Part shown: piece by piece, positions 1-64,000 of the stretch
How the letters are laid out: each line of letters starts with the position of its first letter
How positions within the stretch are numbered: the stretch's first letter is position 1
Origin: Oscillospiraceae bacterium
GTDB taxonomy: Bacteria > Bacillota > Clostridia > Oscillospirales > Ruminococcaceae
Direction of reading: 5' to 3'
NCBI GenBank assembly: GCA_017483465.1
Contig: JAFUWN010000076.1
Coordinates: 110,345-174,344, forward strand
DNA length: 64,000 bases
Translations under genes and position numbers: made by a program
The notes under the pieces: model-generated
The model's database searches: none
What the model was told of the DNA's origin: nothing
The model's input: only the letters and a program-made list of their open reading frames with translations

Positions 1-428
1 AAGCCCTCGGCTTCGGCGGTTTTTGCAAAATCTTCATACATATCTGTCCATTCAAAATTCTCACCGTCGGCAGCAGCGGCGAGATTCTGAGCAGTCGAGC
101 CGATACCCTGCAATTCTTTGAACCACATTTTGGCATGTTCTTTCTCGTTATCGGCAGTTTTCAGGAACAGAGCCGAAATCTGCTCGAAACCCTCTTTTTT
201 TGCCACGGAAGCAAAATAGGTATATTTATTTCTTGCCTGGGATTCACCTGCGAAAGCGGCCTGAAGATTCTTTTCTGTCTGTGTGCCGGCATAGGGATTG
301 GCATTGGCGGCAGTTTCCTCGATCAGCTCCAGATTGTCTCCGGACTGTTTGCAGACAGGACAGACAGCTTCCTGACCGTCCTCGACCTGAAAGACTTTTC
401 CGCATACTTTGCATTTGTAAGTTTTCAT
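1..428 (-). CDS. rbr: Rubrerythrin (C-terminus beyond window edge)
   Basis: Non-haem diiron peroxidase that reduces hydrogen peroxide in the cytoplasm of anaerobes. The visible 142 residues begin with a rubredoxin-like iron site (CKVC near residue 6 and CPVC near residue 23). A rubrerythrin four-helix region follows, with FAGESQARNKY and NEKEHAKMW, which carry diiron ligands. The rubredoxin domain is N-terminal, as in 'reverse' rubrerythrins. The ATG at 428 has an AGGAGG at 438-443 on the minus strand and a consensus promoter at 463-491. The C-terminus lies left of the window, so the last ligand helix cannot be checked. Identification is confident from the motifs. Confidence 0.93.
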   Translation of the reverse strand, partial: MKTYKCKVCGKVFQVEDGQEAVCPVCKQSGDNLELIEETAANANPYAGTQTEKNLQAAFAGESQARNKYTYFASVAKKEGFEQISALFLKTADNEKEHAKMWFKELQGIGSTAQNLAAAADGENFEWTDMYEDFAKTAEAEG

Positions 429-462
429 AATAAAATTCCTCCTAAAAGTCTGAATATATATC

Positions 463-491
463 ATTATAACAGAAATACAGAAAAAAGTCAA
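463..491 (-). promoter_or_regulatory. Promoter of the rubrerythrin gene
   Basis: Read on the minus strand: TTGACT, a 17-bp spacer, then TATAAT. It lies about 35 bp upstream of the rubrerythrin start and is back to back with the promoter of the next gene. Confidence 0.8.
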
Positions 492-510
492 TACTTTTTC
501 GGAAGCCCTC

Positions 511-539
511 TTGACTTTTTTCTGAAAATATGTTATGAT
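511..539 (+). promoter_or_regulatory. Promoter of the 617 gene
   Basis: TTGACT, a 17-bp spacer, then TATGAT, about 77 bp before the start codon at 617. Confidence 0.7.
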
Positions 540-616
540 AATTTTCCGTGTAATATTCTTTTCATATTACCGATTTTCATTTTATAAAAATTTTTCCGGA
601 AAGAAGGAAATTCCCC

Positions 617-1891
617 ATGTTCTTTGATTTTGAAGCCAGACGTTCTGCTGAAGTTGAACTTCTCAAAGATCTCGTGAAAGAAAGACCCCGCTGGAGCAGA
701 AATGCTCTCCTGTTCCGTGTCAGAAACGGTGAAGGCACATTCCGTTCTGAAACATGCAGCAGTGTGACAAACAAATTTTTCATCCGGCAGCAGCTGTTTT
801 TTGAAGATCAGCCGCTGTATCAGATGAATACGAAAGCAATGGAATCTGTTGTAAAGCCCGGAGAACTCCATTTCGGCTATGGCATGGAGAATATCAATTC
901 TCCCGAACTGAAAGCTGTCCGTAAAAAACTGGATGCCGGATTTTCTGATCTGCACAGTTCTCTGGAAGATCTCCGGCCTCTGCTCGGAAAACTCAGCGAC
1001 GGCTATTATATTCTTGCCGAAACAGAACTGATTCCTACAGACGGCTGCAATCATTTCTTCTGGAACAGTTTCGGAACCTATCCGGCTCTGGCCGGCGGCT
1101 ATGACAACTACTGGCTGAGGGAATTCAAAGAAGGCTTTCCGGCTTATCTGTTCCCGACCAAATCCAGCGGCTGTTTCGACCCGGAACGGGGAGCTTATTA
1201 CGAAGAAATCATGAAACAGGGTCAAAAGCCCTATGCACTGGCCTTTTATGAATACGGTTTCATGAATGCCCTGCTCGAAGGCCATCACAAGGCCTGGGCA
1301 ACGGCAAGACTCGGCCTGCGTCTGCCCTGTCTGCTGCTGATTCCCGTCACAGGCCGGGCACGGTTCGATTTTGCAGCGAGAGAATATACCTGTGCTGAAT
1401 TTGCTGGCATTACCATCCCGATTGATGAGCTGGAAGATTTTGAAGATCTGCTTCCGGCTGATGTCAAAGACATGGAGCTGTATCATCATCTGCTGTTCCG
1501 GGAGCAGTTCTGGGATAAAGATTTCCGTCTGCACAGCTATCCGGATTTGCAGGAACTGACAGACCGCCTGCTGGTTCCCGTGCAGGAAAGCGATTTCACG
1601 CCGGAAAATGTCGAATTATGGCTGAAAGAGATTCCTACTCGGATTGACAAGACTTCAAAATCAAAATTCCGCTGTGCTTTCCGCAGCTGGATGCGGACGA
1701 ATCCCCGGCAGGCACGGAAACTGGCTCAGGATCATATTGAATTGCAGGATGAGGAAATATTCCGGGACATCTGGGAAATGCTCCGGTATGACAGAAGCCC
1801 CGAAACAGAAGCCATGTTCCGTGAGTATCTGCAAATGCATGACAGTTCTTATCCATACTGGGAAATTGTACAGTCTTATTGGAAAAAATAA
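617..1891 (+). CDS. Hypothetical protein, 424 aa
   Basis: I do not recognise this family. The protein is soluble-looking, with no signal peptide or membrane segment, and is rich in aromatic residues (YYILAETELIP, NHFFWNSFGTYP, GGYDNYWLREF). It is moderately acidic at the C-terminus, with helical segments around residues 350-420 containing Arg/Asp/Glu and Trp. The start at 617 follows an AGAAGG-like site. It has its own promoter and is followed by a separate promoter for the GH95 gene, so it is probably monocistronic. The larger antisense frames over this gene lack ribosome sites and were not kept. Confidence 0.75.
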   Translation: MFFDFEARRSAEVELLKDLVKERPRWSRNALLFRVRNGEGTFRSETCSSVTNKFFIRQQLFFEDQPLYQMNTKAMESVVKPGELHFGYGMENINSPELKAVRKKLDAGFSDLHSSLEDLRPLLGKLSDGYYILAETELIPTDGCNHFFWNSFGTYPALAGGYDNYWLREFKEGFPAYLFPTKSSGCFDPERGAYYEEIMKQGQKPYALAFYEYGFMNALLEGHHKAWATARLGLRLPCLLLIPVTGRARFDFAAREYTCAEFAGITIPIDELEDFEDLLPADVKDMELYHHLLFREQFWDKDFRLHSYPDLQELTDRLLVPVQESDFTPENVELWLKEIPTRIDKTSKSKFRCAFRSWMRTNPRQARKLAQDHIELQDEEIFRDIWEMLRYDRSPETEAMFREYLQMHDSSYPYWEIVQSYWKK

Positions 1892-1931
1892 GCAGAATTC
1901 AGGGCAATTTTACTAAAAAATACGGCATTTC

Positions 1932-1960
1932 TTGCATTCCGCATGATTTTATGCTATAAT
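1932..1960 (+). promoter_or_regulatory. Promoter of the GH95-GH26 operon
   Basis: TTGCAT, a 17-bp spacer, then TATAAT preceded by TGC (extended -10). The same TTGCATT...TGCTATAATAA layout recurs at 11372 and 15382. Confidence 0.75.
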
Positions 1961-1998
1961 AATAATTGAATCTATTTTTAAGAAACAGGTGACAGATC

Positions 1999-4359
1999 AT
2001 GCGAAAAAGTGCAGATGAATTGTTATGGTATACCAAAGAAGCCGCCGATTTCAATCAGGCTCTGCCGGTCGGCAACGGCCGTATGGGAGCTATGCTGTTC
2101 GGCGGAGCAGAAAAAGAAATTTATAAACTCAACGAAGATTCTGTGTATTCCGGCGGAAAGCGGAATCGTATCAACCCCAGGGCTTACGAGGGCTTACAGG
2201 AAATCAGAACGCTTCTGGAACAGGAGAAAATTGCCGAAGCCGAAAAGATCGCCTTTCAGAAAATGCAGGGCGTGACACCCAATTCCCGGCATTATATGCC
2301 GCTGGGAACGCTTACGCTCTATCATGGATTTACCGGAAAAGCCCGGAATTATCAGCGTTCGCTTGATCTGCATGAGGCAGTCGCCCGTGTGGAGTTCCAT
2401 GACGATGCCGGTGTGCAGTTCACCCGTGAAGTGTTTGTCTCGTATCCGGCACAGCTGATGGTGATTTCGATTCGAGCCGATCAGCCCGGAGCTGTCGATT
2501 TCTCTGCTTCCCTGGACGGCCGTGATGATTATTATGACGATAACCGCCCTGCCGGAGAAAATACAATTCTCTATACCGGCGGTACGGGAAGCCGTGACGG
2601 TATTTTCTTTGCCTGCGGCATGACCGCTCTGGTGAAAGGCGGTTCTGTCGAGACGATCGGCAGTGCCTTGCAGATCAGCCATGCGGATGAAGCTCTGCTG
2701 CTGCTCTCGATGACAACCAGTTTCTACCACGGCGATGCCTATATCGACTGTGCTATGACCCATTTGCAGGAGACTGTCAGTCTGTTCCGCAAAAGCCGCA
2801 GAAAAGACCTTTCTCTGCTGACAGAAAAACTGAAAGCCGAGCATATTCAGGATTATCAGAATTTATATCAGCGTGTGAAATTTGAACTGGAAGACAACAG
2901 CTCCGGAGCTTCGGAACTTCCGACCGATCAGAGAATTGCCCGTCTGAAAGGCAATGCCGATGATGATAAGGAATGTCATAAATTAATTCATGACAATCAG
3001 CTTGTTGTGTTATATTTCAACTACGGCCGCTATCTCATGATTTCCGCAAGCCGTCCGGACAGTCAGCCGATGAATCTCCAGGGAATCTGGAATGAAGATA
3101 TGTGGCCGGCATGGGGGGCGAGATTTACTGTTAATATCAATACGGAAATGAACTACTGGCCTGCCGAAACCTGCAATCTGCCGGAATGCCATCTGCCTTT
3201 GTTTGATCTGATCGAGAGAATGCGGCCAAACGGCCGGCAGGTCGCTCAGGAAATGTATCATGCAAGAGGGTTCTGCTGTCATCATAATACAGACATCTGG
3301 GGCGACTGTGCTCCGCAGGATTTATGGATGCCTGCTACGATCTGGCCGATGGGGGCGGCATGGCTCTGCCTGCATATCTTCGAGCATTATCAGTTCACAC
3401 AGGATCAGAATTTTTTAGCTTCGCATTATGATACGCTCTGTGAAGCCGCCCTGTTCTTCGTGGATTATTTATTTGAAAACAAAAATCATCAGCTGGTCAC
3501 GGGGCCGTCTGTCTCGCCGGAAAATACCTATCTGACAAAAAACGGCTCGAAAGGCAGTCTCTGCCTCGCACCCTCGATGGATACTCAGATTATCACCGTC
3601 CTGTTCAAGAACGTGATCAGAGCTTCCGAAATTCTTGATAAAAATCATGAGTTTGCCGATCAGCTTTCTGATATGCTGCTCAGACTGCCGCCGATTTCCG
3701 TCGGCAAATACGGGCAGATCATGGAATGGGCAGAAGATTATGACGAAGTCGAAATCGGTCACAGACATATTTCACAGTTATTCGCCCTGCACCCGGCTGA
3801 TCTGATTTCTCCTCAGAAAACACCGGAACTCGCCCGGGCAGCAAGAGCGACTATGATTCGCCGTCTGATTCACGGGGGCGGTCATACCGGCTGGAGCTGT
3901 GCATGGATTATCAACATGTGGGCACGTCTGCATGACGCAGATATGGCGTATGAAAATCTCAGAAAATTACTGGCACATTCGACAAATCCGAATCTGCTGG
4001 ATATGCACCCGCCGTTCCAGATTGACGGCAATTTCGGCGGTACGGCCGGAATCGCCGAAGTACTGCTGCAAAGCCATTCCGGAGAAATTTATCTTCTTCC
4101 GGCTCTGCCGAAGTCCTGGAAAAACGGTAAGATTTCCGGACTCCGTGCCCGTGGAGGCTTTGAAATCAGCATGGAATGGAAAGAAAACAAGCTGACTTAT
4201 GCCGAGATTATTTCTCATCACGGTCAGCCCTGTGCTCTGCGTGCGGCCGGAGTCATGACCGTTCACCGGACGGATGATGCTCCTGTCAGTGCTTCGCTCC
4301 GTGACGGTGTGATCTGCTTCGAGACACAGCCCGGAGCTGTCTATACAGTCAAGGCATAA
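1999..4359 (+). CDS. GH95 family alpha-L-fucosidase / alpha-L-galactosidase
   Basis: Inverting glycoside hydrolase that removes terminal alpha-1,2-linked L-fucose (some members L-galactose) from glycans. The 786-residue length is typical of single-domain GH95 enzymes. The N-terminal beta-sandwich starts with [22 protein letters not shown], the standard opening of the family. The catalytic (alpha/alpha)6 barrel contains [12 protein letters not shown] (N379 and N381), SPENTY (E508) and DGNFGG (D676). These match the Asn/Asn/Glu/Asp set known from the bifidobacterial enzyme AfcA. There is no signal peptide, so the enzyme probably acts in the cytoplasm on imported oligosaccharides. It is separated by 2 bp from the following GH26 gene. 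The choice between fucosidase and galactosidase cannot be made from sequence. Confidence 0.93.
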
Positions 4360-4361
4360 TC

Positions 4362-5996
4362 ATGACCGGAAAGAAAATAATAATCAGTCTGGCGGTTCTG
4401 CTGCTTCTGACGGCCGGGGGTGTGTTCCTGTATTCGCAGAACACTCCGGTTCCGGATGAGCCGGAATTGTCATCAGAAACGGATTCTGAACCGGATTCCG
4501 AAACAGAATCACAATCAGAACCGGAATTTGAAACCGAAACGCTTTTGCAGAATCCGCCGGAATATCCGGAACTTGCTCCGGAACTTCCAGAAAGCAGTCC
4601 GCAGGAAGTACTTTTACGGGCCGAAGCCGAACATGCTCAGTATACCGGGAATCTCTATCCGGAAGAACTTCCGGAATGCAGTAACGGCACATGCATTTCC
4701 GGCTTTTCCGTCCGGGAAGGCGACAGCATACAGGCAGCGTTCATGATTCCAGCGGCACAGCATTATAATCTGACTGTCAGTGTGAAAGCCTCTGCTCCCG
4801 GGACGAATGCCCTGCTTCTGAACGGAGTTGAAATCGGCAGATTCACGCTCTCTGATACGGAGCATTTCACAAGATTCACCGTTTCAGGAATCTGGCTTCC
4901 GGCCGGACAAGCAGAGCTTTCGATTCAGGAAACGGACGGAAATTTTTCAGTTGATTATTTTGAAATCTCTGATCATACCGAACTTGCAAAGATCAAGTAT
5001 CAGAAACAGTATGAGCTGTCCGACCCGGAAGCTTCGGAAAATGCCCGGAAACTGATGAATTTCCTGTCGGAACATTATGGAAATCATGTGCTTTCCGGAC
5101 AGTATACAGATTCTGATAAAAATACAGAACTGGATATGATTTGTCAGATCACCGGACATTATCCGGCGATCCGGTTCGGGGAAATGCGGAGTTATTCCGG
5201 CAACACTTCGGAAGAATCCCGGAATATAATACAGGCCTGTCAGAACTGGGCAGTTCACGGCGGTATTGTCGGCCTGTCATGGTATTGGGACGCTCCCTCC
5301 GGCATTGCCGATATTCTGACCGAAAAGACAGATTTTTCGCTGTCCGAGGCGATTCCTGACAGTACGCTGACAGACGAGAATCTGGATTATCAGATTGATG
5401 CAGCTCTGCTGTCGGAAGCCGAAATAGAAACGGCTCTGGAGAATCAGCAGATTTCTCCGGAATGTGCGGCAATTCTGCATGATATTGATCAGATTTCCGA
5501 AGCTTTGCAGACACTCGCAGAACAGGATATTCCGGTGTTATGGCGGCCTCTGCCGGAAGCAGGCGGCGGCTGGTACTGGTGGGGGGCGGACGGTTCGCAG
5601 TCTTATCGCTGGTTATGGGATGTTCTCTACCGGAGAATGACGGAATATCATCATCTGCATAATTTAATCTGGCTCTGGAACGGGCAGAATGAAAGTTTTC
5701 TGGTCAATCGCTATGATATTGCCGTGATGGATCTCTATCCGGATGAAAATCAGCCGTTCGGCAGCCGCTATGAAGAATTTCTCTGGCTGTACCGGATGAC
5801 GAAGCATAAAAAAATCTTAGCTGTCAGCGAGTGCGGCAGTCTGCCGGATGTGAATCTGTTATGCAGAGATCATACGCTCTGGAGTTTCACAGCTCTCTGG
5901 AACGGCGATTATCTGAAAAATACGGAGGAAGAAGCTCTGAGAAATTTCTACTGTTCCGAAAAAGTCCTGACTCTGGATGAAATAAAAACTCCCTGA
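4362..5996 (+). CDS. GH26 family glycanase (beta-mannanase-like) with CBM35-like domain, membrane-anchored or secreted
   Basis: Predicted extracellular endo-glycanase of family GH26 (usually beta-1,4-mannanase). An N-terminal hydrophobic segment (residues 4-22) acts as signal or anchor. It is followed by a Glu/Ser/Pro-rich linker to about residue 80. A CBM35-like beta-sandwich covers about 85-205 (RAEAEHAQYTG at its start, VDYFEIS at its end). The GH26 barrel runs to the end. It holds WRPLPEAGGGWYWWG with likely acid/base E399, and AVSECGS with likely nucleophile E490. Family members usually have RPLHE, and here the His is Pro, which may change specificity. No dockerin is present, unlike the nearby GH9. 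The start codon sits 2 bp after the GH95 stop, so translation is probably coupled. The stop codon lies inside the terminator stem. Confidence 0.88.
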   Translation: MTGKKIIISLAVLLLLTAGGVFLYSQNTPVPDEPELSSETDSEPDSETESQSEPEFETETLLQNPPEYPELAPELPESSPQEVLLRAEAEHAQYTGNLYPEELPECSNGTCISGFSVREGDSIQAAFMIPAAQHYNLTVSVKASAPGTNALLLNGVEIGRFTLSDTEHFTRFTVSGIWLPAGQAELSIQETDGNFSVDYFEISDHTELAKIKYQKQYELSDPEASENARKLMNFLSEHYGNHVLSGQYTDSDKNTELDMICQITGHYPAIRFGEMRSYSGNTSEESRNIIQACQNWAVHGGIVGLSWYWDAPSGIADILTEKTDFSLSEAIPDSTLTDENLDYQIDAALLSEAEIETALENQQISPECAAILHDIDQISEALQTLAEQDIPVLWRPLPEAGGGWYWWGADGSQSYRWLWDVLYRRMTEYHHLHNLIWLWNGQNESFLVNRYDIAVMDLYPDENQPFGSRYEEFLWLYRMTKHKKILAVSECGSLPDVNLLCRDHTLWSFTALWNGDYLKNTEEEALRNFYCSEKVLTLDEIKTP

Positions 5997-6013
5997 AAAC
6001 AGGGAGTTTTTTT
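5984..6013. terminator. Bidirectional intrinsic terminator between convergent genes
   Basis: Stem AAAAACTCCCTG / CAGGGAGTTTTT with a 4-base AAAA loop and T-runs in both directions. It closes the GH95-GH26 operon (overlapping the GH26 stop codon) and the minus-strand operon ending at 6015. Confidence 0.9.
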
Positions 6014-6014
6014 A

Positions 6015-6221
6015 TTATGATTTTAAAATCTCGAATTCTCTCCAGGAAACGGAGCAGTCACGCTGTTTCATGAAACTGGCACTGGATACGCCGGTCTGCT
6101 CAGAAACGGTTTCTGATTCTTTCCAGATCGTATCGCATTCATCACAGATTTTAATTTTTTCATCAGTCCTGATAATTCTTGCGTTCAGGACAACGCCTTG
6201 CAGACAATACGGACAAATCAT
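6015..6221 (-). CDS. Small zinc-ribbon protein, 68 aa
   Basis: A short protein with two Cys pairs, CPYC (residues 3-6) and CDEC (residues 26-29), that should form a zinc ribbon. The remainder is polar. It is the last gene of the five-gene minus-strand operon, 13 bp after the AIM24-family gene, and ends at the bidirectional terminator. The function is unknown; a small regulator or a metal-binding accessory of the operon is possible. Confidence 0.7.
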   Translation of the reverse strand: MICPYCLQGVVLNARIIRTDEKIKICDECDTIWKESETVSEQTGVSSASFMKQRDCSVSWREFEILKS

Positions 6222-6234
6222 AGAAAAGCCTTTC

Positions 6235-6999
6235 TTATACGGGAGCCATCAGAATTTTGCCGATGCCTCTGTAGACGTTCACGAACCCTTCTCCGGAAGC
6301 CGCCGAACCAACCAGCGTTTTAGTTGCCTTTTCGACGGTGAATTTCAGGGAATTACTCCAGGCAATCGCCATATTGCCGTCAATTTTAACAACGTCATTC
6401 GGTTCGGTCAGTTCCATGACGATCAGTTCGTCACGGGGGACAGGGCTTTCCAGAACGGCGATTCCCTTGCCGACCAGACAGTTATTGAACAGGCCTTCTC
6501 CGCCGAGTGCCGCAGAAGAAAACGTGCTTCTTGCGACAATTTTCATATCAACAGTATCTTCACAGGCATAGAACAGCTGATCTTCGATCACCATGCCGGA
6601 AGCTCCCCAGGAAGCGACATCTTCAAATAAAATATGTTTATAAGTCGGCTCAAGCACAAGTGTGCCCGTGCCGGTATAGCGGGGCTTGACGGCACTTTCT
6701 CCGGTGACTTTTCCGCCGATGAGCTTCTTTGCGAAATCGCCTACGCCGTTGATATTGGTAGCAATCTCGACCGCTCCGGCAATCCACTGCATTGCACCGG
6801 CCTGGATGATCACGCCGTTGCCGTTCAGAGCGGCAATCACCTGACGTTTCCGGACGTTCATCTTAGAAGCGAAATATTCCGTAGAAGCTGTGGATTTGTT
6901 CACGGAAATATCTTTTTCATATTCCAGAAGCGAGAAACAGCCGTGTGTTTCTGTGATACTCCGACAGCTTGTTGCATTCATAATATTTGTAGTTACCAT
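6235..6999 (-). CDS. AIM24 family protein
   Basis: AIM24/DUF124-type beta-rich protein of 254 residues, a family found with stress-response and membrane-associated systems in bacteria and as a mitochondrial protein in fungi. Characteristic parts are the Gly-rich beta hairpins ALNGNGVIIQAGAMQW, GTGTLVLEPTYKHIL and NGEG-like turns (LGGEGLFNNCLVGKG), and the C-terminal GSAASGEGFVNVYRGIGKILMAPV. The ATG at 6999 is chosen because AAAGGAG lies 9 bp upstream. A longer reading from 7092 would overlap the upstream TPR gene and has no ribosome site. There is no signal peptide. Confidence 0.85.
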   Translation of the reverse strand: MVTTNIMNATSCRSITETHGCFSLLEYEKDISVNKSTASTEYFASKMNVRKRQVIAALNGNGVIIQAGAMQWIAGAVEIATNINGVGDFAKKLIGGKVTGESAVKPRYTGTGTLVLEPTYKHILFEDVASWGASGMVIEDQLFYACEDTVDMKIVARSTFSSAALGGEGLFNNCLVGKGIAVLESPVPRDELIVMELTEPNDVVKIDGNMAIAWSNSLKFTVEKATKTLVGSAASGEGFVNVYRGIGKILMAPV

Positions 7000-7015
7000 A
7001 AGAAATTTTTCTCCT

Positions 7016-8053
7016 TTATTGATTCTGAGCTTCCAGCCTTGCCTGACAGCGTTCGAGCATAGTTTTTGCGGCCGGATCTTTGGTAATATCATAAATTACA
7101 TAGAGATAATAAACTGCTTCCGCCCAGTTCTGACGTTCCTGAGCCTGTTTCGACAATTCCGTGACAACATGCAGTGTTTCCGGAGAAGGGCCGTTCTGAA
7201 TCTGATATTTCTCAAAAGCGGCGAGCACCTGCTTTCTGGTCGGAGGGGTGATCTGTTCTCCGGTCAGAATCGAAATATGATGTAGTTCTCCGGGCACAGC
7301 CGGATGTTTCTCGAAAATCATGCTCTCGAAATAGAAGCAGACTGCACTGTCATAATCTTTTTTCTCAACGCAGTAATAGCCCATATTGGCATAACATCTC
7401 GCCAGAGCATATGCCGAAGTGCAGACCGGAACGGTTTCCCGGACGGTCTCCAGCAGAAGTTTCTGACCCCCGGTCAGCTTATAGACCTCAGCAAGCTCAA
7501 ATCTCGGGTCAGGATTGACCGGATTGAACCGGACAGCTTCCTGCAAAACCGGGACGGCTTCGTCTGTTCTTCTCAGTTCTGTCAGGTTATAGCCGTGCAG
7601 AGTCAGGTATCTGGTAAAATCAAACGGCGTTTTCAGCAGATTTTTCACAGGATGATAGAACTGATAATATAAATTCGATTCCAGAAGATTCCGGAAACTG
7701 AAGAATCTTCCCGTATCCGATTCCTGAAAATGCTTTGTGATATGCTGGTAAAGCTGGGCAGTCAGTACCAGAGATTTTGCCGTTTCATGCTGATTGGACA
7801 GATTCACGGCTTCTTCATAGACCTGATTCAGACGGCGTTCACCGATATACAGCATTTCATGCAGATAGTCCTGATTTTCCTGCGGCATTTTCGAGACGGC
7901 AAGAGCTAAAATGGCATCTGCCACTTCCTGACCGCCCTCCTGATTTTCATAAATTTCGGCCTGCTGCTGCAAGAACTGCATATCTTTCAGGCCGTCTCCG
8001 GAGAGCTGTTTTTCCAGCTCTGCAATGACTGCATTGCGTTCCTGTTCTGTCAT
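7016..8053 (-). CDS. TPR repeat protein, 345 aa
   Basis: Soluble helical protein with tetratricopeptide-like repeats. Clear units lie around residues 150-185 (YNLTELRRTDEAVPVLQEAVRFNPVNPDPRFELAEVYKLTGG) and 215-250 (ALARCYANMGYYCVEKKDYDSAVCFYFESM). A C-terminal repeat follows near 305-335. It probably acts as an interaction platform for the scaffold and AIM24 proteins of the same operon. It starts 6 bp after the upstream gene's stop and is 16 bp from the AIM24 gene. No signal peptide. Confidence 0.82.
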   Translation of the reverse strand: MTEQERNAVIAELEKQLSGDGLKDMQFLQQQAEIYENQEGGQEVADAILALAVSKMPQENQDYLHEMLYIGERRLNQVYEEAVNLSNQHETAKSLVLTAQLYQHITKHFQESDTGRFFSFRNLLESNLYYQFYHPVKNLLKTPFDFTRYLTLHGYNLTELRRTDEAVPVLQEAVRFNPVNPDPRFELAEVYKLTGGQKLLLETVRETVPVCTSAYALARCYANMGYYCVEKKDYDSAVCFYFESMIFEKHPAVPGELHHISILTGEQITPPTRKQVLAAFEKYQIQNGPSPETLHVVTELSKQAQERQNWAEAVYYLYVIYDITKDPAAKTMLERCQARLEAQNQ

Positions 8054-8059
8054 AGCCGC

Positions 8060-8575
8060 TTACCCCTGCTTGCCCGGAGTTTTTCTGCCGTTTTTCTTGG
8101 GCTTTGGTGTCCATTCTTCATAGCCCTCGATATTGGGTTCGTTCGGGTTCTGTTTCTGTGTGAACTGTGTGGTATCTTCGCCCATCTGGTCAAGAGCAGA
8201 GACAGCATTTTCGGCAATCGGCTTCTGCTGTTCCGGCTGGGGATGAGACTTGGGCTGTTTCGGGGGAAACTGTTCACTCGGATTGAAATCTGCAAAAGAC
8301 GGCACGGGAATGCTGCCGCCCGGCAGACTGCCGCCCTGTAAGTACGGCATCGGAACCGGCTGGGCAAACAGCGGATTCTGCACATAAGGCGACTCGAACG
8401 AAACTGAGGCCAGATCTCCGGCCAGTTCGGCAAGTTCTTTTACAAATTCGGCATCGTCCTTGCGGTCGGCAAAGAGTTTGAGAAGATTCAATAATAACAT
8501 GGTTCCTCTCTGGGGGTCTGTCATAAGCTGGCTCCGGATGGAAGCGAAGACAGCTTCTCGTTTGATTGGTGGCAT
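8060..8575 (-). CDS. Small Pro/Gln-rich protein sharing the EWxPK tail motif, 171 aa
   Basis: No known family recognised. Residues 1-75 look like a helical domain (MPPIKREAVFASIRSQL...LLLNLLKLFADRKDDAEFVKELAELAGDL). The middle is Pro/Gln-rich and disordered. The C-terminus holds ALDQMGEDTTQFTQK followed by EPNIEGYEEWTPKPKK. Nearly the same tail ends the large upstream protein (ALNQMGEDTSSFTKK, EPEIKGVKEWKPK). The start at 8575 is preferred to 8602, because AGGAGG is placed 9 bp before it and lies inside the longer reading. The shared tail suggests both proteins bind the same partner. Confidence 0.75.
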   Translation of the reverse strand: MPPIKREAVFASIRSQLMTDPQRGTMLLLNLLKLFADRKDDAEFVKELAELAGDLASVSFESPYVQNPLFAQPVPMPYLQGGSLPGGSIPVPSFADFNPSEQFPPKQPKSHPQPEQQKPIAENAVSALDQMGEDTTQFTQKQNPNEPNIEGYEEWTPKPKKNGRKTPGKQG

Positions 8576-8601
8576 AATGCAATTCCTCCTGTTAATCAGC
8601 A

Positions 8602-8629
8602 CCGCAGGGAAGGGGAGCTTCTCCTGCGG
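8602..8629. other. Intercistronic hairpin in the minus-strand operon
   Basis: Inverted repeat CCGCAGG GAAG / CTTC T CCTGCGG with a 5-base loop, located in the 83-bp gap between the two motif-sharing genes. There is no T-run after it on the minus strand, so it is more likely an mRNA-stabilising or processing element than a terminator. Confidence 0.5.
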
Positions 8630-8658
8630 AACTGTGATTTACGCATGGAAAGACCGGA

Positions 8659-11136
8659 TTACAGGCCTTTTTTATGCAGATTTTTCATGAAATCAGAACG
8701 CTTTTTATTATCCTTGGGTTTCCATTCTTTTACGCCTTTGATTTCGGGTTCGTTGTCTTCTTTCTTTTTCTTGGTAAAGCTGCTGGTATCTTCGCCCATC
8801 TGGTTCAGAGCGGACATGATATCATTGGCCACTTCGACTTTTCCGCCCTGCTGGTCGAAGATATTTTCCTGAGCTTTGGCGGCAGTATTGGCAATGGCAT
8901 TGCGGACGGCATCCGGCACAACGGCTTTCTGTTCGATCGTAGAAACACGAACGCCCTGTGTGGCGGGAATCTGCGGCTGCATAGCCTGCTGTCTCTGCAT
9001 TTGCTGAATCTGTACGGAGTTCAGGGAATTCATGCCGGCACCTCTGTAGGGAGCAGTAGTATGCACGGCCGGTGCCGGAGCACTGGTGGGATACTGCGGC
9101 GGCTGAGACTGGTTGATATAAACCGACTGCGGCTGCTGACCCATATACATCGACTGCGGCTGGCGGGGCTGGCCGTATGCCTGCGGATACTGCGGCTGGC
9201 CGCCGTTGAGATATACCGACTGCGGCGGAGACGGCGGAATATACATGCTCTGCTGAGCCTGAGAAGCTCTCTGGCCGTAGAGATAGCTGGGGGTCGGGGT
9301 GACGGGGATCATCGGGTCAAGATCAGAATCGGAGATTGTCGGCACGGAAAGGGTCGGCACTTCGGGAATATCGGCATCTGCCTCGGCCTCGAACGGATTG
9401 GTATTCAGATCCGGCACATCCGGTACATCAGGTACATCAGGTACATCCGGCACGCTGGGTACGGAAGGAATATCCAGATCAGGCAGATCGCCCAGACCGG
9501 AAAGGCTGGATAAATCCGGCAGATCGCCCAATCCTGAAATTGACGGTACGGAAGGCTTGGCGGCGGCAGTTGCGGCAGTAATGGCGGCAGCGGCAGCAGT
9601 GATGGCAGCAGCTGCGGCGGTAATATCAGCAGCAGTCTGGCCGGAATTCTGCGGTGTTTCGGTCACAACAGCGGCCGGAGCAGGCTTGGCAGCCGGAACA
9701 GTTTTTTGCTGTACCGGAGGCGGAGCGGCGGCTTCTTCTTCGTCATCGTCATGCGGTGCATAGCTGGAGCCGTGATATTCTTCATCGTCGTCGTCATCGT
9801 CATCATCATCGTCATAATCTTCCAGACGGGTATTGACGACAAGAGCCATATAATCTTCTTCTTCCTCTTCCCGGTTTTCTACCTTGGGAGCCATGCCCAC
9901 GCCGTCAAGTTCGGTGGCATCGTCCATGATGGCAGAAGAAGCCTTGGCCTTTGCGGTGGTTTCCTGTTTGATTTCTTCAAACGAAGGCACGGGCTTGGGC
10001 GGTGTGAGCTGGGGAACTTCCGGAACGTCCATGCTGACCGGTTTCGAGGGTGCATTCAGCTGGGGAACTTCCAGATTGCCGAAATCCACAGCGGCCGGCT
10101 TCGGAGCGGGTTTTTCTTTGAATTTGGCAAATAATTCATCCAGTGTCTGAGATTCGGAATCTTCCGGAGCCTGGCCGAATTCTTTCAGGAGTTCGTCTAC
10201 GCTCTGCGGTTCGGCAGATGAGGCGGCTTCCTGTACGGGGGCGGCTTCAGGCTGTTCCGGCTTCAGGCTGAACTGTGCAAGCGTATCGTCCATCAGGCCG
10301 GAGAGCGGCGGCGGAGCGGCCGGGGCTTCCTGTACCGGAGCGGCTTGAGGCTGTTCCGGTTTCAGGCTGAACTGTGCCATAATATCGTCAGCCGGTTCGG
10401 GCTGGGGCGGAGCAGGCTTGGCAGCCGGATTCAGGTTAAACTGTGCAAGGGTATCGTCTAAAACAGGATTCTGCGGCACTGCCGGAGCAGACTGTTCAGC
10501 GAGGACGTTGGGATTTTTGCTGTTATCGGAAGCAAAAGCGGCGGCAGTAGGGTCCTGTGTCTGGGTGACCATAAAGGCCGCAAGGGAATCGTCCACAGCA
10601 GGAGCGGCCGGAGCCTGTTCTTTTTTCTTTGTGGGGGGAACCCATTCTTCATAAGCCGGAAGGGCAGCATCGTCGAGTTCCGGAGCGACCGGAGGCGGCG
10701 GCGGTGCAGCAGGCTGTTCGGGTTCGGGAGCAGGCGGCGGCGGAAGGTTGGGTGCTGCGGCCGGGGGCGGCGGCAGGTTCGGTGAGGACGAAGCAGGGCG
10801 GGCAGGCTGATTTCTCCTGCGTTCCTGTTCTTCGGCGAGGTTGACCAGGTTGCTGTCTTCTTCGGAGTAGCCGCTTTTGGCTTGCTTCTGGGCAATTTTG
10901 GTTTTTTCTCTTCTTGCCTTGTTATCGGCGGCCAGAATTTTTTTCGAGAAAGCATTCTGGCAGTTCTGACAATTGACGGCATCCAGGAAGTCGATCAGGT
11001 CGGTGAAGTCCACCGTTCCGGACTGGCTGAATTGCGTGGCATTTTTTGTCAGATTGATTCTGCATCCGGTCTTTTTTCCGTTGACAGATGCATGAATGGT
11101 CTCATCTTTTGTATCTTTGTACAGAAAAAGTTGCAT
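8659..11136 (-). CDS. Large low-complexity scaffold-like protein, 825 aa
   Basis: A short N-terminal ordered domain (residues 1-80) has a CQNC pair at 56-59 preceded by a FTDLIDFLDAVN helix. The rest is mostly disordered. Pro/Ala tracts span 110-160. Six short repeats of the form (V/L/M/A)D(D/E)xxAxF lie near 181, 227, 250, 282, 313 and 332. An acidic block has ten Asp at 442-451. An Ala-rich helix spans 500-527, and a PDV repeat spans about 553-577. SMYI/SVYL repeats lie at 630-675. YEEWVPPTKKK occurs at 162-172 and the related C-terminal QMGEDTSSF...EWKPK at 779-807. There is no signal peptide. It heads the operon, with AGGAGG before the ATG. The role is inferred to be a multivalent cytoplasmic scaffold; the family is not recognised. 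Confidence 0.8.
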   Translation of the reverse strand: MQLFLYKDTKDETIHASVNGKKTGCRINLTKNATQFSQSGTVDFTDLIDFLDAVNCQNCQNAFSKKILAADNKARREKTKIAQKQAKSGYSEEDSNLVNLAEEQERRRNQPARPASSSPNLPPPPAAAPNLPPPPAPEPEQPAAPPPPPVAPELDDAALPAYEEWVPPTKKKEQAPAAPAVDDSLAAFMVTQTQDPTAAAFASDNSKNPNVLAEQSAPAVPQNPVLDDTLAQFNLNPAAKPAPPQPEPADDIMAQFSLKPEQPQAAPVQEAPAAPPPLSGLMDDTLAQFSLKPEQPEAAPVQEAASSAEPQSVDELLKEFGQAPEDSESQTLDELFAKFKEKPAPKPAAVDFGNLEVPQLNAPSKPVSMDVPEVPQLTPPKPVPSFEEIKQETTAKAKASSAIMDDATELDGVGMAPKVENREEEEEDYMALVVNTRLEDYDDDDDDDDDDEEYHGSSYAPHDDDEEEAAAPPPVQQKTVPAAKPAPAAVVTETPQNSGQTAADITAAAAAITAAAAAITAATAAAKPSVPSISGLGDLPDLSSLSGLGDLPDLDIPSVPSVPDVPDVPDVPDVPDLNTNPFEAEADADIPEVPTLSVPTISDSDLDPMIPVTPTPSYLYGQRASQAQQSMYIPPSPPQSVYLNGGQPQYPQAYGQPRQPQSMYMGQQPQSVYINQSQPPQYPTSAPAPAVHTTAPYRGAGMNSLNSVQIQQMQRQQAMQPQIPATQGVRVSTIEQKAVVPDAVRNAIANTAAKAQENIFDQQGGKVEVANDIMSALNQMGEDTSSFTKKKKEDNEPEIKGVKEWKPKDNKKRSDFMKNLHKKGL
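9784..9813. repeat. Asp-codon microsatellite
   Basis: Ten consecutive GAT/GAC codons (minus strand) in the acidic block of the scaffold-like gene. Such trinucleotide runs can change length by slippage without shifting the frame. Confidence 0.8.
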
Positions 11137-11195
11137 AGCAATCCTCCTTTATATGATAACAAATATAAATTATACGGCGTGCTGAGCCGTGTGTA

Positions 11196-11222
11196 CTTTG
11201 AATGCACCCTTCTTGTTCAAAG
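11196..11222. promoter_or_regulatory. Inverted repeat in the leader of the minus-strand operon
   Basis: CTTTGAA (11196-11202) and TTCAAAG (11216-11222) separated by 13 bp, just downstream of the -10 of the minus-strand promoter. A second short inverted repeat, ACGGC/GCCGT, follows at 11174-11190. Both lie in the untranslated leader and could be an operator or an RNA hairpin. Evidence is the symmetry only. Confidence 0.35.
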
Positions 11223-11233
11223 CCCTTTACTAT

Positions 11234-11262
11234 ATCATAACATATTTTTTACATAAAATCAA
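11234..11262 (-). promoter_or_regulatory. Promoter of the five-gene minus-strand operon
   Basis: On the minus strand: TTGATT, a 17-bp spacer, then TATGAT, about 100 bp upstream of the scaffold gene start, leaving a long leader. Confidence 0.65.
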
Positions 11263-11371
11263 CTGTTTTTTAAAAAAAAATAAAAAATTTACAATTAGTA
11301 TTATTATAAATAAAATCTTGATTTTAAAAACGTTTTCGTTATTACAAATTGAAAAATTCTGAATACAGGCA

Positions 11372-11400
11372 TTGCATTTTTTCAGGCAATGTGCTATAAT
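11372..11400 (+). promoter_or_regulatory. Promoter of the flavin reductase gene
   Basis: TTGCAT, a 17-bp spacer, then TATAAT with TGC in front of the -10. Confidence 0.75.
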
Positions 11401-11425
11401 AATAAAAAAACCGGAAAGGAGAGGA

Positions 11426-12004
11426 ATGCTTTTGAGCAAAATGATCTGGAAAGGAAGTGCTCTGCTGGCACCTGTGCCGCCTGCTCTGGTCACATGCGGA
11501 ACGCTTCAGCACCCGAATGTGCTGACAGTCGCCTGGACGGGTGTACTGTGTACCCATCCGCCGATGACATATATTTCTGTGCGGCCTTCGAGATATTCTT
11601 ATGATATCATCAGCCGGAACAGGGAATTTGTGATTAATCTGCCGGTTTCTTCCATGGGCAGGATTGTCGATTACTGCGGCATGAAAACAGGGGCAAAGAC
11701 GGATAAAATTCAGAAATGTCATCTGGAGCTGGCCGAGGGGAGTACGGTGAAAGCCCCTGTGATCGCACAGTGTCCGGTCAGTCTGGAATGCAAAGTCTGT
11801 GAGATTCGTCATCTGGGAACGCATACGATGTTTATGGCGGATATTACTGCCGTACAGGTCGAAGAAAAATATATCGACAGCAAGGGGAAATTCAACTTAC
11901 AGCAGGCCGGTCTGCTCGCCTATGCCCACGGCGAATATTTTGCACTCGGCAGAAAATGCGGAGATTTCGGATTTTCTGTAAAGAAAAAACATAAATCAAA
12001 ATAA
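11426..12004 (+). CDS. Flavin reductase family protein (FMN-binding)
   Basis: Flavin-reductase-like domain of the split-barrel FMN-binding fold, about 190 residues and covering the whole protein. Typical segments are ALLAPVPPALVTCGT, NVLTVAWTGVLCTHPPMTYISVRPSRYS and FVINLPVSS, which bind FMN, and an ECKV...HTMFMADI strand pair. Anaerobes use such proteins as flavoredoxins or NAD(P)H:flavin oxidoreductases. The ATG at 11426 is only 4 bp from AAGGAG. The TTG at 11432 is an alternative start with better spacing. It is a cytoplasmic protein with its own promoter. Confidence 0.85.
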   Translation: MLLSKMIWKGSALLAPVPPALVTCGTLQHPNVLTVAWTGVLCTHPPMTYISVRPSRYSYDIISRNREFVINLPVSSMGRIVDYCGMKTGAKTDKIQKCHLELAEGSTVKAPVIAQCPVSLECKVCEIRHLGTHTMFMADITAVQVEEKYIDSKGKFNLQQAGLLAYAHGEYFALGRKCGDFGFSVKKKHKSK

Positions 12005-12029
12005 ATTATTTTTCAGGAGGTATTTTTTT

Positions 12030-12602
12030 ATGAATCAGTTTCAGATTGCCGCCGGCATTGTGCCTTGTGCTCTCCGTGCGGCGAATGCAGCAAATGAAAA
12101 CCCTGTCGATGCCGGAACGATGATTGCTCTGTCCGGTGCTCTGAGCACGGCGGTTTCGGTCTACGGCGAGAAGAACCGGAAAGCTATGATCAAAGCCGCT
12201 TTGCAGGTCACACAGGATTTTGAAATCCTGGCCGAAGATTTCTTCGATGTACTCGAAGAAGCTCCGGCGATCGCCACACAGGCACGCAGTAAAAATTATC
12301 AGGAAATTGCAGAATTTATTATTGAAAATAAAGAATTATCCAGAAAAGAACGCTTTCAGCTCTATGCGGACGAGTATGAAGCTCCAGGCGTGAAATTCTG
12401 GAAAGGCTTCCGGATTGTCTGCCTGAGCCTGACGATTCTCTGTGCAGCTGCCGGGCTGTGCCTGTATTTCTTCGACCCGGAACGCCGTCAGAAATTCCTG
12501 GAGAATCTGGAAGAACTCAAAAAACGGGCTTCTGAATTCCGGAAACATCTCGCAGCATTCGGAAAAGCCGTGAAATTCCTGATTCATCAGATTACAAAAT
12601 AA
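12030..12602 (+). CDS. Single-TM hypothetical protein, 190 aa
   Basis: Family not recognised. The N-terminal half is Ala-rich and helical. One membrane segment lies at about 131-147 (IVCLSLTILCAAAGLCLYFF). It is followed by a charged helix (RRQKFLENLEELKKRASEFRKHL) likely to form a coiled coil. AGGAGG stands 9 bp before the ATG. It lies 25 bp after the flavin reductase gene and may be cotranscribed. It precedes the GH9 gene, which has its own promoter. Confidence 0.75.
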   Translation: MNQFQIAAGIVPCALRAANAANENPVDAGTMIALSGALSTAVSVYGEKNRKAMIKAALQVTQDFEILAEDFFDVLEEAPAIATQARSKNYQEIAEFIIENKELSRKERFQLYADEYEAPGVKFWKGFRIVCLSLTILCAAAGLCLYFFDPERRQKFLENLEELKKRASEFRKHLAAFGKAVKFLIHQITK

Positions 12603-12631
12603 AAATTAAATAACAATTCGTAAAAAACCTC

Positions 12632-12660
12632 TTGACATTTACAGGGAAAAATATTATAAT
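12632..12660 (+). promoter_or_regulatory. Promoter of the GH9 cellulase gene
   Basis: Perfect consensus TTGACA, 17-bp spacer, TATAAT, 57 bp before the start codon. Confidence 0.88.
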
Positions 12661-12716
12661 TAGATTATAATATTATGTACAAACTGTGAAATTTGATTTC
12701 AGGAGGTTTTTCTTGT

Positions 12717-15329
12717 ATGAAAAAACAGAAATTCAGAAACCGGATCAAGGCCGCTGCTGCTTCTGCCGCTGTGCTGACAGCCAGCATTCTGCCTTCTTTC
12801 AGTCCGCTGACGGCTTCGGCCGCACTCACCGAACGGGATAATTTTGCCCGTCTGCTCCAGCATTCCATGTATTTCTATGATGCCAATATGTGCGGTACGG
12901 GTGTGGATGAAAATTCCCGTCTGTCCTGGCGAGGTGACTGCCATGCCTATGATGCGGCTGTACCGCTCCAGCCGATGAATGAAAAAAGTGTCGGAACCAA
13001 TCTTTCTCAGGAATTTATTGATGCCAATAAAGATGTACTCGACCCCGACGGTGACGGCTGTGTCGATGTCGCAGGCGGTTTCCACGATGCCGGAGACCAT
13101 GTCGAATTCGGTATGCCGGAGAATTATTCTGCCGCTGCTCTGGGCTGGGGCTATTATGAATTTCGTGATGCCTATAAAGCAACCGGTCAGGATGATCATA
13201 TTGAAACCATTCTGAGATATTTTAACGATTATCTGATGAAATGCACCTTCCGGGACAAGTCCGGCAATGTTGTCGCTCACTGCTATCAGGTCGGCGACGG
13301 CGATATTGACCATGCTCTGTGGCAGTCTCCGGAAGTCGACAGCATGGCACGTCCGGCTTTCTTCCTGACAGATGAAAAGCCGCAGGTGGATTATGTCGTT
13401 TCTGCGGCGGCTTCCCTGACAATCAACTATCTGAATTTTAAAGACACCGATCCGGAATATGCCGCAAAATCCCTCGATTATGCGAAATCTCTCTATAATT
13501 TCGCATGGAAGCATATTTCCAAATACGAAGTCGGCGAGGGTGATGACTTCCTGAGAAGCGATAACGCTGACGGCCCGAAACAGTATTATCTTTCCAGCAA
13601 ATGGGAAGACGATTTCGTCTGGTCTGCCGCATGGCTCTATATTGCCACCGAAGATGTCGAATATTTAAATAACTGCCTGCCCTATGTGGATTATTATGCT
13701 CCGCCCGGATGGGCTTACTGCTGGAATGATGTCTGGAGCGGTGCCAATACTCTGCTGGGTATCATAGACTTACAGCACCCGGAACTGGATTTGCAGAATA
13801 TGTACCGTGCTGCTAAGGGCAAAAATCAGTATGATGATGCCGATTTCTGGCTTCAGATTGAGAAAGCCATCAAGACCTGGCAGACTAATTATTCCACTCC
13901 GCAGGGCTATGCGTTCATGAGCACCTGGGGAAGTGCCCGTTATGATACCGCTATGCAGCTGGTAACGCTGATCTATGATAAATATAAGAATAACGACAAG
14001 CCCGGTTCGGGAAGCGAATGGGCAAAAGGTCAGATGGAATATCTCATGGGCGATAATGATATTACGTATCTCGAAACCCGTGATGACGGTGTAACACACG
14101 GCCCCAGATGCTTTATTGTCGGCTTTAATGAAAATTCCGCTGCTTATCCGCATCACAGAGCCGCTTCCGGTCTGACCAAGTGCGAAGACCCTGCTCCGCA
14201 GAGACATGTTCTTTATGGGGCACTTGTCGGCGGCCCTGACGGTCAGGATGCTCATTTTGATGTGACTTCCGACTGGACTTATAATGAAGTCACAATCGAC
14301 TATAATGCTGCATTTGTCGGAGCAGCTGCCGGATTGTATCATTTCTACGGCAGTCCGTCCGATCCGATTGATGAGGATTTCCCTCCGGTCGAGGAAAACG
14401 GCGGTGAAGACGGTTCGGGAAGCAACGGCTACTGGATTGAGGCCTTTGCTGTGGATGATCTTCATGATGACGGTGCCGGTGTGACAAAGATTTCCTTCAT
14501 GGTTCGGACTGATTCCAATAAGCCCTCTGATAAGATTTCTGTCAGATATTATTTCGATTCCAGTGAAATCAGCAATATCAGCTCTGTTGATGCCAAAGAA
14601 TTATATGACCAGTCCAGTGCCGAAGCCGGTGAGGACGGTGCGGACGGTATCACTTCAGGCCCGTTCAAATATGACGGAAAAGAAAATACTTACTATGTCG
14701 AAGTTTCATGGGACGGCTATAAAATTGCCAACTCCGGCAAAAAATATCAATTCTCCATGGGGATGTATTACGGCGATAACTGGGATCCGACCAATGACTA
14801 CAGCTATCAGGGGCTTCCGGTGCTGAGTGATTCCGAAATGTTCGGTGATAACAATGAAATCAGAACTGACTATATCTGTGTTTATGATGACGGTGTTCTG
14901 GTAGGCGGTATCGAACCGGACGGCTCGACTCCGGTACAGCAGGAAGCTGTTTCGACTACTACCACAACAGCAAAATCAACCACTACTACGACTAAGACAA
15001 CAACAACTACAACCAAGACAACAACAACTACAACTAAGACAACAACTACCGGCACAAAATCTACTGATACAACAACAACAGCCGTTTCGGCAATAGAGGC
15101 CGATACAAGTAACTGCAAAATCGACGGCCCTTCCATGTTCGGCGATGTCGATGAAAACGGTACGATCAATATTCTGGATGTCATTATGCTGAATAAAAAT
15201 CTTCTCGGAAAAGAAACTTTGACAGCTACACAGAAGTTGAATGCCGATGTCGATTTCAGCGGTACTCCGGATTCCAACGATTCTTTAGCGATTCTGAAAT
15301 ATATTGTCGGCCTGATTACGGACTTTTAA
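12717..15329 (+). CDS. GH9 family cellulase with CBM3-like module and type I dockerin
   Basis: Secreted endo- or processive cellulase of 870 residues. The order of parts is: signal peptide (about 1-37, ending TASA-A); GH9 barrel (about 40-545) with FHDAGDH (D124 and D127, base and water-binding), YPHHRAAS (H479) and NEVTIDYNAAF (E524, acid); CBM3-like beta-sandwich (about 567-735) starting GYWIEAFAVDD; Thr-rich linker (about 747-788); and dockerin (about 806-868) with two calcium-binding segments, GDVDENGTINILDVIML and ADVDFSGTPDSNDSLAILKYI. The dockerin shows it is meant to dock into a cellulosome; no cohesin gene is in this window. The ATG at 12717 follows AGGAGG by 10 bp. Confidence 0.95.
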   Translation: MKKQKFRNRIKAAAASAAVLTASILPSFSPLTASAALTERDNFARLLQHSMYFYDANMCGTGVDENSRLSWRGDCHAYDAAVPLQPMNEKSVGTNLSQEFIDANKDVLDPDGDGCVDVAGGFHDAGDHVEFGMPENYSAAALGWGYYEFRDAYKATGQDDHIETILRYFNDYLMKCTFRDKSGNVVAHCYQVGDGDIDHALWQSPEVDSMARPAFFLTDEKPQVDYVVSAAASLTINYLNFKDTDPEYAAKSLDYAKSLYNFAWKHISKYEVGEGDDFLRSDNADGPKQYYLSSKWEDDFVWSAAWLYIATEDVEYLNNCLPYVDYYAPPGWAYCWNDVWSGANTLLGIIDLQHPELDLQNMYRAAKGKNQYDDADFWLQIEKAIKTWQTNYSTPQGYAFMSTWGSARYDTAMQLVTLIYDKYKNNDKPGSGSEWAKGQMEYLMGDNDITYLETRDDGVTHGPRCFIVGFNENSAAYPHHRAASGLTKCEDPAPQRHVLYGALVGGPDGQDAHFDVTSDWTYNEVTIDYNAAFVGAAAGLYHFYGSPSDPIDEDFPPVEENGGEDGSGSNGYWIEAFAVDDLHDDGAGVTKISFMVRTDSNKPSDKISVRYYFDSSEISNISSVDAKELYDQSSAEAGEDGADGITSGPFKYDGKENTYYVEVSWDGYKIANSGKKYQFSMGMYYGDNWDPTNDYSYQGLPVLSDSEMFGDNNEIRTDYICVYDDGVLVGGIEPDGSTPVQQEAVSTTTTTAKSTTTTTKTTTTTTKTTTTTTKTTTTGTKSTDTTTTAVSAIEADTSNCKIDGPSMFGDVDENGTINILDVIMLNKNLLGKETLTATQKLNADVDFSGTPDSNDSLAILKYIVGLITDF
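14955..15080. repeat. ACN-rich repeat coding the Thr linker
   Basis: Imperfect tandem ACA/ACT codon repeats punctuated by AAG encode a TTTTTTK-type linker between the CBM and the dockerin. Length may vary between strains. Confidence 0.8.
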
Positions 15330-15343
15330 TCAATTTTTATAAA

Positions 15344-15379
15344 AAAACTCTCTGCTCTGGCGGAGAGTTTTGTTTTTTT
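15344..15379 (+). terminator. Terminator of the GH9 gene
   Basis: AAAACTCTCTGC / GCGGAGAGTTTT stem with a TCTG loop, followed by G and seven T. Confidence 0.88.
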
Positions 15380-15381
15380 CC

Positions 15382-15410
15382 TTGCATTCTGTCAGCAGAT
15401 ATGCTATAAT
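15382..15410 (+). promoter_or_regulatory. Distal promoter of the LRR/MoxR locus
   Basis: TTGCAT, 17-bp spacer, TATAAT with TGC before the -10, directly after the GH9 terminator. It is one of two tandem promoters in front of the first LRR gene. Confidence 0.7.
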
Positions 15411-15432
15411 AAAAATAATTCAAAAACTTTTG

Positions 15433-15470
15433 CAGTTGTAAAACTTCTGAACATCTGTTTTGCTATAATA
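15433..15470 (+). promoter_or_regulatory. Conserved 38-bp promoter element, copy A
   Basis: A CAGTTGT...TTCTGAACATCTG...TGCTATAATA block with an extended -10 (TGCTATAAT, 15461-15469) but no good -35. It matches the block at 42969-43006 in 33 of 38 positions, counted by eye. The shared GAACATCTG core suggests an activator or repressor site controlling both transcription units. Confidence 0.65.
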
Positions 15471-15502
15471 ATAGAAAGCGATACAGAACGGGAGGAATGC
15501 AC

Positions 15503-16510
15503 ATGAAACTGCATATTGAAAATCATATCCTGACGGGATATTCCGGAAATCCTGATACTGCCGAACTGCTTCTGTCAGATCATATCCGGAAAATAGAATT
15601 TTATACATTCCGAAACTGGAAAAAACTTGCCTGGATTACACTGCCGGCAGAACTGAAAAGCATTGAATACGGAGCATTTGAAAAATGTCAGGCTCTGAAA
15701 GAAATTCAGTTTCCGGACGGTCTGGAGCATATCGGTCATATGGCATTTCTGCATTGCCATGCTCTGAAAAAAATCGAGATTCCGGAGCATGTGAATCATA
15801 TCGGCTACGGAGCATTTGCAGACTGTGAACAGCTCGAAGAAATCAGCGTTTCCGAAAATAATCCGTATTTTGCCTCTGCTGACGGCTTGTTATATAATAA
15901 AAATTTTACGGAATTATACTGCTGTCCGGCCGGAAAGAAAGCAGTCCGGATTCCTGATACTGTACAGAAAATCCGGAAATTTGCCTTCTGTGGCTGCCGT
16001 CATCTGACAGAAATGCAGATTCCGCAGAGCGTGAATCATATTCAGTACGGAGCATTCCGGAAATGTGAGAATCTGAAACAAATTCTGATTCCCGTTTCTG
16101 TCACACAGTGCGAAAATCCCGATTTTCCTCCGGATACGCTGGTACAGGTGCAGGGAAATTCCGGAATTATGGAATATTATCCCTGTGAAGCCGCTTCGGA
16201 ACTCAGTGCGATTCTGGTGCTGGAAAAAGATTTCTCTGTGAAAATGCCGCATAAAATCAAATATGATCTGATTTTAAGAATGCTCTTTGCCGGAATCTCC
16301 GGTACGGAAAACTATGTCAGGAAAAATTTTTCCAAAATATTCAAATTTCTGATCAGTCAGGATGACCCTGATCAAATCCGGAAAATTCTGGAAATGCAGA
16401 AATTCGTCTCGAAACGCAATATCAGCCGTCTGATCGGCTACGCTGATCAGAATGCCCGTCCGCAGTGCCGTGAAATTTTATCTCATTATAGAGAAGAAAA
16501 ATTTTTATAA
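15503..16510 (+). CDS. BspA-type LRR protein 1 (first gene of the locus), 335 aa
   Basis: LRR_5 protein with about six 22-23 residue repeats of the form IPxxVxxIxxxAFxxCxxL over residues 35-205, including a BspA-type island (SENNPYFASADGLLYN). The C-terminal helical region shared with the other 21 complete paralogs starts at about 238 (EKDFSVKMPHKIKYDLILRM). This copy ends in SHYREEKFL and lacks the WYQ/YQH...LKL tail of its paralogs. The start at 15503 sits 7 bp after GGGAGG; a reading from 15497 would overlap that site. No signal peptide, so it should be cytoplasmic. The MoxR gene follows after 28 bp. Confidence 0.85.
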   Translation: MKLHIENHILTGYSGNPDTAELLLSDHIRKIEFYTFRNWKKLAWITLPAELKSIEYGAFEKCQALKEIQFPDGLEHIGHMAFLHCHALKKIEIPEHVNHIGYGAFADCEQLEEISVSENNPYFASADGLLYNKNFTELYCCPAGKKAVRIPDTVQKIRKFAFCGCRHLTEMQIPQSVNHIQYGAFRKCENLKQILIPVSVTQCENPDFPPDTLVQVQGNSGIMEYYPCEAASELSAILVLEKDFSVKMPHKIKYDLILRMLFAGISGTENYVRKNFSKIFKFLISQDDPDQIRKILEMQKFVSKRNISRLIGYADQNARPQCREILSHYREEKFL

Positions 16511-16538
16511 ATCAATCATCAGTAAGGAGTTTTTTATC

Positions 16539-17654
16539 ATGGAACAGAATTTTATTAAACCGCCCGTAGAAGTCCGCTATGCCGATCAGCTCGCTTTTCT
16601 GAAAGAAAGCGATTTTCAGAATAAAAAGCCTGAAAACTGGCAGTTATCACCGAAATCTGTCAGATTGTTCATCTTAGGCGGAAAGGCCGTCAATCCGGCA
16701 ACCGGAGAAACCATGGACATCAACCGGAAATTCTACGGCAATGACGCTCTTGTCGAAAGATGTATTATTACACTGGCCGGAAACAGAGGCTTAATGCTCG
16801 TCGGTGAACCCGGTACGGCAAAGACTATGCTTTCCGAATTATTCTCGGCTGCCATCTGCGGCAAGAGTACCAATACCGTGCAGGGTACTGCCGGAACTAC
16901 CGAAGATATGATCAAATACAGCTGGAATTATGCCTTGTTATTATCCAAAGGCCCCTGCCGGGAAGCCCTTGTCCCTGCTCCGCTCCTGATCGGCATGGAA
17001 GAAGGTATCTTCGCAAGATTCGAGGAAATTACCAGAACTCCCGCCGAAATTCAGGATAGCCTGATTTCTGTCATGAGTGATCAGATTCTGAATATTCCGG
17101 AACTCGGTGATGACGGTCTGATTCTGGCAAAATCCGGCTTCAATATCATCGGTACGGCAAATACCCGTGATAAGGGTGTCAACGAAATGTCCGGAGCTTT
17201 AAAGCGAAGATTCAATTTCGAGACGGTCGCTCCTGTCCGTGATGTCAGACTGGAAAAAGAAATTATCGTCCGGGAAGCTGTCGATCTCGCTAAAAACGGC
17301 AATATCGGATGTGATGTCAATCAGGATGTCGCCGAACTTCTGGCGATCACATATCATGAATTAAGAGAGGGTATCACCTCAGAAGGCACAATGATCGAAA
17401 AGCCTGCTGCTGTCATGAGTACCGCCGAGGCCGTATCAGTCTATTATCAGACACTCTGTCATGCCTGGTACTACGGTGACGGCAGAATCGAACTCCCTGT
17501 TCTGACAGAAAATCTCCTCGGAGCCGTCTGCAAGGAGAATCGTGATGATCTCGAAAAATTAAAAGCCTATTTCCGGACGGCTGTCAAGGCAAAAAGTTCC
17601 AAAATGGGCGGAATCTGGAAAGCTTATTATGAAACGGCTTCGTTCCTGAAATAA
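16539..17654 (+). CDS. MoxR-type AAA+ ATPase (YehL-like)
   Basis: Cytoplasmic AAA+ ATPase of 371 residues. Walker A is GEPGTAKT (89-96), the Walker B region is ARFEEI (159-164), sensor 1 is IGTANTRD (N208), and the arginine finger region is ALKRRFNF (220-227). MoxR ATPases remodel partner proteins together with VWA-domain proteins. The combination with DUF5682, VWA and SWIM genes further on matches E. coli yehL-yehM-yehP-yehQ. The ATG at 16539 has AAGGAG 10 bp upstream. It lies between LRR genes with gaps of 28 and 34 bp and no terminator, so it is likely part of one long transcript. Confidence 0.92.
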   Translation: MEQNFIKPPVEVRYADQLAFLKESDFQNKKPENWQLSPKSVRLFILGGKAVNPATGETMDINRKFYGNDALVERCIITLAGNRGLMLVGEPGTAKTMLSELFSAAICGKSTNTVQGTAGTTEDMIKYSWNYALLLSKGPCREALVPAPLLIGMEEGIFARFEEITRTPAEIQDSLISVMSDQILNIPELGDDGLILAKSGFNIIGTANTRDKGVNEMSGALKRRFNFETVAPVRDVRLEKEIIVREAVDLAKNGNIGCDVNQDVAELLAITYHELREGITSEGTMIEKPAAVMSTAEAVSVYYQTLCHAWYYGDGRIELPVLTENLLGAVCKENRDDLEKLKAYFRTAVKAKSSKMGGIWKAYYETASFLK

Positions 17655-17688
17655 TTTTGATAAAGAGAAAAGGGAGAATTTAGTATGA

Positions 17689-19515
17689 ATGATCAGAATT
17701 TTTTATTTTGAAACAGATGAGGATGAAGAATATAAGGCTTATTATGATGCCTTGCTGGAAGAGAGCAAAGAACAGGGGTTTGAAATTCAAGATGATGAAT
17801 TAATCAAATATCACGGCAATGACAAAGATATTTTCATTCCGGATATAGTAACAAAAATCAGAGATTATGCATTCTTCGGCTGTTCAAGCCTGCGTTCTGT
17901 GGGAATTGGATCAAATGTAACAAGTATCGGCTGTTTTGCATTTTGCTGCTGTTCACGGCTGGATTCTGTAAGAATCGGAGAGCGAGTAACAAGTATCGGA
18001 CGTTTTGCATTTTGCGGCTGTTCAAGCCTGGAGTCTGTGGAACTCGGAGAAAATGTGACAAGTATCGGAGAGGAAGTGTTTTCCGGCTGTGCAAGTCTGA
18101 CTTCCATAAAAAGCGGAAATCAATTAGCAACTATCGGAAAACGTGCATTTTGCAATTGTAAAAACATCACCTCTGTCACAATGGGAGAAAGCGTGACAAG
18201 CATCGGAGATGAGGCATTTTCCGGCTGTACCGCTCTGGCCTCGGTAAAAATCGGAGACAATGTGACAAGCATCGGAGAAAGGGCATTTTCGTGGACACAG
18301 TGGTTTAAAGATTATCCGGATGATTTTGTTGTACTCGGCGGAATTTTGCTTGCATATAGAGGCCATGACAGCACCGTGATCATTCCGGACGGCATAAAGG
18401 GTATCGCAAGCGAGGTATTTTCAGAATTTGATGATCTGAAATTTGTGATCGTCCCTGAAAGTGTGACAAGTATCGGAGATCATGCATTTCCAGAAAGCGG
18501 ATATAGACCCGCACCGGCCATTGTGTACCTCCCTGACGCTGTGAAGGAGATTGCATATCCTGCACTCCAAAAATTTGAAGATTCGTCTTTTATCCTGAGA
18601 CTGGTTGAATGCACCGGGATTTTCAATACACCATGGCATGAAGCGTATTCCGACGGTTTTATTATCATTGACGGAACTTTGTATCTGTATCTTGGAAATG
18701 ACAGTGCCGTGACCATCCCTGACGGTGTAAAAATCATCGGAGACAGAGCATTCCGGGGTTGCCGTCTGGAATCTGTAGTCATCCCTGACAGTGTGACGAG
18801 TATCGGAAATGAAGCATTTTCGGGCTGCAGATGTCTGAAATCTGTGACCATCCCCGGCAGCGTGACAAGTATCGGAGACAGGGCATTTTCCGAGTGCGAA
18901 TATCTGAAATCCATTTCCATCCCTGCCAGTGTGACAAGTGTCGGAAAAGATCTGGTGGAAGAATATTATGATTTTATAAATCTTGTCGATCATGAACTTA
19001 ATCTGGACTGTATTACAGTTTTTGACTGCAGGTTTGATATCAGAGATTATTATGATAAATATTATGTAGATAATGATCACTATTATGCTGATGAAGATGA
19101 AGACTTACGTGCGGATAGATATGAAACTTACACAAGAATGAGGCAGGAAATTTTTGAACTGCTCATCAATAAGAATTCTGATGTGGGACTGCCTTATGAC
19201 ATGAGGTGTGACTGCATTTGGAATGCACTGAGATACGGGACAAACGGGACAAAAAACAGGAATCTTCTGGAACGGGCACAGGAGTATGCTTCTGGGATTA
19301 TGAAATATCTGCTGGAAAACCCGGAAAAAACCTCGCAAGAAAAGTCGGAAGACATATCGTTTATGCTGGAAGTGAATGTGATCACAAAAGAAAATATTGA
19401 TCAATGCATTTGTACAGCAATCGACAGCAAAGAGTATGAACTTCAGCTCATGCTGACAAATTATAAACAGGAGAAAAAATGGTATCAGAATCCTGATGAA
19501 AATTTAAAATTATAA
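17689..19515 (+). CDS. BspA-type LRR protein 2 (longest), 608 aa
   Basis: Two blocks of LRR_5 repeats (about residues 46-205 and 225-425) are joined by inserts of the type TQWFKDYPDDFVVLGGILLAYRG. A long Tyr/Asp-rich spacer (about 440-485) follows, then the common C-terminal region with ENIDQCICTAI and tail NYKQEKKWYQNPDENLKL. The N-terminus has an extra acidic 30 residues. An ATG at 17685, better placed behind GGGAGAA, runs into a stop after 8 codons (MNDQNFLF). Deleting one T of the T6 run at about 17699-17704 would join it to this frame as MNDQNFYFETDEDEE. The start is therefore uncertain, or the gene is frameshifted at its beginning. Confidence 0.8.
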   Translation: MIRIFYFETDEDEEYKAYYDALLEESKEQGFEIQDDELIKYHGNDKDIFIPDIVTKIRDYAFFGCSSLRSVGIGSNVTSIGCFAFCCCSRLDSVRIGERVTSIGRFAFCGCSSLESVELGENVTSIGEEVFSGCASLTSIKSGNQLATIGKRAFCNCKNITSVTMGESVTSIGDEAFSGCTALASVKIGDNVTSIGERAFSWTQWFKDYPDDFVVLGGILLAYRGHDSTVIIPDGIKGIASEVFSEFDDLKFVIVPESVTSIGDHAFPESGYRPAPAIVYLPDAVKEIAYPALQKFEDSSFILRLVECTGIFNTPWHEAYSDGFIIIDGTLYLYLGNDSAVTIPDGVKIIGDRAFRGCRLESVVIPDSVTSIGNEAFSGCRCLKSVTIPGSVTSIGDRAFSECEYLKSISIPASVTSVGKDLVEEYYDFINLVDHELNLDCITVFDCRFDIRDYYDKYYVDNDHYYADEDEDLRADRYETYTRMRQEIFELLINKNSDVGLPYDMRCDCIWNALRYGTNGTKNRNLLERAQEYASGIMKYLLENPEKTSQEKSEDISFMLEVNVITKENIDQCICTAIDSKEYELQLMLTNYKQEKKWYQNPDENLKL

Positions 19516-19530
19516 GCAGGTGAATCTCTT

Positions 19531-20352
19531 ATGAATCAGGATTTTGAAATCAAAGACGGTGTATTACTTAAATATCATGGTTCCGATCAGGATGTCAGTA
19601 TTCCGGACGGTGTGACAAGTATCGGACAACATGCATTTCAATATTGTAAAAACCTGGTTTCTGTGCATATTCCTGACAGTGTGACGAGAATCAGAGATTT
19701 TGTATTCTGGAACTGTATAAGCCTGACTTCTGTGAATATTCCTGACGGTGTGACCTGTATCGAAGAAGCTGTATTCTGGAACTGTTCAGCACTTACCTCT
19801 GTGAAAATTCCTGACGGCGTTATCGGCATCGGAGATTGTGCATTCTGCCGCTGTTCGGGTCTGACTTCTGTGAATATTCCTGCAAGTGTGAGCTATATCG
19901 GAGAAGATGTATTTTTGAAATGTACCAGTCTGAAACATGCTCCGTTAATGCTGATTGACGGTAATATGCTGTATGAACCAAAAAACAGAAACGGGGTTGA
20001 ATTTTCAGAGATCAAAAGGCTTGTTACATGGAATGACTATTCTATGGAAATGAATGCTGCTGTAAAATATGATCTGATTTTCCAGATGTATGCCCTCGGA
20101 ATAGATCAGGAGGGAACTTCGGACTATATTGCAGAACATTTTTCTGTGATGTTTCCGGTTCTGATTGACAGGAATGATACAGAGATACTCCGGAAAATTC
20201 TGCATTCTGAAATATTTGTCACAGAACAGAATATTGATTCTCTGATTCGATATGCAATTGCTGTACAGAAATATCAGATGCAGCTCATGCTGACAAATTA
20301 TAAACAGGAGAAAAACTGGTATCAGAACCCTGATGAAATTTTAAAATTATAA
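19531..20352 (+). CDS. BspA-type LRR protein 3, 273 aa
   Basis: Opens with MNQDFEIKDGVLLKYHG, the standard paralog N-terminus. Five regular LRR_5 repeats (about 27-145) follow, then KHAPLMLIDGNMLYEPKN, a linker seen in many paralogs. The C-terminal helical region (about 178-273) has KYDLIFQMYALGIDQEG, NIDSLIRYAI and tail KNWYQNPDEILKL. It is 15 bp after the previous gene, with an AGGTG-type ribosome site. No signal peptide. Confidence 0.87.
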   Translation: MNQDFEIKDGVLLKYHGSDQDVSIPDGVTSIGQHAFQYCKNLVSVHIPDSVTRIRDFVFWNCISLTSVNIPDGVTCIEEAVFWNCSALTSVKIPDGVIGIGDCAFCRCSGLTSVNIPASVSYIGEDVFLKCTSLKHAPLMLIDGNMLYEPKNRNGVEFSEIKRLVTWNDYSMEMNAAVKYDLIFQMYALGIDQEGTSDYIAEHFSVMFPVLIDRNDTEILRKILHSEIFVTEQNIDSLIRYAIAVQKYQMQLMLTNYKQEKNWYQNPDEILKL

Positions 20353-20370
20353 TAAGAAAGCGTGTGGATT

Positions 20371-21282
20371 ATGGGTAATTTAATAATTGGGAGTTATCGT
20401 GACCCGCTTCCGGAAGAAACAGGCTCTGACCCTTACAGCGGAAAAGTCGTACTTCCGGAGGGGATGACAAAAATTAAAGACATGCAGTTTTTCAGAAGCG
20501 AACGCATGACTTCGGTCAAGATTCCGGATTCTGTCACCAGTATCGGAGATATGGCCTTTTTAGGGTGCAGTCATCTGACAGAAATCGTCATTCCGCCGGG
20601 AGTTACCACAATCGGCAGCAATGCGTTTCAGGACTGCAAAAATCTCAGAAAGATCGTCATTCCGGAGAGTGTCACCAGTATCGGCAATCTTGCCTTTGAA
20701 GGCACTCCATGGCAGGAAGAATATCCGGATGATTTTGTAATTGTCAATCAGATTCTGGTCAGATACAAAGGCAGTGCAGAAACAGTGACACTTCCGGAGT
20801 CTGTGAAAGAAATTCAGGAATCGGCTTTTTTTCGCTGTGAGCGTATAAAATGGATTCCTGTGCTGATCGCTGACGGGAATCCCATCTGCATAGCAGATTC
20901 CGGCCTGTATCATATCATTTCTCCCCGGGAATACAGCCGGATCAGAAGTCTGGTGCTGAGAAAGAACTATTCTGTTTCCATGTTCACAGGCCGGAAATAT
21001 GATCTGATTGCACAGATGTTCCTGTATGATCTCGACCCTGACGGCACTGTGCGGTATATCCGGAAGCATTTTACCAATTTCTTCATGTATCTGATTATTG
21101 CAGGCCATATCAAAACAATCCGGAAAATTCTGGATTCCGGAAAGTTTCTCCTGAAACGCAATATGGATGAATATCTTAAATATGCGATTGCCAATCAGAA
21201 GCATGAAATTTATCTGCTTCTGATCGAATATAAACAGAAACATGACTGGTATCAGACTCCGGGTCAGAATCTGGAATTATAG
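20371..21282 (+). CDS. BspA-type LRR protein 4, 303 aa
   Basis: Atypical N-terminus (MGNLIIGSYRDPLPEETGS). Four LRR_5 units follow to about residue 110, then the insert GTPWQEEYPDDFVIVNQILVRYKG and one more unit. The common C-terminal region ends KHDWYQTPGQNLEL, where the usual LKL is LEL. The ATG at 20371 is chosen; a GTG at 20362 in frame is possible. The ribosome site is weak (AAGAAAG), so translation may depend on the upstream gene 18 bp away. Confidence 0.83.
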   Translation: MGNLIIGSYRDPLPEETGSDPYSGKVVLPEGMTKIKDMQFFRSERMTSVKIPDSVTSIGDMAFLGCSHLTEIVIPPGVTTIGSNAFQDCKNLRKIVIPESVTSIGNLAFEGTPWQEEYPDDFVIVNQILVRYKGSAETVTLPESVKEIQESAFFRCERIKWIPVLIADGNPICIADSGLYHIISPREYSRIRSLVLRKNYSVSMFTGRKYDLIAQMFLYDLDPDGTVRYIRKHFTNFFMYLIIAGHIKTIRKILDSGKFLLKRNMDEYLKYAIANQKHEIYLLLIEYKQKHDWYQTPGQNLEL

Positions 21283-21303
21283 AACGATAGGCAGGTGAAC
21301 CGT

Positions 21304-21987
21304 ATGCATGTAAAAGATTGCAAAATGCAGGGCACGACTCTGCTGATCTATGAGGGCGAGGGCGGAAATATTGTCATTCCGGACGGTGTGACGGAAATCG
21401 GCGGCTATGCCTTTGCGGACTGCCAATCCCTGACCGGTATCTGTCTCCCGGACAGTGTGACAAAAATCGGCAGCATGGCATTTTTTGCCTGTGAGAATCT
21501 GACTTCTTTCCGGATTCCGTCACATGCCGAAATCGGTAACGATGCCTTTTTCGGCTGCTGGGGACTGAAACGCCGGCCCATGATGTTCGCTGACGGAAAA
21601 CTGCTCTATATGCCGGAAAATTCTTTTCTGCCTTCATACCATGAGGTCAGAAAACTGGTACTCGAAAAAGATTATACTGTCCGGCTGGATGTGGATATCA
21701 AATACGATCTGACGGCTCAGATTTTTCTGCTTGACCTTGACCCCGAGGGAAGTGCCGTGTATCTCCGGAAAAATTTTTCCCATATTTTCAAGTATCTGAT
21801 CTTCTGGAACAGAATGGCCGAAATCCGGAAAATTGTGGAGTCCGGGAAGTTTTTGTCAAAACGTAATCTGGATATTTATATTAAATATGCTATTAAAAAG
21901 CAGAGACATGAAATTTATCTGCTCCTGACAGAACTGAAGCAGAAAAATAACTGGTACCGGGAGATTGATCAGAAATTAAAATTATAG
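21304..21987 (+). CDS. BspA-type LRR protein 5, 227 aa
   Basis: Three LRR_5 repeats (about 23-90) are followed by RPMMFADGKLLYMPEN and the shared C-terminal region (DIKYDLTAQIFLLDLDPEG, NLDIYIKYAI), with tail NNWYREIDQKLKL. The ATG at 21304 lies 6 bp after AGGTGA. Without the third full repeat array of larger paralogs, it offers a small LRR surface. No signal peptide. Confidence 0.85.
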   Translation: MHVKDCKMQGTTLLIYEGEGGNIVIPDGVTEIGGYAFADCQSLTGICLPDSVTKIGSMAFFACENLTSFRIPSHAEIGNDAFFGCWGLKRRPMMFADGKLLYMPENSFLPSYHEVRKLVLEKDYTVRLDVDIKYDLTAQIFLLDLDPEGSAVYLRKNFSHIFKYLIFWNRMAEIRKIVESGKFLSKRNLDIYIKYAIKKQRHEIYLLLTELKQKNNWYREIDQKLKL

Positions 21988-22001
21988 GCAGGTGGAATGC
22001 T

Positions 22002-22670
22002 TTGTCATTTGAAATTCAGAATCATATTTTATTCAGATATAAAGCCGAAAACCAGGAAACACATGTCATCATCCCGGACGGTGTGGAAATTATCGGCAGA
22101 CAGTCTTTTTTCTGGTCGAAATATCTGGAAGTTCTGACCATTCCGCCGAGTGTCCGGGTCATAGAAAACAATGCATTTGAACGCTGCCGTGATCTGAAAG
22201 AAATCCGGATTACAGAAGGCATTGAACATGTGGAGCAATATGCATTCCGTGACAGCATGAGAATTCAGCGGCTGATCTACCGAAACAGACCTGTTCTGAT
22301 GAATCATGTCCATATCTGCATGGCTCTGGAAATACTGTTTCATAAAAATCTCCGTTCCGGCATGTGTCTGCCGGAAGTCATCCGGTATGACATGGTCAAA
22401 GCCATGTTCCTGGAAGAACCGGATAATAAAAAAATTATAAAATATATGCAGAAAGATTTCCTGAGAGTCTGGCTCTATATGATCGAAAACAATCATTGTG
22501 AATGCCTGGAAAAAATGCTCGAATCCGGAGAATTTGTGAATCAGAAAAATATAGATACAATGATTCTGTATGCAATCAAAAATCAGAAATATCAGATTCA
22601 GCTTATGCTGACGGATTATAAACGGCAGAAAGGCTGGTATCAGGAGATTGATCAGAAATTAAAATTATAG
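22002..22670 (+). CDS. BspA-type LRR protein 6 (TTG start), 222 aa
   Basis: Three LRR_5 units (about 20-90), then the common C-terminal region with NIDTMILYAI and tail KGWYQEIDQKLKL. The start is a TTG at 22002 behind GCAGGTGG (SFEIQNHILFRY matches the paralog N-termini). The nearby ATG at 21996 is in another frame. The gap to the previous gene is 14 bp. Confidence 0.82.
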   Translation: MSFEIQNHILFRYKAENQETHVIIPDGVEIIGRQSFFWSKYLEVLTIPPSVRVIENNAFERCRDLKEIRITEGIEHVEQYAFRDSMRIQRLIYRNRPVLMNHVHICMALEILFHKNLRSGMCLPEVIRYDMVKAMFLEEPDNKKIIKYMQKDFLRVWLYMIENNHCECLEKMLESGEFVNQKNIDTMILYAIKNQKYQIQLMLTDYKRQKGWYQEIDQKLKL

Positions 22671-22684
22671 AAAAGGGGAATCCT

Positions 22685-23350
22685 ATGTCTCTGGAACTGT
22701 ATCAGCAGCTGCTGCTGAAATATATCGAAGATGAAGACCGCAAAGAAGTCATCATTCCGGAGGGTGTCAGAGAAATCGGAGAACGGACATTCTATCGCTG
22801 TCAAGCTCTGGAGAAAGTCACGCTTCCGGCGAGTCTGTACCGAATCAGCAATTTTGCATTTCAAAGCTGTGAAAAGCTCTCCTGTATCGAGCTTAAAAAT
22901 TATGTCTATAATACCGGCTATACGTCAGTTCATAACTGTCCGAATCTGAAACATGTCATCCTGCACGGAACTGAAATTCCGGTCGGCCTTGCCGGAACCC
23001 GCTCCCTGAGTGCAGCCTTTCAGATGATCGCAGAGAGAACTTTCTTTCAGGTGTCGGCTGAAAATAAAATGCTGGTCTGGCATATGTTCCAGGCTGACCC
23101 CAAAGATATGAAAATTATGCTCTATATCGGCAAAAATTTTGACGAACTGTTCCGGATTCTGATTGATATGCACCAGTTGGAAATTATGAAAAAATTCCTC
23201 CTGGCCGGAAAATTCCTGATCGAAAAAAATATTGATGATTATATTCAGTATGCCAATCAGAAACAGCGTTATGAAGAACAGATTCTGCTGACAGAATATA
23301 AATTCCGGACATATTCTGTTCCGGATATTGACGAGAAATTAAAATTATAA
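22685..23350 (+). CDS. BspA-type LRR protein 7, 221 aa
   Basis: Two clear LRR_5 units (about 19-70) and a degraded third, then a divergent C-terminal region (NKMLVWHMFQADPKD, NIDDYIQYANQKQRY). The tail EYKFRTYSVPDIDEKLKL belongs to neither main tail type. AAAAGGGG precedes the ATG. It is the last LRR gene before the DUF5682 gene. Confidence 0.82.
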   Translation: MSLELYQQLLLKYIEDEDRKEVIIPEGVREIGERTFYRCQALEKVTLPASLYRISNFAFQSCEKLSCIELKNYVYNTGYTSVHNCPNLKHVILHGTEIPVGLAGTRSLSAAFQMIAERTFFQVSAENKMLVWHMFQADPKDMKIMLYIGKNFDELFRILIDMHQLEIMKKFLLAGKFLIEKNIDDYIQYANQKQRYEEQILLTEYKFRTYSVPDIDEKLKL

Positions 23351-23374
23351 TATGCAGAAAGGATGAAAGCCCCC

Positions 23375-25732
23375 ATGAATGCCATCTTATCACAGCAGGA
23401 GACTGCTGAGAAAATTTCTCTGGATTTTCAGAATCAGGTGCTCTTTTTTCCGGTACGGCATCACAGTCCGGTGTGCAGTTATCACCTCCGGAACGTGATC
23501 AAAACATATCAGCCGGAAATTATCCTGATAGAAGGGCCTGAAAATGCCAATGCACTGATCTCTGTCCTGACAGATGAAAAAACCGTCCTGCCCTGTGCGA
23601 TTTATTATTTTTATAAAGACAAGAAAAAATATATCTCCGAAGAAGCCGAAGATTATCATTGTTATTATCCGTTTCTGAATGCCTCGCCGGAATATACGGC
23701 GATGAAAGAAGCAAAAAAGCTTACTATTCCGGCAAAATTCATTGATCTGCCCTACAGTGAGATTTTAATTCACAGTCAGCAGCAGAATCAGAAAAACTAT
23801 GCGGATGACTCCTATCTGGTCAAGAGCAGATTTTATCAGAAACTCTGTGAAAAAACCAATCTCCGGAGCTTTGATGAATTCTGGGAAAAATATTTTGAAA
23901 TCGCCGGATTAAGACTATCTTCCGAAGCATTTATCCGGCAGATGTATACATACTGTATCTTAACCCGTCAGGACAGCTCTCCGGAAGAACTCCAGGCCGA
24001 CGGCTGTACTGCCCGTGAACAGCATATGGCTTTCCGGATTCAGGAGGCTATGCAGAATTATCAGAAAATTCTTGTGGTCACAGGCGGTTTTCACTCCTGG
24101 GGCTTGTCAGAATTGCTGAAAACCAAAGTCAAGGCCGTTAAACTGCATAAATTCCCCGAAGAAATTCAGAACTGCTATCCGATTGCCTATTCTTATCAGG
24201 CCGCCGATGCCCTCCGTGGTTATGCCTCCGGTATGATGCACCCGTATTTCTATGACCGGATTTCTGAAAATTTAGAAATCTGCGAATCTCCGGAAGGAAT
24301 CTACCATCAGCAGACTCTTGACTTTCTGACCAAAACCGCAAAAAAATGCTCTGAAAAAGATCTTTTAATTTCTATTTCTGATATTACTTCGGCCTATTCT
24401 CTCTGCGAAGGCCTCGCCGCTCTGAGAAATTCCCCCGAACCGGGAATTTTTGAAGTCTATGATGCTGTTACAGGAGCTTATATCAAAGGCGAAAAAACAG
24501 CGGCTTCGTCTCTGCCTCTGGATTTGCTCTCAAAAGCCGCAACCGGTGAGGGAGTCGGTCATATCGGTGATACCGGCCATATGCCGCCGCTGATTTCCGA
24601 TTTTGAGAATCAATGCAAAAAATTCAGACTAAAAGCCAATACTGCCGTTCCGCAGGAAGCCGAAATTTCTCTCTTCACAAGCGAAAAGGAACTCGAAAAA
24701 AGCAGATTCTTTCACAGAATGGAATTTTTACAGACAGAGTTCTGCAAAATGAAAAAAGGCCCTGACTTACATGCCAATAAAGACCGCAGCAGAGTCCGGG
24801 AACTCTGGAATTACTGCCGGAATCCGCAGACAGATGCCGCTCTGGTAGATCATACCATTCACGGCTCAACACTCGAAGAAGCCTGTAAAACTGTCGCTTC
24901 TGAACTGATTCATAAAGAACACCGGTGTGAAGTGATCGCTCAGGTCAGTGTAGACTGCTTCCTGACAGGCGTTATGCTTCCGGATTCTGATATTCTGCTC
25001 ATGGAACAGATTTTAGCTAATGATGGCGATTTCTTCTCGCTCGGCAGAGGCCTGTATTATTTCGATATGCTTCATGAATTAAGAAATCTCTATGAATTTT
25101 CCGATTCTGCCAATCTGAAATATATGGAACAGTGCTTTACAAAATTAATTTCCCTGCTGCCCTCGATGGGAGCCGTCCAGCCGGAACAGGCTCAGGATTG
25201 TATTAAAATCTGCAAATTATTATACAACGTCTCCGGCAGAGTCTTTCCGCAGAGACAGAGCGAATTCAGATCGGCATTAAAAACGCTCTCCGAACGGGAA
25301 CAGAAAGAACCCTCTGTCTACGGTGCAGCAATGGGTCTGTTATATGCCCTTGACGGAAATTATCTGCAAGCCGCCGAAGAAGCTATGCAGGGCTATCTGA
25401 AAGGCTCTCCGGCAATGCAGAAACAGGGGGCTGCCTATCTGAAAGGCCTGTTTGAAACTGCCCGTGATATTGCCCTTATGGATAAAAAATTCATCGCCAT
25501 GACAGATGTCCTGCTATCCGATATGGAATATGACGATTTTATGGAAATTCTGCCCTCTCTGCGGCTGGCTTACAGCTATTTCACGCCGTTTGAAATTCAG
25601 GACATCGCCGGAGAAGCCGCTTCTCTGCACGGCCTGAAAGAAGATTTCACACTCGAATCCGGTCTTGATGAAGCTCTGGTCGCATTCGGTTCAGAACTGG
25701 ATGCCGAAATTTTCAGGAAATTAAGAGAATAA
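23375..25732 (+). CDS. DUF5682 family protein (YehM-like), 785 aa
   Basis: Large cytoplasmic protein of the family represented by E. coli YehM. The diagnostic N-terminal pieces are FFPVRHHSP (24-32) and IILIEGPEN (49-57), which resemble the catalytic-fold start of TraB/ChaN-like domains. A second conserved piece is VTGGFHSWGLSELL (near 230). The remainder is helical with LIS...PSMGAVQPEQ and repeat-like segments. It is a standard partner of MoxR, VWA and SWIM proteins. Its biochemical activity is not known to me. The ATG at 23375 was taken; the in-frame ATG at 23363 touches the AAAGG ribosome site. Confidence 0.87.
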   Translation: MNAILSQQETAEKISLDFQNQVLFFPVRHHSPVCSYHLRNVIKTYQPEIILIEGPENANALISVLTDEKTVLPCAIYYFYKDKKKYISEEAEDYHCYYPFLNASPEYTAMKEAKKLTIPAKFIDLPYSEILIHSQQQNQKNYADDSYLVKSRFYQKLCEKTNLRSFDEFWEKYFEIAGLRLSSEAFIRQMYTYCILTRQDSSPEELQADGCTAREQHMAFRIQEAMQNYQKILVVTGGFHSWGLSELLKTKVKAVKLHKFPEEIQNCYPIAYSYQAADALRGYASGMMHPYFYDRISENLEICESPEGIYHQQTLDFLTKTAKKCSEKDLLISISDITSAYSLCEGLAALRNSPEPGIFEVYDAVTGAYIKGEKTAASSLPLDLLSKAATGEGVGHIGDTGHMPPLISDFENQCKKFRLKANTAVPQEAEISLFTSEKELEKSRFFHRMEFLQTEFCKMKKGPDLHANKDRSRVRELWNYCRNPQTDAALVDHTIHGSTLEEACKTVASELIHKEHRCEVIAQVSVDCFLTGVMLPDSDILLMEQILANDGDFFSLGRGLYYFDMLHELRNLYEFSDSANLKYMEQCFTKLISLLPSMGAVQPEQAQDCIKICKLLYNVSGRVFPQRQSEFRSALKTLSEREQKEPSVYGAAMGLLYALDGNYLQAAEEAMQGYLKGSPAMQKQGAAYLKGLFETARDIALMDKKFIAMTDVLLSDMEYDDFMEILPSLRLAYSYFTPFEIQDIAGEAASLHGLKEDFTLESGLDEALVAFGSELDAEIFRKLRE

Positions 25733-25747
25733 CAGGAGTGATTTTTC

Positions 25748-26881
25748 ATGAGTTTTGATTTTGAAATCAAAGACGGCATACTCATCAGATGTTACAAAAA
25801 AACAGGAAATATTGTCATTCCGGAGGGGATTACAAGTATCGGAAAAAGTGCATTCAACGGCTGTTTGGAGATCACTTCCGTCATAATCCCTGACAGCGTG
25901 ACAAGCATTGGAGACATGGCATTTGCAGTCTGTCCAAAACTGACTTCTGTCACAATTCCTGAACATGTAACAACGATCGGAGAACTGGCATTTACTGATT
26001 GCAGAAAACTGACTTCTGTCACAATTCCTGCAAGTGTAATAAATATCGGAAAGTGTGTATTTCAGAACTGTGCAAATCTGCTTGCAATTGCAGTCTCTGA
26101 AGATAATGCTTATTATACAAGTGAGAACGGTGTGCTGTTTGATAAAAATAAGACAGTATTAGTGCAGTATCCTATCGGTAAGCCCGAAACAGAATATACA
26201 GTCCCTGACGGTGTGGAGCGTATCGAAATTTCTGCATTCAAGTGCAGTCATCTGACAGCAGTCAGGATTCCTGACAGCGTAACAAGTATCGGAGAACATG
26301 CATTTTACTCCTGTATCTCCCTGACCTCTGTGAAAATTCCTGACAGTGTGGAAAGCATTGAAAAATTTACTTTTGCTTCCTGTATCAGCCTGACTTCTGT
26401 GACACTTCCCGCCGGCTTGAAAAAAATCGGAGACAATGCATTTTCCAACTGTACGAAGCTGAAACATGCCCCTATGATGATGATTGACGGCAATATACTG
26501 TATGAACCTAAAAACACTCTTATGTTTGTCATGAACGATATGAAACGGCTTGTTCTGGAGCATGACTATTCTGTAAAAATGGATTCTAATGCAAAATATC
26601 ATGTGATTTTCCAGATGTTCGCACTCGGAACAGATCAGGAGAGGGTTTCTGCATATATGACAGAAAATTTTTCTGCGATGTTTCCGGTTCTGGTTGATAT
26701 GGATGATACAGAGATTTTTCATAAAATTCTGGATTCTGAAAAATTTATCACAGAGAAAAATATTGATGCTCTGATTCGATATGCGATTGCAAAACAGAAC
26801 TATCAGATTCAGATTCTCCTGACAGACTATAAACGGCAAAAAGGCTGGTATCAGGAAATTTCTGAAAATTTAAAATTATAG
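25748..26881 (+). CDS. BspA-type LRR protein 8, 377 aa
   Basis: About nine LRR_5 repeats in two arrays (about 25-115 and 150-250), separated by a BspA island (SEDNAYYTSENGVLFDKNKT). Then come KHAPMMMIDGNILYEPKN and the shared C-terminal region (AKYHVIFQMFALGTDQE, NIDALIRYAI), with tail KGWYQEISENLKL. It is the first of ten LRR genes between the DUF5682 and VWA genes and starts 15 bp after the former. Confidence 0.87.
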   Translation: MSFDFEIKDGILIRCYKKTGNIVIPEGITSIGKSAFNGCLEITSVIIPDSVTSIGDMAFAVCPKLTSVTIPEHVTTIGELAFTDCRKLTSVTIPASVINIGKCVFQNCANLLAIAVSEDNAYYTSENGVLFDKNKTVLVQYPIGKPETEYTVPDGVERIEISAFKCSHLTAVRIPDSVTSIGEHAFYSCISLTSVKIPDSVESIEKFTFASCISLTSVTLPAGLKKIGDNAFSNCTKLKHAPMMMIDGNILYEPKNTLMFVMNDMKRLVLEHDYSVKMDSNAKYHVIFQMFALGTDQERVSAYMTENFSAMFPVLVDMDDTEIFHKILDSEKFITEKNIDALIRYAIAKQNYQIQILLTDYKRQKGWYQEISENLKL

Positions 26882-26895
26882 CAGGAGTGGTTTTC

Positions 26896-28005
26896 ATGAA
26901 TCAGGATTTTGAAATTTATGACAGCATATTAAAAAAATATCACGGCAAGGACAAAACTGTGATCATTCCGGACAGTGTGACAAGTATCGGCAATGCTGCA
27001 TTCAGCGGTTGTAAAACTCTGACCTCTGTCACAATCGGAAACAACGTGGAAAAGATTGGAGCCAGGGTATTTTTGGAATGTAAAAGCCTCACTTCTGTAA
27101 CCATCCCCGACAGTGTGATCAGCATCGGAAGTCAGCCTTTTCATTGCTGTGAAAATCTGCGTGCCATTGAAGTCTCTGAAAATAATCCCTGTTATGCAAG
27201 TGAAAACGGCGTGCTGTTCAATAAAGACAAGACAAAGTTAATTCGCTTTCCTGAAAACAGTCCTGTCACAGAATATGTGATACCAGACCGGGTGACAACC
27301 CTTGTGGAAAATCCGTTTGATCACTGTAAAAATCTCAAATCTCTGACAATTTCTGACAGTGTAACGGAAATGGAGGATTTTCAGCTCTTTGAATGCAAAA
27401 ATTTAGAATTTGTTCGTCTGCCGAAACATCTGCATAAAATCTATGAATATATGTTCTATAACTGCAAGCAGCTGAAAACTGTGATCATACAGGATGAAGT
27501 GGAAAGAATCGAGGAAAATGCCTTTACACACTGCAAAAGCCTGACTTCGCTTAAACTGCCGGATTCTCTGACCTATATCGGAACATTTGCCTTTAACCAG
27601 TGCGGACTGAAAGAAATTGAAATTCCTGATTCTGTAAAATATATTGATTTTGGAGCATTTGATGATATTTTAGAAAAATTTACCCGCTTTCAGATTACAT
27701 GTTCTGTTTCAAATGCATTTGACTGGAGCCAAGCGGAATGTCTGGCAGAACTTCTCCGGGATTTTCTGAATCATCCTGAAAAATTCTGTGATGATCTGAA
27801 ACAGCATATGGAATCACTGATCTGGATTGATATTGCAAATTTTAAAAAAGTTCTGGATACCGGAAAAATTTTTACACAGGAAAATATAGATACTGTCATT
27901 CAGCTGGCGATTCAGAACCGGTGCTATGAACATCAGATGTTATTGACGGATTATAAATATCAGCATTTCGGCTTTGATGAGACAGGGGAGAATCTGAAAT
28001 TATGA
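26896..28005 (+). CDS. BspA-type LRR protein 9, 369 aa
   Basis: About nine LRR_5 repeats with one island (SENNPCYASENGVLFNKDKT). The C-terminal region belongs to the second class, with F..HPE......IDIANFKKVLDTGKIFTQENIDTVIQLAI and tail DYKYQHFGFDETGENLKL. The ATG at 26896 follows AGGAG by 8 bp. The last codons, GGGGAG AAT CTG AAA TTA TGA, carry the ribosome site and overlap the ATG of the next gene by 4 bp. Confidence 0.87.
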   Translation: MNQDFEIYDSILKKYHGKDKTVIIPDSVTSIGNAAFSGCKTLTSVTIGNNVEKIGARVFLECKSLTSVTIPDSVISIGSQPFHCCENLRAIEVSENNPCYASENGVLFNKDKTKLIRFPENSPVTEYVIPDRVTTLVENPFDHCKNLKSLTISDSVTEMEDFQLFECKNLEFVRLPKHLHKIYEYMFYNCKQLKTVIIQDEVERIEENAFTHCKSLTSLKLPDSLTYIGTFAFNQCGLKEIEIPDSVKYIDFGAFDDILEKFTRFQITCSVSNAFDWSQAECLAELLRDFLNHPEKFCDDLKQHMESLIWIDIANFKKVLDTGKIFTQENIDTVIQLAIQNRCYEHQMLLTDYKYQHFGFDETGENLKL

Positions 28006-28535
28006 GCACTTCTGATTTTGAAATTGAAAATCATATTCTGAAAAAATATCTGGGAGATGAGCAGGTGCTTGTCATTCCGGATTCTGTAACCGGCATTGAG
28101 AGCTATGCCTTTTCCGACTGTCAGAATCTGAGAAAAATCATTATTCCGGACAGTGTACAATATTTCGGAAAATTTGTCTTTTCCGGCTTTGAAAATCGGG
28201 AAACTGCTTTTGTCCGGTACGGAATTGAAGTCACTGATACGTATCTGATAGAAAATGCTCTGGAATACACGGAATCTCTGAAAGCATTTCTGGAACATCC
28301 TGAAGATCAGGGACTTTGTCAGAAAATAAAAGAACACATGCCGTTTCTGTTTCATATTGATACCGAGCATTTTAAAATCTGTCTGGAATCCGGTAAAATT
28401 TTCGATCAGCGACATATAAATTTCTATATCCGGTATGCCAACTGGAAACAGCTCTATGAAAAGCAGATCTTATTAACTGAATATAAACATCAGCATTTCG
28501 GTTCTGATGATATTGGAGAAAAATTGAAATTATGA
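28002..28535 (+). CDS. BspA-type LRR protein 10 (shortest complete one), 177 aa
   Basis: Only two LRR_5 units (about 22-65) precede the second-class C-terminal region, which ends DIGEKLKL. ATGA overlap with both neighbours. Its minimal LRR part with an intact C-terminal region suggests the latter is the essential common module. Confidence 0.85.
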   Translation: MSTSDFEIENHILKKYLGDEQVLVIPDSVTGIESYAFSDCQNLRKIIIPDSVQYFGKFVFSGFENRETAFVRYGIEVTDTYLIENALEYTESLKAFLEHPEDQGLCQKIKEHMPFLFHIDTEHFKICLESGKIFDQRHINFYIRYANWKQLYEKQILLTEYKHQHFGSDDIGEKLKL

Positions 28536-29335
28536 GTGATTCTGATTTTAAAATTGAAAATCATGTTTTAATCAAATATCTCGGAAACAAGCCGGATATT
28601 CTCATCCCGGATTCTGTGTCCGGAATCGCAGAACGGGCATTTTCAGGCTGTGATTGTCTGCATTCTGTCAAGATTCCGGACACTGTGACAGAGATCGGAA
28701 CATGTGCATTCAGTGCGTGTCATCATCTGGAATCTGTCATTCTGCCGAAGTATCTGCATAGCATTCCGGAATGTATGTGCGGCTGTTCCGGTCTGAACCG
28801 GCTCACACTTCCGGAGCAGATCACACAGATCGAAGAAGGTGCCTTTTATGGCTGCCGGAATCTGACTTCTGTCACGTTTCCGGAATCTCTCAGGAAAATC
28901 GGCGTTGTGGCTTTTGCGGACTGCGGTCTGGAATCTGTTGTAATTCCCGATACTGTCGAAGTTATCGAAAGCGGTGCATTTTATTGCAGAACACTGAAAA
29001 AAATCACAAGATACGGAATGACTTTCACGATCGAGGAAATATCTGACAGTAATCAGATTCTGGCTTCTGCAAAACTTCTGAAACAATATTCAGAAAATCC
29101 TGCAAGTGACGAGGCGGCTGCCTGTCTCAAAAAGAAAAAGAATTTCCGGCTTTTATTCCTGATGGATAACGAGTATTTTATAAAATTCCTGAATACCGGA
29201 AAATATTTCACACGGAGAACTATTGACAAAGCAATTCAGCTTGCGAATCAGAAACATTACTATGATAAGCAGATGTTATTGATGAATTATAAATATCAGC
29301 ATTTCCAGAATACAGGGAGAAAATTAAAATTATGA
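28532..29335 (+). CDS. BspA-type LRR protein 11, 267 aa
   Basis: Six LRR_5 units (about 22-155), then the second-class C-terminal region (FLMDNEYFIKFLNTGKYFTRRTIDKAIQLAN) with tail NYKYQHFQNTGRKLKL, two residues shorter than usual. ATGA overlaps at both ends. A GGGAG inside the GRKLKL codons serves the next gene. Confidence 0.86.
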   Translation: MSDSDFKIENHVLIKYLGNKPDILIPDSVSGIAERAFSGCDCLHSVKIPDTVTEIGTCAFSACHHLESVILPKYLHSIPECMCGCSGLNRLTLPEQITQIEEGAFYGCRNLTSVTFPESLRKIGVVAFADCGLESVVIPDTVEVIESGAFYCRTLKKITRYGMTFTIEEISDSNQILASAKLLKQYSENPASDEAAACLKKKKNFRLLFLMDNEYFIKFLNTGKYFTRRTIDKAIQLANQKHYYDKQMLLMNYKYQHFQNTGRKLKL

Positions 29336-30234
29336 ATACTCAGGATTTTATCATAGAAAATCATGTTCTGAAAAAATATCAGGGAAAAGGCAGCGGAGTT
29401 GTATCAAAAGAAAGGGTAAATATCAGCATTCCGCAGGGAGTTACCGAAATCGGAAGATCAGCATTTTTATGCTGCGGCGGTATCGAAAGCGTAGAAATTC
29501 CGGATGGTGTTGTCTCAATCGGAGAAAGTGCGTTCTATGCCTGTGAAAATCTGAAATCTATCACGCTTCCTGAATCGCTCAGAAAAATAGAACTCTGTGC
29601 TTTTGATCAATGCAGAAAACTGAAATATTTTCAGATTCCGGACAGTGTCAGCCCTGAAAATATCGGCTGGAATGCATTCAGAGCAATTTCCTCTTCTCCG
29701 GAAAGCTATCCGGATGGATGTATGATTCATCAGAATATACTTATACAGTATACCGGAAATGTCCGTGAAATTACAATTCCTCCGGAAGTCAGGGAAATCC
29801 GTAATGATGTCCGGCTTTGTCACATGGCGGAAAGCGTTGTCATTCCGGAGACAGTCGAAAAAATGACTATGCGTCTGTTTGAAGACAGTGAAAATCTGAA
29901 ATGTGTTTCAATCTGCGGTATGAAAGTCAATCTGAAAATGCCCGGTTTTCAGAGTGCCTTTGCTCTGTTCCGTGCCGTCCGGAATTTCATGAATCATCAG
30001 GAAAAACCGCAGGATCTGCAATTTCTGAAAGAAAACAGTGAGTTATTACTCTGGCTCGAAGCACAGCCGTTTCAGAAACTTCTGAATACAGGTGAATTTT
30101 TTACACCGGAAACTATAGATACTGCCATTCTGAAAGCCAATCAGTATCAGTGCTATGAAAATCAGATGTTATTGACAGATTATAAATATCAGCATTTCGA
30201 TTTTAATCAGACAGGAGAGAATCTGAAATTATGA
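29332..30234 (+). CDS. BspA-type LRR protein 12, 300 aa
   Basis: Belongs to a subgroup (with proteins 13, 15, 16 and 17) whose N-terminus has an extra loop after KYQGKGS before the first repeat. It has four LRR_5 units, then an insert of the type SYPDGCMIHQNILIQYTGN and two degraded units. The second-class C-terminal region has tail HFDFNQTGENLKL. ATGA overlaps at both ends. Confidence 0.86.
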   Translation: MNTQDFIIENHVLKKYQGKGSGVVSKERVNISIPQGVTEIGRSAFLCCGGIESVEIPDGVVSIGESAFYACENLKSITLPESLRKIELCAFDQCRKLKYFQIPDSVSPENIGWNAFRAISSSPESYPDGCMIHQNILIQYTGNVREITIPPEVREIRNDVRLCHMAESVVIPETVEKMTMRLFEDSENLKCVSICGMKVNLKMPGFQSAFALFRAVRNFMNHQEKPQDLQFLKENSELLLWLEAQPFQKLLNTGEFFTPETIDTAILKANQYQCYENQMLLTDYKYQHFDFNQTGENLKL

Positions 30235-31073
30235 ATACTCAGGATTTTGAAATTGAAAATAAAATTTTAATCAGATACCGAGGAAAAGGCAGTTCAGCGG
30301 TCAGTCCCCGAAAAACAGTACATGTCAGCATTCCGGATGGAGTGATTAAAATCGGAGTAGATGCATTCTATAACTGTAAAAATCTGAAATATATCAATCT
30401 TCCGGAATCGCTCACAGAAATAGAAGACTATGCCTTTCAGGAATGCACCGCTCTGGAAGATATTATGCTTCCGGAACAGATTCAGCGTCTGGGAACGGCT
30501 GTGTTTCCAAGAAATCTGAAACTGAAACAGTTTCCGGACGGATTCCTGATTCTGAATCATATTCTGTATGAATATCTGGGTTCGGATAAAATCGTAAAAA
30601 TTCCGGAGGGTGTCACGCATACAATGGCACAGTCCGTCAATAACTGGGGAATGCCTGTCGAACAGGTGATCTTTCCGGAGAGTATCCAGACATTCAACCC
30701 GTATACTATGATTATGAGCGAGGAAACAAAAAGCATTACATGGAAGGGCATTCAGATTTTTCTTGCTGAAAATATTCTGTACTGGAGAGAAGCTATTGAA
30801 CTTGCAGAGTATATCCGATATTTTTTACAAAATCCTGATCATAAAAAATCCGGAAGATTTCTCAGACGCAGAGAATTTGATATGCTTTCTTTTCTCGAAG
30901 ATCAGGTCTTTCAGGAAATACTGCATACAAGACGTATCTATTCTGATCAGGATATTGATAAATATATCCGGTTTACAATTGAAAATCAGTATTATATCAA
31001 ACAGGTGATATTAACAGATTATAAATATCAATACTGTGATTTTACAGAGACAGGAGAGAATCTGAAATTATGA
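30231..31073 (+). CDS. BspA-type LRR protein 13, 280 aa
   Basis: N-terminal loop subgroup (RYRGKGSSAVSPRK). Three LRR_5 units, the insert LKQFPDGFLILNHILYEYLGS, a degraded unit with a Trp-rich stretch (NNWGMPVEQVIFPES), then the second-class C-terminal region with tail YCDFTETGENLKL. ATGA overlaps at both ends. It closely resembles proteins 16 and 17 in layout. Confidence 0.86.
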   Translation: MNTQDFEIENKILIRYRGKGSSAVSPRKTVHVSIPDGVIKIGVDAFYNCKNLKYINLPESLTEIEDYAFQECTALEDIMLPEQIQRLGTAVFPRNLKLKQFPDGFLILNHILYEYLGSDKIVKIPEGVTHTMAQSVNNWGMPVEQVIFPESIQTFNPYTMIMSEETKSITWKGIQIFLAENILYWREAIELAEYIRYFLQNPDHKKSGRFLRRREFDMLSFLEDQVFQEILHTRRIYSDQDIDKYIRFTIENQYYIKQVILTDYKYQYCDFTETGENLKL

Positions 31074-31813
31074 ATAGACAGGATTTTGAAATTGAAGATC
31101 ATGTTTTGATCAAATATCATGGCCATGACAAAAATGTTATCATTCCGGATGATGTCACTGTGATCGGACAGCTGGCTTTTGCAGCAAATCACACTCTCCG
31201 GAGCGTTGTGATTCCGAAAAGTGTTGTCAATATCGAAATGTATGCGTTTGCCTGGTGTCCTGTTCTGACATGCGTGAAATTTCCGGAAGGCAGTGTGAGC
31301 ATCGGAGACTGTGCTTTCCGTGCATGTGAAATGCTCAGAACACTGATTCTTCCGGAAGAGGTAGTGCAGATCGGCTGGAAAGCCTTCGATTCCTGCAATT
31401 GTCTTGAATTTGTCGGCATTCCGGAGGGAGAAATCAAAGTGCAGTCTTCTGACGGTGTGATGACAGATAATAAAATCAAACTGATCTGCATGAAAAATTA
31501 TACCATGAAAATAAAATATGATGTGAAATATCCTATTTTATTTCAATTATATGAATGCAATGCAGACCCTGAACATCTGCCGGAGTATCTCAGAAAAAAT
31601 TTCAGAACTGTGTTTTGCTGGATGATCGAGAAAGAAGATCTGAAAAATATTCATAAAATTCTGGAAACAGAACGGTTCGTTTCTGAACGCAATATTGATA
31701 AATTTATTCAGTATGCAATCAGTCACAGAAAAATACAGGCACAGCTGCTGCTGACAGATTATAAATATCAGCATTTTGATTTCAGAGAGACAGGGGAGAA
31801 TTTAAAATTATGA
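31070..31813 (+). CDS. BspA-type LRR protein 14 (mixed-class C-terminus), 247 aa
   Basis: Four LRR_5 units (about 24-125). The C-terminal helical region is of the first class (IKYDVKYPILFQLYECNADPEHLPEYLRKNF, NIDKFIQYAI). The final tail, however, is of the second class (DYKYQHFDFRETGENLKL). This looks like recombination between the two classes at the end of the gene. ATGA overlaps at both ends. Confidence 0.86.
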   Translation: MNRQDFEIEDHVLIKYHGHDKNVIIPDDVTVIGQLAFAANHTLRSVVIPKSVVNIEMYAFAWCPVLTCVKFPEGSVSIGDCAFRACEMLRTLILPEEVVQIGWKAFDSCNCLEFVGIPEGEIKVQSSDGVMTDNKIKLICMKNYTMKIKYDVKYPILFQLYECNADPEHLPEYLRKNFRTVFCWMIEKEDLKNIHKILETERFVSERNIDKFIQYAISHRKIQAQLLLTDYKYQHFDFRETGENLKL

Positions 31814-32715
31814 ACGATCCGGAGTTTAACGTGATACATCATGTTCTGATCAGATACACAGGAAAAGGCAGTATCTTAAACCCGGCAGAAACATTGCAGA
31901 CTGTCGAAATTCCGGATGATGTGAAAACAATCGGAAAATATGCATTTTTCCACTGTGACGGCGTGGAAAGCGTGATCATTCCCGCTGGTGTCAGAATGAT
32001 CTGGAGCGGTGCGTTTCATAGATGCAGAAATCTCAGAAAAATTCATATTCCAAACACTGTGAGAGAAATCGGCTGTTATGCTTTTTTGGGCTGTGATGAT
32101 CTGACACAAGTCAGAATTCCGGATTCTGTCGAAGTGCTTGAATACCCTGTTTTCAGCAAAAAAGTACATCTGGAAGACTATCCGGACGGGCTTGTGATTT
32201 TAAATCATGTTCTGATTCAGTATCTCGGAACAGATAAAATTATCAGAATTCCGGAAACCGTAAAGAGAATCGGCTGGAATGCGTTTGATGAAGCTCCTGT
32301 GGAAACGCTGATTTTCCCCGAAACACCTGTTTTAATAGAATCAAGCAGTATTCATTCCTGTAAGAATCTGAAATCTCTTGCTGTCGGTCAGATACAGATT
32401 CCTCTGGAAAACAGCAGTTATGATAAGATGATTCAGACTTTTGATCTGGCACATCAGATTCTGGATTTGCTTCACGGAAAAGAAAGCGAAGAAACGAGAA
32501 ATCATCTGCTTCAAAACAGAGAACTCCTGTTCCGGGTCGATTATGAAACGTTTCGGAAAATTCTCCAAACCGGAAAAATATTTATGAAAAATATCATAGA
32601 TGAAGCTATTGCTTATGCATTTGCAATCCAAGACCATGAAAAGCAGATTTTATTGCTGGATTATAAATATCAGCATTTTGATTTTAAACAGATTGGGGAG
32701 AATCTGAAATTATGA
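31810..32715 (+). CDS. BspA-type LRR protein 15, 301 aa
   Basis: N-terminal loop subgroup (RYTGKGSILNPAET). Four LRR_5 units, the insert LEDYPDGLVILNHVLIQYLGT, two degraded units, and the second-class C-terminal region (DYETFRKILQTGKIFMKNIIDEAIAYAF) with tail HFDFKQIGENLKL. ATGA overlaps at both ends. Confidence 0.86.
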   Translation: MNDPEFNVIHHVLIRYTGKGSILNPAETLQTVEIPDDVKTIGKYAFFHCDGVESVIIPAGVRMIWSGAFHRCRNLRKIHIPNTVREIGCYAFLGCDDLTQVRIPDSVEVLEYPVFSKKVHLEDYPDGLVILNHVLIQYLGTDKIIRIPETVKRIGWNAFDEAPVETLIFPETPVLIESSSIHSCKNLKSLAVGQIQIPLENSSYDKMIQTFDLAHQILDLLHGKESEETRNHLLQNRELLFRVDYETFRKILQTGKIFMKNIIDEAIAYAFAIQDHEKQILLLDYKYQHFDFKQIGENLKL

Positions 32716-33614
32716 AATATTCTGAATTTGAAATTAAAGATCATGTGTTAGTCAAATATCACGGCATGGGGAGCAGTCTCTTTTCCACTCAGCTGATACA
32801 TGTGAAAATTCCGGAGGGTATCACCGAAATCGGAGCAAGAGCTTTTGGAGGCTGTAACGGTATCGAAAGCGTAGAGATTCCGGAGGGTGTGAAGATCATC
32901 GGAAAACAGGCATTCAGTACATGTCATAGTCTCAGAACCGTCAGACTGCCGGCCTCGCTCGAAGAAATCAGAGCATATGCCTTTGAAGCCTGTCAGAATC
33001 TGGAGGATATTAATCTTTCTGAAACCGTTCAGAGAATGGGAATCAGCGTATTTCCGAGAGATATTGAATTAAAACAGTTTCCGGACGGATTTATTATCCT
33101 GCATGATATTTTATATCAGTGTCTGCATACGGATAAGATCATCAGAATTCCGGAGGGAGTCAGAACTATTTCTTATTATGCCATAAATTTCTGGCATAAA
33201 TCGCAGACCGAACAGATTATCTTTCCGGATAGTATGGAACAGCTTGTTGCACAGTCGGTCAATCAGACAGAAAATCTGAAAAGTATCATCTGGCATGGAA
33301 TTCAGTTTTTTCTGGATGAACAGATCGAATGGACTGAGGCGATAAAATATATCAAAGCTGTCCGCAGTTTTTTACAGAATCCGGAGCATGAAACCTATCA
33401 GCAGACGATAAAACTGATGATTGAACCATTGATTTTATATCTCGAAGATTCGGCTTTTCAGAAAATTCTTGCTGCCGGAATTCTGGACGATCAGATTGAT
33501 GCGTATATTCAGTATGCGATTGAACATCAGAAATATTCCAGACAGATGTTATTGACAGATTATAAATATCAGCACTGTGATTTCCCGGAGATTGGAGAAA
33601 ATTTGAAATTATGA
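32712..33614 (+). CDS. BspA-type LRR protein 16, 300 aa
   Basis: N-terminal loop subgroup (KYHGMGSSLFSTQ). Its order of repeats and the insert LKQFPDGFIILHDILYQCLHT are nearly parallel to protein 17, suggesting a recent duplication. Second-class C-terminal region with tail HCDFPEIGENLKL; GGAGA in these codons serves the next start. ATGA overlaps at both ends. Confidence 0.86.
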   Translation: MKYSEFEIKDHVLVKYHGMGSSLFSTQLIHVKIPEGITEIGARAFGGCNGIESVEIPEGVKIIGKQAFSTCHSLRTVRLPASLEEIRAYAFEACQNLEDINLSETVQRMGISVFPRDIELKQFPDGFIILHDILYQCLHTDKIIRIPEGVRTISYYAINFWHKSQTEQIIFPDSMEQLVAQSVNQTENLKSIIWHGIQFFLDEQIEWTEAIKYIKAVRSFLQNPEHETYQQTIKLMIEPLILYLEDSAFQKILAAGILDDQIDAYIQYAIEHQKYSRQMLLTDYKYQHCDFPEIGENLKL

Positions 33615-34516
33615 GCTATCTGGATTTTGAAATGAAAAATCAGGTTCTGATCAGGTATCACGGACGGGGCAATTGTGTCGCTGTGCCGGCAAAACTGACA
33701 CATGTCGTCATTCCGGAGGGTATCACAGAAATCGGAGAACAGGCTTTTGCCGGATGCAGCGGTATCGAAAGCGTAGAAATTCCCGAGGGTGTCACTGTCA
33801 TCAGAAAAAATGCGTTCACAAGATGTAAAAGCCTGAAAACTGTGAGGCTTCCGGCATCACTCACAGAAATTGAAAGTTTTGCTTTTGACAAATGTTATCA
33901 TCTGGAAGATATCAATCTTTCTGAAAATATCCGGAAAATAGGCCGTCTCATATTTGAGCGGAATATCCGGCTGAAACAGTTTCCGGATGATTTTGTGATT
34001 CTGCATCATGTTTTATATCAGTATCTCGGAACGGAGAAAACGATAAAAATTCCGGACGGCGTGACACATGCAGCCATGTGGTCGGTCAATGACTGGCTTT
34101 TTGATGTGGAGCATGTGATATTTCCGGAAAGTATGCAGACGGTTGATGAACGGGCACTCGTCCAGAGCGAAGAAACCAGAAGTATTACCTGTAACGGAAT
34201 CCGGTGTTTTCTGGATGAGGATGATATGGAATGGCTGGAGGCAGTCGAACTGAGCCGGTATATCAGACGCTTTTTTCAGAATCCGGAAATCAAGAAAAAT
34301 CGGAACTATCTGAAACGCAATCTGAAAAAAATGATTTTATATCTTGAAGATCAGGCTTTTCAGAAGATTCTTGATACCGGAAAAATCTTTCCGGATGATC
34401 AAATTGATGCGTATATCCAGTATGCAATTGATCATCAGTGCCATTCCAAACAGACGATATTAATTAATTATAAATATCAGCACTGTGAATTTAAGCCTAA
34501 AAATTTATATTTATAA
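33611..34516 (+). CDS. BspA-type LRR protein 17, 301 aa
   Basis: Parallel to protein 16 (GCSGIESVEIPEGV, LKQFPDDFVILHHVLYQYLGT). The last member of the overlapping run; its tail has changed to HCEFKPKNLYL and ends in TAA rather than ATGA. The next gene (VWA) has its own AAAGGGGAG site in a 17-bp gap. This supports the idea that GENLKL codons are held partly by the need for a ribosome site. Confidence 0.85.
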   Translation: MSYLDFEMKNQVLIRYHGRGNCVAVPAKLTHVVIPEGITEIGEQAFAGCSGIESVEIPEGVTVIRKNAFTRCKSLKTVRLPASLTEIESFAFDKCYHLEDINLSENIRKIGRLIFERNIRLKQFPDDFVILHHVLYQYLGTEKTIKIPDGVTHAAMWSVNDWLFDVEHVIFPESMQTVDERALVQSEETRSITCNGIRCFLDEDDMEWLEAVELSRYIRRFFQNPEIKKNRNYLKRNLKKMILYLEDQAFQKILDTGKIFPDDQIDAYIQYAIDHQCHSKQTILINYKYQHCEFKPKNLYL

Positions 34517-34533
34517 CAAAGGGGAGAAACTGC

Positions 34534-35679
34534 ATGACTACAGAAGAACAAACCCTCAACCGCTGGAGACTGATCTTAGGAAAACAATCTGATCAGGAAC
34601 TGCATTTCAGCGGTTCGGAAAAAGAAATGACAAGTCTCCAAAATATGGAAGATCTGCTTGAATATCTCTACGAACAGGCCGCCGGTGAGGATGTCCGCCA
34701 GGACGGGCAGGGCAATAACAGAAAAGGCGGCAGCGATCAATCTAAACTCAACGCTGCAAAATGGATTACTAAAGTCCGGGAACTGTTCCCGAAACAGACT
34801 GCCGAAGTCCTCGAAAAACAGGCTCTCGAAGAATTTCATATGACAGAATTGCTGACAGATAAAAAAGTTCTTGAACAAATCCAGCCGGATATGAATTTAT
34901 TAAAAACTGTCTTACAGTTAAAACATCTCATGAAAGGTGAAGTCCTCGAAACAGCTAAGATAATCGCTCAGAAAGTCGCTGATCAGCTCCGTGAAAAACT
35001 GGAGAATGATATTAAACGCTCTATCTTAGGCAGAATCGACAGAAATTCTTCCAGTCCGGTGCATTCGGCCAGAAATCTGGATATGAAAAAGACCATCCGG
35101 AAGAATCTCAAGAATTATGATCCGGAATCAGGAAAATTAATCTTACAGGATATTTATTTTAATAACCGTGTCAGAAAATACAGTACCTGGCGTGTGATTA
35201 TTGCGATTGATGAAAGCGGTTCCATGCTCGGTTCTGTAATCTACAGTGCTGTGATGGCTCAGATTATCTCAAAACTGCCGTTCGCTGATGTCAGGCTTGT
35301 GATTTTTGATACCAGTGTTGTCGATCTCTCCGGTCAGGCCGAAGACCCTGCTGAAATTCTGATGAGTGTCCAGCTCGGCGGCGGTACGGATATCGGCAAA
35401 GCCCTTGCATACTGTGAACAGCTGATCGAAACCCCGGCAAAAACCTGCGTTCTGTGCGTGACTGATCTCTATGAAGGTGCTCCGGAACGGTATTTACTGA
35501 ATACCAGCCGGAATATTCTCGAATCCGGTGCAAAACTGAATTTCTTAACCGCTCTGGATGAAACTGCCAATCCGGCCTTTGATCATCAGCTCGGGCAGAA
35601 ACTCGCCAATATGGGGGCTTTTGTCGGAGCACTCACGCCCGAACAGCTCGGCGATTATATCGGCAGAATTTTTTCTTAA
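34534..35679 (+). CDS. VWA domain protein (YehP-like), 381 aa
   Basis: Partner of the MoxR ATPase. The N-terminal part (1-200) is helical and charged. The C-terminal von Willebrand A domain (about 217-381) has a complete MIDAS metal site: DESGS (226-230), GGGTDI (T285) and the later CVTDLYEG. Length and layout match E. coli YehP. It is cytoplasmic, with no signal peptide. In MoxR/VWA pairs the VWA protein is thought to connect the ATPase to its substrate. Flanked on both sides by LRR genes. Confidence 0.9.
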   Translation: MTTEEQTLNRWRLILGKQSDQELHFSGSEKEMTSLQNMEDLLEYLYEQAAGEDVRQDGQGNNRKGGSDQSKLNAAKWITKVRELFPKQTAEVLEKQALEEFHMTELLTDKKVLEQIQPDMNLLKTVLQLKHLMKGEVLETAKIIAQKVADQLREKLENDIKRSILGRIDRNSSSPVHSARNLDMKKTIRKNLKNYDPESGKLILQDIYFNNRVRKYSTWRVIIAIDESGSMLGSVIYSAVMAQIISKLPFADVRLVIFDTSVVDLSGQAEDPAEILMSVQLGGGTDIGKALAYCEQLIETPAKTCVLCVTDLYEGAPERYLLNTSRNILESGAKLNFLTALDETANPAFDHQLGQKLANMGAFVGALTPEQLGDYIGRIFS

Positions 35680-35713
35680 TAATCATCACTATTATAGTAT
35701 AGGAGATATTTTT

Positions 35714-36523
35714 ATGAATCCAGATTTTGAAATCAAAGACGGTGAATTAATCAAATATCTCGGCAAGGGCGGAGATATTATCATTCCGGATGGCGTGACA
35801 AGCATCGGAAACAGGGCATTTTTTCTCTGTAAACACATGCTCTCTGTCAGCATTCCTGACAGCGTGACAAGTATCGGAGATTTTGCATTTCATGACTGTT
35901 TTAATCTGCTCTCTGTGAATATCCCCGACAGCGTGACAAGCATTGGAGAGGGTGCATTTTTCTCCTGTTCAAGCCTGCTCTCTGTGAATATCCCCGACAG
36001 CGTGACAAGCATTGGAGAGGGTGCATTTTTCTCCTGTTCAAGCCTGCTCTCTGTGAATATCCCCGACAGCGTGACAAGCATCGGAAGTTCTGCATTTTCA
36101 TTCTGTTCAAGCCTGATCTCTGTGACAATTGATGGAGCCACAATAAATTTACCTGAAACAGAAAATGTTGAAACAGGTAATATTCTTTCTATGATTATTA
36201 AAAAGCATTATTCTATAAAAATAAATAATGATATAAAATATAATGTAATCTTTCAGATGTACGCACTCGGCCTTGATAAAGAGGGCGTTTCTGCCTACAT
36301 TTCAGAGAATTTTTCTGATATGTTTCCGGTGCTGATCAATATGAATCATACAGAAATACTTCAGAAAATTCTGGATTCTGAAAAATTCGTCACGAAGAAA
36401 AATATTGATGAATTCATTCAGTATACCATTGATCAGCAGAAACATCAGAGCCAGATTGCATTGACAGATTATAAACAGCAGAAAGGCTGGTATCAGGAGA
36501 TTGATAAAAAATTAAAATTATAA
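35714..36523 (+). CDS. BspA-type LRR protein 18 with freshly duplicated repeats, 269 aa
   Basis: Six LRR_5 repeats (about 24-145). Two of them, SVNIPDSVTSIGEGAFFSCSSLL, are identical at DNA level, and a third is identical over its first half. The C-terminal region is first class (IKYNVIFQMYALGLDKEGVSAYISENFSDMFPVLINM, NIDEFIQYTI) with tail KGWYQEIDKKLKL. The ATG at 35714 follows AGGAG; an upstream frame from 35558 is only overlap with the VWA gene. Confidence 0.87.
   Translation: MNPDFEIKDGELIKYLGKGGDIIIPDGVTSIGNRAFFLCKHMLSVSIPDSVTSIGDFAFHDCFNLLSVNIPDSVTSIGEGAFFSCSSLLSVNIPDSVTSIGEGAFFSCSSLLSVNIPDSVTSIGSSAFSFCSSLISVTIDGATINLPETENVETGNILSMIIKKHYSIKINNDIKYNVIFQMYALGLDKEGVSAYISENFSDMFPVLINMNHTEILQKILDSEKFVTKKNIDEFIQYTIDQQKHQSQIALTDYKQQKGWYQEIDKKLKL
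35906..36081 (+). repeat. Perfect 69-bp tandem repeat inside LRR gene 18
   Basis: Copies start at 35906 and 35975 and are identical over 69 bp. A third, from 36044, is identical over its first 38 bp. Each unit codes one 23-residue LRR, so copy number can change in frame. Confidence 0.92.
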
Positions 36524-36538
36524 GCAGGTGAATTGAGC

Positions 36539-37561
36539 ATGAATCAGGATTTTGAAATCAAAGACGGTGTAGTAATCAAATATCTCGGCAAAGGTGGAGC
36601 TGTGACCGTTCCGGATGGTGTCACAAAAATCGGAGATAGGGCATTCTTTGCCTGTGAAACACTGACTTCTGTGAATATCCCCGAAAGTGTGACAAGTATC
36701 GGCTATGAAGCGTTTCATATGTGTACCAGTCTGACAGAAGTCCGGATTTCCGGAAATGTGAAAAATCTCGGAAGCTATGTCTTTGCCGGTACACCATGGC
36801 TTATGGAATATCCGGATGATTTTGTGACCATCAACGGCACTCTGCTCGAATACAAGGGAAAAGACAATGCTGTCATCATTCCGGACGGAATTACCTGTAT
36901 CGGCTGGGGAGCGTTCTACAACTGTGAAAATATGATTTCTGTGAAACTTCCTGCAAGTCTGACAAGCATCAGCGGTTCGGCATTTTCGGTCTGTACCGGC
37001 CTGACTTCGGTCGTGATTCCGGACGGTGTGACAAGTATCGGCCAATCTGCCTTTTATGGCTGTGAAAATCTGGTTTCTGTCATGCTTCCGGACACTGTGA
37101 CGGAGATCGGCAGAGCTGCCTTTTATGCCTGTCCCAAGCTGAAACATGCTCCTCTGCTCGTCGCAGACGGAAAACTGCTGTATGAACCTCCGTGGAGAAA
37201 CGGTGTCAGCTTTTCGGAGATCAGACAGCTGGTTCAGGAAAAAGATTATGCTATGAGAATGAATCGAGAAGTAAAATATCATCTGCTGTTACAGATGTTT
37301 GCACTCGGAATTGATCAGGAGCGTGTTTCGGATTATCTCAAAAAGAGATTTTCTGCTGTGTTTCCGGTGCTGATTGCTATGAATGACAGAGAAATTGTTC
37401 AGAAAATTCTGGATTCTGAAAAGTTCGTCACAAAACGCAATATTGACAAAATGATTCAGTATGCGATTGCACAGCAGAACTATCAGATTCAGCTTCTTCT
37501 GACAGAGTATAAACAGAAAAAAGGCTGGTATCAGGAAATTGGGAAAGCTCTGAAACTGTAA
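36539..37561 (+). CDS. BspA-type LRR protein 19, 340 aa
   Basis: Opens MNQDFEIKDGVVIKYLGKGG. Three LRR_5 units, the insert GTPWLMEYPDDFVTINGTLLEYKGKD, four more units, KHAPLLVADGKLLYEPP, and the first-class C-terminal region (NIDKMIQYAI) with tail KGWYQEIGKALKL. The ATG at 36539 is taken rather than the TTG at 36533. It is 15 bp from the previous gene. Confidence 0.87.
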   Translation: MNQDFEIKDGVVIKYLGKGGAVTVPDGVTKIGDRAFFACETLTSVNIPESVTSIGYEAFHMCTSLTEVRISGNVKNLGSYVFAGTPWLMEYPDDFVTINGTLLEYKGKDNAVIIPDGITCIGWGAFYNCENMISVKLPASLTSISGSAFSVCTGLTSVVIPDGVTSIGQSAFYGCENLVSVMLPDTVTEIGRAAFYACPKLKHAPLLVADGKLLYEPPWRNGVSFSEIRQLVQEKDYAMRMNREVKYHLLLQMFALGIDQERVSDYLKKRFSAVFPVLIAMNDREIVQKILDSEKFVTKRNIDKMIQYAIAQQNYQIQLLLTEYKQKKGWYQEIGKALKL

Positions 37562-37604
37562 GCAGATATAATATATAAATTTATTATCAAGGGGAGAATT
37601 TGAA

Positions 37605-39023
37605 ATGATGAAGCAGGAAGAGTTCATAATCGAAGACGGCATTCTGGGAGAATATCTGGGTACGGCAGAGAATGTTATCATTCCGGAGGGTGTCACGGAA
37701 ATCGGAAAACATGCCTTTGATGGTTCTGAAACCCTGAAATCGGTCGTCATTCCGGAAGGTGTCACATGTATCAGGGAGTTCGCATTTGCCAGGTGTAAGA
37801 ATCTGACTTCTATTGTGATTCCGGAAAGTGTTGTCACTACCGGGATTTTGGTATTTGGCTGGTGCCATAATCTGAAAAGCATCTGTTTTTCCGGACAGAA
37901 TGCAGAAATAGAGAGAGACATCTTTTTAGGCTGTCCGGGTCTGACAGAGATTAAAATTTCCGAACAGAATCAGAAGTATACCTGTCAGGATGGTTTCCTG
38001 TATGATAATCAGAAAAAGGCTCTGCTCTGGTGTGCGAGAAACAAAACCAGTGTGACCGTTCCGGAGGGAATTGAGCGGATTGAAGAATATGCCTTTTTCT
38101 GCTGTGAAAATCTGACTGCTGTCAGACTGCCGGAAAGTCTGCTCAGTATCGGTGAACGTGCATTTTGGAATTGCATAACACTCCCGGAAATTAATTTCCC
38201 TGAAAATCTGATCAGGATTGAATCCTGTGCTTTTCACGGATGTGAAATGCTGACTTCTGTCACACTCCCGGAACATCTTTCCGAGATCGGAGAACGTGCA
38301 TTCGACTGTAATCATCTGGAAAATATTGTAATTCCCGAACAGAATCAGCATTATGTATTTCATAACGGTGCTGTCTATGACAAGCAGATGAAAACACTGC
38401 TTTTCTGTCTCAGCGGCATAGAACATATCAGAATTCCCAGAACTGTGACGCATATCCGGAGTTATGCCTTTCAGGAATGCCGGAAATTAAAAAGCATTGT
38501 CATTCCGGAGAGTGTCGAAAGTATCGGAAAAGATATATTCTGTGGCTGTGAAAATCTGAAAAGATTCAAAATTCTGAATCAGAAGTTTACATTTGCCGGC
38601 TGGCGGAAATATTATGTGAATTATCACAGAGAGTATTTTGAAGATTACGGCGATCAGACCGTCATGCAAGAAGTGCCTGAATTCCTGCTCAACGGAGAGT
38701 TCAATGTGGAATATATGCCGCCTGAAATGCAATATGATCTCATGCTCCGGCTGCTCCGGAGTCATACACAGCATGAAAATTTTCTGAAAATGATCAGAGA
38801 AAATATACAGCCGTTTCTGATGTATCTGCTGATGGAAAATGTATCTTATAAAAATGAATTCATGCAGGCAGTCCTTGACAGAAAACTGGTCACACAAGAG
38901 ACGATTGATCCGCTTATCCAGATCACAAACGAGGAAAAAGCCTATGACATTCAGATGATGCTGATGAATTATAAATATCAGAATCTGGATTTTAAAAATA
39001 TTGATAAGGAGCTGAAATTATGA
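37605..39023 (+). CDS. BspA-type LRR protein 20, 472 aa
   Basis: About ten LRR_5 repeats with two BspA-type islands (SEQNQKYTCQDGFLYDNQ and PEQNQHYVFHNGAVYDKQ). The C-terminal region is longer than in the others (from about 350: PPEMQYDLMLRLLRSHTQHENF) and has tail NYKYQNLDFKNIDKELKL. AAGGGGAG precedes the ATG. The stop overlaps the next ATG, and AAGGAG is contributed by the codons of DKEL. Confidence 0.86.
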   Translation: MMKQEEFIIEDGILGEYLGTAENVIIPEGVTEIGKHAFDGSETLKSVVIPEGVTCIREFAFARCKNLTSIVIPESVVTTGILVFGWCHNLKSICFSGQNAEIERDIFLGCPGLTEIKISEQNQKYTCQDGFLYDNQKKALLWCARNKTSVTVPEGIERIEEYAFFCCENLTAVRLPESLLSIGERAFWNCITLPEINFPENLIRIESCAFHGCEMLTSVTLPEHLSEIGERAFDCNHLENIVIPEQNQHYVFHNGAVYDKQMKTLLFCLSGIEHIRIPRTVTHIRSYAFQECRKLKSIVIPESVESIGKDIFCGCENLKRFKILNQKFTFAGWRKYYVNYHREYFEDYGDQTVMQEVPEFLLNGEFNVEYMPPEMQYDLMLRLLRSHTQHENFLKMIRENIQPFLMYLLMENVSYKNEFMQAVLDRKLVTQETIDPLIQITNEEKAYDIQMMLMNYKYQNLDFKNIDKELKL

Positions 39024-39706
39024 ATCAGAATTATTTTGAAATTCAGGAACATAAATTACTGAAATATTCCGGTCAGGAGACAGAAGTTTCCATTCCGGAA
39101 GATGTGACATGCATTGCTTCCGGTGCATTTGAACACTGCGAATCTATGGAACATCTGATTGTTCCGGAAAGCGTGAAGCAGATCGAAGCCGAAGCATTTC
39201 ATTATTGTACGGGTCTTAAAGATATTACAATCTATAGCAGAAAAATGCCGTTTCTGAAATATCATATGCCGTTTTTACGGTTCTTTTGCGAAAGCGACTG
39301 TGTGCTGGAACACGGGGCTGACAATTTCCTGAGAATCTGCATTAACGGCGAGATTATGCCCTATCGGGAGTTAGGCTATTACAGACATGAATATATATTT
39401 GATCTGCTGGAGCCTCTGCCGGATTCTGAAAAATTCCGGAATATGCTTCAGGAATATGCAGATGTCTTTCTATACTGCCTGCTGAATGACGATCTCAGAA
39501 AAAGCGATGTCACAAGATACCGGAAAGAAACCAAAGAAGAAATCTTTCAGAAAATGCTTGCTGCCAATATGTTTACAGAAGCCAATATTGATACCTGTAT
39601 CAGCGTGACAGTCGAGATGAAAGATGTAACGATCAGGCCTCTGCTGATAGATTTTAAATATCAGCACTGTAATTTTCAGAATCCGGCAGATCAGCTGAAG
39701 TTATAA
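39020..39706 (+). CDS. BspA-type LRR protein 21 (degenerate LRR part), 228 aa
   Basis: Only two good LRR_5 units (about 22-70) before a divergent region (SRKMPFLKYHMPFLRFF). The C-terminal region has NIDTCISVTVEMKDVTIRPLLIDFKYQHCNFQNPADQLKL, where a Phe replaces the usual Tyr of YK. ATGA overlap with the previous gene. Confidence 0.83.
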   Translation: MNQNYFEIQEHKLLKYSGQETEVSIPEDVTCIASGAFEHCESMEHLIVPESVKQIEAEAFHYCTGLKDITIYSRKMPFLKYHMPFLRFFCESDCVLEHGADNFLRICINGEIMPYRELGYYRHEYIFDLLEPLPDSEKFRNMLQEYADVFLYCLLNDDLRKSDVTRYRKETKEEIFQKMLAANMFTEANIDTCISVTVEMKDVTIRPLLIDFKYQHCNFQNPADQLKL

Positions 39707-39724
39707 TCAACAGGAGATTTAATC

Positions 39725-40222
39725 ATGAATCAGGATTTTGAAATCAAAGACGGTGTAGTGATCAAATATCACGGCTCTGACAAAGATGTGATCATTCCGG
39801 ATGGTGTAACAGCAATCGGAAAGAAAGTATTTTATAAATATTACAATCTGCACTCTGTGAAAATTCCCGACAGTGTGACCAGTATCGGAGAAATGGCATT
39901 CCGGCACTGTCTGGAACTGACCTCTGTCACGCTTCCGCATGGTATCACAAAAATCGAAGGATATACTTTCAAGTATTGTATCAATCTGAAATCTGTGGAA
40001 ATTCCTGATAATGTGACCAGTATCGGGAGTCATGCATTTGCATGTTGTACAGGGCTGACTTCTGTCCGGCTCCCTGCCGGCATAAAAGTGATCGAAGCAG
40101 AGGCGTTTATTGGCTGTACCAGACTGAAACACGCTCCTCTGATACTCGTGGGAAAACAAATGCTGTATCAGCCGAAAAATACAGTGTATCTTAATTTTCC
40201 GGAAATTAAATTTAATTTATAA
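39725..40222 (+). CDS. BspA-type LRR protein 22, lacking the common C-terminal region, 165 aa
   Basis: Opens MNQDFEIKDGVVIKYHGSDKD and has five regular LRR_5 repeats (about 25-135), then KHAPLILVGKQMLYQPKN. It ends at PEIKFNL where paralogs continue for another 90-100 residues. No remnant of the missing part is evident in the 14 bp before the next gene, so the truncation is clean. Either an LRR-only variant or a decaying copy. Confidence 0.8.
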   Translation: MNQDFEIKDGVVIKYHGSDKDVIIPDGVTAIGKKVFYKYYNLHSVKIPDSVTSIGEMAFRHCLELTSVTLPHGITKIEGYTFKYCINLKSVEIPDNVTSIGSHAFACCTGLTSVRLPAGIKVIEAEAFIGCTRLKHAPLILVGKQMLYQPKNTVYLNFPEIKFNL

Positions 40223-40236
40223 CAAGGAGAATTTCT

Positions 40237-40917
40237 ATGATGAAAGATTTTGAAATCAAAGACGGTGAACTAATCGGATATCACGGAAAAAAGCAAAATA
40301 TTATCATTCCGGACGGTGTGAAAATGCTCGCAAACAAGCTGTTTTCTGAATGTAATATTCTGACTTCTGTGATGATCCCGGAAAGTGTGGAATATATCGG
40401 CAGTTTTGCATTTTTCAAATGTGAAAATCTGAGATCCGTAACGATCAGAAACAATTCCGTATGGATCGGAGACGGGGCATTTTATGCCTGTCCGAAACTG
40501 AATTCTGTCAACTGCTGCGGTATCTCCTTTCATCCTCAGGAAGCAGATGATTCTATGACAGAAAGAATTCTGCATATGCTTGCCAGAAAGGAATATGATC
40601 TCACAATTCCGAAAGAAAGAAAATATCCGGTACTCTGGGAAGTTTACTGTGCTTGTCCGGAGCAGAAAGAAATTTCTGATTATATAAATCAAAATCTTCC
40701 TGAAATGCTTCTCTTTCTGATCGAGAATGAAAATCATGAAAATGCGGAAATACTGAAAAAAATCCTGAATCTGGAAACGCTTGTCACAGAAAAGAATATT
40801 AATGAATTGATTCAGTATGCCATTGATCATCATAAATATCAAATGCAGCTGATACTGACAGAGTATAAAAAAGACAAAGCATGGTATCAGGAGATTGATG
40901 ATAAATTTAAATTATAA
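40237..40917 (+). CDS. BspA-type LRR protein 23, 226 aa
   Basis: Three LRR_5 units (about 24-95), then the first-class C-terminal region (NINELIQYAI) with tail KAWYQEIDDKFKL, where the usual LKL is FKL. AAGGAG stands before the ATG pair at 40237/40240. Last LRR gene; the SWIM gene follows after 23 bp. Confidence 0.85.
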   Translation: MMKDFEIKDGELIGYHGKKQNIIIPDGVKMLANKLFSECNILTSVMIPESVEYIGSFAFFKCENLRSVTIRNNSVWIGDGAFYACPKLNSVNCCGISFHPQEADDSMTERILHMLARKEYDLTIPKERKYPVLWEVYCACPEQKEISDYINQNLPEMLLFLIENENHENAEILKKILNLETLVTEKNINELIQYAIDHHKYQMQLILTEYKKDKAWYQEIDDKFKL

Positions 40918-40940
40918 TATGCAGAAAAGGGGTAATAATT

Positions 40941-42947
40941 ATGAATCCGTTACAGCAGGCTCTTGCCGATGCCGATGAAAATTATTTTATCGGCATTTCC
41001 AATAAAGGTATTTATAAACGGGCATGTAAAGATCTTGAAGAAGCAGATATTTCCGTCAGTATGCAGGACGATCAGGCAGAAATCCAGATCAGCGGAGAAA
41101 CCTGTCTGATTAAAAATCCGCTGTGGGAGAGTACTTGTTCCTGTCCGTCCCGGAGTGTCTGCCGACACCTGATTTCTGCTATGCTCTGGCTCAAAGAACA
41201 TGCAGATTCTGATACAGAAGCCGAAGAACCGGACTTCCCTGAAGAAGAAATCCCGGATGGCCTCCCCGAAATGCTCAGACAGGAGCTTTCACAGGTCAGT
41301 ACTGCTCAGATCAGAAAAGCCGCCGGGAAAAATTTACAGAATTTCTTATCTGAAATCGAAAAAATTCAGCTCGAAGAAAGCAGTATCTTATCCGGCACAC
41401 TTCCGGACGGAACTGCCGTCCGGCTGGTCTATCCGCTGGCAAATGCAACATGTGCATGTCATAAGAAAGAATTATGTCAGCATAAAGCCGCTGTGATTCT
41501 GGCATGGCAGCTGAAAGAACAGCTGATTCAGATTTCTGATTTTCAGGAACAGGTAAAAATGCTCTCTGCATCTGAAAATCTTACCATCCGTGAAAGTGCC
41601 GGAAGAAGCTACGCTTTGTTATGTGATGTCCTGAAATGGGGGCTTGTCAGAATGCCCGAAAATATGGCCGAACATCTCGAAGCCTCCGCTGTGCAGAGCC
41701 ATGCCCTCCGGATGGCTGAGGCCGAAAAAATGCTCCGTGATCTGGGGAACAGGCTTTCTGACTGCCGGGAACGCCGTACCGTCTTTCAGGCCGACAGCTT
41801 CAGAAAAAAACTTTGTGACTGTGCCGATTATTTATATACTCTGCATACACAGGAAATTTCTGAAGAAATGCTCGGACAGTTCCGCCGGAGCTATGAAGCT
41901 CTCGCAGAAGATCTGACTATTCTGCCTGTCGGACAGAGAAATGTCAATAATTCCGAATATGCCGGAGAAATTTATTATTTCCTGAATCTTGACGAATCTG
42001 CCGAACAGAGATTCCTGATCTTCTCCGATATCCGGCCTGTTTTCTATGAAGGCGTGAAAAATCCGCACAGGAGAGATGTTGTCATCCCGTGGAATGCCGG
42101 TGTGCCGATGAAATCTCTCATGAAATCGAAAATGACGCTCAAAAATGCCAAAATCAGTGACGGAAAATTATCCGGCTCGAAAGAAACGCTGATCGCCATG
42201 AAATCCACTGCAAATCTGAACTGCCCGGAATTGCAGAATTTAATCTATACGGATTTCAGAAAACTCGCCGTTGACTGTGCTCAGAATGAATCGAATCCGG
42301 AGCATTTGTATTTTATCTATGCAAAAACCTGTATCAGCAGCCGTTTCGATACGCATTTGCAGAAATATCAGATGGAAATTGCCGATATACAGGGAAATAT
42401 GATTACAATACAAGTCCGCTATCAGGCCGAAACAAAAGAATTTATCCAGCTTCTGGAAAAAATCGGTGAAGATCTGCTTGCACATCCGGATAAAATCTAC
42501 ACATGGCTGTGTTCGGCTTATTTTGAAAACGGCCGTCTTATGCTGTTTCCGATCGAAGTCTATGATTTTATTGAGATTCCGGTACAGAAAGAATATGTTC
42601 TTTCCTCGAAATACAGCAATACCAAACCCGTCTATGCGAACCAGATTCTAAGATTATTACAGGATATTCAGGATGAGTTATCCGGTCTGCTCCAGAGCGG
42701 TTTGCAGTCAGCGACAGGAAATAATCTGAATCAGTTCTCCGAACAGGCTAAAAAATCCGGAATGCAGGGCTTGTCAGAATTGCTGCTGCAATTCCGGCAG
42801 TCAGCCGAACAGCAGAGGCATTCAACAAAAGAAGACCTTTCACAGGTCATGCAGGATTATACAGCGATTCAGAATTATATCCGGATTGGTCTGGAAAAAC
42901 TGGAGATTCTCTGTGCCTTAGAGCATATGCGTCCGAAAGGAATTTAA
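40941..42947 (+). CDS. SWIM zinc-finger protein (YehQ-like), 668 aa
   Basis: Cytoplasmic partner of the MoxR/VWA system. It has two SWIM-type CxCx5CxH zinc motifs, C66/C68/C74/H76 (CSCPSRSVCRH) and C171/C173/C179/H181 (CACHKKELCQH). SWIM domains usually bind nucleic acid or proteins. The rest is mixed alpha/beta with YFLNLDESAEQRFLIFSD and IPWNAGVPMKSLMK and a helical C-terminus. The closest known arrangement is E. coli YehQ. The start has AAAAGGGG 12 bp upstream. Confidence 0.87.
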   Translation: MNPLQQALADADENYFIGISNKGIYKRACKDLEEADISVSMQDDQAEIQISGETCLIKNPLWESTCSCPSRSVCRHLISAMLWLKEHADSDTEAEEPDFPEEEIPDGLPEMLRQELSQVSTAQIRKAAGKNLQNFLSEIEKIQLEESSILSGTLPDGTAVRLVYPLANATCACHKKELCQHKAAVILAWQLKEQLIQISDFQEQVKMLSASENLTIRESAGRSYALLCDVLKWGLVRMPENMAEHLEASAVQSHALRMAEAEKMLRDLGNRLSDCRERRTVFQADSFRKKLCDCADYLYTLHTQEISEEMLGQFRRSYEALAEDLTILPVGQRNVNNSEYAGEIYYFLNLDESAEQRFLIFSDIRPVFYEGVKNPHRRDVVIPWNAGVPMKSLMKSKMTLKNAKISDGKLSGSKETLIAMKSTANLNCPELQNLIYTDFRKLAVDCAQNESNPEHLYFIYAKTCISSRFDTHLQKYQMEIADIQGNMITIQVRYQAETKEFIQLLEKIGEDLLAHPDKIYTWLCSAYFENGRLMLFPIEVYDFIEIPVQKEYVLSSKYSNTKPVYANQILRLLQDIQDELSGLLQSGLQSATGNNLNQFSEQAKKSGMQGLSELLLQFRQSAEQQRHSTKEDLSQVMQDYTAIQNYIRIGLEKLEILCALEHMRPKGI

Positions 42948-42968
42948 AAAATTTTTCAAAAAAATTTC

Positions 42969-43006
42969 CAGTTGTGAACTTTCTGAACATCTGATATGCT
43001 ATAATA
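42969..43006 (+). promoter_or_regulatory. Conserved 38-bp promoter element, copy B
   Basis: Matches copy A (15433-15470) in 33 of 38 positions, including GAACATCTG and an extended -10, TGCTATAATA. It sits 62 bp before the DUF4132 start, so this gene and the head of the locus are probably switched together. Confidence 0.65.
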
Positions 43007-43067
43007 GAATCATAGTAAAACAAGCCTATCATATTTTATAGATTTATAATAAAGGAGTTATGTAATT

Positions 43068-46000
43068 ATGATGTACGCAAATCAGACAATCAGCAATTCT
43101 TATCCGGCTCTGATGGAGGCTTTCTTCGAGACCGGAGTCCTGAAAGAAACAATCAGCCTCGCCGAACAGTATCTGAATCTTGAAAATGAAAGAGATAATG
43201 CTCTGCTCAACCGGATAGAAAAACAGGATTTTTCTCAGTATCTCAATACTTACAGCCTTCGCACACAGAAGATTGAAAAGGCTGTCAAGAAAGAAATCAG
43301 CCGGAAAAATTCTGATGAACTTGAAGAAAGATTTTATTTATTAATCCATGCCATCGCCGGAGATGCCTGCTCTGTCTTAGGCTTGTATGAAGCCAATTCA
43401 GATTATAAAAGCCGAAGCCAGAGAATCAAAGAGGCTTTTGCTTCCCGGTTCGGTGAGGACAGCACGGCGATTTACTTAGCGATTACCTGTGCCCGGATGT
43501 TCAATACCAGAACCATCGGCTATACCATGCCGAGCCGTCCGGAAGATCAGGACGAAACACCGGAAGTCTGCCTGAAAGCCGTTTCCTATACGGATAATAT
43601 CTATGCCAAAATTTATTTTACAATCTTAGCAATGCAGAATCTTATCCCGCCGGAACGTAAAAATATTCTGGATTCTTTCAAGGATATTTTCACCGGTGCT
43701 AAGAAAGATTCTCTGATTCAGAATGCTATGCAGATTATGGATACTGTTATCATTCCGGAAAGCAGGACGATCACAGAAAAAACAATGTTCAGAATCGCCT
43801 TGGCTATGGCAAGCGATTATGATAAAAAATATTTTATTTTATTCAATCAGGAACTGCCGCATAATCAGGCAAGTTTTGCAGAAGCGGTTCTGAAATCTCA
43901 GCTCGATAAAGACAGAATCTTAGATGCTGTCGAACGTTCGGACAAGCTTTCTCCAGGCTATATCGGAGTCATCGCCAATGCCTTTGAAGAAACTGAACGG
44001 AATTCATGGTATCAGAGCCTGAAACATAAAAAACAGCGTCTCGAAAACTTAGCAAAGAAATTCCCGAAAGTTTTCCGTGCAAGAATGGAGATGGAAACAA
44101 ATATCACCGTCTGCCGTGAAATGGAAGACATTCTGAAAAAGCTTGATCCTTCCTATCAGGGCGGTAACATGCAGGAAAAGGCAAAGCGTATCTGCATGAA
44201 TACCATCGCAGAACATAATAAAGATTATAAATATCAGATTGAAAAATATCTGCTCGGCTCCATGAGCACGGAAGATTTTATCAGAGATGTTCTGCCCCAT
44301 CTGCATCCGACCAATGTCGGCTATGTCTACGGCGGAAAAGTACAGTATGCATCTGCATATGGACTGGATGAGTTCGCAGAAAGATGTATCTGCTACAGAA
44401 TTTTAAGAGATTATGATTTCTATTCTGTTCTGAGTTCTCTCCCCGGATATGATTTCAAAGACCATGAAGCAAATGTGATCGAAATTCTCCGCAGGCATGA
44501 AGTACCCATGATTTATATTATGAATCATATCATGGTTATGCTGAATAATGTTTACAGCAACAGAAGTGAAATCTATCAGAGAACCATTCAGAAATTAACA
44601 GAATATGCTGATGAAATCGCTCAGCTTGATCTGAAATCCCTGAATGTAGAATCCAGATGTGCCAGAATCGAGATTTTAGGTAAAACCGATCAGAAAAAAT
44701 ATAATGCTGAATTATTCGCTTCTGCTAAGGATTCCAGTAAGAAAGTCAGAGATACGCTCGCTGATTATCTGCCGATTCCGGATGAGAATTTAAATCCGGA
44801 GATTCTGAATCTGCTCTCCGGAAAGAAAATCGCTGAAAGAGAACTCGCCGTGACACTCCTGGAAAAGAAATTCCCCGATGCCTATCAGGATGCTGTCAGA
44901 ACAGCTCTCGAAAAAGAAAAGAATGATAAATTAATCACAAGATTATCAATTTTATTAAATCAGGAAATTCCGGAAGCCACAAAACAGGCCAATGCCGGAA
45001 ATGTAATCGACGAACTCACCAAAGGCAATAAGGCAAAGAAAGTCGCCTGGTTATTCCAGAATGCGTTCAGTCCGGTGCATGATATTTCGGGAAATGAAGT
45101 GGAGGAAAAATATCTGATCGCCCTCGCAAACTGCTATGCTTCCATGGATATTTGCAAATTCTCCAGAAGCGAAACAGCTGATCAGCTGGCTCAGAATCTG
45201 AATCAGACTGATCGGGAACGTTTTGTTCAGGAAGTGTTCAGCAGATTTATCGACAGAGGTGCAGAGGCCAAACAGAAATGGGTTATCTATTTTACTGCAA
45301 TTTTAGGCGGTTCTGAGGGTATCGCTTCGGTACAGCATTATATTAAAGAATGGTCTGAAAATTCCAGAGGTGCAATCGCCGCCGAAGCGGTCAGAGCTTT
45401 GGCATTCAACGGCAGTTCTCCGGCTCTGATGGCAGTCGATGCCATGGCTCGGAAATTCAAGAATAAACAGGTTCGCAATGCTGCAAATACGGCTCTGGTA
45501 CAGGCCGCCGAAGCTCTGCATATCACCCGTGAGGAACTTGCTGACAGAATTGTCCCTGATCTCGGCTTTGATGAAAATCTGTGCAGAATTTTCGATTACG
45601 GTACAAGACAGTTTAAAGTCTATCTGACTCCGGCTCTGGAACTCGAAATCTTTGAGGGAGATAAGAAACTGAAAAATCTTCCGAAGCCCGGAAAATCAGA
45701 TGATGCCGAAAAAGCAGAACAGGCTTCCAAAGATTTCAAAGAAATGAAAAAGCAGATGAAAACAGCAATCCAGAATCAGAAAGCCCGTCTGGAATATGTC
45801 TTCTTATGCGACAGAAAATGGACTCCCGATGCCTGGAAAGCTCTGTTTATTCACAAGCCTGTCATGCATTGCTTTGCGATCGGCCTGATCTGGGGAGCTT
45901 ATGATGAACAGGATAAGCTTCTGCAAACGTTCCGGTATATGGAAGACGGCTCTTTCACAACTTCCGATGAAGAGGAATATGAACTCCCTGAAAATGCCGT

Positions 46001-46529
46001 AATCGGCTTAGTTCATCCGATTGAACTGGATAAAGAAACTATCAGTGCCTGGACAGAACAGCTCTCTGATTATGAGATCACACAGCCGTTCGCTCAGTTA
46101 AACAGACCTGTTTATAAAATTCTTGCCGAAGAAGTCGGCAAGACAACGATTCAGAGATTCTCCGGCACGGAACTGACGAATTTATCGCTGATTAATAAAA
46201 TGACAAAAATCGGCTGGGAAAAAGGCCACGCCGAAGATGCCGGCATGTTCTATGATTTCGAGAGAACCGATATTGCAAAACAGGAAAAAATCAATGATAA
46301 AATGCAGTATACCGGCTATTATGCAGAACTCCGGTTCAGCGGTTCGTATATCGCCGCCGGCTATATGGATGCCGAAGATGTGACTGTCGAAGATGTCAGA
46401 ATCTGGAAACTCTCCGATCAGATCAAAAATGACAACGCTCTGAATCTGGAGCAGGTCAATCCCAGATATTTCAGTGAAATTCTGGCTCAGTTATATGAAA
46501 TGCTTCCGCAGGAAGAAAACAACGCTTGA
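43068..46529 (+). CDS. DUF4132 family protein (MolR/YehI-like), 1153 aa
   Basis: Very large cytoplasmic protein. The N-terminal 860 residues are helical, with HEAT-like stretches around 560-640 and 770-850 (SARDSSKKVRDTLADYLPI-like units, RGAIAAEAVRALAFNGSS). The DUF4132 domain occupies about 895-1060, with EYVFLCDRKWTPDAWKALFIHKPVMHCFAIGLIWGAYD and ENAVIGLVHPIEL. In E. coli the homologous gene (molR/yehI) lies beside yehL-yehQ, which supports a common function. AAGGAG is 10 bp before the ATG pair 43068/43071. Confidence 0.87.
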   Translation: MMYANQTISNSYPALMEAFFETGVLKETISLAEQYLNLENERDNALLNRIEKQDFSQYLNTYSLRTQKIEKAVKKEISRKNSDELEERFYLLIHAIAGDACSVLGLYEANSDYKSRSQRIKEAFASRFGEDSTAIYLAITCARMFNTRTIGYTMPSRPEDQDETPEVCLKAVSYTDNIYAKIYFTILAMQNLIPPERKNILDSFKDIFTGAKKDSLIQNAMQIMDTVIIPESRTITEKTMFRIALAMASDYDKKYFILFNQELPHNQASFAEAVLKSQLDKDRILDAVERSDKLSPGYIGVIANAFEETERNSWYQSLKHKKQRLENLAKKFPKVFRARMEMETNITVCREMEDILKKLDPSYQGGNMQEKAKRICMNTIAEHNKDYKYQIEKYLLGSMSTEDFIRDVLPHLHPTNVGYVYGGKVQYASAYGLDEFAERCICYRILRDYDFYSVLSSLPGYDFKDHEANVIEILRRHEVPMIYIMNHIMVMLNNVYSNRSEIYQRTIQKLTEYADEIAQLDLKSLNVESRCARIEILGKTDQKKYNAELFASAKDSSKKVRDTLADYLPIPDENLNPEILNLLSGKKIAERELAVTLLEKKFPDAYQDAVRTALEKEKNDKLITRLSILLNQEIPEATKQANAGNVIDELTKGNKAKKVAWLFQNAFSPVHDISGNEVEEKYLIALANCYASMDICKFSRSETADQLAQNLNQTDRERFVQEVFSRFIDRGAEAKQKWVIYFTAILGGSEGIASVQHYIKEWSENSRGAIAAEAVRALAFNGSSPALMAVDAMARKFKNKQVRNAANTALVQAAEALHITREELADRIVPDLGFDENLCRIFDYGTRQFKVYLTPALELEIFEGDKKLKNLPKPGKSDDAEKAEQASKDFKEMKKQMKTAIQNQKARLEYVFLCDRKWTPDAWKALFIHKPVMHCFAIGLIWGAYDEQDKLLQTFRYMEDGSFTTSDEEEYELPENAVIGLVHPIELDKETISAWTEQLSDYEITQPFAQLNRPVYKILAEEVGKTTIQRFSGTELTNLSLINKMTKIGWEKGHAEDAGMFYDFERTDIAKQEKINDKMQYTGYYAELRFSGSYIAAGYMDAEDVTVEDVRIWKLSDQIKNDNALNLEQVNPRYFSEILAQLYEMLPQEENNA

Positions 46530-46554
46530 CATTCTTCCGCTTTTCTGGTATGAT
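46526..46554 (+). promoter_or_regulatory. Promoter of the 46584 lipoprotein gene
   Basis: TTGACA overlapping the DUF4132 stop codon, a 17-bp spacer, then TATGAT. Confidence 0.75.
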
Positions 46555-46583
46555 AAAAATCAGAAACTCTATCGGAAGAAGGA

Positions 46584-47225
46584 ATGATGATGAAACATCA
46601 GATTTTAATCATGATCATGCTCTCCGCTGTGATTCTGACCGGCTGTTCTGCCGGTCGGAATGACGGCGTTTCTGTCATGAATCAGAATCAGCTTGCAGAA
46701 AATAATCCTGTTACGGAAGAAGCCACAAAACCTGAAGTCCCCGAAGGGGCAATCGCTGACGATTCCGGAAATTTCGTCTATCAGGGAAAATTAATGCCTG
46801 TCGGTGATGACGAAAACGGCTATATGCAGGTGCCGTTAGGCTATTCTCCGTTTCAGGAAGAAGATACCGAGGGTCTGACACAGTATGCCGATGCCACCGG
46901 AACTAATATTTTCACACTGGATTATTACGAGAATATGTCCTATGAAACTGCTGCTGAAAGTATGCGGTATTATATGGAAAGTCAGGAAAATATAGAGGGC
47001 TTGCAGGGAAGTATTACGACAGTCGGCGGCTACAATGCCAGACAGCTCTACTGTCATTTTACAGATGCCAATTTATTCTGGATTATCTGGATTATTGAAG
47101 ATCCTGACAATCCGCAGAACAGTTATCATCTGTCGCTGGAATGCGACCCGGAACATCAGAATTTAATTGCCTGTTCCTCAACATTCCAGACTGTACAGGA
47201 TTATCATCGCACACAGAAATCATGA
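46584..47225 (+). CDS. Small lipoprotein, 213 aa
   Basis: N-terminal lipoprotein signal with lipobox LTGC (Cys near residue 21), then an acidic spacer. The secreted domain of about 150 residues has YMQVPLGYSPFQEEDTEGLTQYAD, ITTVGGYNARQLYCHFTD and a C-terminal CSSTFQTVQDYH. The layout resembles small extracytoplasmic domains with a central beta sheet. Family not recognised. Three ATG codons in a row at the start; AGAAGGA precedes them. Confidence 0.8.
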   Translation: MMMKHQILIMIMLSAVILTGCSAGRNDGVSVMNQNQLAENNPVTEEATKPEVPEGAIADDSGNFVYQGKLMPVGDDENGYMQVPLGYSPFQEEDTEGLTQYADATGTNIFTLDYYENMSYETAAESMRYYMESQENIEGLQGSITTVGGYNARQLYCHFTDANLFWIIWIIEDPDNPQNSYHLSLECDPEHQNLIACSSTFQTVQDYHRTQKS

Positions 47226-47274
47226 GAAATCCCGACGGCTTGACTAAAGTGAAGAGGAAAGGAGAACCGACAGC

Positions 47275-49425
47275 ATGAACCGGAACGGACGCAGGGTCTA
47301 TGGTGTGATTACCGCCAATGCCGCTGATATTGAACAGCGTGAAATCCTCAGCGGCATTATCAGCAGAGCACAAAGTCTGGAGATTGATATTGCTGTGATT
47401 TCCAATATTTATAATCCTACAGAAACAACAGAAGCCCTGAAAACAGAAAACTGTATCTATGATCTGCTTCAGTATGATGCCTTTGATGGCTTTATTCTGA
47501 TTTCAGAATCCATTCTGAATCCTGATGTACAGCAGAGAATCCTGAAACATCTGCAAAACCGGTCTTCTGTTCCGGTTCTGGTGATCGGCGTACCGCTTCC
47601 CGGATTTGTGCTGCCGCACTTCCGGTTTATCAATACCAGCGATGAAAAAGATCTTGAAAAAATCACAGAACATCTGATTCAGCAGCACGGCTTTACAGAG
47701 ATTCATATCCTGACAGGTCATGACTATATCAATGCTTCCCACAAACGGGTGGACGGCTATCGGAATGCACTGGAAACACACGGAATCCCCGTACAGGAGA
47801 AAAATATATTCTATGGTGATTTCTGGCTGACTTCCGGCAAAGCTCAGGCACAGAAATACAGTTCCGGAGAACTGCCGTTTCCGCAGGCTCTGATCTGCTG
47901 TAATGACTGCATGGCATACGGATTTCTTGACGAATGTCTGGAACAGGGGATTCCTGTGCCTGAAAAAATCGCCGTCATTGGCTATGAATACAGTCATGAA
48001 CGCCGGGTTCATGCCCCTTTGCTGACAACCTGCCAGCGAAACCGGAAAGCCCTCGGGGAAGAAGCTGTCAGAATGCTGACGGAAAAATTGCAGTCCGGTG
48101 AGTACGGCAGCTTTACACCGCCGGAGGGTACGTTCATACCCGGTGAAACCTGTGGATGCGGAGCGGAACTCTCCGACATCCGGTGCGAGATCAGAGCCGC
48201 ACAGACCAGAGCGGTTTATGATTTTCTGAATCTGTTCAGCCAGCTCGAACACAGGCTTACAGAATGCCGCAGTATTGAGGAATTCGCTGCACAGTGCCGG
48301 AATTTCCGGTTCATGATACGGGATGTGCAGCAGTTATATTTATGCTTGTATGAAAACTGGTATGAACCGGGTATGCCTGCGGAAAATATGGTCTGTTACA
48401 ATCTGCTGTCTGCGGAAGAACCGCTGATTTACCGGAAACAGGAGTTTTTCTGTCTGTTCCGAGGGGAAGCCGCTCCGTATTATTTCTGCCCGCTGTTCTT
48501 TGCACAGCAGGAGCTTGGCTATGTGATACTTGGATTTGATCATCCGGATACGTTTGATCATATTTTCCGCAACTGGCTGAAATCGGTCTCCAATGCTCTG
48601 GAATTTCTGAGAATGAAAAATGATATTCTCTATCTGACAGAGTGTCAGAATCTCTCTGCCCGGCGTGATACGCTCACGGGCATGTATAACGAAAAGGGGA
48701 TTAGAAAAGCCTATCAGACAGCCGATAAAAATGATTTATATGCAGTTGTTCTGCAAATCGGCCTGTTCGGGAAAGAACACGGTACTTTACAGGAGAGTGC
48801 TCCTGCCATACTGGATGCGGCTGAGGCAATCCGGCAGTTCTGCGGCAATCATGATGTCTGCGGAAAAATTTCGGAAAAAACTTTTTTCTGCCTGGTACAC
48901 AGCAGTTACGGTACAGAGTTTCTGGAAAGCTTTCTGGAAGCTGTGCTTTGTCAGCATACAGTCTATATGCAGACATACGGTCTGGATTCATTTGTCTGCT
49001 GTGCCGTGCCGTGTACAGCGGAGAATTATACCGAATGTCAGGAACTGTGCCGGAAACTTCTCGACCAGAAAACTGCACAGATTTCTGAAAGAAGACGGCT
49101 TCCGCATTACAGTGAGCTGAATCAGATCCGCTCCCGGCTTTACTGCGAACCGGAAATGACATTCGATTCTGAACAGATTTATACGCTCTTCGGCGGCAGC
49201 AAAGGCTATTTCCGGCAGGTTTTCAGAAACTGCTACGGCTTTACACTGCATGATGACTGCACGGCCGCACGGATTGCCAGAGCAAAATATTGTCTCGCTG
49301 TCACTTCGCTGAGTCTTGCGGAAATCGCCAGACAATGCGGCTATCATGATGCCAAGTATTTTATGCGGCAGTTCCAGCAGGAAACCGGTGTCACAGCAGT
49401 ACAGTACCGGAATATGATGAAATAA
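47275..49425 (+). CDS. Transcriptional regulator: periplasmic-binding-like sensor, degenerate GGDEF, AraC-type HTH
   Basis: Cytoplasmic regulator of 716 residues. Residues 7-300 have the LacI/periplasmic-binding-protein fold (GVITANAADIEQREILSGI, DGFILISESIL, ALICCNDCMAYGFLDECLEQGIPVPEKIAVIGYE) but no N-terminal HTH. Residues about 465-600 look like a GGDEF domain (ARRDTLTGMYNEKGI) whose GGDEF signature has become CGKISEKTFFCL, so it should lack cyclase activity. The C-terminus (about 615-716) is an AraC/XylS double HTH (LSLAEIARQCGYHDAKYFMRQFQQETGVT). It probably senses a small molecule and controls neighbours such as the TRAP-type lipoprotein gene. Confidence 0.88.
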   Translation: MNRNGRRVYGVITANAADIEQREILSGIISRAQSLEIDIAVISNIYNPTETTEALKTENCIYDLLQYDAFDGFILISESILNPDVQQRILKHLQNRSSVPVLVIGVPLPGFVLPHFRFINTSDEKDLEKITEHLIQQHGFTEIHILTGHDYINASHKRVDGYRNALETHGIPVQEKNIFYGDFWLTSGKAQAQKYSSGELPFPQALICCNDCMAYGFLDECLEQGIPVPEKIAVIGYEYSHERRVHAPLLTTCQRNRKALGEEAVRMLTEKLQSGEYGSFTPPEGTFIPGETCGCGAELSDIRCEIRAAQTRAVYDFLNLFSQLEHRLTECRSIEEFAAQCRNFRFMIRDVQQLYLCLYENWYEPGMPAENMVCYNLLSAEEPLIYRKQEFFCLFRGEAAPYYFCPLFFAQQELGYVILGFDHPDTFDHIFRNWLKSVSNALEFLRMKNDILYLTECQNLSARRDTLTGMYNEKGIRKAYQTADKNDLYAVVLQIGLFGKEHGTLQESAPAILDAAEAIRQFCGNHDVCGKISEKTFFCLVHSSYGTEFLESFLEAVLCQHTVYMQTYGLDSFVCCAVPCTAENYTECQELCRKLLDQKTAQISERRRLPHYSELNQIRSRLYCEPEMTFDSEQIYTLFGGSKGYFRQVFRNCYGFTLHDDCTAARIARAKYCLAVTSLSLAEIARQCGYHDAKYFMRQFQQETGVTAVQYRNMMK

Positions 49426-49480
49426 AATCTGATATTCTGCCGGGAATAAAAATAACAGATAAAAATTTACAAATATTCTA

Positions 49481-49509
49481 TTGAAATTTTTGTTATCACA
49501 TGTTATAAT
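49481..49509 (+). promoter_or_regulatory. Promoter of the TRAP binding-protein gene
   Basis: TTGAAA, a 17-bp spacer, then TATAAT. Confidence 0.75.
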
Positions 49510-49552
49510 AATACCTGGTCAGAATTTTATTTCATAAAGAGGAGGAATTATT

Positions 49553-50569
49553 ATGAAAAAATATAGTATGCTCTTTACAGCAGCAGCGGCCGCTGTTCTG
49601 CTGACCGGCTGTCAGACTGCCTCTGATTCCGGTCAGAAAAAATCATCCAATGCGGCAAAACTCTCTTATCCGCTGACATTACATGCCGGCTATTCCACTG
49701 CCGAAGATGACCCCAGAGGCCTGGCTCTCAAACTCTTTCAGGATATTGTGGAAGAACAGACCAACGGAAATATTCTCATAGAACTGCACCCGTCCGGAGA
49801 ACTCGGAAGTGATACGGAACTGCTTGAGAAAATGACAACCGGTGATGTCGATTTAACCGTCTCCAGTGCCGGAAATTATGCACTCTATGCCCCGAAGATC
49901 GGCATTTCTGCTCTGCCGTTCCTGTTTGAGGATTTCGAGTCTGCCTGGGAATTTGTGGACAGCCCTGTCATGCAGGAGCTGAATCAGGATCTGGAAAGCT
50001 CCAATATGCATGTGCTTTCTTATTTTGACAACGGTTTCCGCTGTGTGACGACTTCCGAAAATGTCGGTGCTGTCAACAGTGTGGAAGATATGAACGGTCT
50101 GCATATCCGCACCCCTGATAACCAGATTGTTATAGAAACAATGAAAGCCCTTTCTGCCAATCCGGAAAGTTTCCCGTTTGCCGAACTCAAAGATGCCCTT
50201 GCAGACGGCTCGTTCGATGCTCAGGAAAATCCGATTCCGATTATTTATAACAATCAGCTCTATGAAGTGCAGAAATATCTTTCTGTTACGAATCATAGCT
50301 ATGATGCCATGCCGTTTACCATCCGGGAAGACATCTGGGAAGGCCTGAAACCGGAATATCAGGAAATTGTTTCGGCTGCCGCAGAAATCGCCGGAAATCA
50401 GAACAGAATCCTGATCAAGAACCAGACAACGGATATGGTCAAGAGACTGGAAGAAGAAGGCATGGAAATTGTCTATCCGGACTTGAAACCGTTTCAGGAG
50501 GCAACCGCAGGCGTAAAAGATGTTTTCGCTGATGTCTATGGACAGGAATTGCTGAACTCCCTGAAATAA
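49553..50569 (+). CDS. DctP-type TRAP substrate-binding lipoprotein (orphan)
   Basis: Extracytoplasmic solute receptor of 338 residues. The lipobox is LTGC (Cys near 20). The DctP family body includes DDPRGLALKLFQDIVEEQTNGNILIELHPSGELGSDTELLEKM and the substrate-site region GLHIRTPDNQIVIETMKALSANPESFPFAELKDALADGSFDAQENP. Usual ligands are organic acids such as C4-dicarboxylates or sugar acids. No DctQ/DctM permease genes are next to it. It stands between an AraC-type regulator and a membrane GGDEF sensor, so it may present a ligand to a sensor rather than to a transporter. Confidence 0.9.
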   Translation: MKKYSMLFTAAAAAVLLTGCQTASDSGQKKSSNAAKLSYPLTLHAGYSTAEDDPRGLALKLFQDIVEEQTNGNILIELHPSGELGSDTELLEKMTTGDVDLTVSSAGNYALYAPKIGISALPFLFEDFESAWEFVDSPVMQELNQDLESSNMHVLSYFDNGFRCVTTSENVGAVNSVEDMNGLHIRTPDNQIVIETMKALSANPESFPFAELKDALADGSFDAQENPIPIIYNNQLYEVQKYLSVTNHSYDAMPFTIREDIWEGLKPEYQEIVSAAAEIAGNQNRILIKNQTTDMVKRLEEEGMEIVYPDLKPFQEATAGVKDVFADVYGQELLNSLK

Positions 50570-50574
50570 ACAGC

Positions 50575-50606
50575 AAAGCAGACTGTGCAGGCAGTCTGCT
50601 TTTTTT
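50575..50606 (+). terminator. Terminator of the TRAP binding-protein gene
   Basis: AAAGCAGACTG / CAGTCTGCTTT stem followed by a T-run. Confidence 0.88.
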
Positions 50607-50608
50607 AC

Positions 50609-50637
50609 TTGACAAATTGCAGAAACTATGCTAACAT
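50609..50637 (+). promoter_or_regulatory. Promoter of the GGDEF gene
   Basis: TTGACA, a 17-bp spacer, then TAACAT, directly after the preceding terminator. Confidence 0.65.
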
Positions 50638-50682
50638 AAAATCAGAAAGAATTTTAAAATGCTTCACGAGGTGAAACGCAGC

Positions 50683-52134
50683 ATGAGATTGTCTTTAGGA
50701 AAAAAAATCACTGTTCTGATGATTGCATTTGCAGTGCTTCTCAGCGGTACATGTATGATTGTCAGTGCTGCCGTGAACCGGAGCACTATGGAAAAAGAAT
50801 ATATCATCACAGCCGATTCTATGGCCGCTACTGTCGCCGTTATCGTGGACGGCGACAGAATGCAGAGAATTACAGAAAAAGTCATGGAAATTTATGACCG
50901 CTCTGATCAGAAATTAAGCAATGAAGAACAGGAGAATCCGGCTTTTGAAGCCTATGCTGCACAGTATCTGCATCTCATGAATGATGAGGATTATCTTGTG
51001 ATCAGAGATCAGCTCCGGAAAATTCAGGATGTCAGCGAGGCTGACTATATCTATACCATATGCCCTGTGCCGGAAGACGGCACTGCTGTGTATATTGTCG
51101 ATGCGGCTTCTGATCATGCCGTTACCCCCGGACTGTTTGATTATGCAGAAGAAAAAAATCTGATTTACATGAATGATCTGAAACAGGGCGTTCCGGCTTT
51201 TGTGACTAATACTCCGGAATACGGCTGGCTTGTGACGGCCTGTGCTCCGGTTTATAACAGCAATGGTGCGGTTGTCTGTTTTGCGGCAGTCGATCTCAGC
51301 ATGAATGATGTACTGGAAAAAGAAAATAAATTCCTGTTTATGCTGGCCGGTATTCTGCTGATTCTGACAATTCTGATCAGTCTGATTTCTATTTTCTATG
51401 TCACATACCGGATTGTCAGGCCGATCAATCTGCTTTCCGGAGCCGCCCGGCAGTACGGACAGAAACAGGCCGGAGCAGTACATCATGAATTCAGTTCTGT
51501 CGATATTCATACGGGAGATGAACTGGAACTTCTGCACGCTTCTATGATACAGATGGAAAAAGATATTGATTCCTATATTGAAAGCCTCACCAGAACCGAA
51601 GAACAGCTCACTTCTGTCAGACAGCAGGCGGATGACCTGCATGAACTGGCACATATGGACTCTCTGACCGGTATCCGCAACAGACTGGCTTATGATAAAG
51701 AAATTCTCCGGCTGGACCGTGAAATCCAGAACGGCCGGCATGAATTCGGCATTGCTATGATCGATCTGAATTTTCTGAAAGTCATCAATGATACTTATGG
51801 TCATGAATTCGGAAATACTGCCATTATTACGCTCAGTCAGCTGATCTGTGATGTATTTTCCCATTCTCCGGTGTTCCGGATTGGCGGTGATGAATTTGCC
51901 GTGATTCTGAAAAATCATGATTATCATAAAATTGAGATGTTATCAGAAAAATTCAGCCTGCAAATGGAAGCACTCCGGACAGAAGAAGAACTCCGGCCGT
52001 GGGAGAAAATTTCTGCGGCGTTCGGCTATGCCCTGTTTGAAGCAGAAACTGATCACTGTGCAGAAGATGTATTCAAACGGGCAGATCAGAAAATGTATGA
52101 AAATAAAAAAGAAATGAAAGCCGTCAGAACCTGA
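50683..52134 (+). CDS. Membrane diguanylate cyclase with extracytoplasmic sensor domain
   Basis: Membrane sensor that should make cyclic di-GMP. TM1 lies at about 9-31. An extracytoplasmic Cache-like sensor (about 32-216) has EADYIYTICPVPEDGTAVYIVDA and YGWLVTACAPVYNSNGAVVCFAAVDL. TM2 lies at about 218-242, followed by a HAMP-type linker and a helix. The GGDEF domain starts HMDSLTGIRNRLAYD and has an intact GGDEF motif (401-405). The ATG at 50683 follows GAGGTG by 9 bp; an ATG at 50659 lies before that site and is less likely. It has its own promoter but is adjacent to the TRAP receptor, a possible ligand supplier. Confidence 0.9.
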   Translation: MRLSLGKKITVLMIAFAVLLSGTCMIVSAAVNRSTMEKEYIITADSMAATVAVIVDGDRMQRITEKVMEIYDRSDQKLSNEEQENPAFEAYAAQYLHLMNDEDYLVIRDQLRKIQDVSEADYIYTICPVPEDGTAVYIVDAASDHAVTPGLFDYAEEKNLIYMNDLKQGVPAFVTNTPEYGWLVTACAPVYNSNGAVVCFAAVDLSMNDVLEKENKFLFMLAGILLILTILISLISIFYVTYRIVRPINLLSGAARQYGQKQAGAVHHEFSSVDIHTGDELELLHASMIQMEKDIDSYIESLTRTEEQLTSVRQQADDLHELAHMDSLTGIRNRLAYDKEILRLDREIQNGRHEFGIAMIDLNFLKVINDTYGHEFGNTAIITLSQLICDVFSHSPVFRIGGDEFAVILKNHDYHKIEMLSEKFSLQMEALRTEEELRPWEKISAAFGYALFEAETDHCAEDVFKRADQKMYENKKEMKAVRT

Positions 52135-52137
52135 AAC

Positions 52138-52163
52138 TCAGCCCCGAACCGGGCTGATTTTTT
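52138..52163 (+). terminator. Terminator of the GGDEF gene
   Basis: TCAGCCC / GGGCTGA stem with a 6-base loop and six T. Confidence 0.85.
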
Positions 52164-52241
52164 GGTTACAGCAGATTTGACAAGCCGTCAGATTTCGATT
52201 TGTAACATCTGCTGAAATTTGTCAGAATGATAAAAAAGCTA

Positions 52242-52270
52242 TTGCTTTTTTTCGTTTCTTGTGGTATTAT
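52242..52270 (+). promoter_or_regulatory. Promoter of the DUF3160 operon
   Basis: TTGCTT, a 17-bp spacer, then TATTAT, about 78 bp before the start codon. Confidence 0.5.
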
Positions 52271-52348
52271 TATATAATGAAAGAAAATCCGGTATGCCGG
52301 AATTTATAATATAATTTTATATATAAATAAACAAGAGGTGAAAATCAG

Positions 52349-54604
52349 ATGAAAAGAAAATCACTCGCTCTGGTTCTTGTGCTGTTTTTACTGACATCCG
52401 GCTGCGGTCAGGTTCCGGAAGATTCCGGGCTGATGACTCCCAAGTCAGAAACTTCCGCTCCGGAAGAATCCGCCGCTTCTCAGGCGGAGACTTCTGCACA
52501 GCTTCAGGCTGAAACCGGCACACCGGAAGAACCGGAAGTCATTCCGCTGAGTGTTACCTATCTGCCAAGACCTTCGCTGATTACCGACAGTTTCAAACCC
52601 GAGGAAATTACGGTTCTGCCCGTTGTGAGCTATCATAAGCCGGCCGCAGGTCTGTCCGATATTGATACAGAGGGCTTCTGGCTGAATGAACAACAAACGG
52701 CTCTGATTGAGAAAAACGGCTTTGTTTTGTCGGAAAGCTATACGGACGAATTCTTTCAGGTCTATGAATCCAACCGCTATGCCCTGAAAGCCAATTATGT
52801 CACTGTCGATTCCATGATGCATACGTATCATCTTTATTTTTCCCATCTGCTGAAAAAAATCGAAAAAGAGCATTTATATGACCAGATGGCTCAGATTTCG
52901 GAACAGATGATGCAGACCGCACAAATGCATTATCAGAGTTTGCAGGGAACCGAATGGGAAGAAGCCGCTAAAACCGAGCTTGCTTTCTTTGCAGTTGGTG
53001 CCGCACTGCTCAAGCCGGAAACGCCTGTTCCGGCTGCCGTCTCTGCCGAAGCCGGTGAGGAACTGGCCCGTGTTTCTGCCGCCGAGGGCATTGATTACAG
53101 CAGTATCATCCCGGATTTGATGGAGGATTATACTCAGTATAAGCCCCGTGGCTATTATGACGAATCGGACAAGCTCAAACGCTATTTCAAAGCCATGATG
53201 TGGTACGGCCGTATCGGATTCCGGCAGGACAATGATATGCTCAACCGTGCCGCTGTGCTGATTACTATGGGTATGCAGGGCGAAGCTCTCGAAGAATGGG
53301 AACAGGTCTATGCTGTGACTTCTTTCTTTGCCGGAGTTTCGGATGATATCGGCTACTGCGAACTCCGGCCGCTGATTACGGCTGTTTACGGAGATACTTC
53401 CGATGTAACGGCTCTGGTCGGAAAAGATGACCTGTGGTCATCGTTCTGTCAGGCCTGTGCCGAACTGCCTGCACCGGCGATCAATTCGATTCCTGTACCG
53501 GAATCGGTTTCGGATGAAGAACACGATGCCGCACAGAAAGGCTTCCGCTTCATGGGGCAGAGATTCTCGATTGATGAAGCTTGTTTCACACAGCTTGTTT
53601 ACCGGCAGCTTGGTGAAAGCTCTTCCGGTGAAAAGAGACTGCTGCCGAATGCCCTTGATTTTCCGGCTGCACTCGGTTCGGATACGGCTCTTGCCTATGC
53701 CAGAGCAGAGGGTGCAGATGCGTATCCGGATTATGAAGAGCATATCAATGCTCTGAGACAGACTGTCAAAGACGCTCCCTATTCTGAATGGAATTCGACA
53801 TTGTATTCTTCCTGGATTTATACGCTCATGCCTGTTCTGGAAGAAAAAGACGAATCCTATCCGGAATTCATGCGGTCGGAAGCCTGGCATAAAAAAGCTC
53901 TGGTTTCGTTTGAAGGCAGCTATGCGGAACTCAAACATGATACCATTCTGTATTCCAAACAGATCATGGGCGAAATGGGCGGCGGTGAAATCGAATGGAA
54001 AGACGACAGAGGCTATGTCGAAGCCGAACCGGAAGTCTTCTCCAGATTATATACCCTCGTGGATGCCATGTCCTTTGGCCTGGCAAGCTACGGGCTTCTT
54101 GATCAGGCAGATCAGCAGAATTTACAGATTCTGAAAGATCTTTCCGGTCAGCTGAAAACGATCACCGTCAAGGAACTCTCCGGCGAACTGCCGACCGATC
54201 AGGAATTTGATTTAATCCGTACTTACGGCGGACAGCTCGAACATTTCTGGGAAGAAGTCATGAATGCCGAATATCCCGATGAAAGCTATCATGAACCGAT
54301 GAATCATCCCTGTCCGGTTGTGGCAGATATTGCCACTGATCCGAACGGCAGCTGCCTCGAAGTCGGAACCGGAAAGCCTATGGAAATTATTGTAGTCATA
54401 GAAGTTGACGGTGTGATGAAACTGGCTTCCGGCTCGGCTTACTCGTTCTATCAGTTCACCCAGCCGATCAGCGACCGCCTGACAGATCAGGAATGGCGTG
54501 ATCTTCTGAATAATAACAAGTATGATAATCCGGGCGACACCAGAACCCAGACACCCTGGTGGTATTCTGATATTGTCTATGAATATATGCCCTATTATTA
54601 TTAA
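52349..54604 (+). CDS. DUF3160 family lipoprotein, 751 aa
   Basis: Lipoprotein signal with lipobox LTSGC (Cys near residue 19), then a Ser/Glu/Ala-rich spacer to about 65. The DUF3160 body has YESNRYALKANYVTVDSMMHTYHLYFSHLLKKIE (near 145-180), ARAEGADAYPDYEEHINAL and the C-terminal part KPMEIIVVIEVDGVMKLASGSAYSFYQF. Function of the family is unknown; it is found on the outside of Gram-positive and other bacteria. First gene of a probable operon of envelope proteins. Confidence 0.85.
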   Translation: MKRKSLALVLVLFLLTSGCGQVPEDSGLMTPKSETSAPEESAASQAETSAQLQAETGTPEEPEVIPLSVTYLPRPSLITDSFKPEEITVLPVVSYHKPAAGLSDIDTEGFWLNEQQTALIEKNGFVLSESYTDEFFQVYESNRYALKANYVTVDSMMHTYHLYFSHLLKKIEKEHLYDQMAQISEQMMQTAQMHYQSLQGTEWEEAAKTELAFFAVGAALLKPETPVPAAVSAEAGEELARVSAAEGIDYSSIIPDLMEDYTQYKPRGYYDESDKLKRYFKAMMWYGRIGFRQDNDMLNRAAVLITMGMQGEALEEWEQVYAVTSFFAGVSDDIGYCELRPLITAVYGDTSDVTALVGKDDLWSSFCQACAELPAPAINSIPVPESVSDEEHDAAQKGFRFMGQRFSIDEACFTQLVYRQLGESSSGEKRLLPNALDFPAALGSDTALAYARAEGADAYPDYEEHINALRQTVKDAPYSEWNSTLYSSWIYTLMPVLEEKDESYPEFMRSEAWHKKALVSFEGSYAELKHDTILYSKQIMGEMGGGEIEWKDDRGYVEAEPEVFSRLYTLVDAMSFGLASYGLLDQADQQNLQILKDLSGQLKTITVKELSGELPTDQEFDLIRTYGGQLEHFWEEVMNAEYPDESYHEPMNHPCPVVADIATDPNGSCLEVGTGKPMEIIVVIEVDGVMKLASGSAYSFYQFTQPISDRLTDQEWRDLLNNNKYDNPGDTRTQTPWWYSDIVYEYMPYYY

Positions 54605-55178
54605 GCATGTTTTGCTTGTGCCGGCGGCTGCTGCCGTGTTCTGGTTCTGCGGCGGTCTGCTGACACATACCGAGGTGCTTCTCCGGAAAGTGCCGTCCTG
54701 GGTGCGTTTGCAGGAACAGCAGGGAAGTGCCTCGTTCCGTACCGGAACCGGAACAGAAACAGTCGCTTATTGTCTGAAAAACGGTTCGTTTTCGCTTCTG
54801 GATTCTGCCGGACAGAAATTATATCAGTCCGATGCCGACTGGCTCGTCGCAGACTGCTTTTTCTGTGATATTGATCATAATCAGACGGAAGATGTCGTTC
54901 TGCATGTCTGGAAAGGCGGAAGCTTCGGACAGTATCAGCCTTTCTGGAGAGAACAGGATGATAAATCGGCCTATTCCGAACACCTGTTTATTTATGACTG
55001 GAATCTCTCCAGAAATGACAGACTCCAGCCGAAATGGATGTCCTCGGCCATGCCTGTCAGCGGAGAATCCGTCTCGATTGACCAGGACGGTGTGTTCTGC
55101 ATTACCGCTCCGGACGGCAGCCGGACTTTCTGGAAATGGGAAGGCTGGGGGCTGGTTCTGGATGAAAACAAAAAATAA
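54579..55178 (+). CDS. Membrane-anchored protein, 199 aa
   Basis: One N-terminal membrane segment (about 10-27, HVLLVPAAAAVFWFCGGLL) followed by an extracytoplasmic beta-rich domain. The domain contains CFFCDIDHNQTEDVVLHVWKGGSFGQYQPFW, an Asp-rich turn like those of FG-GAP/VCBS repeats, and a terminal TFWKWEGWGLVL. The start is uncertain. The ATG at 54579 overlaps the DUF3160 gene by 26 bp and gives a sensible anchor. The ATG at 54607 is out of frame. Probably works with the DUF3160 lipoprotein. Confidence 0.72.
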   Translation: MNICPIIIKHVLLVPAAAAVFWFCGGLLTHTEVLLRKVPSWVRLQEQQGSASFRTGTGTETVAYCLKNGSFSLLDSAGQKLYQSDADWLVADCFFCDIDHNQTEDVVLHVWKGGSFGQYQPFWREQDDKSAYSEHLFIYDWNLSRNDRLQPKWMSSAMPVSGESVSIDQDGVFCITAPDGSRTFWKWEGWGLVLDENKK

Positions 55179-55191
55179 TGGAGGAATTAGC

Positions 55192-57006
55192 GTGAGAAAA
55201 AACTTTGTCAGAAATCTGATGTTTTGTATGCTGCTCGGAAGTGTGTGTGCTTTTTCTGCCGGCTGCGGCGGAGAAGCCGAATCGCTTTCGTTCTTTCCTG
55301 TTGCCTCACTCCCGGAAGAACTGAAAGAAACTTTTCCGGAAAATTTACAGGTGGAAAATACCGTTGTCCGGTCAAATGCTGTTCCGGATGACCTTGCGGC
55401 AAAAACAAATGAAATTCTGATGCAGAACCGGTTTGAAGTCTGCTTCGACAGCACAACCGGCTGTTTTATGGAGTATGCAAATCTGCATGAAACCAATCCG
55501 CAGGATGATGCGTATCAGATTTTTGCTAAGACAATGAAATCTTTCCGTGATACGTTCGAGTCTGCCAAGGCCTATCAGACCTATACGCTCCAGGCAGACC
55601 CGGCAGACAGTGAAAGAAATCTGAACTGGTTCGTTTTTCCGGAGAATGTATTCATGAATTTCAATCAGATTTCGACATATGCCAAAGGCAAAGGCAAGAT
55701 TCTTGAGGGTACCTGCCCCATGTCTATGTGGCTCGATCAGGTGCAGACAGGGCTTGCTTCTGATACGGATGATACCGTTTATGTGTATATCAGCGATCTG
55801 AACGAACAGAACGGCCTGCTTTCCACATGCGGAAAACAGCTGAAAGCTATGCTCGATGCCAATGCAGAAATGGATATGCTCCTGATGTCCTATTCACTGG
55901 AGTTCAAAGGGACTATTCATCTGCCGACTGCCGAAATCGAGGGCAATGATGCCGATCAGACACAGTCGAAAACGTTTGATGACTATGTGGACAGACAGTA
56001 TTATCTTGTAGCACTCGGCGACAGAGTCGCTTTGCAGGCACTGTGCAATTCTGTGAATCAGAATTTCAAAGAAGTGAATCTGACAACACAGGTTTTCATG
56101 TATCGTGATTTCTGCTATACAGAACAGGAAAAAGCCGCCCGTATGGCAGACGGCACACCCGCAGAACCGGATTTCCTGAAAAAATTCCCTCCGGAATTTT
56201 CCGTGCTCGACAGTGCCGGCAATGTTATCGGAGAAGAAGCTCCGCCGCAGCCGGAAGAAACACCCGCTCCGCCTGCGGAAGATGATCTGCTCGGCGGCCG
56301 CAAGGAAGATGCCGGCCTCACGGGAGGAAATCCGTCAGGCACACCGCTGGCCAATCTGGAACTCTGCAGCGATCCGGCCGTATTGTTCTCGGAACCGGCG
56401 ACCGGTTCGGTATATGCTTACCGGAATCTTGTACCTTCGATGGGCAGCCGGGATGCGGAAATTGCATTCCGTCTGGAAAACAGTTCTGTCTATCATCTGG
56501 ATACGAATGCCATGAAGCTTTATGTCTATCAGCCTGCCACCGCAGCTGATGATCTTCAGGGCGGCGGTCAGGAGGGCGGCTGGATTGCCTCGGATGCGGC
56601 TTCTCTGGCAGATATGAAAATTTCTGTTTCCGCAGAAGAAGAATCTGTCAGAATCCGTCTGGAAGATTCCCTCGCCAATACCAGAACCCCTGTTCTGGCT
56701 GTCAGCATTCCCGTGACGGCGGCTTATACACAGGAGAATACCGAAAAGAAAATCCAGACCGTTTCCGAAGAGTTTCAGAATCTGATTCGCACCTGTCAGG
56801 TTCCCGTGCCGGGAAATGATGTCGAAACCTATACAAAAACATATGATTTTGACAGCTTCATGGATAAACTGACAGGCTATAAAGCGATTCTCGATTCCGG
56901 TCAGAATCCTCTGGAGGAACTGACTTCCAAACCCGAAACAGCAGAATTTCTCGATACTGTAGACAGACTGAATATCATCATTTCTGCGGATGAAAGAAAT
57001 TCCTGA
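55192..57006 (+). CDS. Large lipoprotein, 604 aa (GTG start)
   Basis: Starts with GTG at 55192, 7 bp after GGAGG. The signal has lipobox SAGC (Cys near 23). The ordered part (about 30-340) is mixed alpha/beta with GKILEGTCPMSMWLDQVQTGL, DTVYVYISDLNEQNGLLSTCGKQLKAML and FDDYVDRQYYLVALGDRVALQAL. A Pro/Glu-rich stretch lies near 345-375. A C-terminal beta domain and helical end follow. The VYISDLNEQNGLL piece resembles VWA-like folds but no complete metal site is seen. Family not recognised. Same operon as the DUF3160 gene. Confidence 0.8.
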   Translation: MRKNFVRNLMFCMLLGSVCAFSAGCGGEAESLSFFPVASLPEELKETFPENLQVENTVVRSNAVPDDLAAKTNEILMQNRFEVCFDSTTGCFMEYANLHETNPQDDAYQIFAKTMKSFRDTFESAKAYQTYTLQADPADSERNLNWFVFPENVFMNFNQISTYAKGKGKILEGTCPMSMWLDQVQTGLASDTDDTVYVYISDLNEQNGLLSTCGKQLKAMLDANAEMDMLLMSYSLEFKGTIHLPTAEIEGNDADQTQSKTFDDYVDRQYYLVALGDRVALQALCNSVNQNFKEVNLTTQVFMYRDFCYTEQEKAARMADGTPAEPDFLKKFPPEFSVLDSAGNVIGEEAPPQPEETPAPPAEDDLLGGRKEDAGLTGGNPSGTPLANLELCSDPAVLFSEPATGSVYAYRNLVPSMGSRDAEIAFRLENSSVYHLDTNAMKLYVYQPATAADDLQGGGQEGGWIASDAASLADMKISVSAEEESVRIRLEDSLANTRTPVLAVSIPVTAAYTQENTEKKIQTVSEEFQNLIRTCQVPVPGNDVETYTKTYDFDSFMDKLTGYKAILDSGQNPLEELTSKPETAEFLDTVDRLNIIISADERNS

Positions 57007-57038
57007 ATTTATATTATTTTCAAAAAGGAGAATCAATC

Positions 57039-57530
57039 ATGGGTACTGTAAGCAAAAGGACAGAAAAAAAACGCAAAGAGGCATTTGCTGTCGGAATCGT
57101 GGCATTGATTGTGCTGACGATTATCTGCTATGTCATCGGCTGTGTGATCTCGCAGTCAGATAGTTTTTATTTAAAAACAGGCATTAACATGAATCTGAAA
57201 GTTTACGGCGTGAGATATTTTATTCAGATTCTGAGCATACTGGCTCCGGTAATCATGTACAGCGTTGCCTATCACGGCTATGCAGACAGAAGTGAAACAG
57301 AATATTCTTTTGTAAAAACAGACGGGGGAAAGCCCTATGTATATTCCGGATGGACTGTAAAAGCTGTCATCGCCGGTGTGCTGGCGGCTGTGCTGGCATT
57401 TGTGATCTATCTGATTGCGTTCGGCGGCACAATGGTACTGATCAAGCCTCTGCTGCTGTGGATCTGGCTTTTGCAGGCAGTTCTGAGCGTAGTTGTATTT
57501 TTCATTCCACAGTGCAAGCCCCTTGTCTGA
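57039..57530 (+). CDS. Four-TM membrane protein, 163 aa
   Basis: A basic N-terminus (KRTEKKRKE) is followed by TM segments near 15-37, 54-72, 102-125 and 131-154. A polar loop at about 75-100 (RSETEYSFVKTDGGKPYVYSGW) should be cytoplasmic or external. Family not recognised. Strong AAGGAG ribosome site; 32 bp after the lipoprotein gene and 35 bp before the tubulin-like gene, so it may link the two clusters to the membrane. Confidence 0.78.
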   Translation: MGTVSKRTEKKRKEAFAVGIVALIVLTIICYVIGCVISQSDSFYLKTGINMNLKVYGVRYFIQILSILAPVIMYSVAYHGYADRSETEYSFVKTDGGKPYVYSGWTVKAVIAGVLAAVLAFVIYLIAFGGTMVLIKPLLLWIWLLQAVLSVVVFFIPQCKPLV

Positions 57531-57565
57531 AATATGATAAAAAATAAGCAAGAAAGGAAAAATCT

Positions 57566-59410
57566 ATGCAGTTCTATGTTAATTTATGGGGCGGAGAAGG
57601 ATTCCTGACAGCGGCTTCTCTGCTGGCAATGACTTCCATCGGCATGTTTGACGGCCTCACAGATGCTTCCGGCCAGCCGATCGAGCTTCATTATCGCTGT
57701 CTCGATTTTGCAACAAAATCTCCTGATGATCAGAGACAGAAAACGCTGTATGACAGCTATTCCGGATATTTTGAAATGATCTTCGGCCATCCTGCCAACA
57801 GTGTGTTCTGTGATCCGATTACGATCAGCGGTGTGACACATTTTTCGATTCCGCCTACACTCGAAGGCAAGTTCGGCAGCAAGGAAAATCTGGCGATCGG
57901 CTGCGAAGAAACTGATATGATTCTGGATATCACAAGCGGTATCTACGGCAAGCCCTGGGTCGGTGAGACATATCATTCAGATTCTAATTTTCATAATTTA
58001 TATACTTCGGCTTCCGGGAATATTCTGGTTGCCAACTGCGGCGGCTATAAGGGCGGCGGTACGGCGGCTACGTTTATTTATCTTGAAAACGGGTTTAATA
58101 TCAAGCAGGCAAACCCGAATGTCAACGGTGTTGAGAGATTTACCGTCATTGCAGGGCCTTCTACAGAATTTTATCATATGACACAGATTCCCAATAATGT
58201 CTATGACGGCATGGGTGTGAATCTGGAAATTGATCTGTTTGATATTCCGAATGTGATTCAGAAACTTGAAAATCTGGTGATCTCCGGAGCAAATGCCTCG
58301 GTACATCAGGCAAATATTGATTTCCTCAAGAAAGAATATGAACGCATCAAGAGTCCGGAACATGATTACAGAAATCTTGACCCGAAATATTATATGGCAA
58401 GATTTATCGACAGAATCCGTTCAGATACTTCCCTCGGCCATGTGAATGCGAATTTTATCAATATCAAGCCGAATCCTGTGTTTGAAAACGGTACGTATCA
58501 TTATGATCAGACAAGTACCGAATTCCAGCCGGACAGCCAGTCCCATCAGCTGCATATCACCAATCTGCAGAATGCCGTGACATTGCAGGAAATCGCACTG
58601 AATCACGGAAAATACAACGGCGGCGATTTCTATACATTCTGTTCTCCGTTTACGGAAAAATATACGATTGACAGCGTATTCCTGCCGGATGATGCCAAGA
58701 AATTCTACAGATTCCTGATCTTCAGCGTGATCGTGACAAAATATCTCTACAGCTATTTTGATGATATTAAAAAGCCCGGTGCAGATGATATGCTCGTAAA
58801 ATGGGCAAAAGAAATCAATTCCGGCGGCTGGAAGCGTGCTCTTAACCCCAATACGCCGGAGGGCAGCATGAATATCACGTTTGCAACGACTGTTAAAAAT
58901 ATGATGGCCGACCTCGCCTGCCAGTATATCCGCCCTGTGCTGGATGTCTTCATGGATATCGAGAACACTTCTCCGGATGTCGAATTCTTCTCCCGGCAGA
59001 CCATCGCCGGTACTGTACTTTCAGACGGTCTGTACGGTGTTGTCAACGGCCTGATTAATAATATTGTTCCGGGTGTGAGCAATTCTGTCGTACCGATCGA
59101 AGATCCGAAGGCCATCAAGTCCGAAACGGAAAATATCCTTGCGGCCGTGCTGATGGGAAAAGAAGGCTATCCGAACAATTTTGCCCAGACTCTCGCCATG
59201 ATTCAAGGCACTGTCGGTTCACGCACGGATTTCCTGTCCAAATATCTGACAGAATTTCCGACTTTCGGCAATTTCACAGGCATTCTCTTTGCCAAGCACT
59301 GGGTATGGGACGGAGCTGTGAACGAAGCCAATCTCCAGGAAAAAGCACAGGAATACTGCAAGCAGATCATCAGCTATACTTACGGAAAAATCCAGAAAGA
59401 ACTGATCTGA
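57566..59410 (+). CDS. Putative tubulin-like GTPase family protein, 614 aa
   Basis: The start MQFYVNLWGGEGFLTAASLL has a Gly-rich loop after a first strand (G9-G12). A second strand ends in an Asp (HYRCLDFA, near 42-49). A further Gly loop, NCGGYKGGGTAATFIYL (157-173), follows a hydrophobic strand. This spacing and order recall the T1 and T4 (GGGTG) loops of tubulin/FtsZ and the bacterial tubulin-like families. The remainder is long and helical. A paralog begins at 63794. The assignment is my inference from motifs only; a Rossmann-type nucleotide-binding protein of another kind is the main alternative. Cytoplasmic; SD GAAAGGA. Confidence 0.45.
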   Translation: MQFYVNLWGGEGFLTAASLLAMTSIGMFDGLTDASGQPIELHYRCLDFATKSPDDQRQKTLYDSYSGYFEMIFGHPANSVFCDPITISGVTHFSIPPTLEGKFGSKENLAIGCEETDMILDITSGIYGKPWVGETYHSDSNFHNLYTSASGNILVANCGGYKGGGTAATFIYLENGFNIKQANPNVNGVERFTVIAGPSTEFYHMTQIPNNVYDGMGVNLEIDLFDIPNVIQKLENLVISGANASVHQANIDFLKKEYERIKSPEHDYRNLDPKYYMARFIDRIRSDTSLGHVNANFINIKPNPVFENGTYHYDQTSTEFQPDSQSHQLHITNLQNAVTLQEIALNHGKYNGGDFYTFCSPFTEKYTIDSVFLPDDAKKFYRFLIFSVIVTKYLYSYFDDIKKPGADDMLVKWAKEINSGGWKRALNPNTPEGSMNITFATTVKNMMADLACQYIRPVLDVFMDIENTSPDVEFFSRQTIAGTVLSDGLYGVVNGLINNIVPGVSNSVVPIEDPKAIKSETENILAAVLMGKEGYPNNFAQTLAMIQGTVGSRTDFLSKYLTEFPTFGNFTGILFAKHWVWDGAVNEANLQEKAQEYCKQIISYTYGKIQKELI

Positions 59411-59450
59411 TCAGTTTTATTATATTTTTATTATATAGAAGGTGGAAAAA

Positions 59451-62400
59451 ATGCCAATTATTGCAAATATCAATACAATGGGTACTGCACCGGACAGGTT
59501 CATGAAAATCGCAAATAACAACGTACAGTATGTACAGTTCCTGAACACGGTGTTCCAGAACGGTATCGACACCGGCGGAAGTGACCATTTTATGAGTTCT
59601 TTCAGCGATATTGACAATATCGCCAATATGTATGCCAACGGTATGCCGGTGCCTACTGTGATCGGAAAAATCCAGCAGTCCCCGAATGTTTACAGATGGC
59701 TGCTTGCTGTGATGTGTGCCTTTATCTACGGCTATGACGATCAGAATGCCCTGGGCGTGGAAAACGTTCCGTTTGAACAGGTGCAGCCGACCGGTGCTGT
59801 TGTGCCGATTCCGAACAGATCTTTTCTGAATATCTGGAAGCATAAATTTGATGTTCCCGGCGGCAATGACAATGATGATCCGGCTCTGCCGAACCAGGCC
59901 GATAATCAGCACGGTGTGAATCTGATTACGTTCCGGACAGGGCATGACTATCCGGATGTACTGGGCTGTTTCTCCAGGAGATATTTTGTGATTCCCCTGA
60001 AAGAACATAATCTGACAACATATAATCCGACAAAATGGAAAGTCAAATACAATGATCTGTGCAGTACGGCTCCGACATCACTGGCAGAAATCAACAGTCA
60101 GCTGAATATCCGGCAGAAAGTGCTTCTGAAATTAAGTGCCAATGCGATCGGTGCGATGGTAGGTGTTTCCCAGCCGTTACAGCTGGTACAGGCTGTCATC
60201 AATCACTGTATCAGTACGGATGGCATTGTTCTGAATGGTCTTGCTGTTCCGAGTATCGGCAAAGTCTGCGGCATTGATTTTTATAAAATTCAGGATACAA
60301 TTGATCTGGATTATCTGCTTTCTGACAGACTGTTCCTCGGTGTGGAGAACGGCAGTTATCACGCTCTGTACCCGATGACGGATAATCTGATCAGCGGTCT
60401 TGTCAGCGGAATTTGCAGCGTACAGGACATGCAGCTGCATGTTGTGCCGGATGCCGCTAATCCGAGTACCATTTCTTCTGCGGATATTACGTTTAATTAC
60501 AGTTCTGAATTTGTCTTTGTTCCGAATCCGCTTTCCGGTCTGACGACAGTATTCAAGATTCCGTATGCCGTACCCCAGAAGAAAGAATATCCTCTCAGTC
60601 GGATTCGCTGCATTACCGGTATGCATACGCTCTGCATGTACCCGAATCTGCCTGTTAATTACGAAGACAGATGTACACAGTATACGTATCTGAGCTGTGA
60701 TGAATCTGTGATCATGCGGCAGCCTCTGCCCGGAATTGACAGTGTGAACCTGGAAACAGGCGTGTTCATGGGTGTGATTGACAACACAGGTGTCAGGAAA
60801 GTGATTATCGACCGGAAAAGTGATGCTCCGAAAAATACTGTGATCAATAACATGACCTGCAATATCTATACCAAAGCCGCTGTCAAGCCGGAACATTTTA
60901 TTGAAGTCTGCGATCAGCTCGCCAGCAGCTGCGGCTATCTTCTGAATATGCAATTGAATAACGGCCAGAACATTCCGGCTCTGCTGACTGACGGCATACC
61001 TGTGCAGATTACTTTCAATGCTCCGCAGGCAAATACTATAGAAGATATGTATGCTTATGTCGATTTCGGCAGCAGTTCCAGCTGTATGAAATTCAAGTTC
61101 GGCACAAGCGGCAATCTGAGCAGTACGATCGTAAATGATCAGTGTACACTTCGTATGCTGCTGCTGGATTATGCCGAGGCAGATTTCACTATGCTGTACA
61201 GATTTATTCTGAATCATCCGGCAGAAAATACGTTTGTGAATTTCCCGTCAGTATCTTCTGTTTATAATTCCACTCTGGGAGCAGAAGGGGATTATTATAT
61301 CTATCATACTTCGTTCATGCCGATTGTACAGACACTCAGTGACTATGCAACCGCCAATGTAGATACGAATGTCAGCAACAAGACACAGCTTGCTGTGCCT
61401 GCCGGTGCAGCAGAAGTCAGCCCGAATATTATTATTAACAATCTTTGTTATATTATCGCCTGCAATGCCGTTGCAAAAGGCTGTACCACAGCATATATTG
61501 TTCCCTCGATTCCCAGCAAGGAATATCTGGGTTCTCTGAGCAGTATCTGGGACAGTGCCATTGTCAATATGCAGAATGTCTTCCCAAGTCTCCAGATGAA
61601 AAATGTTCTGCATACAAAAGATTATCGTTATCTTTATGAAAGCGTTGCTATTTCCAATGGTATTGTCGGCATTGCTCCCAACACGCTCCAGGTCAATATT
61701 GACATCGGTGACGGTACGACCGATATGGCCGCCATTATCGTCAACTCTATGAGTATCAGAAATATCTGCGGCTATTCTTCGATTGAATATGCCGGAAAGA
61801 ATCTGATCAAGACCGTCATCAAAGATATTATGAACAATGCCGCCAAGTCAACGGCAGAAGCCGTCTTCAAAGGCAGAATGGGCTATGGTTCTTCGGCATT
61901 CTCGCCGCTGAGCGGACATACTGCCGTTGAGCGTGATACCAAGGCGACCGACTTGCTCAATGACTTCTTTGATAATGAAACGCTTCGTAAAAAGCCCCGT
62001 AAAACATGGGAAAACCGTGTGCTTGATCTGCTTGCCGCCAGCAATATGGATGCCGGCATTGACCAGAAAATCGCCGCCAATTTCACAACACGCTATCTGG
62101 TCATGATGCCTGTGATCAAAGATTTTATCAAGACTTCCATCAAGATTGCCGGAGAACATTTCGTACCCGGTGTGACTTCCATCCGGATTCATTTCTATGG
62201 CGGTTCTGCAAAGGGTATTGATCTGCTGGATGTGATCGACGGCAGATATGTCAACACCAGAAAACTGATCGAAACTTATTTCCAGAAAGAACTTCAGCCC
62301 AATACTACCGTAGATGTTCCGCAGGGCAATGCCAAGCATACACTTCTGGACGGCCTGAATGCCCTTGACATCACACCGCTGGGCAATAACCAGTTTCAGC

Positions 62401-62981
62401 TTGCCGTCAGCGGTGCATCCGCTCCGAGCAGTGCAGCAATGGCCGCAAGCAACAGCATTATTCCATGGGAACTTGTCAACCCCAATGATGCCACCGCTTT
62501 CGGTGAAAAAGGCAATCCGCATCAGGAAGCCGCAGAATTCAGATTCGTTTCGATTGCCGATGCCGGAGACCCTGTAAAGGCCAAACTGCTCAATCAGGCA
62601 CAGCTGAAAAATATCCAGAGTTATTATGCCGATCCTGAACAGTGTACGGAAGACCTGAGAAGATATTTCGATGAAGAAATTTACGGCAAGCTGATGAATA
62701 ATCAGGATGCCATTCAGGATGTCATTGAAATGGTCGTGATCGGTTTCATGGACAAGGCTTCTCCTGCCTTACAGCAGGCCGCAAGAAATGAAATCCTTCA
62801 CGGTGTGGCAAACAACAGCTTCTACCGGGCAACCAATGCCAGCATTTATCCGGAAATGATGAAAAATGCTGTTTTCATGTTTGCTGTCAGCGAACTGTTT
62901 TCCCAGTTCCACAGGAAACTCCGTACTGATCATACGATTCAGAATCTGGATGATATTCCCGGCTATGAATTCGGCGGATAA
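59451..62981 (+). CDS. Giant protein with Hsp70/actin-type ATPase motifs, 1176 aa
   Basis: The three nucleotide-binding signatures of the actin/Hsp70/sugar-kinase fold occur in the right order. They are phosphate-1 YVDFGSSSSCMKF (D538), phosphate-2 NIDIGDGTTDMAAI (D751) and the adenosine motif FYGGSAKGID (G917-G918). The first 520 residues form an additional N-terminal region of unknown fold. About 215 residues separate phosphate-1 and -2, longer than in actin. There is no signal or membrane segment. The ATG at 59451 lies 5 bp after GAAGGTGG. The GTG at 59442 would start inside that site. Likely a cytoplasmic ATPase, possibly filament-forming or chaperone-like, acting with the flanking putative tubulin-like proteins. 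Confidence 0.82.
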   Translation: MPIIANINTMGTAPDRFMKIANNNVQYVQFLNTVFQNGIDTGGSDHFMSSFSDIDNIANMYANGMPVPTVIGKIQQSPNVYRWLLAVMCAFIYGYDDQNALGVENVPFEQVQPTGAVVPIPNRSFLNIWKHKFDVPGGNDNDDPALPNQADNQHGVNLITFRTGHDYPDVLGCFSRRYFVIPLKEHNLTTYNPTKWKVKYNDLCSTAPTSLAEINSQLNIRQKVLLKLSANAIGAMVGVSQPLQLVQAVINHCISTDGIVLNGLAVPSIGKVCGIDFYKIQDTIDLDYLLSDRLFLGVENGSYHALYPMTDNLISGLVSGICSVQDMQLHVVPDAANPSTISSADITFNYSSEFVFVPNPLSGLTTVFKIPYAVPQKKEYPLSRIRCITGMHTLCMYPNLPVNYEDRCTQYTYLSCDESVIMRQPLPGIDSVNLETGVFMGVIDNTGVRKVIIDRKSDAPKNTVINNMTCNIYTKAAVKPEHFIEVCDQLASSCGYLLNMQLNNGQNIPALLTDGIPVQITFNAPQANTIEDMYAYVDFGSSSSCMKFKFGTSGNLSSTIVNDQCTLRMLLLDYAEADFTMLYRFILNHPAENTFVNFPSVSSVYNSTLGAEGDYYIYHTSFMPIVQTLSDYATANVDTNVSNKTQLAVPAGAAEVSPNIIINNLCYIIACNAVAKGCTTAYIVPSIPSKEYLGSLSSIWDSAIVNMQNVFPSLQMKNVLHTKDYRYLYESVAISNGIVGIAPNTLQVNIDIGDGTTDMAAIIVNSMSIRNICGYSSIEYAGKNLIKTVIKDIMNNAAKSTAEAVFKGRMGYGSSAFSPLSGHTAVERDTKATDLLNDFFDNETLRKKPRKTWENRVLDLLAASNMDAGIDQKIAANFTTRYLVMMPVIKDFIKTSIKIAGEHFVPGVTSIRIHFYGGSAKGIDLLDVIDGRYVNTRKLIETYFQKELQPNTTVDVPQGNAKHTLLDGLNALDITPLGNNQFQLAVSGASAPSSAAMAASNSIIPWELVNPNDATAFGEKGNPHQEAAEFRFVSIADAGDPVKAKLLNQAQLKNIQSYYADPEQCTEDLRRYFDEEIYGKLMNNQDAIQDVIEMVVIGFMDKASPALQQAARNEILHGVANNSFYRATNASIYPEMMKNAVFMFAVSELFSQFHRKLRTDHTIQNLDDIPGYEFGG

Positions 62982-62999
62982 GAGACAGATACCACAGCA

Positions 63000-63026
63000 G
63001 CGGCCGTTCCTGTGCGGGACTGCCGC
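63000..63026 (+). other. Intercistronic hairpin
   Basis: GCGGC C GTTCC / GGGAC T GCCGC with a TGTGC loop (one mismatch, one G-T pair) in the 71-bp gap. No T-run follows, so an mRNA processing or stability element is more likely than termination. Confidence 0.4.
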
Positions 63027-63052
63027 CTGCTGATGACTCCGGAGGTAAAACT

Positions 63053-63766
63053 ATGTTAAAAACGCTTGTGATCATTCTGATTTCCCTGCTTGCCGGTGCC
63101 GGCATCGGAGCATTGCTGTGCAGTATTCTGAACCGTCCGAAACCGGGGGAACAGGACGATACTGCCGTCAGCCGCTCTGTCGAAGAAATGCAGAAGACAC
63201 TGGATTCCATTGAAAAAATTCTTGCTCAGAAACCGGCCGATGCAGAGAAAATTCAGGAACAGCTTCAGGAAATGTCAGCCGCTGCCGAACAGTACGGAAA
63301 TCAGATCGATGCCGTTTCTGAAAGACTGCGTGTGCTTTCCGAAACATTTACCCGCCAGGCGGCTGCCCGGAATGCAGCGGCTGCTGTTTCTCAGAGCAGT
63401 CCTGCGGCGGTGCCGGAGGCTTCGCCCCGTCCGGCTCCCGTGATCAGACAGGAAGAAAAAATGGAAGATATCTTTGAAGAAGTAGCACGGCTCAGAAAAG
63501 CCTATAACCCGAATCTTCCCTCGCCGTTCCGGACATACAATGCAGGCAACCGGTGCATGGACGGCTCTACAGACCCCAGAGCGGCATTTATTATGCGGCC
63601 GGACGGTGTCACAGTCCTGCCGAATCAGGTACAGCCTTTCAGTTCTGTCATGCTGATTAAAGATGTCTATACCAGTCAGAAAGGCTTTATTGACAAGAGC
63701 TGTATGCTCCGGACATGCCAGATCGATGCAATGGGGAATATTACCGCAAAGGGCGAAATCAGATAA
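63053..63766 (+). CDS. Membrane-anchored coiled-coil protein, 237 aa
   Basis: N-terminal membrane segment (about 4-26, LVIILISLLAGAGIGALLCSIL), then a coiled coil (about 40-105, RSVEEMQKTLDSIEKIL...ERLRVLSETF). An Ala/Pro-rich spacer follows (108-132). A conserved-looking C-terminal domain has NPNLPSPFRTYNAGNRCMDGSTDPRAAFIMRPDGVTVLPNQVQPFSS. The likely role is to tether the neighbouring ATPase and putative tubulin-like proteins to the membrane. CGGAGG lies 7 bp before the ATG. Confidence 0.8.
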   Translation: MLKTLVIILISLLAGAGIGALLCSILNRPKPGEQDDTAVSRSVEEMQKTLDSIEKILAQKPADAEKIQEQLQEMSAAAEQYGNQIDAVSERLRVLSETFTRQAAARNAAAAVSQSSPAAVPEASPRPAPVIRQEEKMEDIFEEVARLRKAYNPNLPSPFRTYNAGNRCMDGSTDPRAAFIMRPDGVTVLPNQVQPFSSVMLIKDVYTSQKGFIDKSCMLRTCQIDAMGNITAKGEIR

Positions 63767-63793
63767 CAGCTATCATGACAGGAAGTGTGCAGA

Positions 63794-64000
63794 ATGGATT
63801 TTTATTTGAATGCATGGGGCGGAGAAGGGTATCTTTCTTCTGCGGCTCTGACCGTGCTCGGCCTGATGGGAATGCTGGACAGCATTCCCGGAAAGATTCA
63901 TGTCCGGGTGCTGGATTTTGCAGAAGATTCGCCCGATGACAGACGCAGGAAAAGACTTGCAGCGGCATATCTGAAATATTATCAGACAGTATTCGGAAAA
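63794..64000 (+). CDS. Paralog of the putative tubulin-like protein, 5' part only
   Basis: 69 codons remain open at the window edge. MDFYLNAWGGEGYLSSAALTVLGLMGMLD followed by VRVLDFAEDSPDDRRRKRL lines up with the N-terminus of the 57566 protein, keeping the Gly loop, the LDFA strand and the SPDD motif. The ATG at 63794 is 27 bp after the previous stop; the upstream CAGGAAG may be its ribosome site. Same operon as the ATPase gene. Confidence 0.75.
   Translation, partial: MDFYLNAWGGEGYLSSAALTVLGLMGMLDSIPGKIHVRVLDFAEDSPDDRRRKRLAAAYLKYYQTVFGK

Follow-up and report, generated by a model that had tools for sequence, protein, structure and literature searches.

A MoxR-VWA operon of Ruminococcaceae interleaved with a variable set of intracellular leucine-rich repeat genes

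MoxR-VWA chaperone pairs serve one or a few clients. Such pairs (NorQ/NorD, CbbQ/CbbO and RavA/ViaA) are known as maturation chaperones; for instance, NorQD matures cNOR (PMC9976466, available part), and the available accounts of the three pairs describe no repertoire of leucine-rich repeat (LRR) proteins. A MoxR AAA+ and VWA pair with variable parts is also found in the MoxR-vWA ternary conflict systems, in which VMAP, iSTAND, FtsH or beta-propeller proteins form the third component, the variable domains are fused to the VWA protein, and an adaptor-type domain is shared between core and satellite proteins (Kaur et al., 2020; PMC7159879, available part). The yeh genes of E. coli MG1655 are ordered yehI(DUF4132)-yehK-yehL-yehM-yehP-yehQ. 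Besides E. coli, many Ruminococcus and Lachnospiraceae genomes have the yehI-yehL-M-P-Q type set, for which the open-licence PMC literature, among the matches listed, gives no function. In the same literature, again among the matches listed, no title or abstract beginning describes an LRR-interleaved locus of the kind reported here.

The locus comes from an Oscillospiraceae bacterium (Ruminococcaceae; GCA_017483465.1, JAFUWN010000076.1, positions 110,345 to 174,344, forward strand). These 64,000 nt are the whole stretch of DNA that was analysed, referred to as the window (Table 1). An earlier note on this DNA had placed five core families within 31 kb, and both Pfam and identity to the E. coli proteins bear this out: the AAA_5, DUF5682, VWA_CoxE and DUF4132 matches exceed the Pfam cut-off, SWIM, at 19.5 bits, narrowly misses its cut-off of 19.6, and identities to YehL/M/P/Q/I are 45/25/40/27/31% (aligned parts only). 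The note's arrangement of the LRR_5 genes stands (one ahead of MoxR, six in the MoxR|DUF5682 gap, ten in DUF5682|VWA and six in VWA|SWIM), as does its description of a single strand with gaps of at most 43 bp up to SWIM; with the revised MoxR and LRR18 starts, spacing is −4 to 43 bp that far, and 120 bp separate SWIM from DUF4132. Both starts were chosen by comparison with relatives and sister genes. The core is single copy in the source genome for DUF4132, DUF5682 and the locus-type VWA, as had been proposed. The gene order had wrongly been equated with that of E. coli: the yehL-M-P-Q homologues keep their relative order, but DUF4132 is first in MG1655 and last here, so the window locus is a circular permutation, and no LRR genes stand among the E. 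coli genes. Ten other loci show yet another permutation of the core order. Chance or mis-annotation is ruled out because the domains, the slot pattern and the C-terminal domain described below reappear in other assemblies.

Table 1. Features of the LRR-interleaved operon and its upstream border (window positions)
Feature	Position	Strand	Details
Terminator-like stem and T-run	15344..15371	+	12-pair stem, T-rich tail; pattern match only; 3' of GH9-dockerin gene
Whole locus	15497..46529	+	Five core genes and 23 LRR_5-type ORFs, all on one strand
LRR01, LRR-CTD gene, slot J0 before MoxR	15497..16510	+	LRR_5 E 2.7e-40; CTD present
MoxR-type AAA+ ATPase, YehL-like	16539..17654	+	AAA_5 E 7.6e-31; Walker A GEPGTAKT; 45% to YehL; start shifted from 16452, relatives' proteins beginning MEQNF or similar
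Slot J1, six LRR-CTD genes, LRR02-LRR07	17689..23350	+	Starts 17689, 19531, 20362, 21295, 22002, 22685
DUF5682 protein, YehM-like	23363..25732	+	PF18934 E 2.2e-87
Slot J2, ten LRR-CTD genes, LRR08-LRR17	25748..34516	+	Eight consecutive 4-bp ATGA overlaps, LRR09|LRR10 to LRR16|LRR17
VWA (CoxE-like), YehP-like	34534..35679	+	PF05762 (VWA_CoxE) E 9.9e-41; MIDAS D226-S228-S230, T285, D311
Slot J3, six LRR genes, LRR18-LRR23	35714..40917	+	Starts 35714, 36533, 37605, 39020, 39725, 40237
Constant CTD example, LRR19 residues 220-342	37190..37558	+	AlphaFold2 pLDDT 90.1, pTM 0.79; alignments A1, A4, A5
LRR22, no CTD	39725..40222	+	Sole one of 23 locus LRR ORFs without CTD
SWIM zinc-finger protein, YehQ-like	40941..42947	+	PF04434 19.5 bits; two CxCx(n)CxH motifs
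DUF4132 protein, YehI/MolR-like	43068..46529	+	PF13569 E 4.1e-51; weak HEAT match; genome's only copy

Like the described chaperone pairs, the locus encodes an intact Walker A (MoxR) and an intact DxSxS-T-D MIDAS (VWA), so the machine likely works in their general mode, to judge from these motifs. The MIDAS residues are invariant in 12/12 aligned sequences. The MoxR and VWA pair is shared with the ternary conflict systems. At E 0.01, Pfam finds none of their third-component families among the five core proteins, a bpMoxR match in the core falls below the Pfam cut-off, and the variable parts are separate LRR genes at the locus rather than domains fused to VWA. The main text of PMC7159879 contains neither SWIM, DUF4132 nor leucine-rich.

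An unnamed helical C-terminal domain (CTD), newly recognised here, is common to 22 of the 23 locus LRR proteins. The proteins that carry it mostly end hydrophobic-x-Leu. The LRR19 model consists of LRR and helical CTD only, the CTD being a helical bundle followed by a low-confidence tail that ends Leu-Lys-Leu. None of the 23 has a signal peptide by a hydrophobicity test (threshold 1.9; maximum 1.61, with the LRR18 start corrected), and 23 of 29 LRR_5 proteins without CTD pass the same test (two LRR genes cut by contig ends were dropped). The intracellular nature that the earlier note had assigned to the set is thus upheld. Secreted adhesins or cellulosome parts, which the upstream GH9-dockerin gene might suggest, are rejected for the locus LRR proteins because no signal-peptide-like N-terminus was found; the terminator-like element behind that gene is, from its sequence, the probable 5' boundary of the operon. 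The BspA-type LRR_5 proteins (TpLRR, PcpA and Bacteroides LRR proteins) share the LRR fold, but PDB titles present them as surface or LRR proteins, whereas the locus proteins have no signal-peptide-like starts and bear the CTD. STAND/NLR-type sensors differ in having an NTPase fused to the LRR, which Pfam does not find in the two of the 23 full-length LRR proteins that were scanned.

The LRR content varies between species around a conserved core, as the earlier note had expected. Eleven genomes of the genus, the source included, carry LRR genes at the operon, and only in the same four slots, J0 to J3; the SWIM|DUF4132 junction is LRR-free in all nine LRR-bearing genomes where it is assembled. 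The number of LRR genes changes slot by slot from species to species, while VWA stays 72-93% identical to 11 genus homologues. (The slot table has 85 rows for 83 genes, one J2 gene of G008 and one J1 gene of G014 being counted twice at fetch borders; most compared genomes are fragmented MAGs, and the comparison with relatives covered the best 80 of 101.) Absence from close relatives together with a lack of variation elsewhere had been named as evidence against the note's proposal, and the outcome is divided: LRR genes are absent from the operon in the sister clade, yet vary strongly within the LRR-bearing clade. Operons without LRR genes are the more common form and probably the ancestral one, the variable LRR content being derived. 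Slot-specific sub-families recur across species, and the copies keep the operon strand. LRR01 is the most orthologue-like member, since one J0 copy each of G000, G008, G018, G027 and G029 cluster together (support 81).

The reading that we favour, with a probability of roughly 40%, is that the LRR-CTD proteins act in the cytoplasm as interchangeable subunits by which the MoxR-VWA machine recognises its targets. The N-terminal BspA-type solenoid would bind a target, and the constant helical CTD with its flexible hydrophobic-x-Leu end would dock the LRR protein on a shared partner. In the LRR-bearing clade, this partner would be the MoxR-VWA-DUF5682-SWIM-DUF4132 machine, which may then remodel the LRR-bound target with ATP. 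If so, LRR surfaces and constant domain would be direct handles on what the machine acts upon, and a large set of cytoplasmic LRR proteins that share a single constant domain would form a striking bacterial counterpart of receptor repertoires.

The end of many of these genes appears to serve the gene that follows. Wherever two genes overlap by four bases (23 of 23 cases), the ribosome-binding site of the second lies inside the last codons of the first, compared with 4/48 otherwise, and the overlaps and the placement of these sites indicate that many locus LRR genes are translationally coupled. Between 16600 and 36500, terminator-like matches are no more frequent than in shuffled sequence (10 on the two strands together, including 5 on +, against 15.6 in shuffles); promoter pattern matches were excluded from evidence. 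This layout, in which a paralogue's end is the next one's start signal, explains how the family could grow inside an unbroken operon even if the partnership is loose. A fuller and rather doubtful version of the favoured reading would have an AAA+/VWA machine served by a large, interchangeable repertoire of intracellular LRR receptors, some encoded in the operon and others scattered. The last codons of a cassette would complete the docking tail and also supply the following ribosome-binding site, and the core genes would act as homology anchors for the exchange of cassette blocks between species.

Alternatively, the LRR-CTD proteins may be an autonomous family, acting alone or with a partner of its own, for which the operon is a home where tandem duplication occurs and the link to the machine is co-expression only. 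We judge this somewhat less probable than the adaptor reading. As the end of many LRR genes contains the ribosome-binding site of the following gene, copies could multiply harmlessly in an expressed operon. About half of the CTD matches of the source genome (24/46) lie outside the locus, and 15 of the 22 LRR-CTD genes read there are single, with 7 in small tandems. LRR03, LRR08, LRR18, LRR19 and LRR23, from three slots, group with one non-locus copy (support 84, CTD tree), as if copies had spread within the operon and beyond. The 117 rows of this tree are 77 locus genes whose CTD end is intact, 22 genes from elsewhere in G000, 15 from G024 and 3 from G005. There are 22-23 CTD genes in G024 (100% complete, 5% contamination) and 8 in G005 (77% complete); both genomes have tandem LRR arrays, and searches for DUF4132, DUF5682 and VWA found none in either. 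The hydrophobic-x-Leu end is kept in 18/18 CTD proteins examined from these two genomes, so CTD and tail are maintained without those core families. This speaks against a strict partnership of LRR genes and machine. Against an autonomous family speak the fixed slots, the constant strand and the slot-specific sub-families shared across species, along with a second lineage in which an LRR cluster lies beside DUF4132.

In that second lineage, the distant species G019, seven LRR genes stand head-to-head with a lone DUF4132. Four rows of profile A5 come from G019 itself, and two more are the class relatives L095 and L096. The A5-based G019 calls, part of G019's 13 matches, and the matches in G300 and G220 are therefore circular, and the claim is based instead on a profile from which G019 is absent. 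This profile gives modest scores (E 3e-8 to 4e-6), all within a single stretch of 13.5 kb; the narrow A1 profile picks up only one of the seven genes (E 6e-4). If 13 CTD genes were placed independently in a genome of this size, the probability of at least one lying within 200 bp of DUF4132 would be about 0.02. LRR genes near DUF4132 in G022 (3.3 kb, other genes between) and G011 (2.4 kb) are too loose to count. DUF4132 is also joined to LRR and WGR in a single protein, LIC_12901 of Leptospira interrogans (PMC11674859), although this is one fused protein in a distant phylum, and the available part of that paper mentions no CTD or MoxR gene.

Homotypic docking, in which a core protein would carry the CTD as well, after the manner of the shared domains of the conflict systems, was not found: the collected core proteins contain no CTD-like domain (best E for the CTD profile 0.52; hhalign probability no higher than 1.1%). 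As pointers to a docking site, the fixed changes private to the core proteins of LRR-bearing species amount to 4 sites in all and are uninformative. Together with G024, G005, the off-locus matches, the modest G019 scores and the genus genomes that have core genes but few CTD genes (see below), these results count against the adaptor reading. Of the note's proposal, a conserved machine with a variable set of intracellular LRR proteins is supported, to which the shared CTD, the coupling and the second DUF4132 layout add; strict association, diversifying selection and a tie to phage defence are not supported.

Client and chaperone genes are frequently neighbours, and the LRR-CTD proteins could accordingly be clients that the machine folds, assembles or disposes of, as NorQD does in maturing cNOR. 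The C-terminus, being flexible, conserved and hydrophobic, would be a fitting tag for recognition by an AAA+ machine. We consider this reading unlikely: of the 25 genus genomes that carry core genes, 12 have fewer than five CTD genes, which means that the machine does not need LRR-CTD proteins, and G024 keeps many of them in a genome where the three core families searched were not found.

A system of anti-phage or self/non-self defence, with LRR receptors sensing foreign proteins, would fit the difference in LRR presence and number between close species, the recombination-like mosaic in G018/G027, which shows exchange at the locus, and the argument that the related but distinct MoxR-vWA systems are conflict systems (PMC7159879, available part). 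Selection points the other way. Over 26 orthologue pairs from five close species, dN/dS is 0.272 for LRR, 0.252 for CTD and 0.097 for core; the pairs are reciprocal best hits above 55% identity, which leaves out the fastest ones, and LRR synonymous divergence is about half that of the core, which makes the LRR/core ratio unsafe. For the difference between LRR and CTD, bootstrapping gives a 95% interval of −0.03 to 0.07. Arms-race selection on the LRR was thus not found, LRR and CTD in the orthologues kept being under purifying rather than diversifying selection. PADLOC-DB 2.0 has no match for the five core proteins or LRR08, and the Csn2 match of LRR19 (E 4.8e-4, 18 bits; two of 23 LRR proteins scanned) is taken as chance. 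The CTD has no match in phage and plasmid collections, Pfam scans of the five core proteins and two LRR proteins reveal no effector domain of the nuclease, NADase or membrane type, and none of ten flanking proteins belongs to a defence family by Pfam, five of the ten having no Pfam match whatever. The upstream genes are similar in G000, G008 and G027, indicating a stable chromosomal site there. Nothing in these searches bears out the phage or foreign-target link of the earlier note; a defence role is unproven and, in our estimate, very unlikely.

The core tree has 84 rows, one of which (L127) still duplicates G019; L097-L107, which lie on contigs already represented by genus genomes, were omitted, as were seven further duplicates and all sequences of at most 700 residues. 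The RpoB tree covers 21 of 30 genomes, nine having no match. The recurring neighbours of LRR arrays, 637-639 aa long, are unrelated proteins.

The locus is an LRR-threaded form, specific to one clade, of the gene set represented in E. coli by yehI-yehL-M-P-Q (families DUF4132, MoxR, DUF5682, VWA and SWIM). In the source genome (2.9 Mb in 118 contigs, 95% complete), four core proteins match Pfam as MoxR (AAA_5), DUF5682, VWA_CoxE and DUF4132; the SWIM protein falls 0.1 bit below the Pfam cut-off and contains two CxCx(n)CxH motifs. Twenty-three LRR_5-type genes, with + strand orientation throughout, are distributed as 1/6/10/6 over four slots: before MoxR (J0), MoxR|DUF5682 (J1), DUF5682|VWA (J2) and VWA|SWIM (J3). 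The families, LRR counts and single strand described in the earlier note are borne out, whereas the gene order is not that of E. coli as it had stated: DUF4132 comes first in the yeh locus and last here.

Coordinates of features in the window and in stretches from relatives
Feature	Stretch	Coordinates	Observation
Carbohydrate-active enzymes	window	1999-15329	upstream region; GH95, GH26 with CBM35, GH9 with CBM3 and dockerin
LRR22	window	39725-40222	no CTD; C-terminal end EIKFNL; appears to have lost the CTD by deletion while keeping a tail-like end
Promoter-like site	window	46526-46554	good match, ahead of the lipoprotein-like ORF
Small lipoprotein-like ORF	window	46584-47225	3' of DUF4132; homologues near DUF4132 in four other LRR-bearing genomes
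Seven LRR genes and lone DUF4132	L239 (G019)	1805-9950 and 10133-13498	
GH9-like gene, LRR-CTD gene and second DUF4132 gene	L085 (G011)	3173-12930	GH9-like gene resembles the window's upstream one; LRR-CTD gene possibly broken

Most LRR_5 proteins of the locus share a helical C-terminal domain (CTD). The source genome has 46 CTD-profile matches at E 0.01, 22 inside the locus and 24 elsewhere; the three weakest lie near 2e-4, and one of these contains stops. A first, narrow profile matched 24 of 61 genomes, every one in the genus, and a broader profile matched 28 of 38 genus genomes. Among 390 other genomes of the class, two match the narrow profile and seven the broad one, which was built including those two. 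By an N-terminal hydrophobicity test, no secreted-looking N-terminus occurs in the 23 locus LRR proteins or in 22 LRR-CTD proteins elsewhere in the genome, whereas among 29 CTD-less LRR_5 proteins 23 look secreted (19/24 in a first set, 4/5 in a further set; the 29 come from the stretches analysed and are a subset of the genome's). Thus, the genome holds two LRR_5 populations.

Bare operons are commoner than threaded ones. Seven of the 80 best named VWA loci (L097-L102, L119) have LRR-CTD genes between core genes, and the remaining 73, mostly from Ruminococcus and Lachnospiraceae, have none there as far as each stretch extends. On a core tree with 84 rows, two changes account for the 11 LRR-bearing genomes, a number as low in 0 of 500 shuffles; ten form one clade whose sister group (G003, G012, G016, G033) is bare, so the bare operon is probably ancestral. 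The eleventh, G026 (row 48% filled), implies either that LRR genes were gained twice or that they were gained once and lost once. With two double counts removed, slot counts (J0/J1/J2/J3) are 5/5/6/3 in G008, 1/1/0/0 in G014, at least 2/0/2/1 in G018 and 1/0/2/0 in G029; those of the other LRR-bearing genomes are partial because of contig ends. The SWIM|DUF4132 gap holds no LRR gene in the 9 of 11 LRR-bearing genomes having it assembled. On the CTD tree, same-slot domains tend to cluster across species, and seven labels taken jointly (four slots, three outside groups) need 30 changes versus 71.6 in shuffles.

Core order itself varies, with VWA-SWIM-DUF4132-MoxR-DUF5682 at ten loci (L118, L121, L123, L126, L128, L131, L136, L145, L146, L147). 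These include Ruminococcus flavefaciens (L123) and a contig labelled Alistipes senegalensis (L146, JAMPEF010000009.1), whose core genes nest among Ruminococcus and which is probably mis-binned. Three Lachnospiraceae loci (L153, L167, L174) have a short ORF of 113-122 aa (EEFF.DI..ILEDLCQSGF.TVHDSTL) between SWIM and DUF4132, possibly a sixth component there.

In LRR-bearing loci, 23 of 71 gaps after LRR-CTD genes are exact -4 overlaps, with ATGA common to stop and start, and the overlapping genes are head-to-tail units. All 23 overlaps have a Shine-Dalgarno-like motif within the upstream gene, no more than 20 bases ahead of the next start, and in 18 it lies in Gly-Glu codons directly ahead of a Leu-x-Leu type end. 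The same stretch carries the motif in only 4 of 48 non-overlapping LRR-CTD genes; outside the locus 2 of 22 do so, with Gly-Glu there in none. The hydrophobic end is therefore retained as protein and, where genes overlap, the codons ahead of it serve translation of the next gene.

MoxR-VWA pairs are described as ATP-driven chaperones, and for NorQD the target is argued to be bound through the VWA MIDAS (PMC9976466); Walker A and MIDAS are both intact in the window proteins. A variable LRR part, a constant helical CTD and a flexible conserved end would together make an adaptor delivering targets to the MoxR-VWA machine. The anatomy fits such a role, and we infer docking on the machine. The earlier note's observation of a core gene set threaded with LRR genes is sound and has been sharpened, and its adaptor interpretation is plausible and supported in part; the LRR proteins as clients of the machine are a main rival. 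The locus is of interest for its constant CTD, for its arrangement in cassettes and as a possible route to the targets of a widespread uncharacterised machine.

The other main rival is an autonomous LRR family with the operon as its home. Two genomes speak against a strict partnership. G024 (100% complete, 5% contamination) has 22-23 CTD genes, many arrayed, and no DUF4132, DUF5682 or VWA_CoxE, the three core families searched; G005 (77% complete) is similar with eight CTD genes. Conversely, CTD genes number fewer than five in 12 of the 25 genus genomes that carry core genes, so neither part requires the other. Core genes are nevertheless present in 13 of 15 genus genomes with at least five CTD genes versus 12 of the other 23 (p 0.039, kinship ignored). 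In the CTD tree, G026 copies cluster with the three from G005 and with 11 of the 15 from G024, the other four G024 copies lying elsewhere; an RpoB tree of 21 genomes pairs G024 with G013, apart from the main LRR-bearing clade. Three G024 stretches (L089, L090, L091) contain tandem arrays of 4-6 LRR-CTD genes.

A defence system is a less likely possibility, for which the positive evidence extends no further than variation in gene number and a single sign of exchange. For 26 orthologue pairs from five close species, dN/dS is 0.27 for LRR, 0.25 for CTD and 0.10 for core genes; selection is purifying with no difference between LRR and CTD, and variation sits in gene number rather than in rapid change of retained orthologues. 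The sign of exchange is a single example, a recombination-like mosaic between G018 (L059) and G027 (L065) with its edge inside a core gene, DUF5682: dS is 0.11 for MoxR, 0.04 for the first quarter of DUF5682 and 0.01-0.02 for one J0 LRR gene, versus 0.60-0.84 for the remainder of DUF5682 and 0.73 for SWIM. Among orthologues in G018, G020, G025, G027 and G447, synonymous divergence of LRR-CTD genes is about half that of adjoining core genes (0.36-0.38 versus 0.72).

A second link between LRR genes and the core involves DUF4132. In G019, where DUF4132 and MoxR lie on separate contigs, seven tandem LRR genes stand head-to-head with a lone DUF4132 gene about 0.2 kb away; in a simple simulation, the probability of their lying so close by chance is near 0.02. 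Six of the seven are CTD-bearing by a profile without G019 rows and one by the narrow profile, and the genome has 13 broad-profile matches. Their CTD-type ends are divergent, terminating in RL. In Leptospira, LIC_12901 is described as combining LRR, WGR and DUF4132 (PMC11674859). The G011 stretch L085, perhaps a decayed relative of the window site, has a second, divergent DUF4132 gene 2.4 kb beyond its LRR-CTD gene, on the opposite strand.
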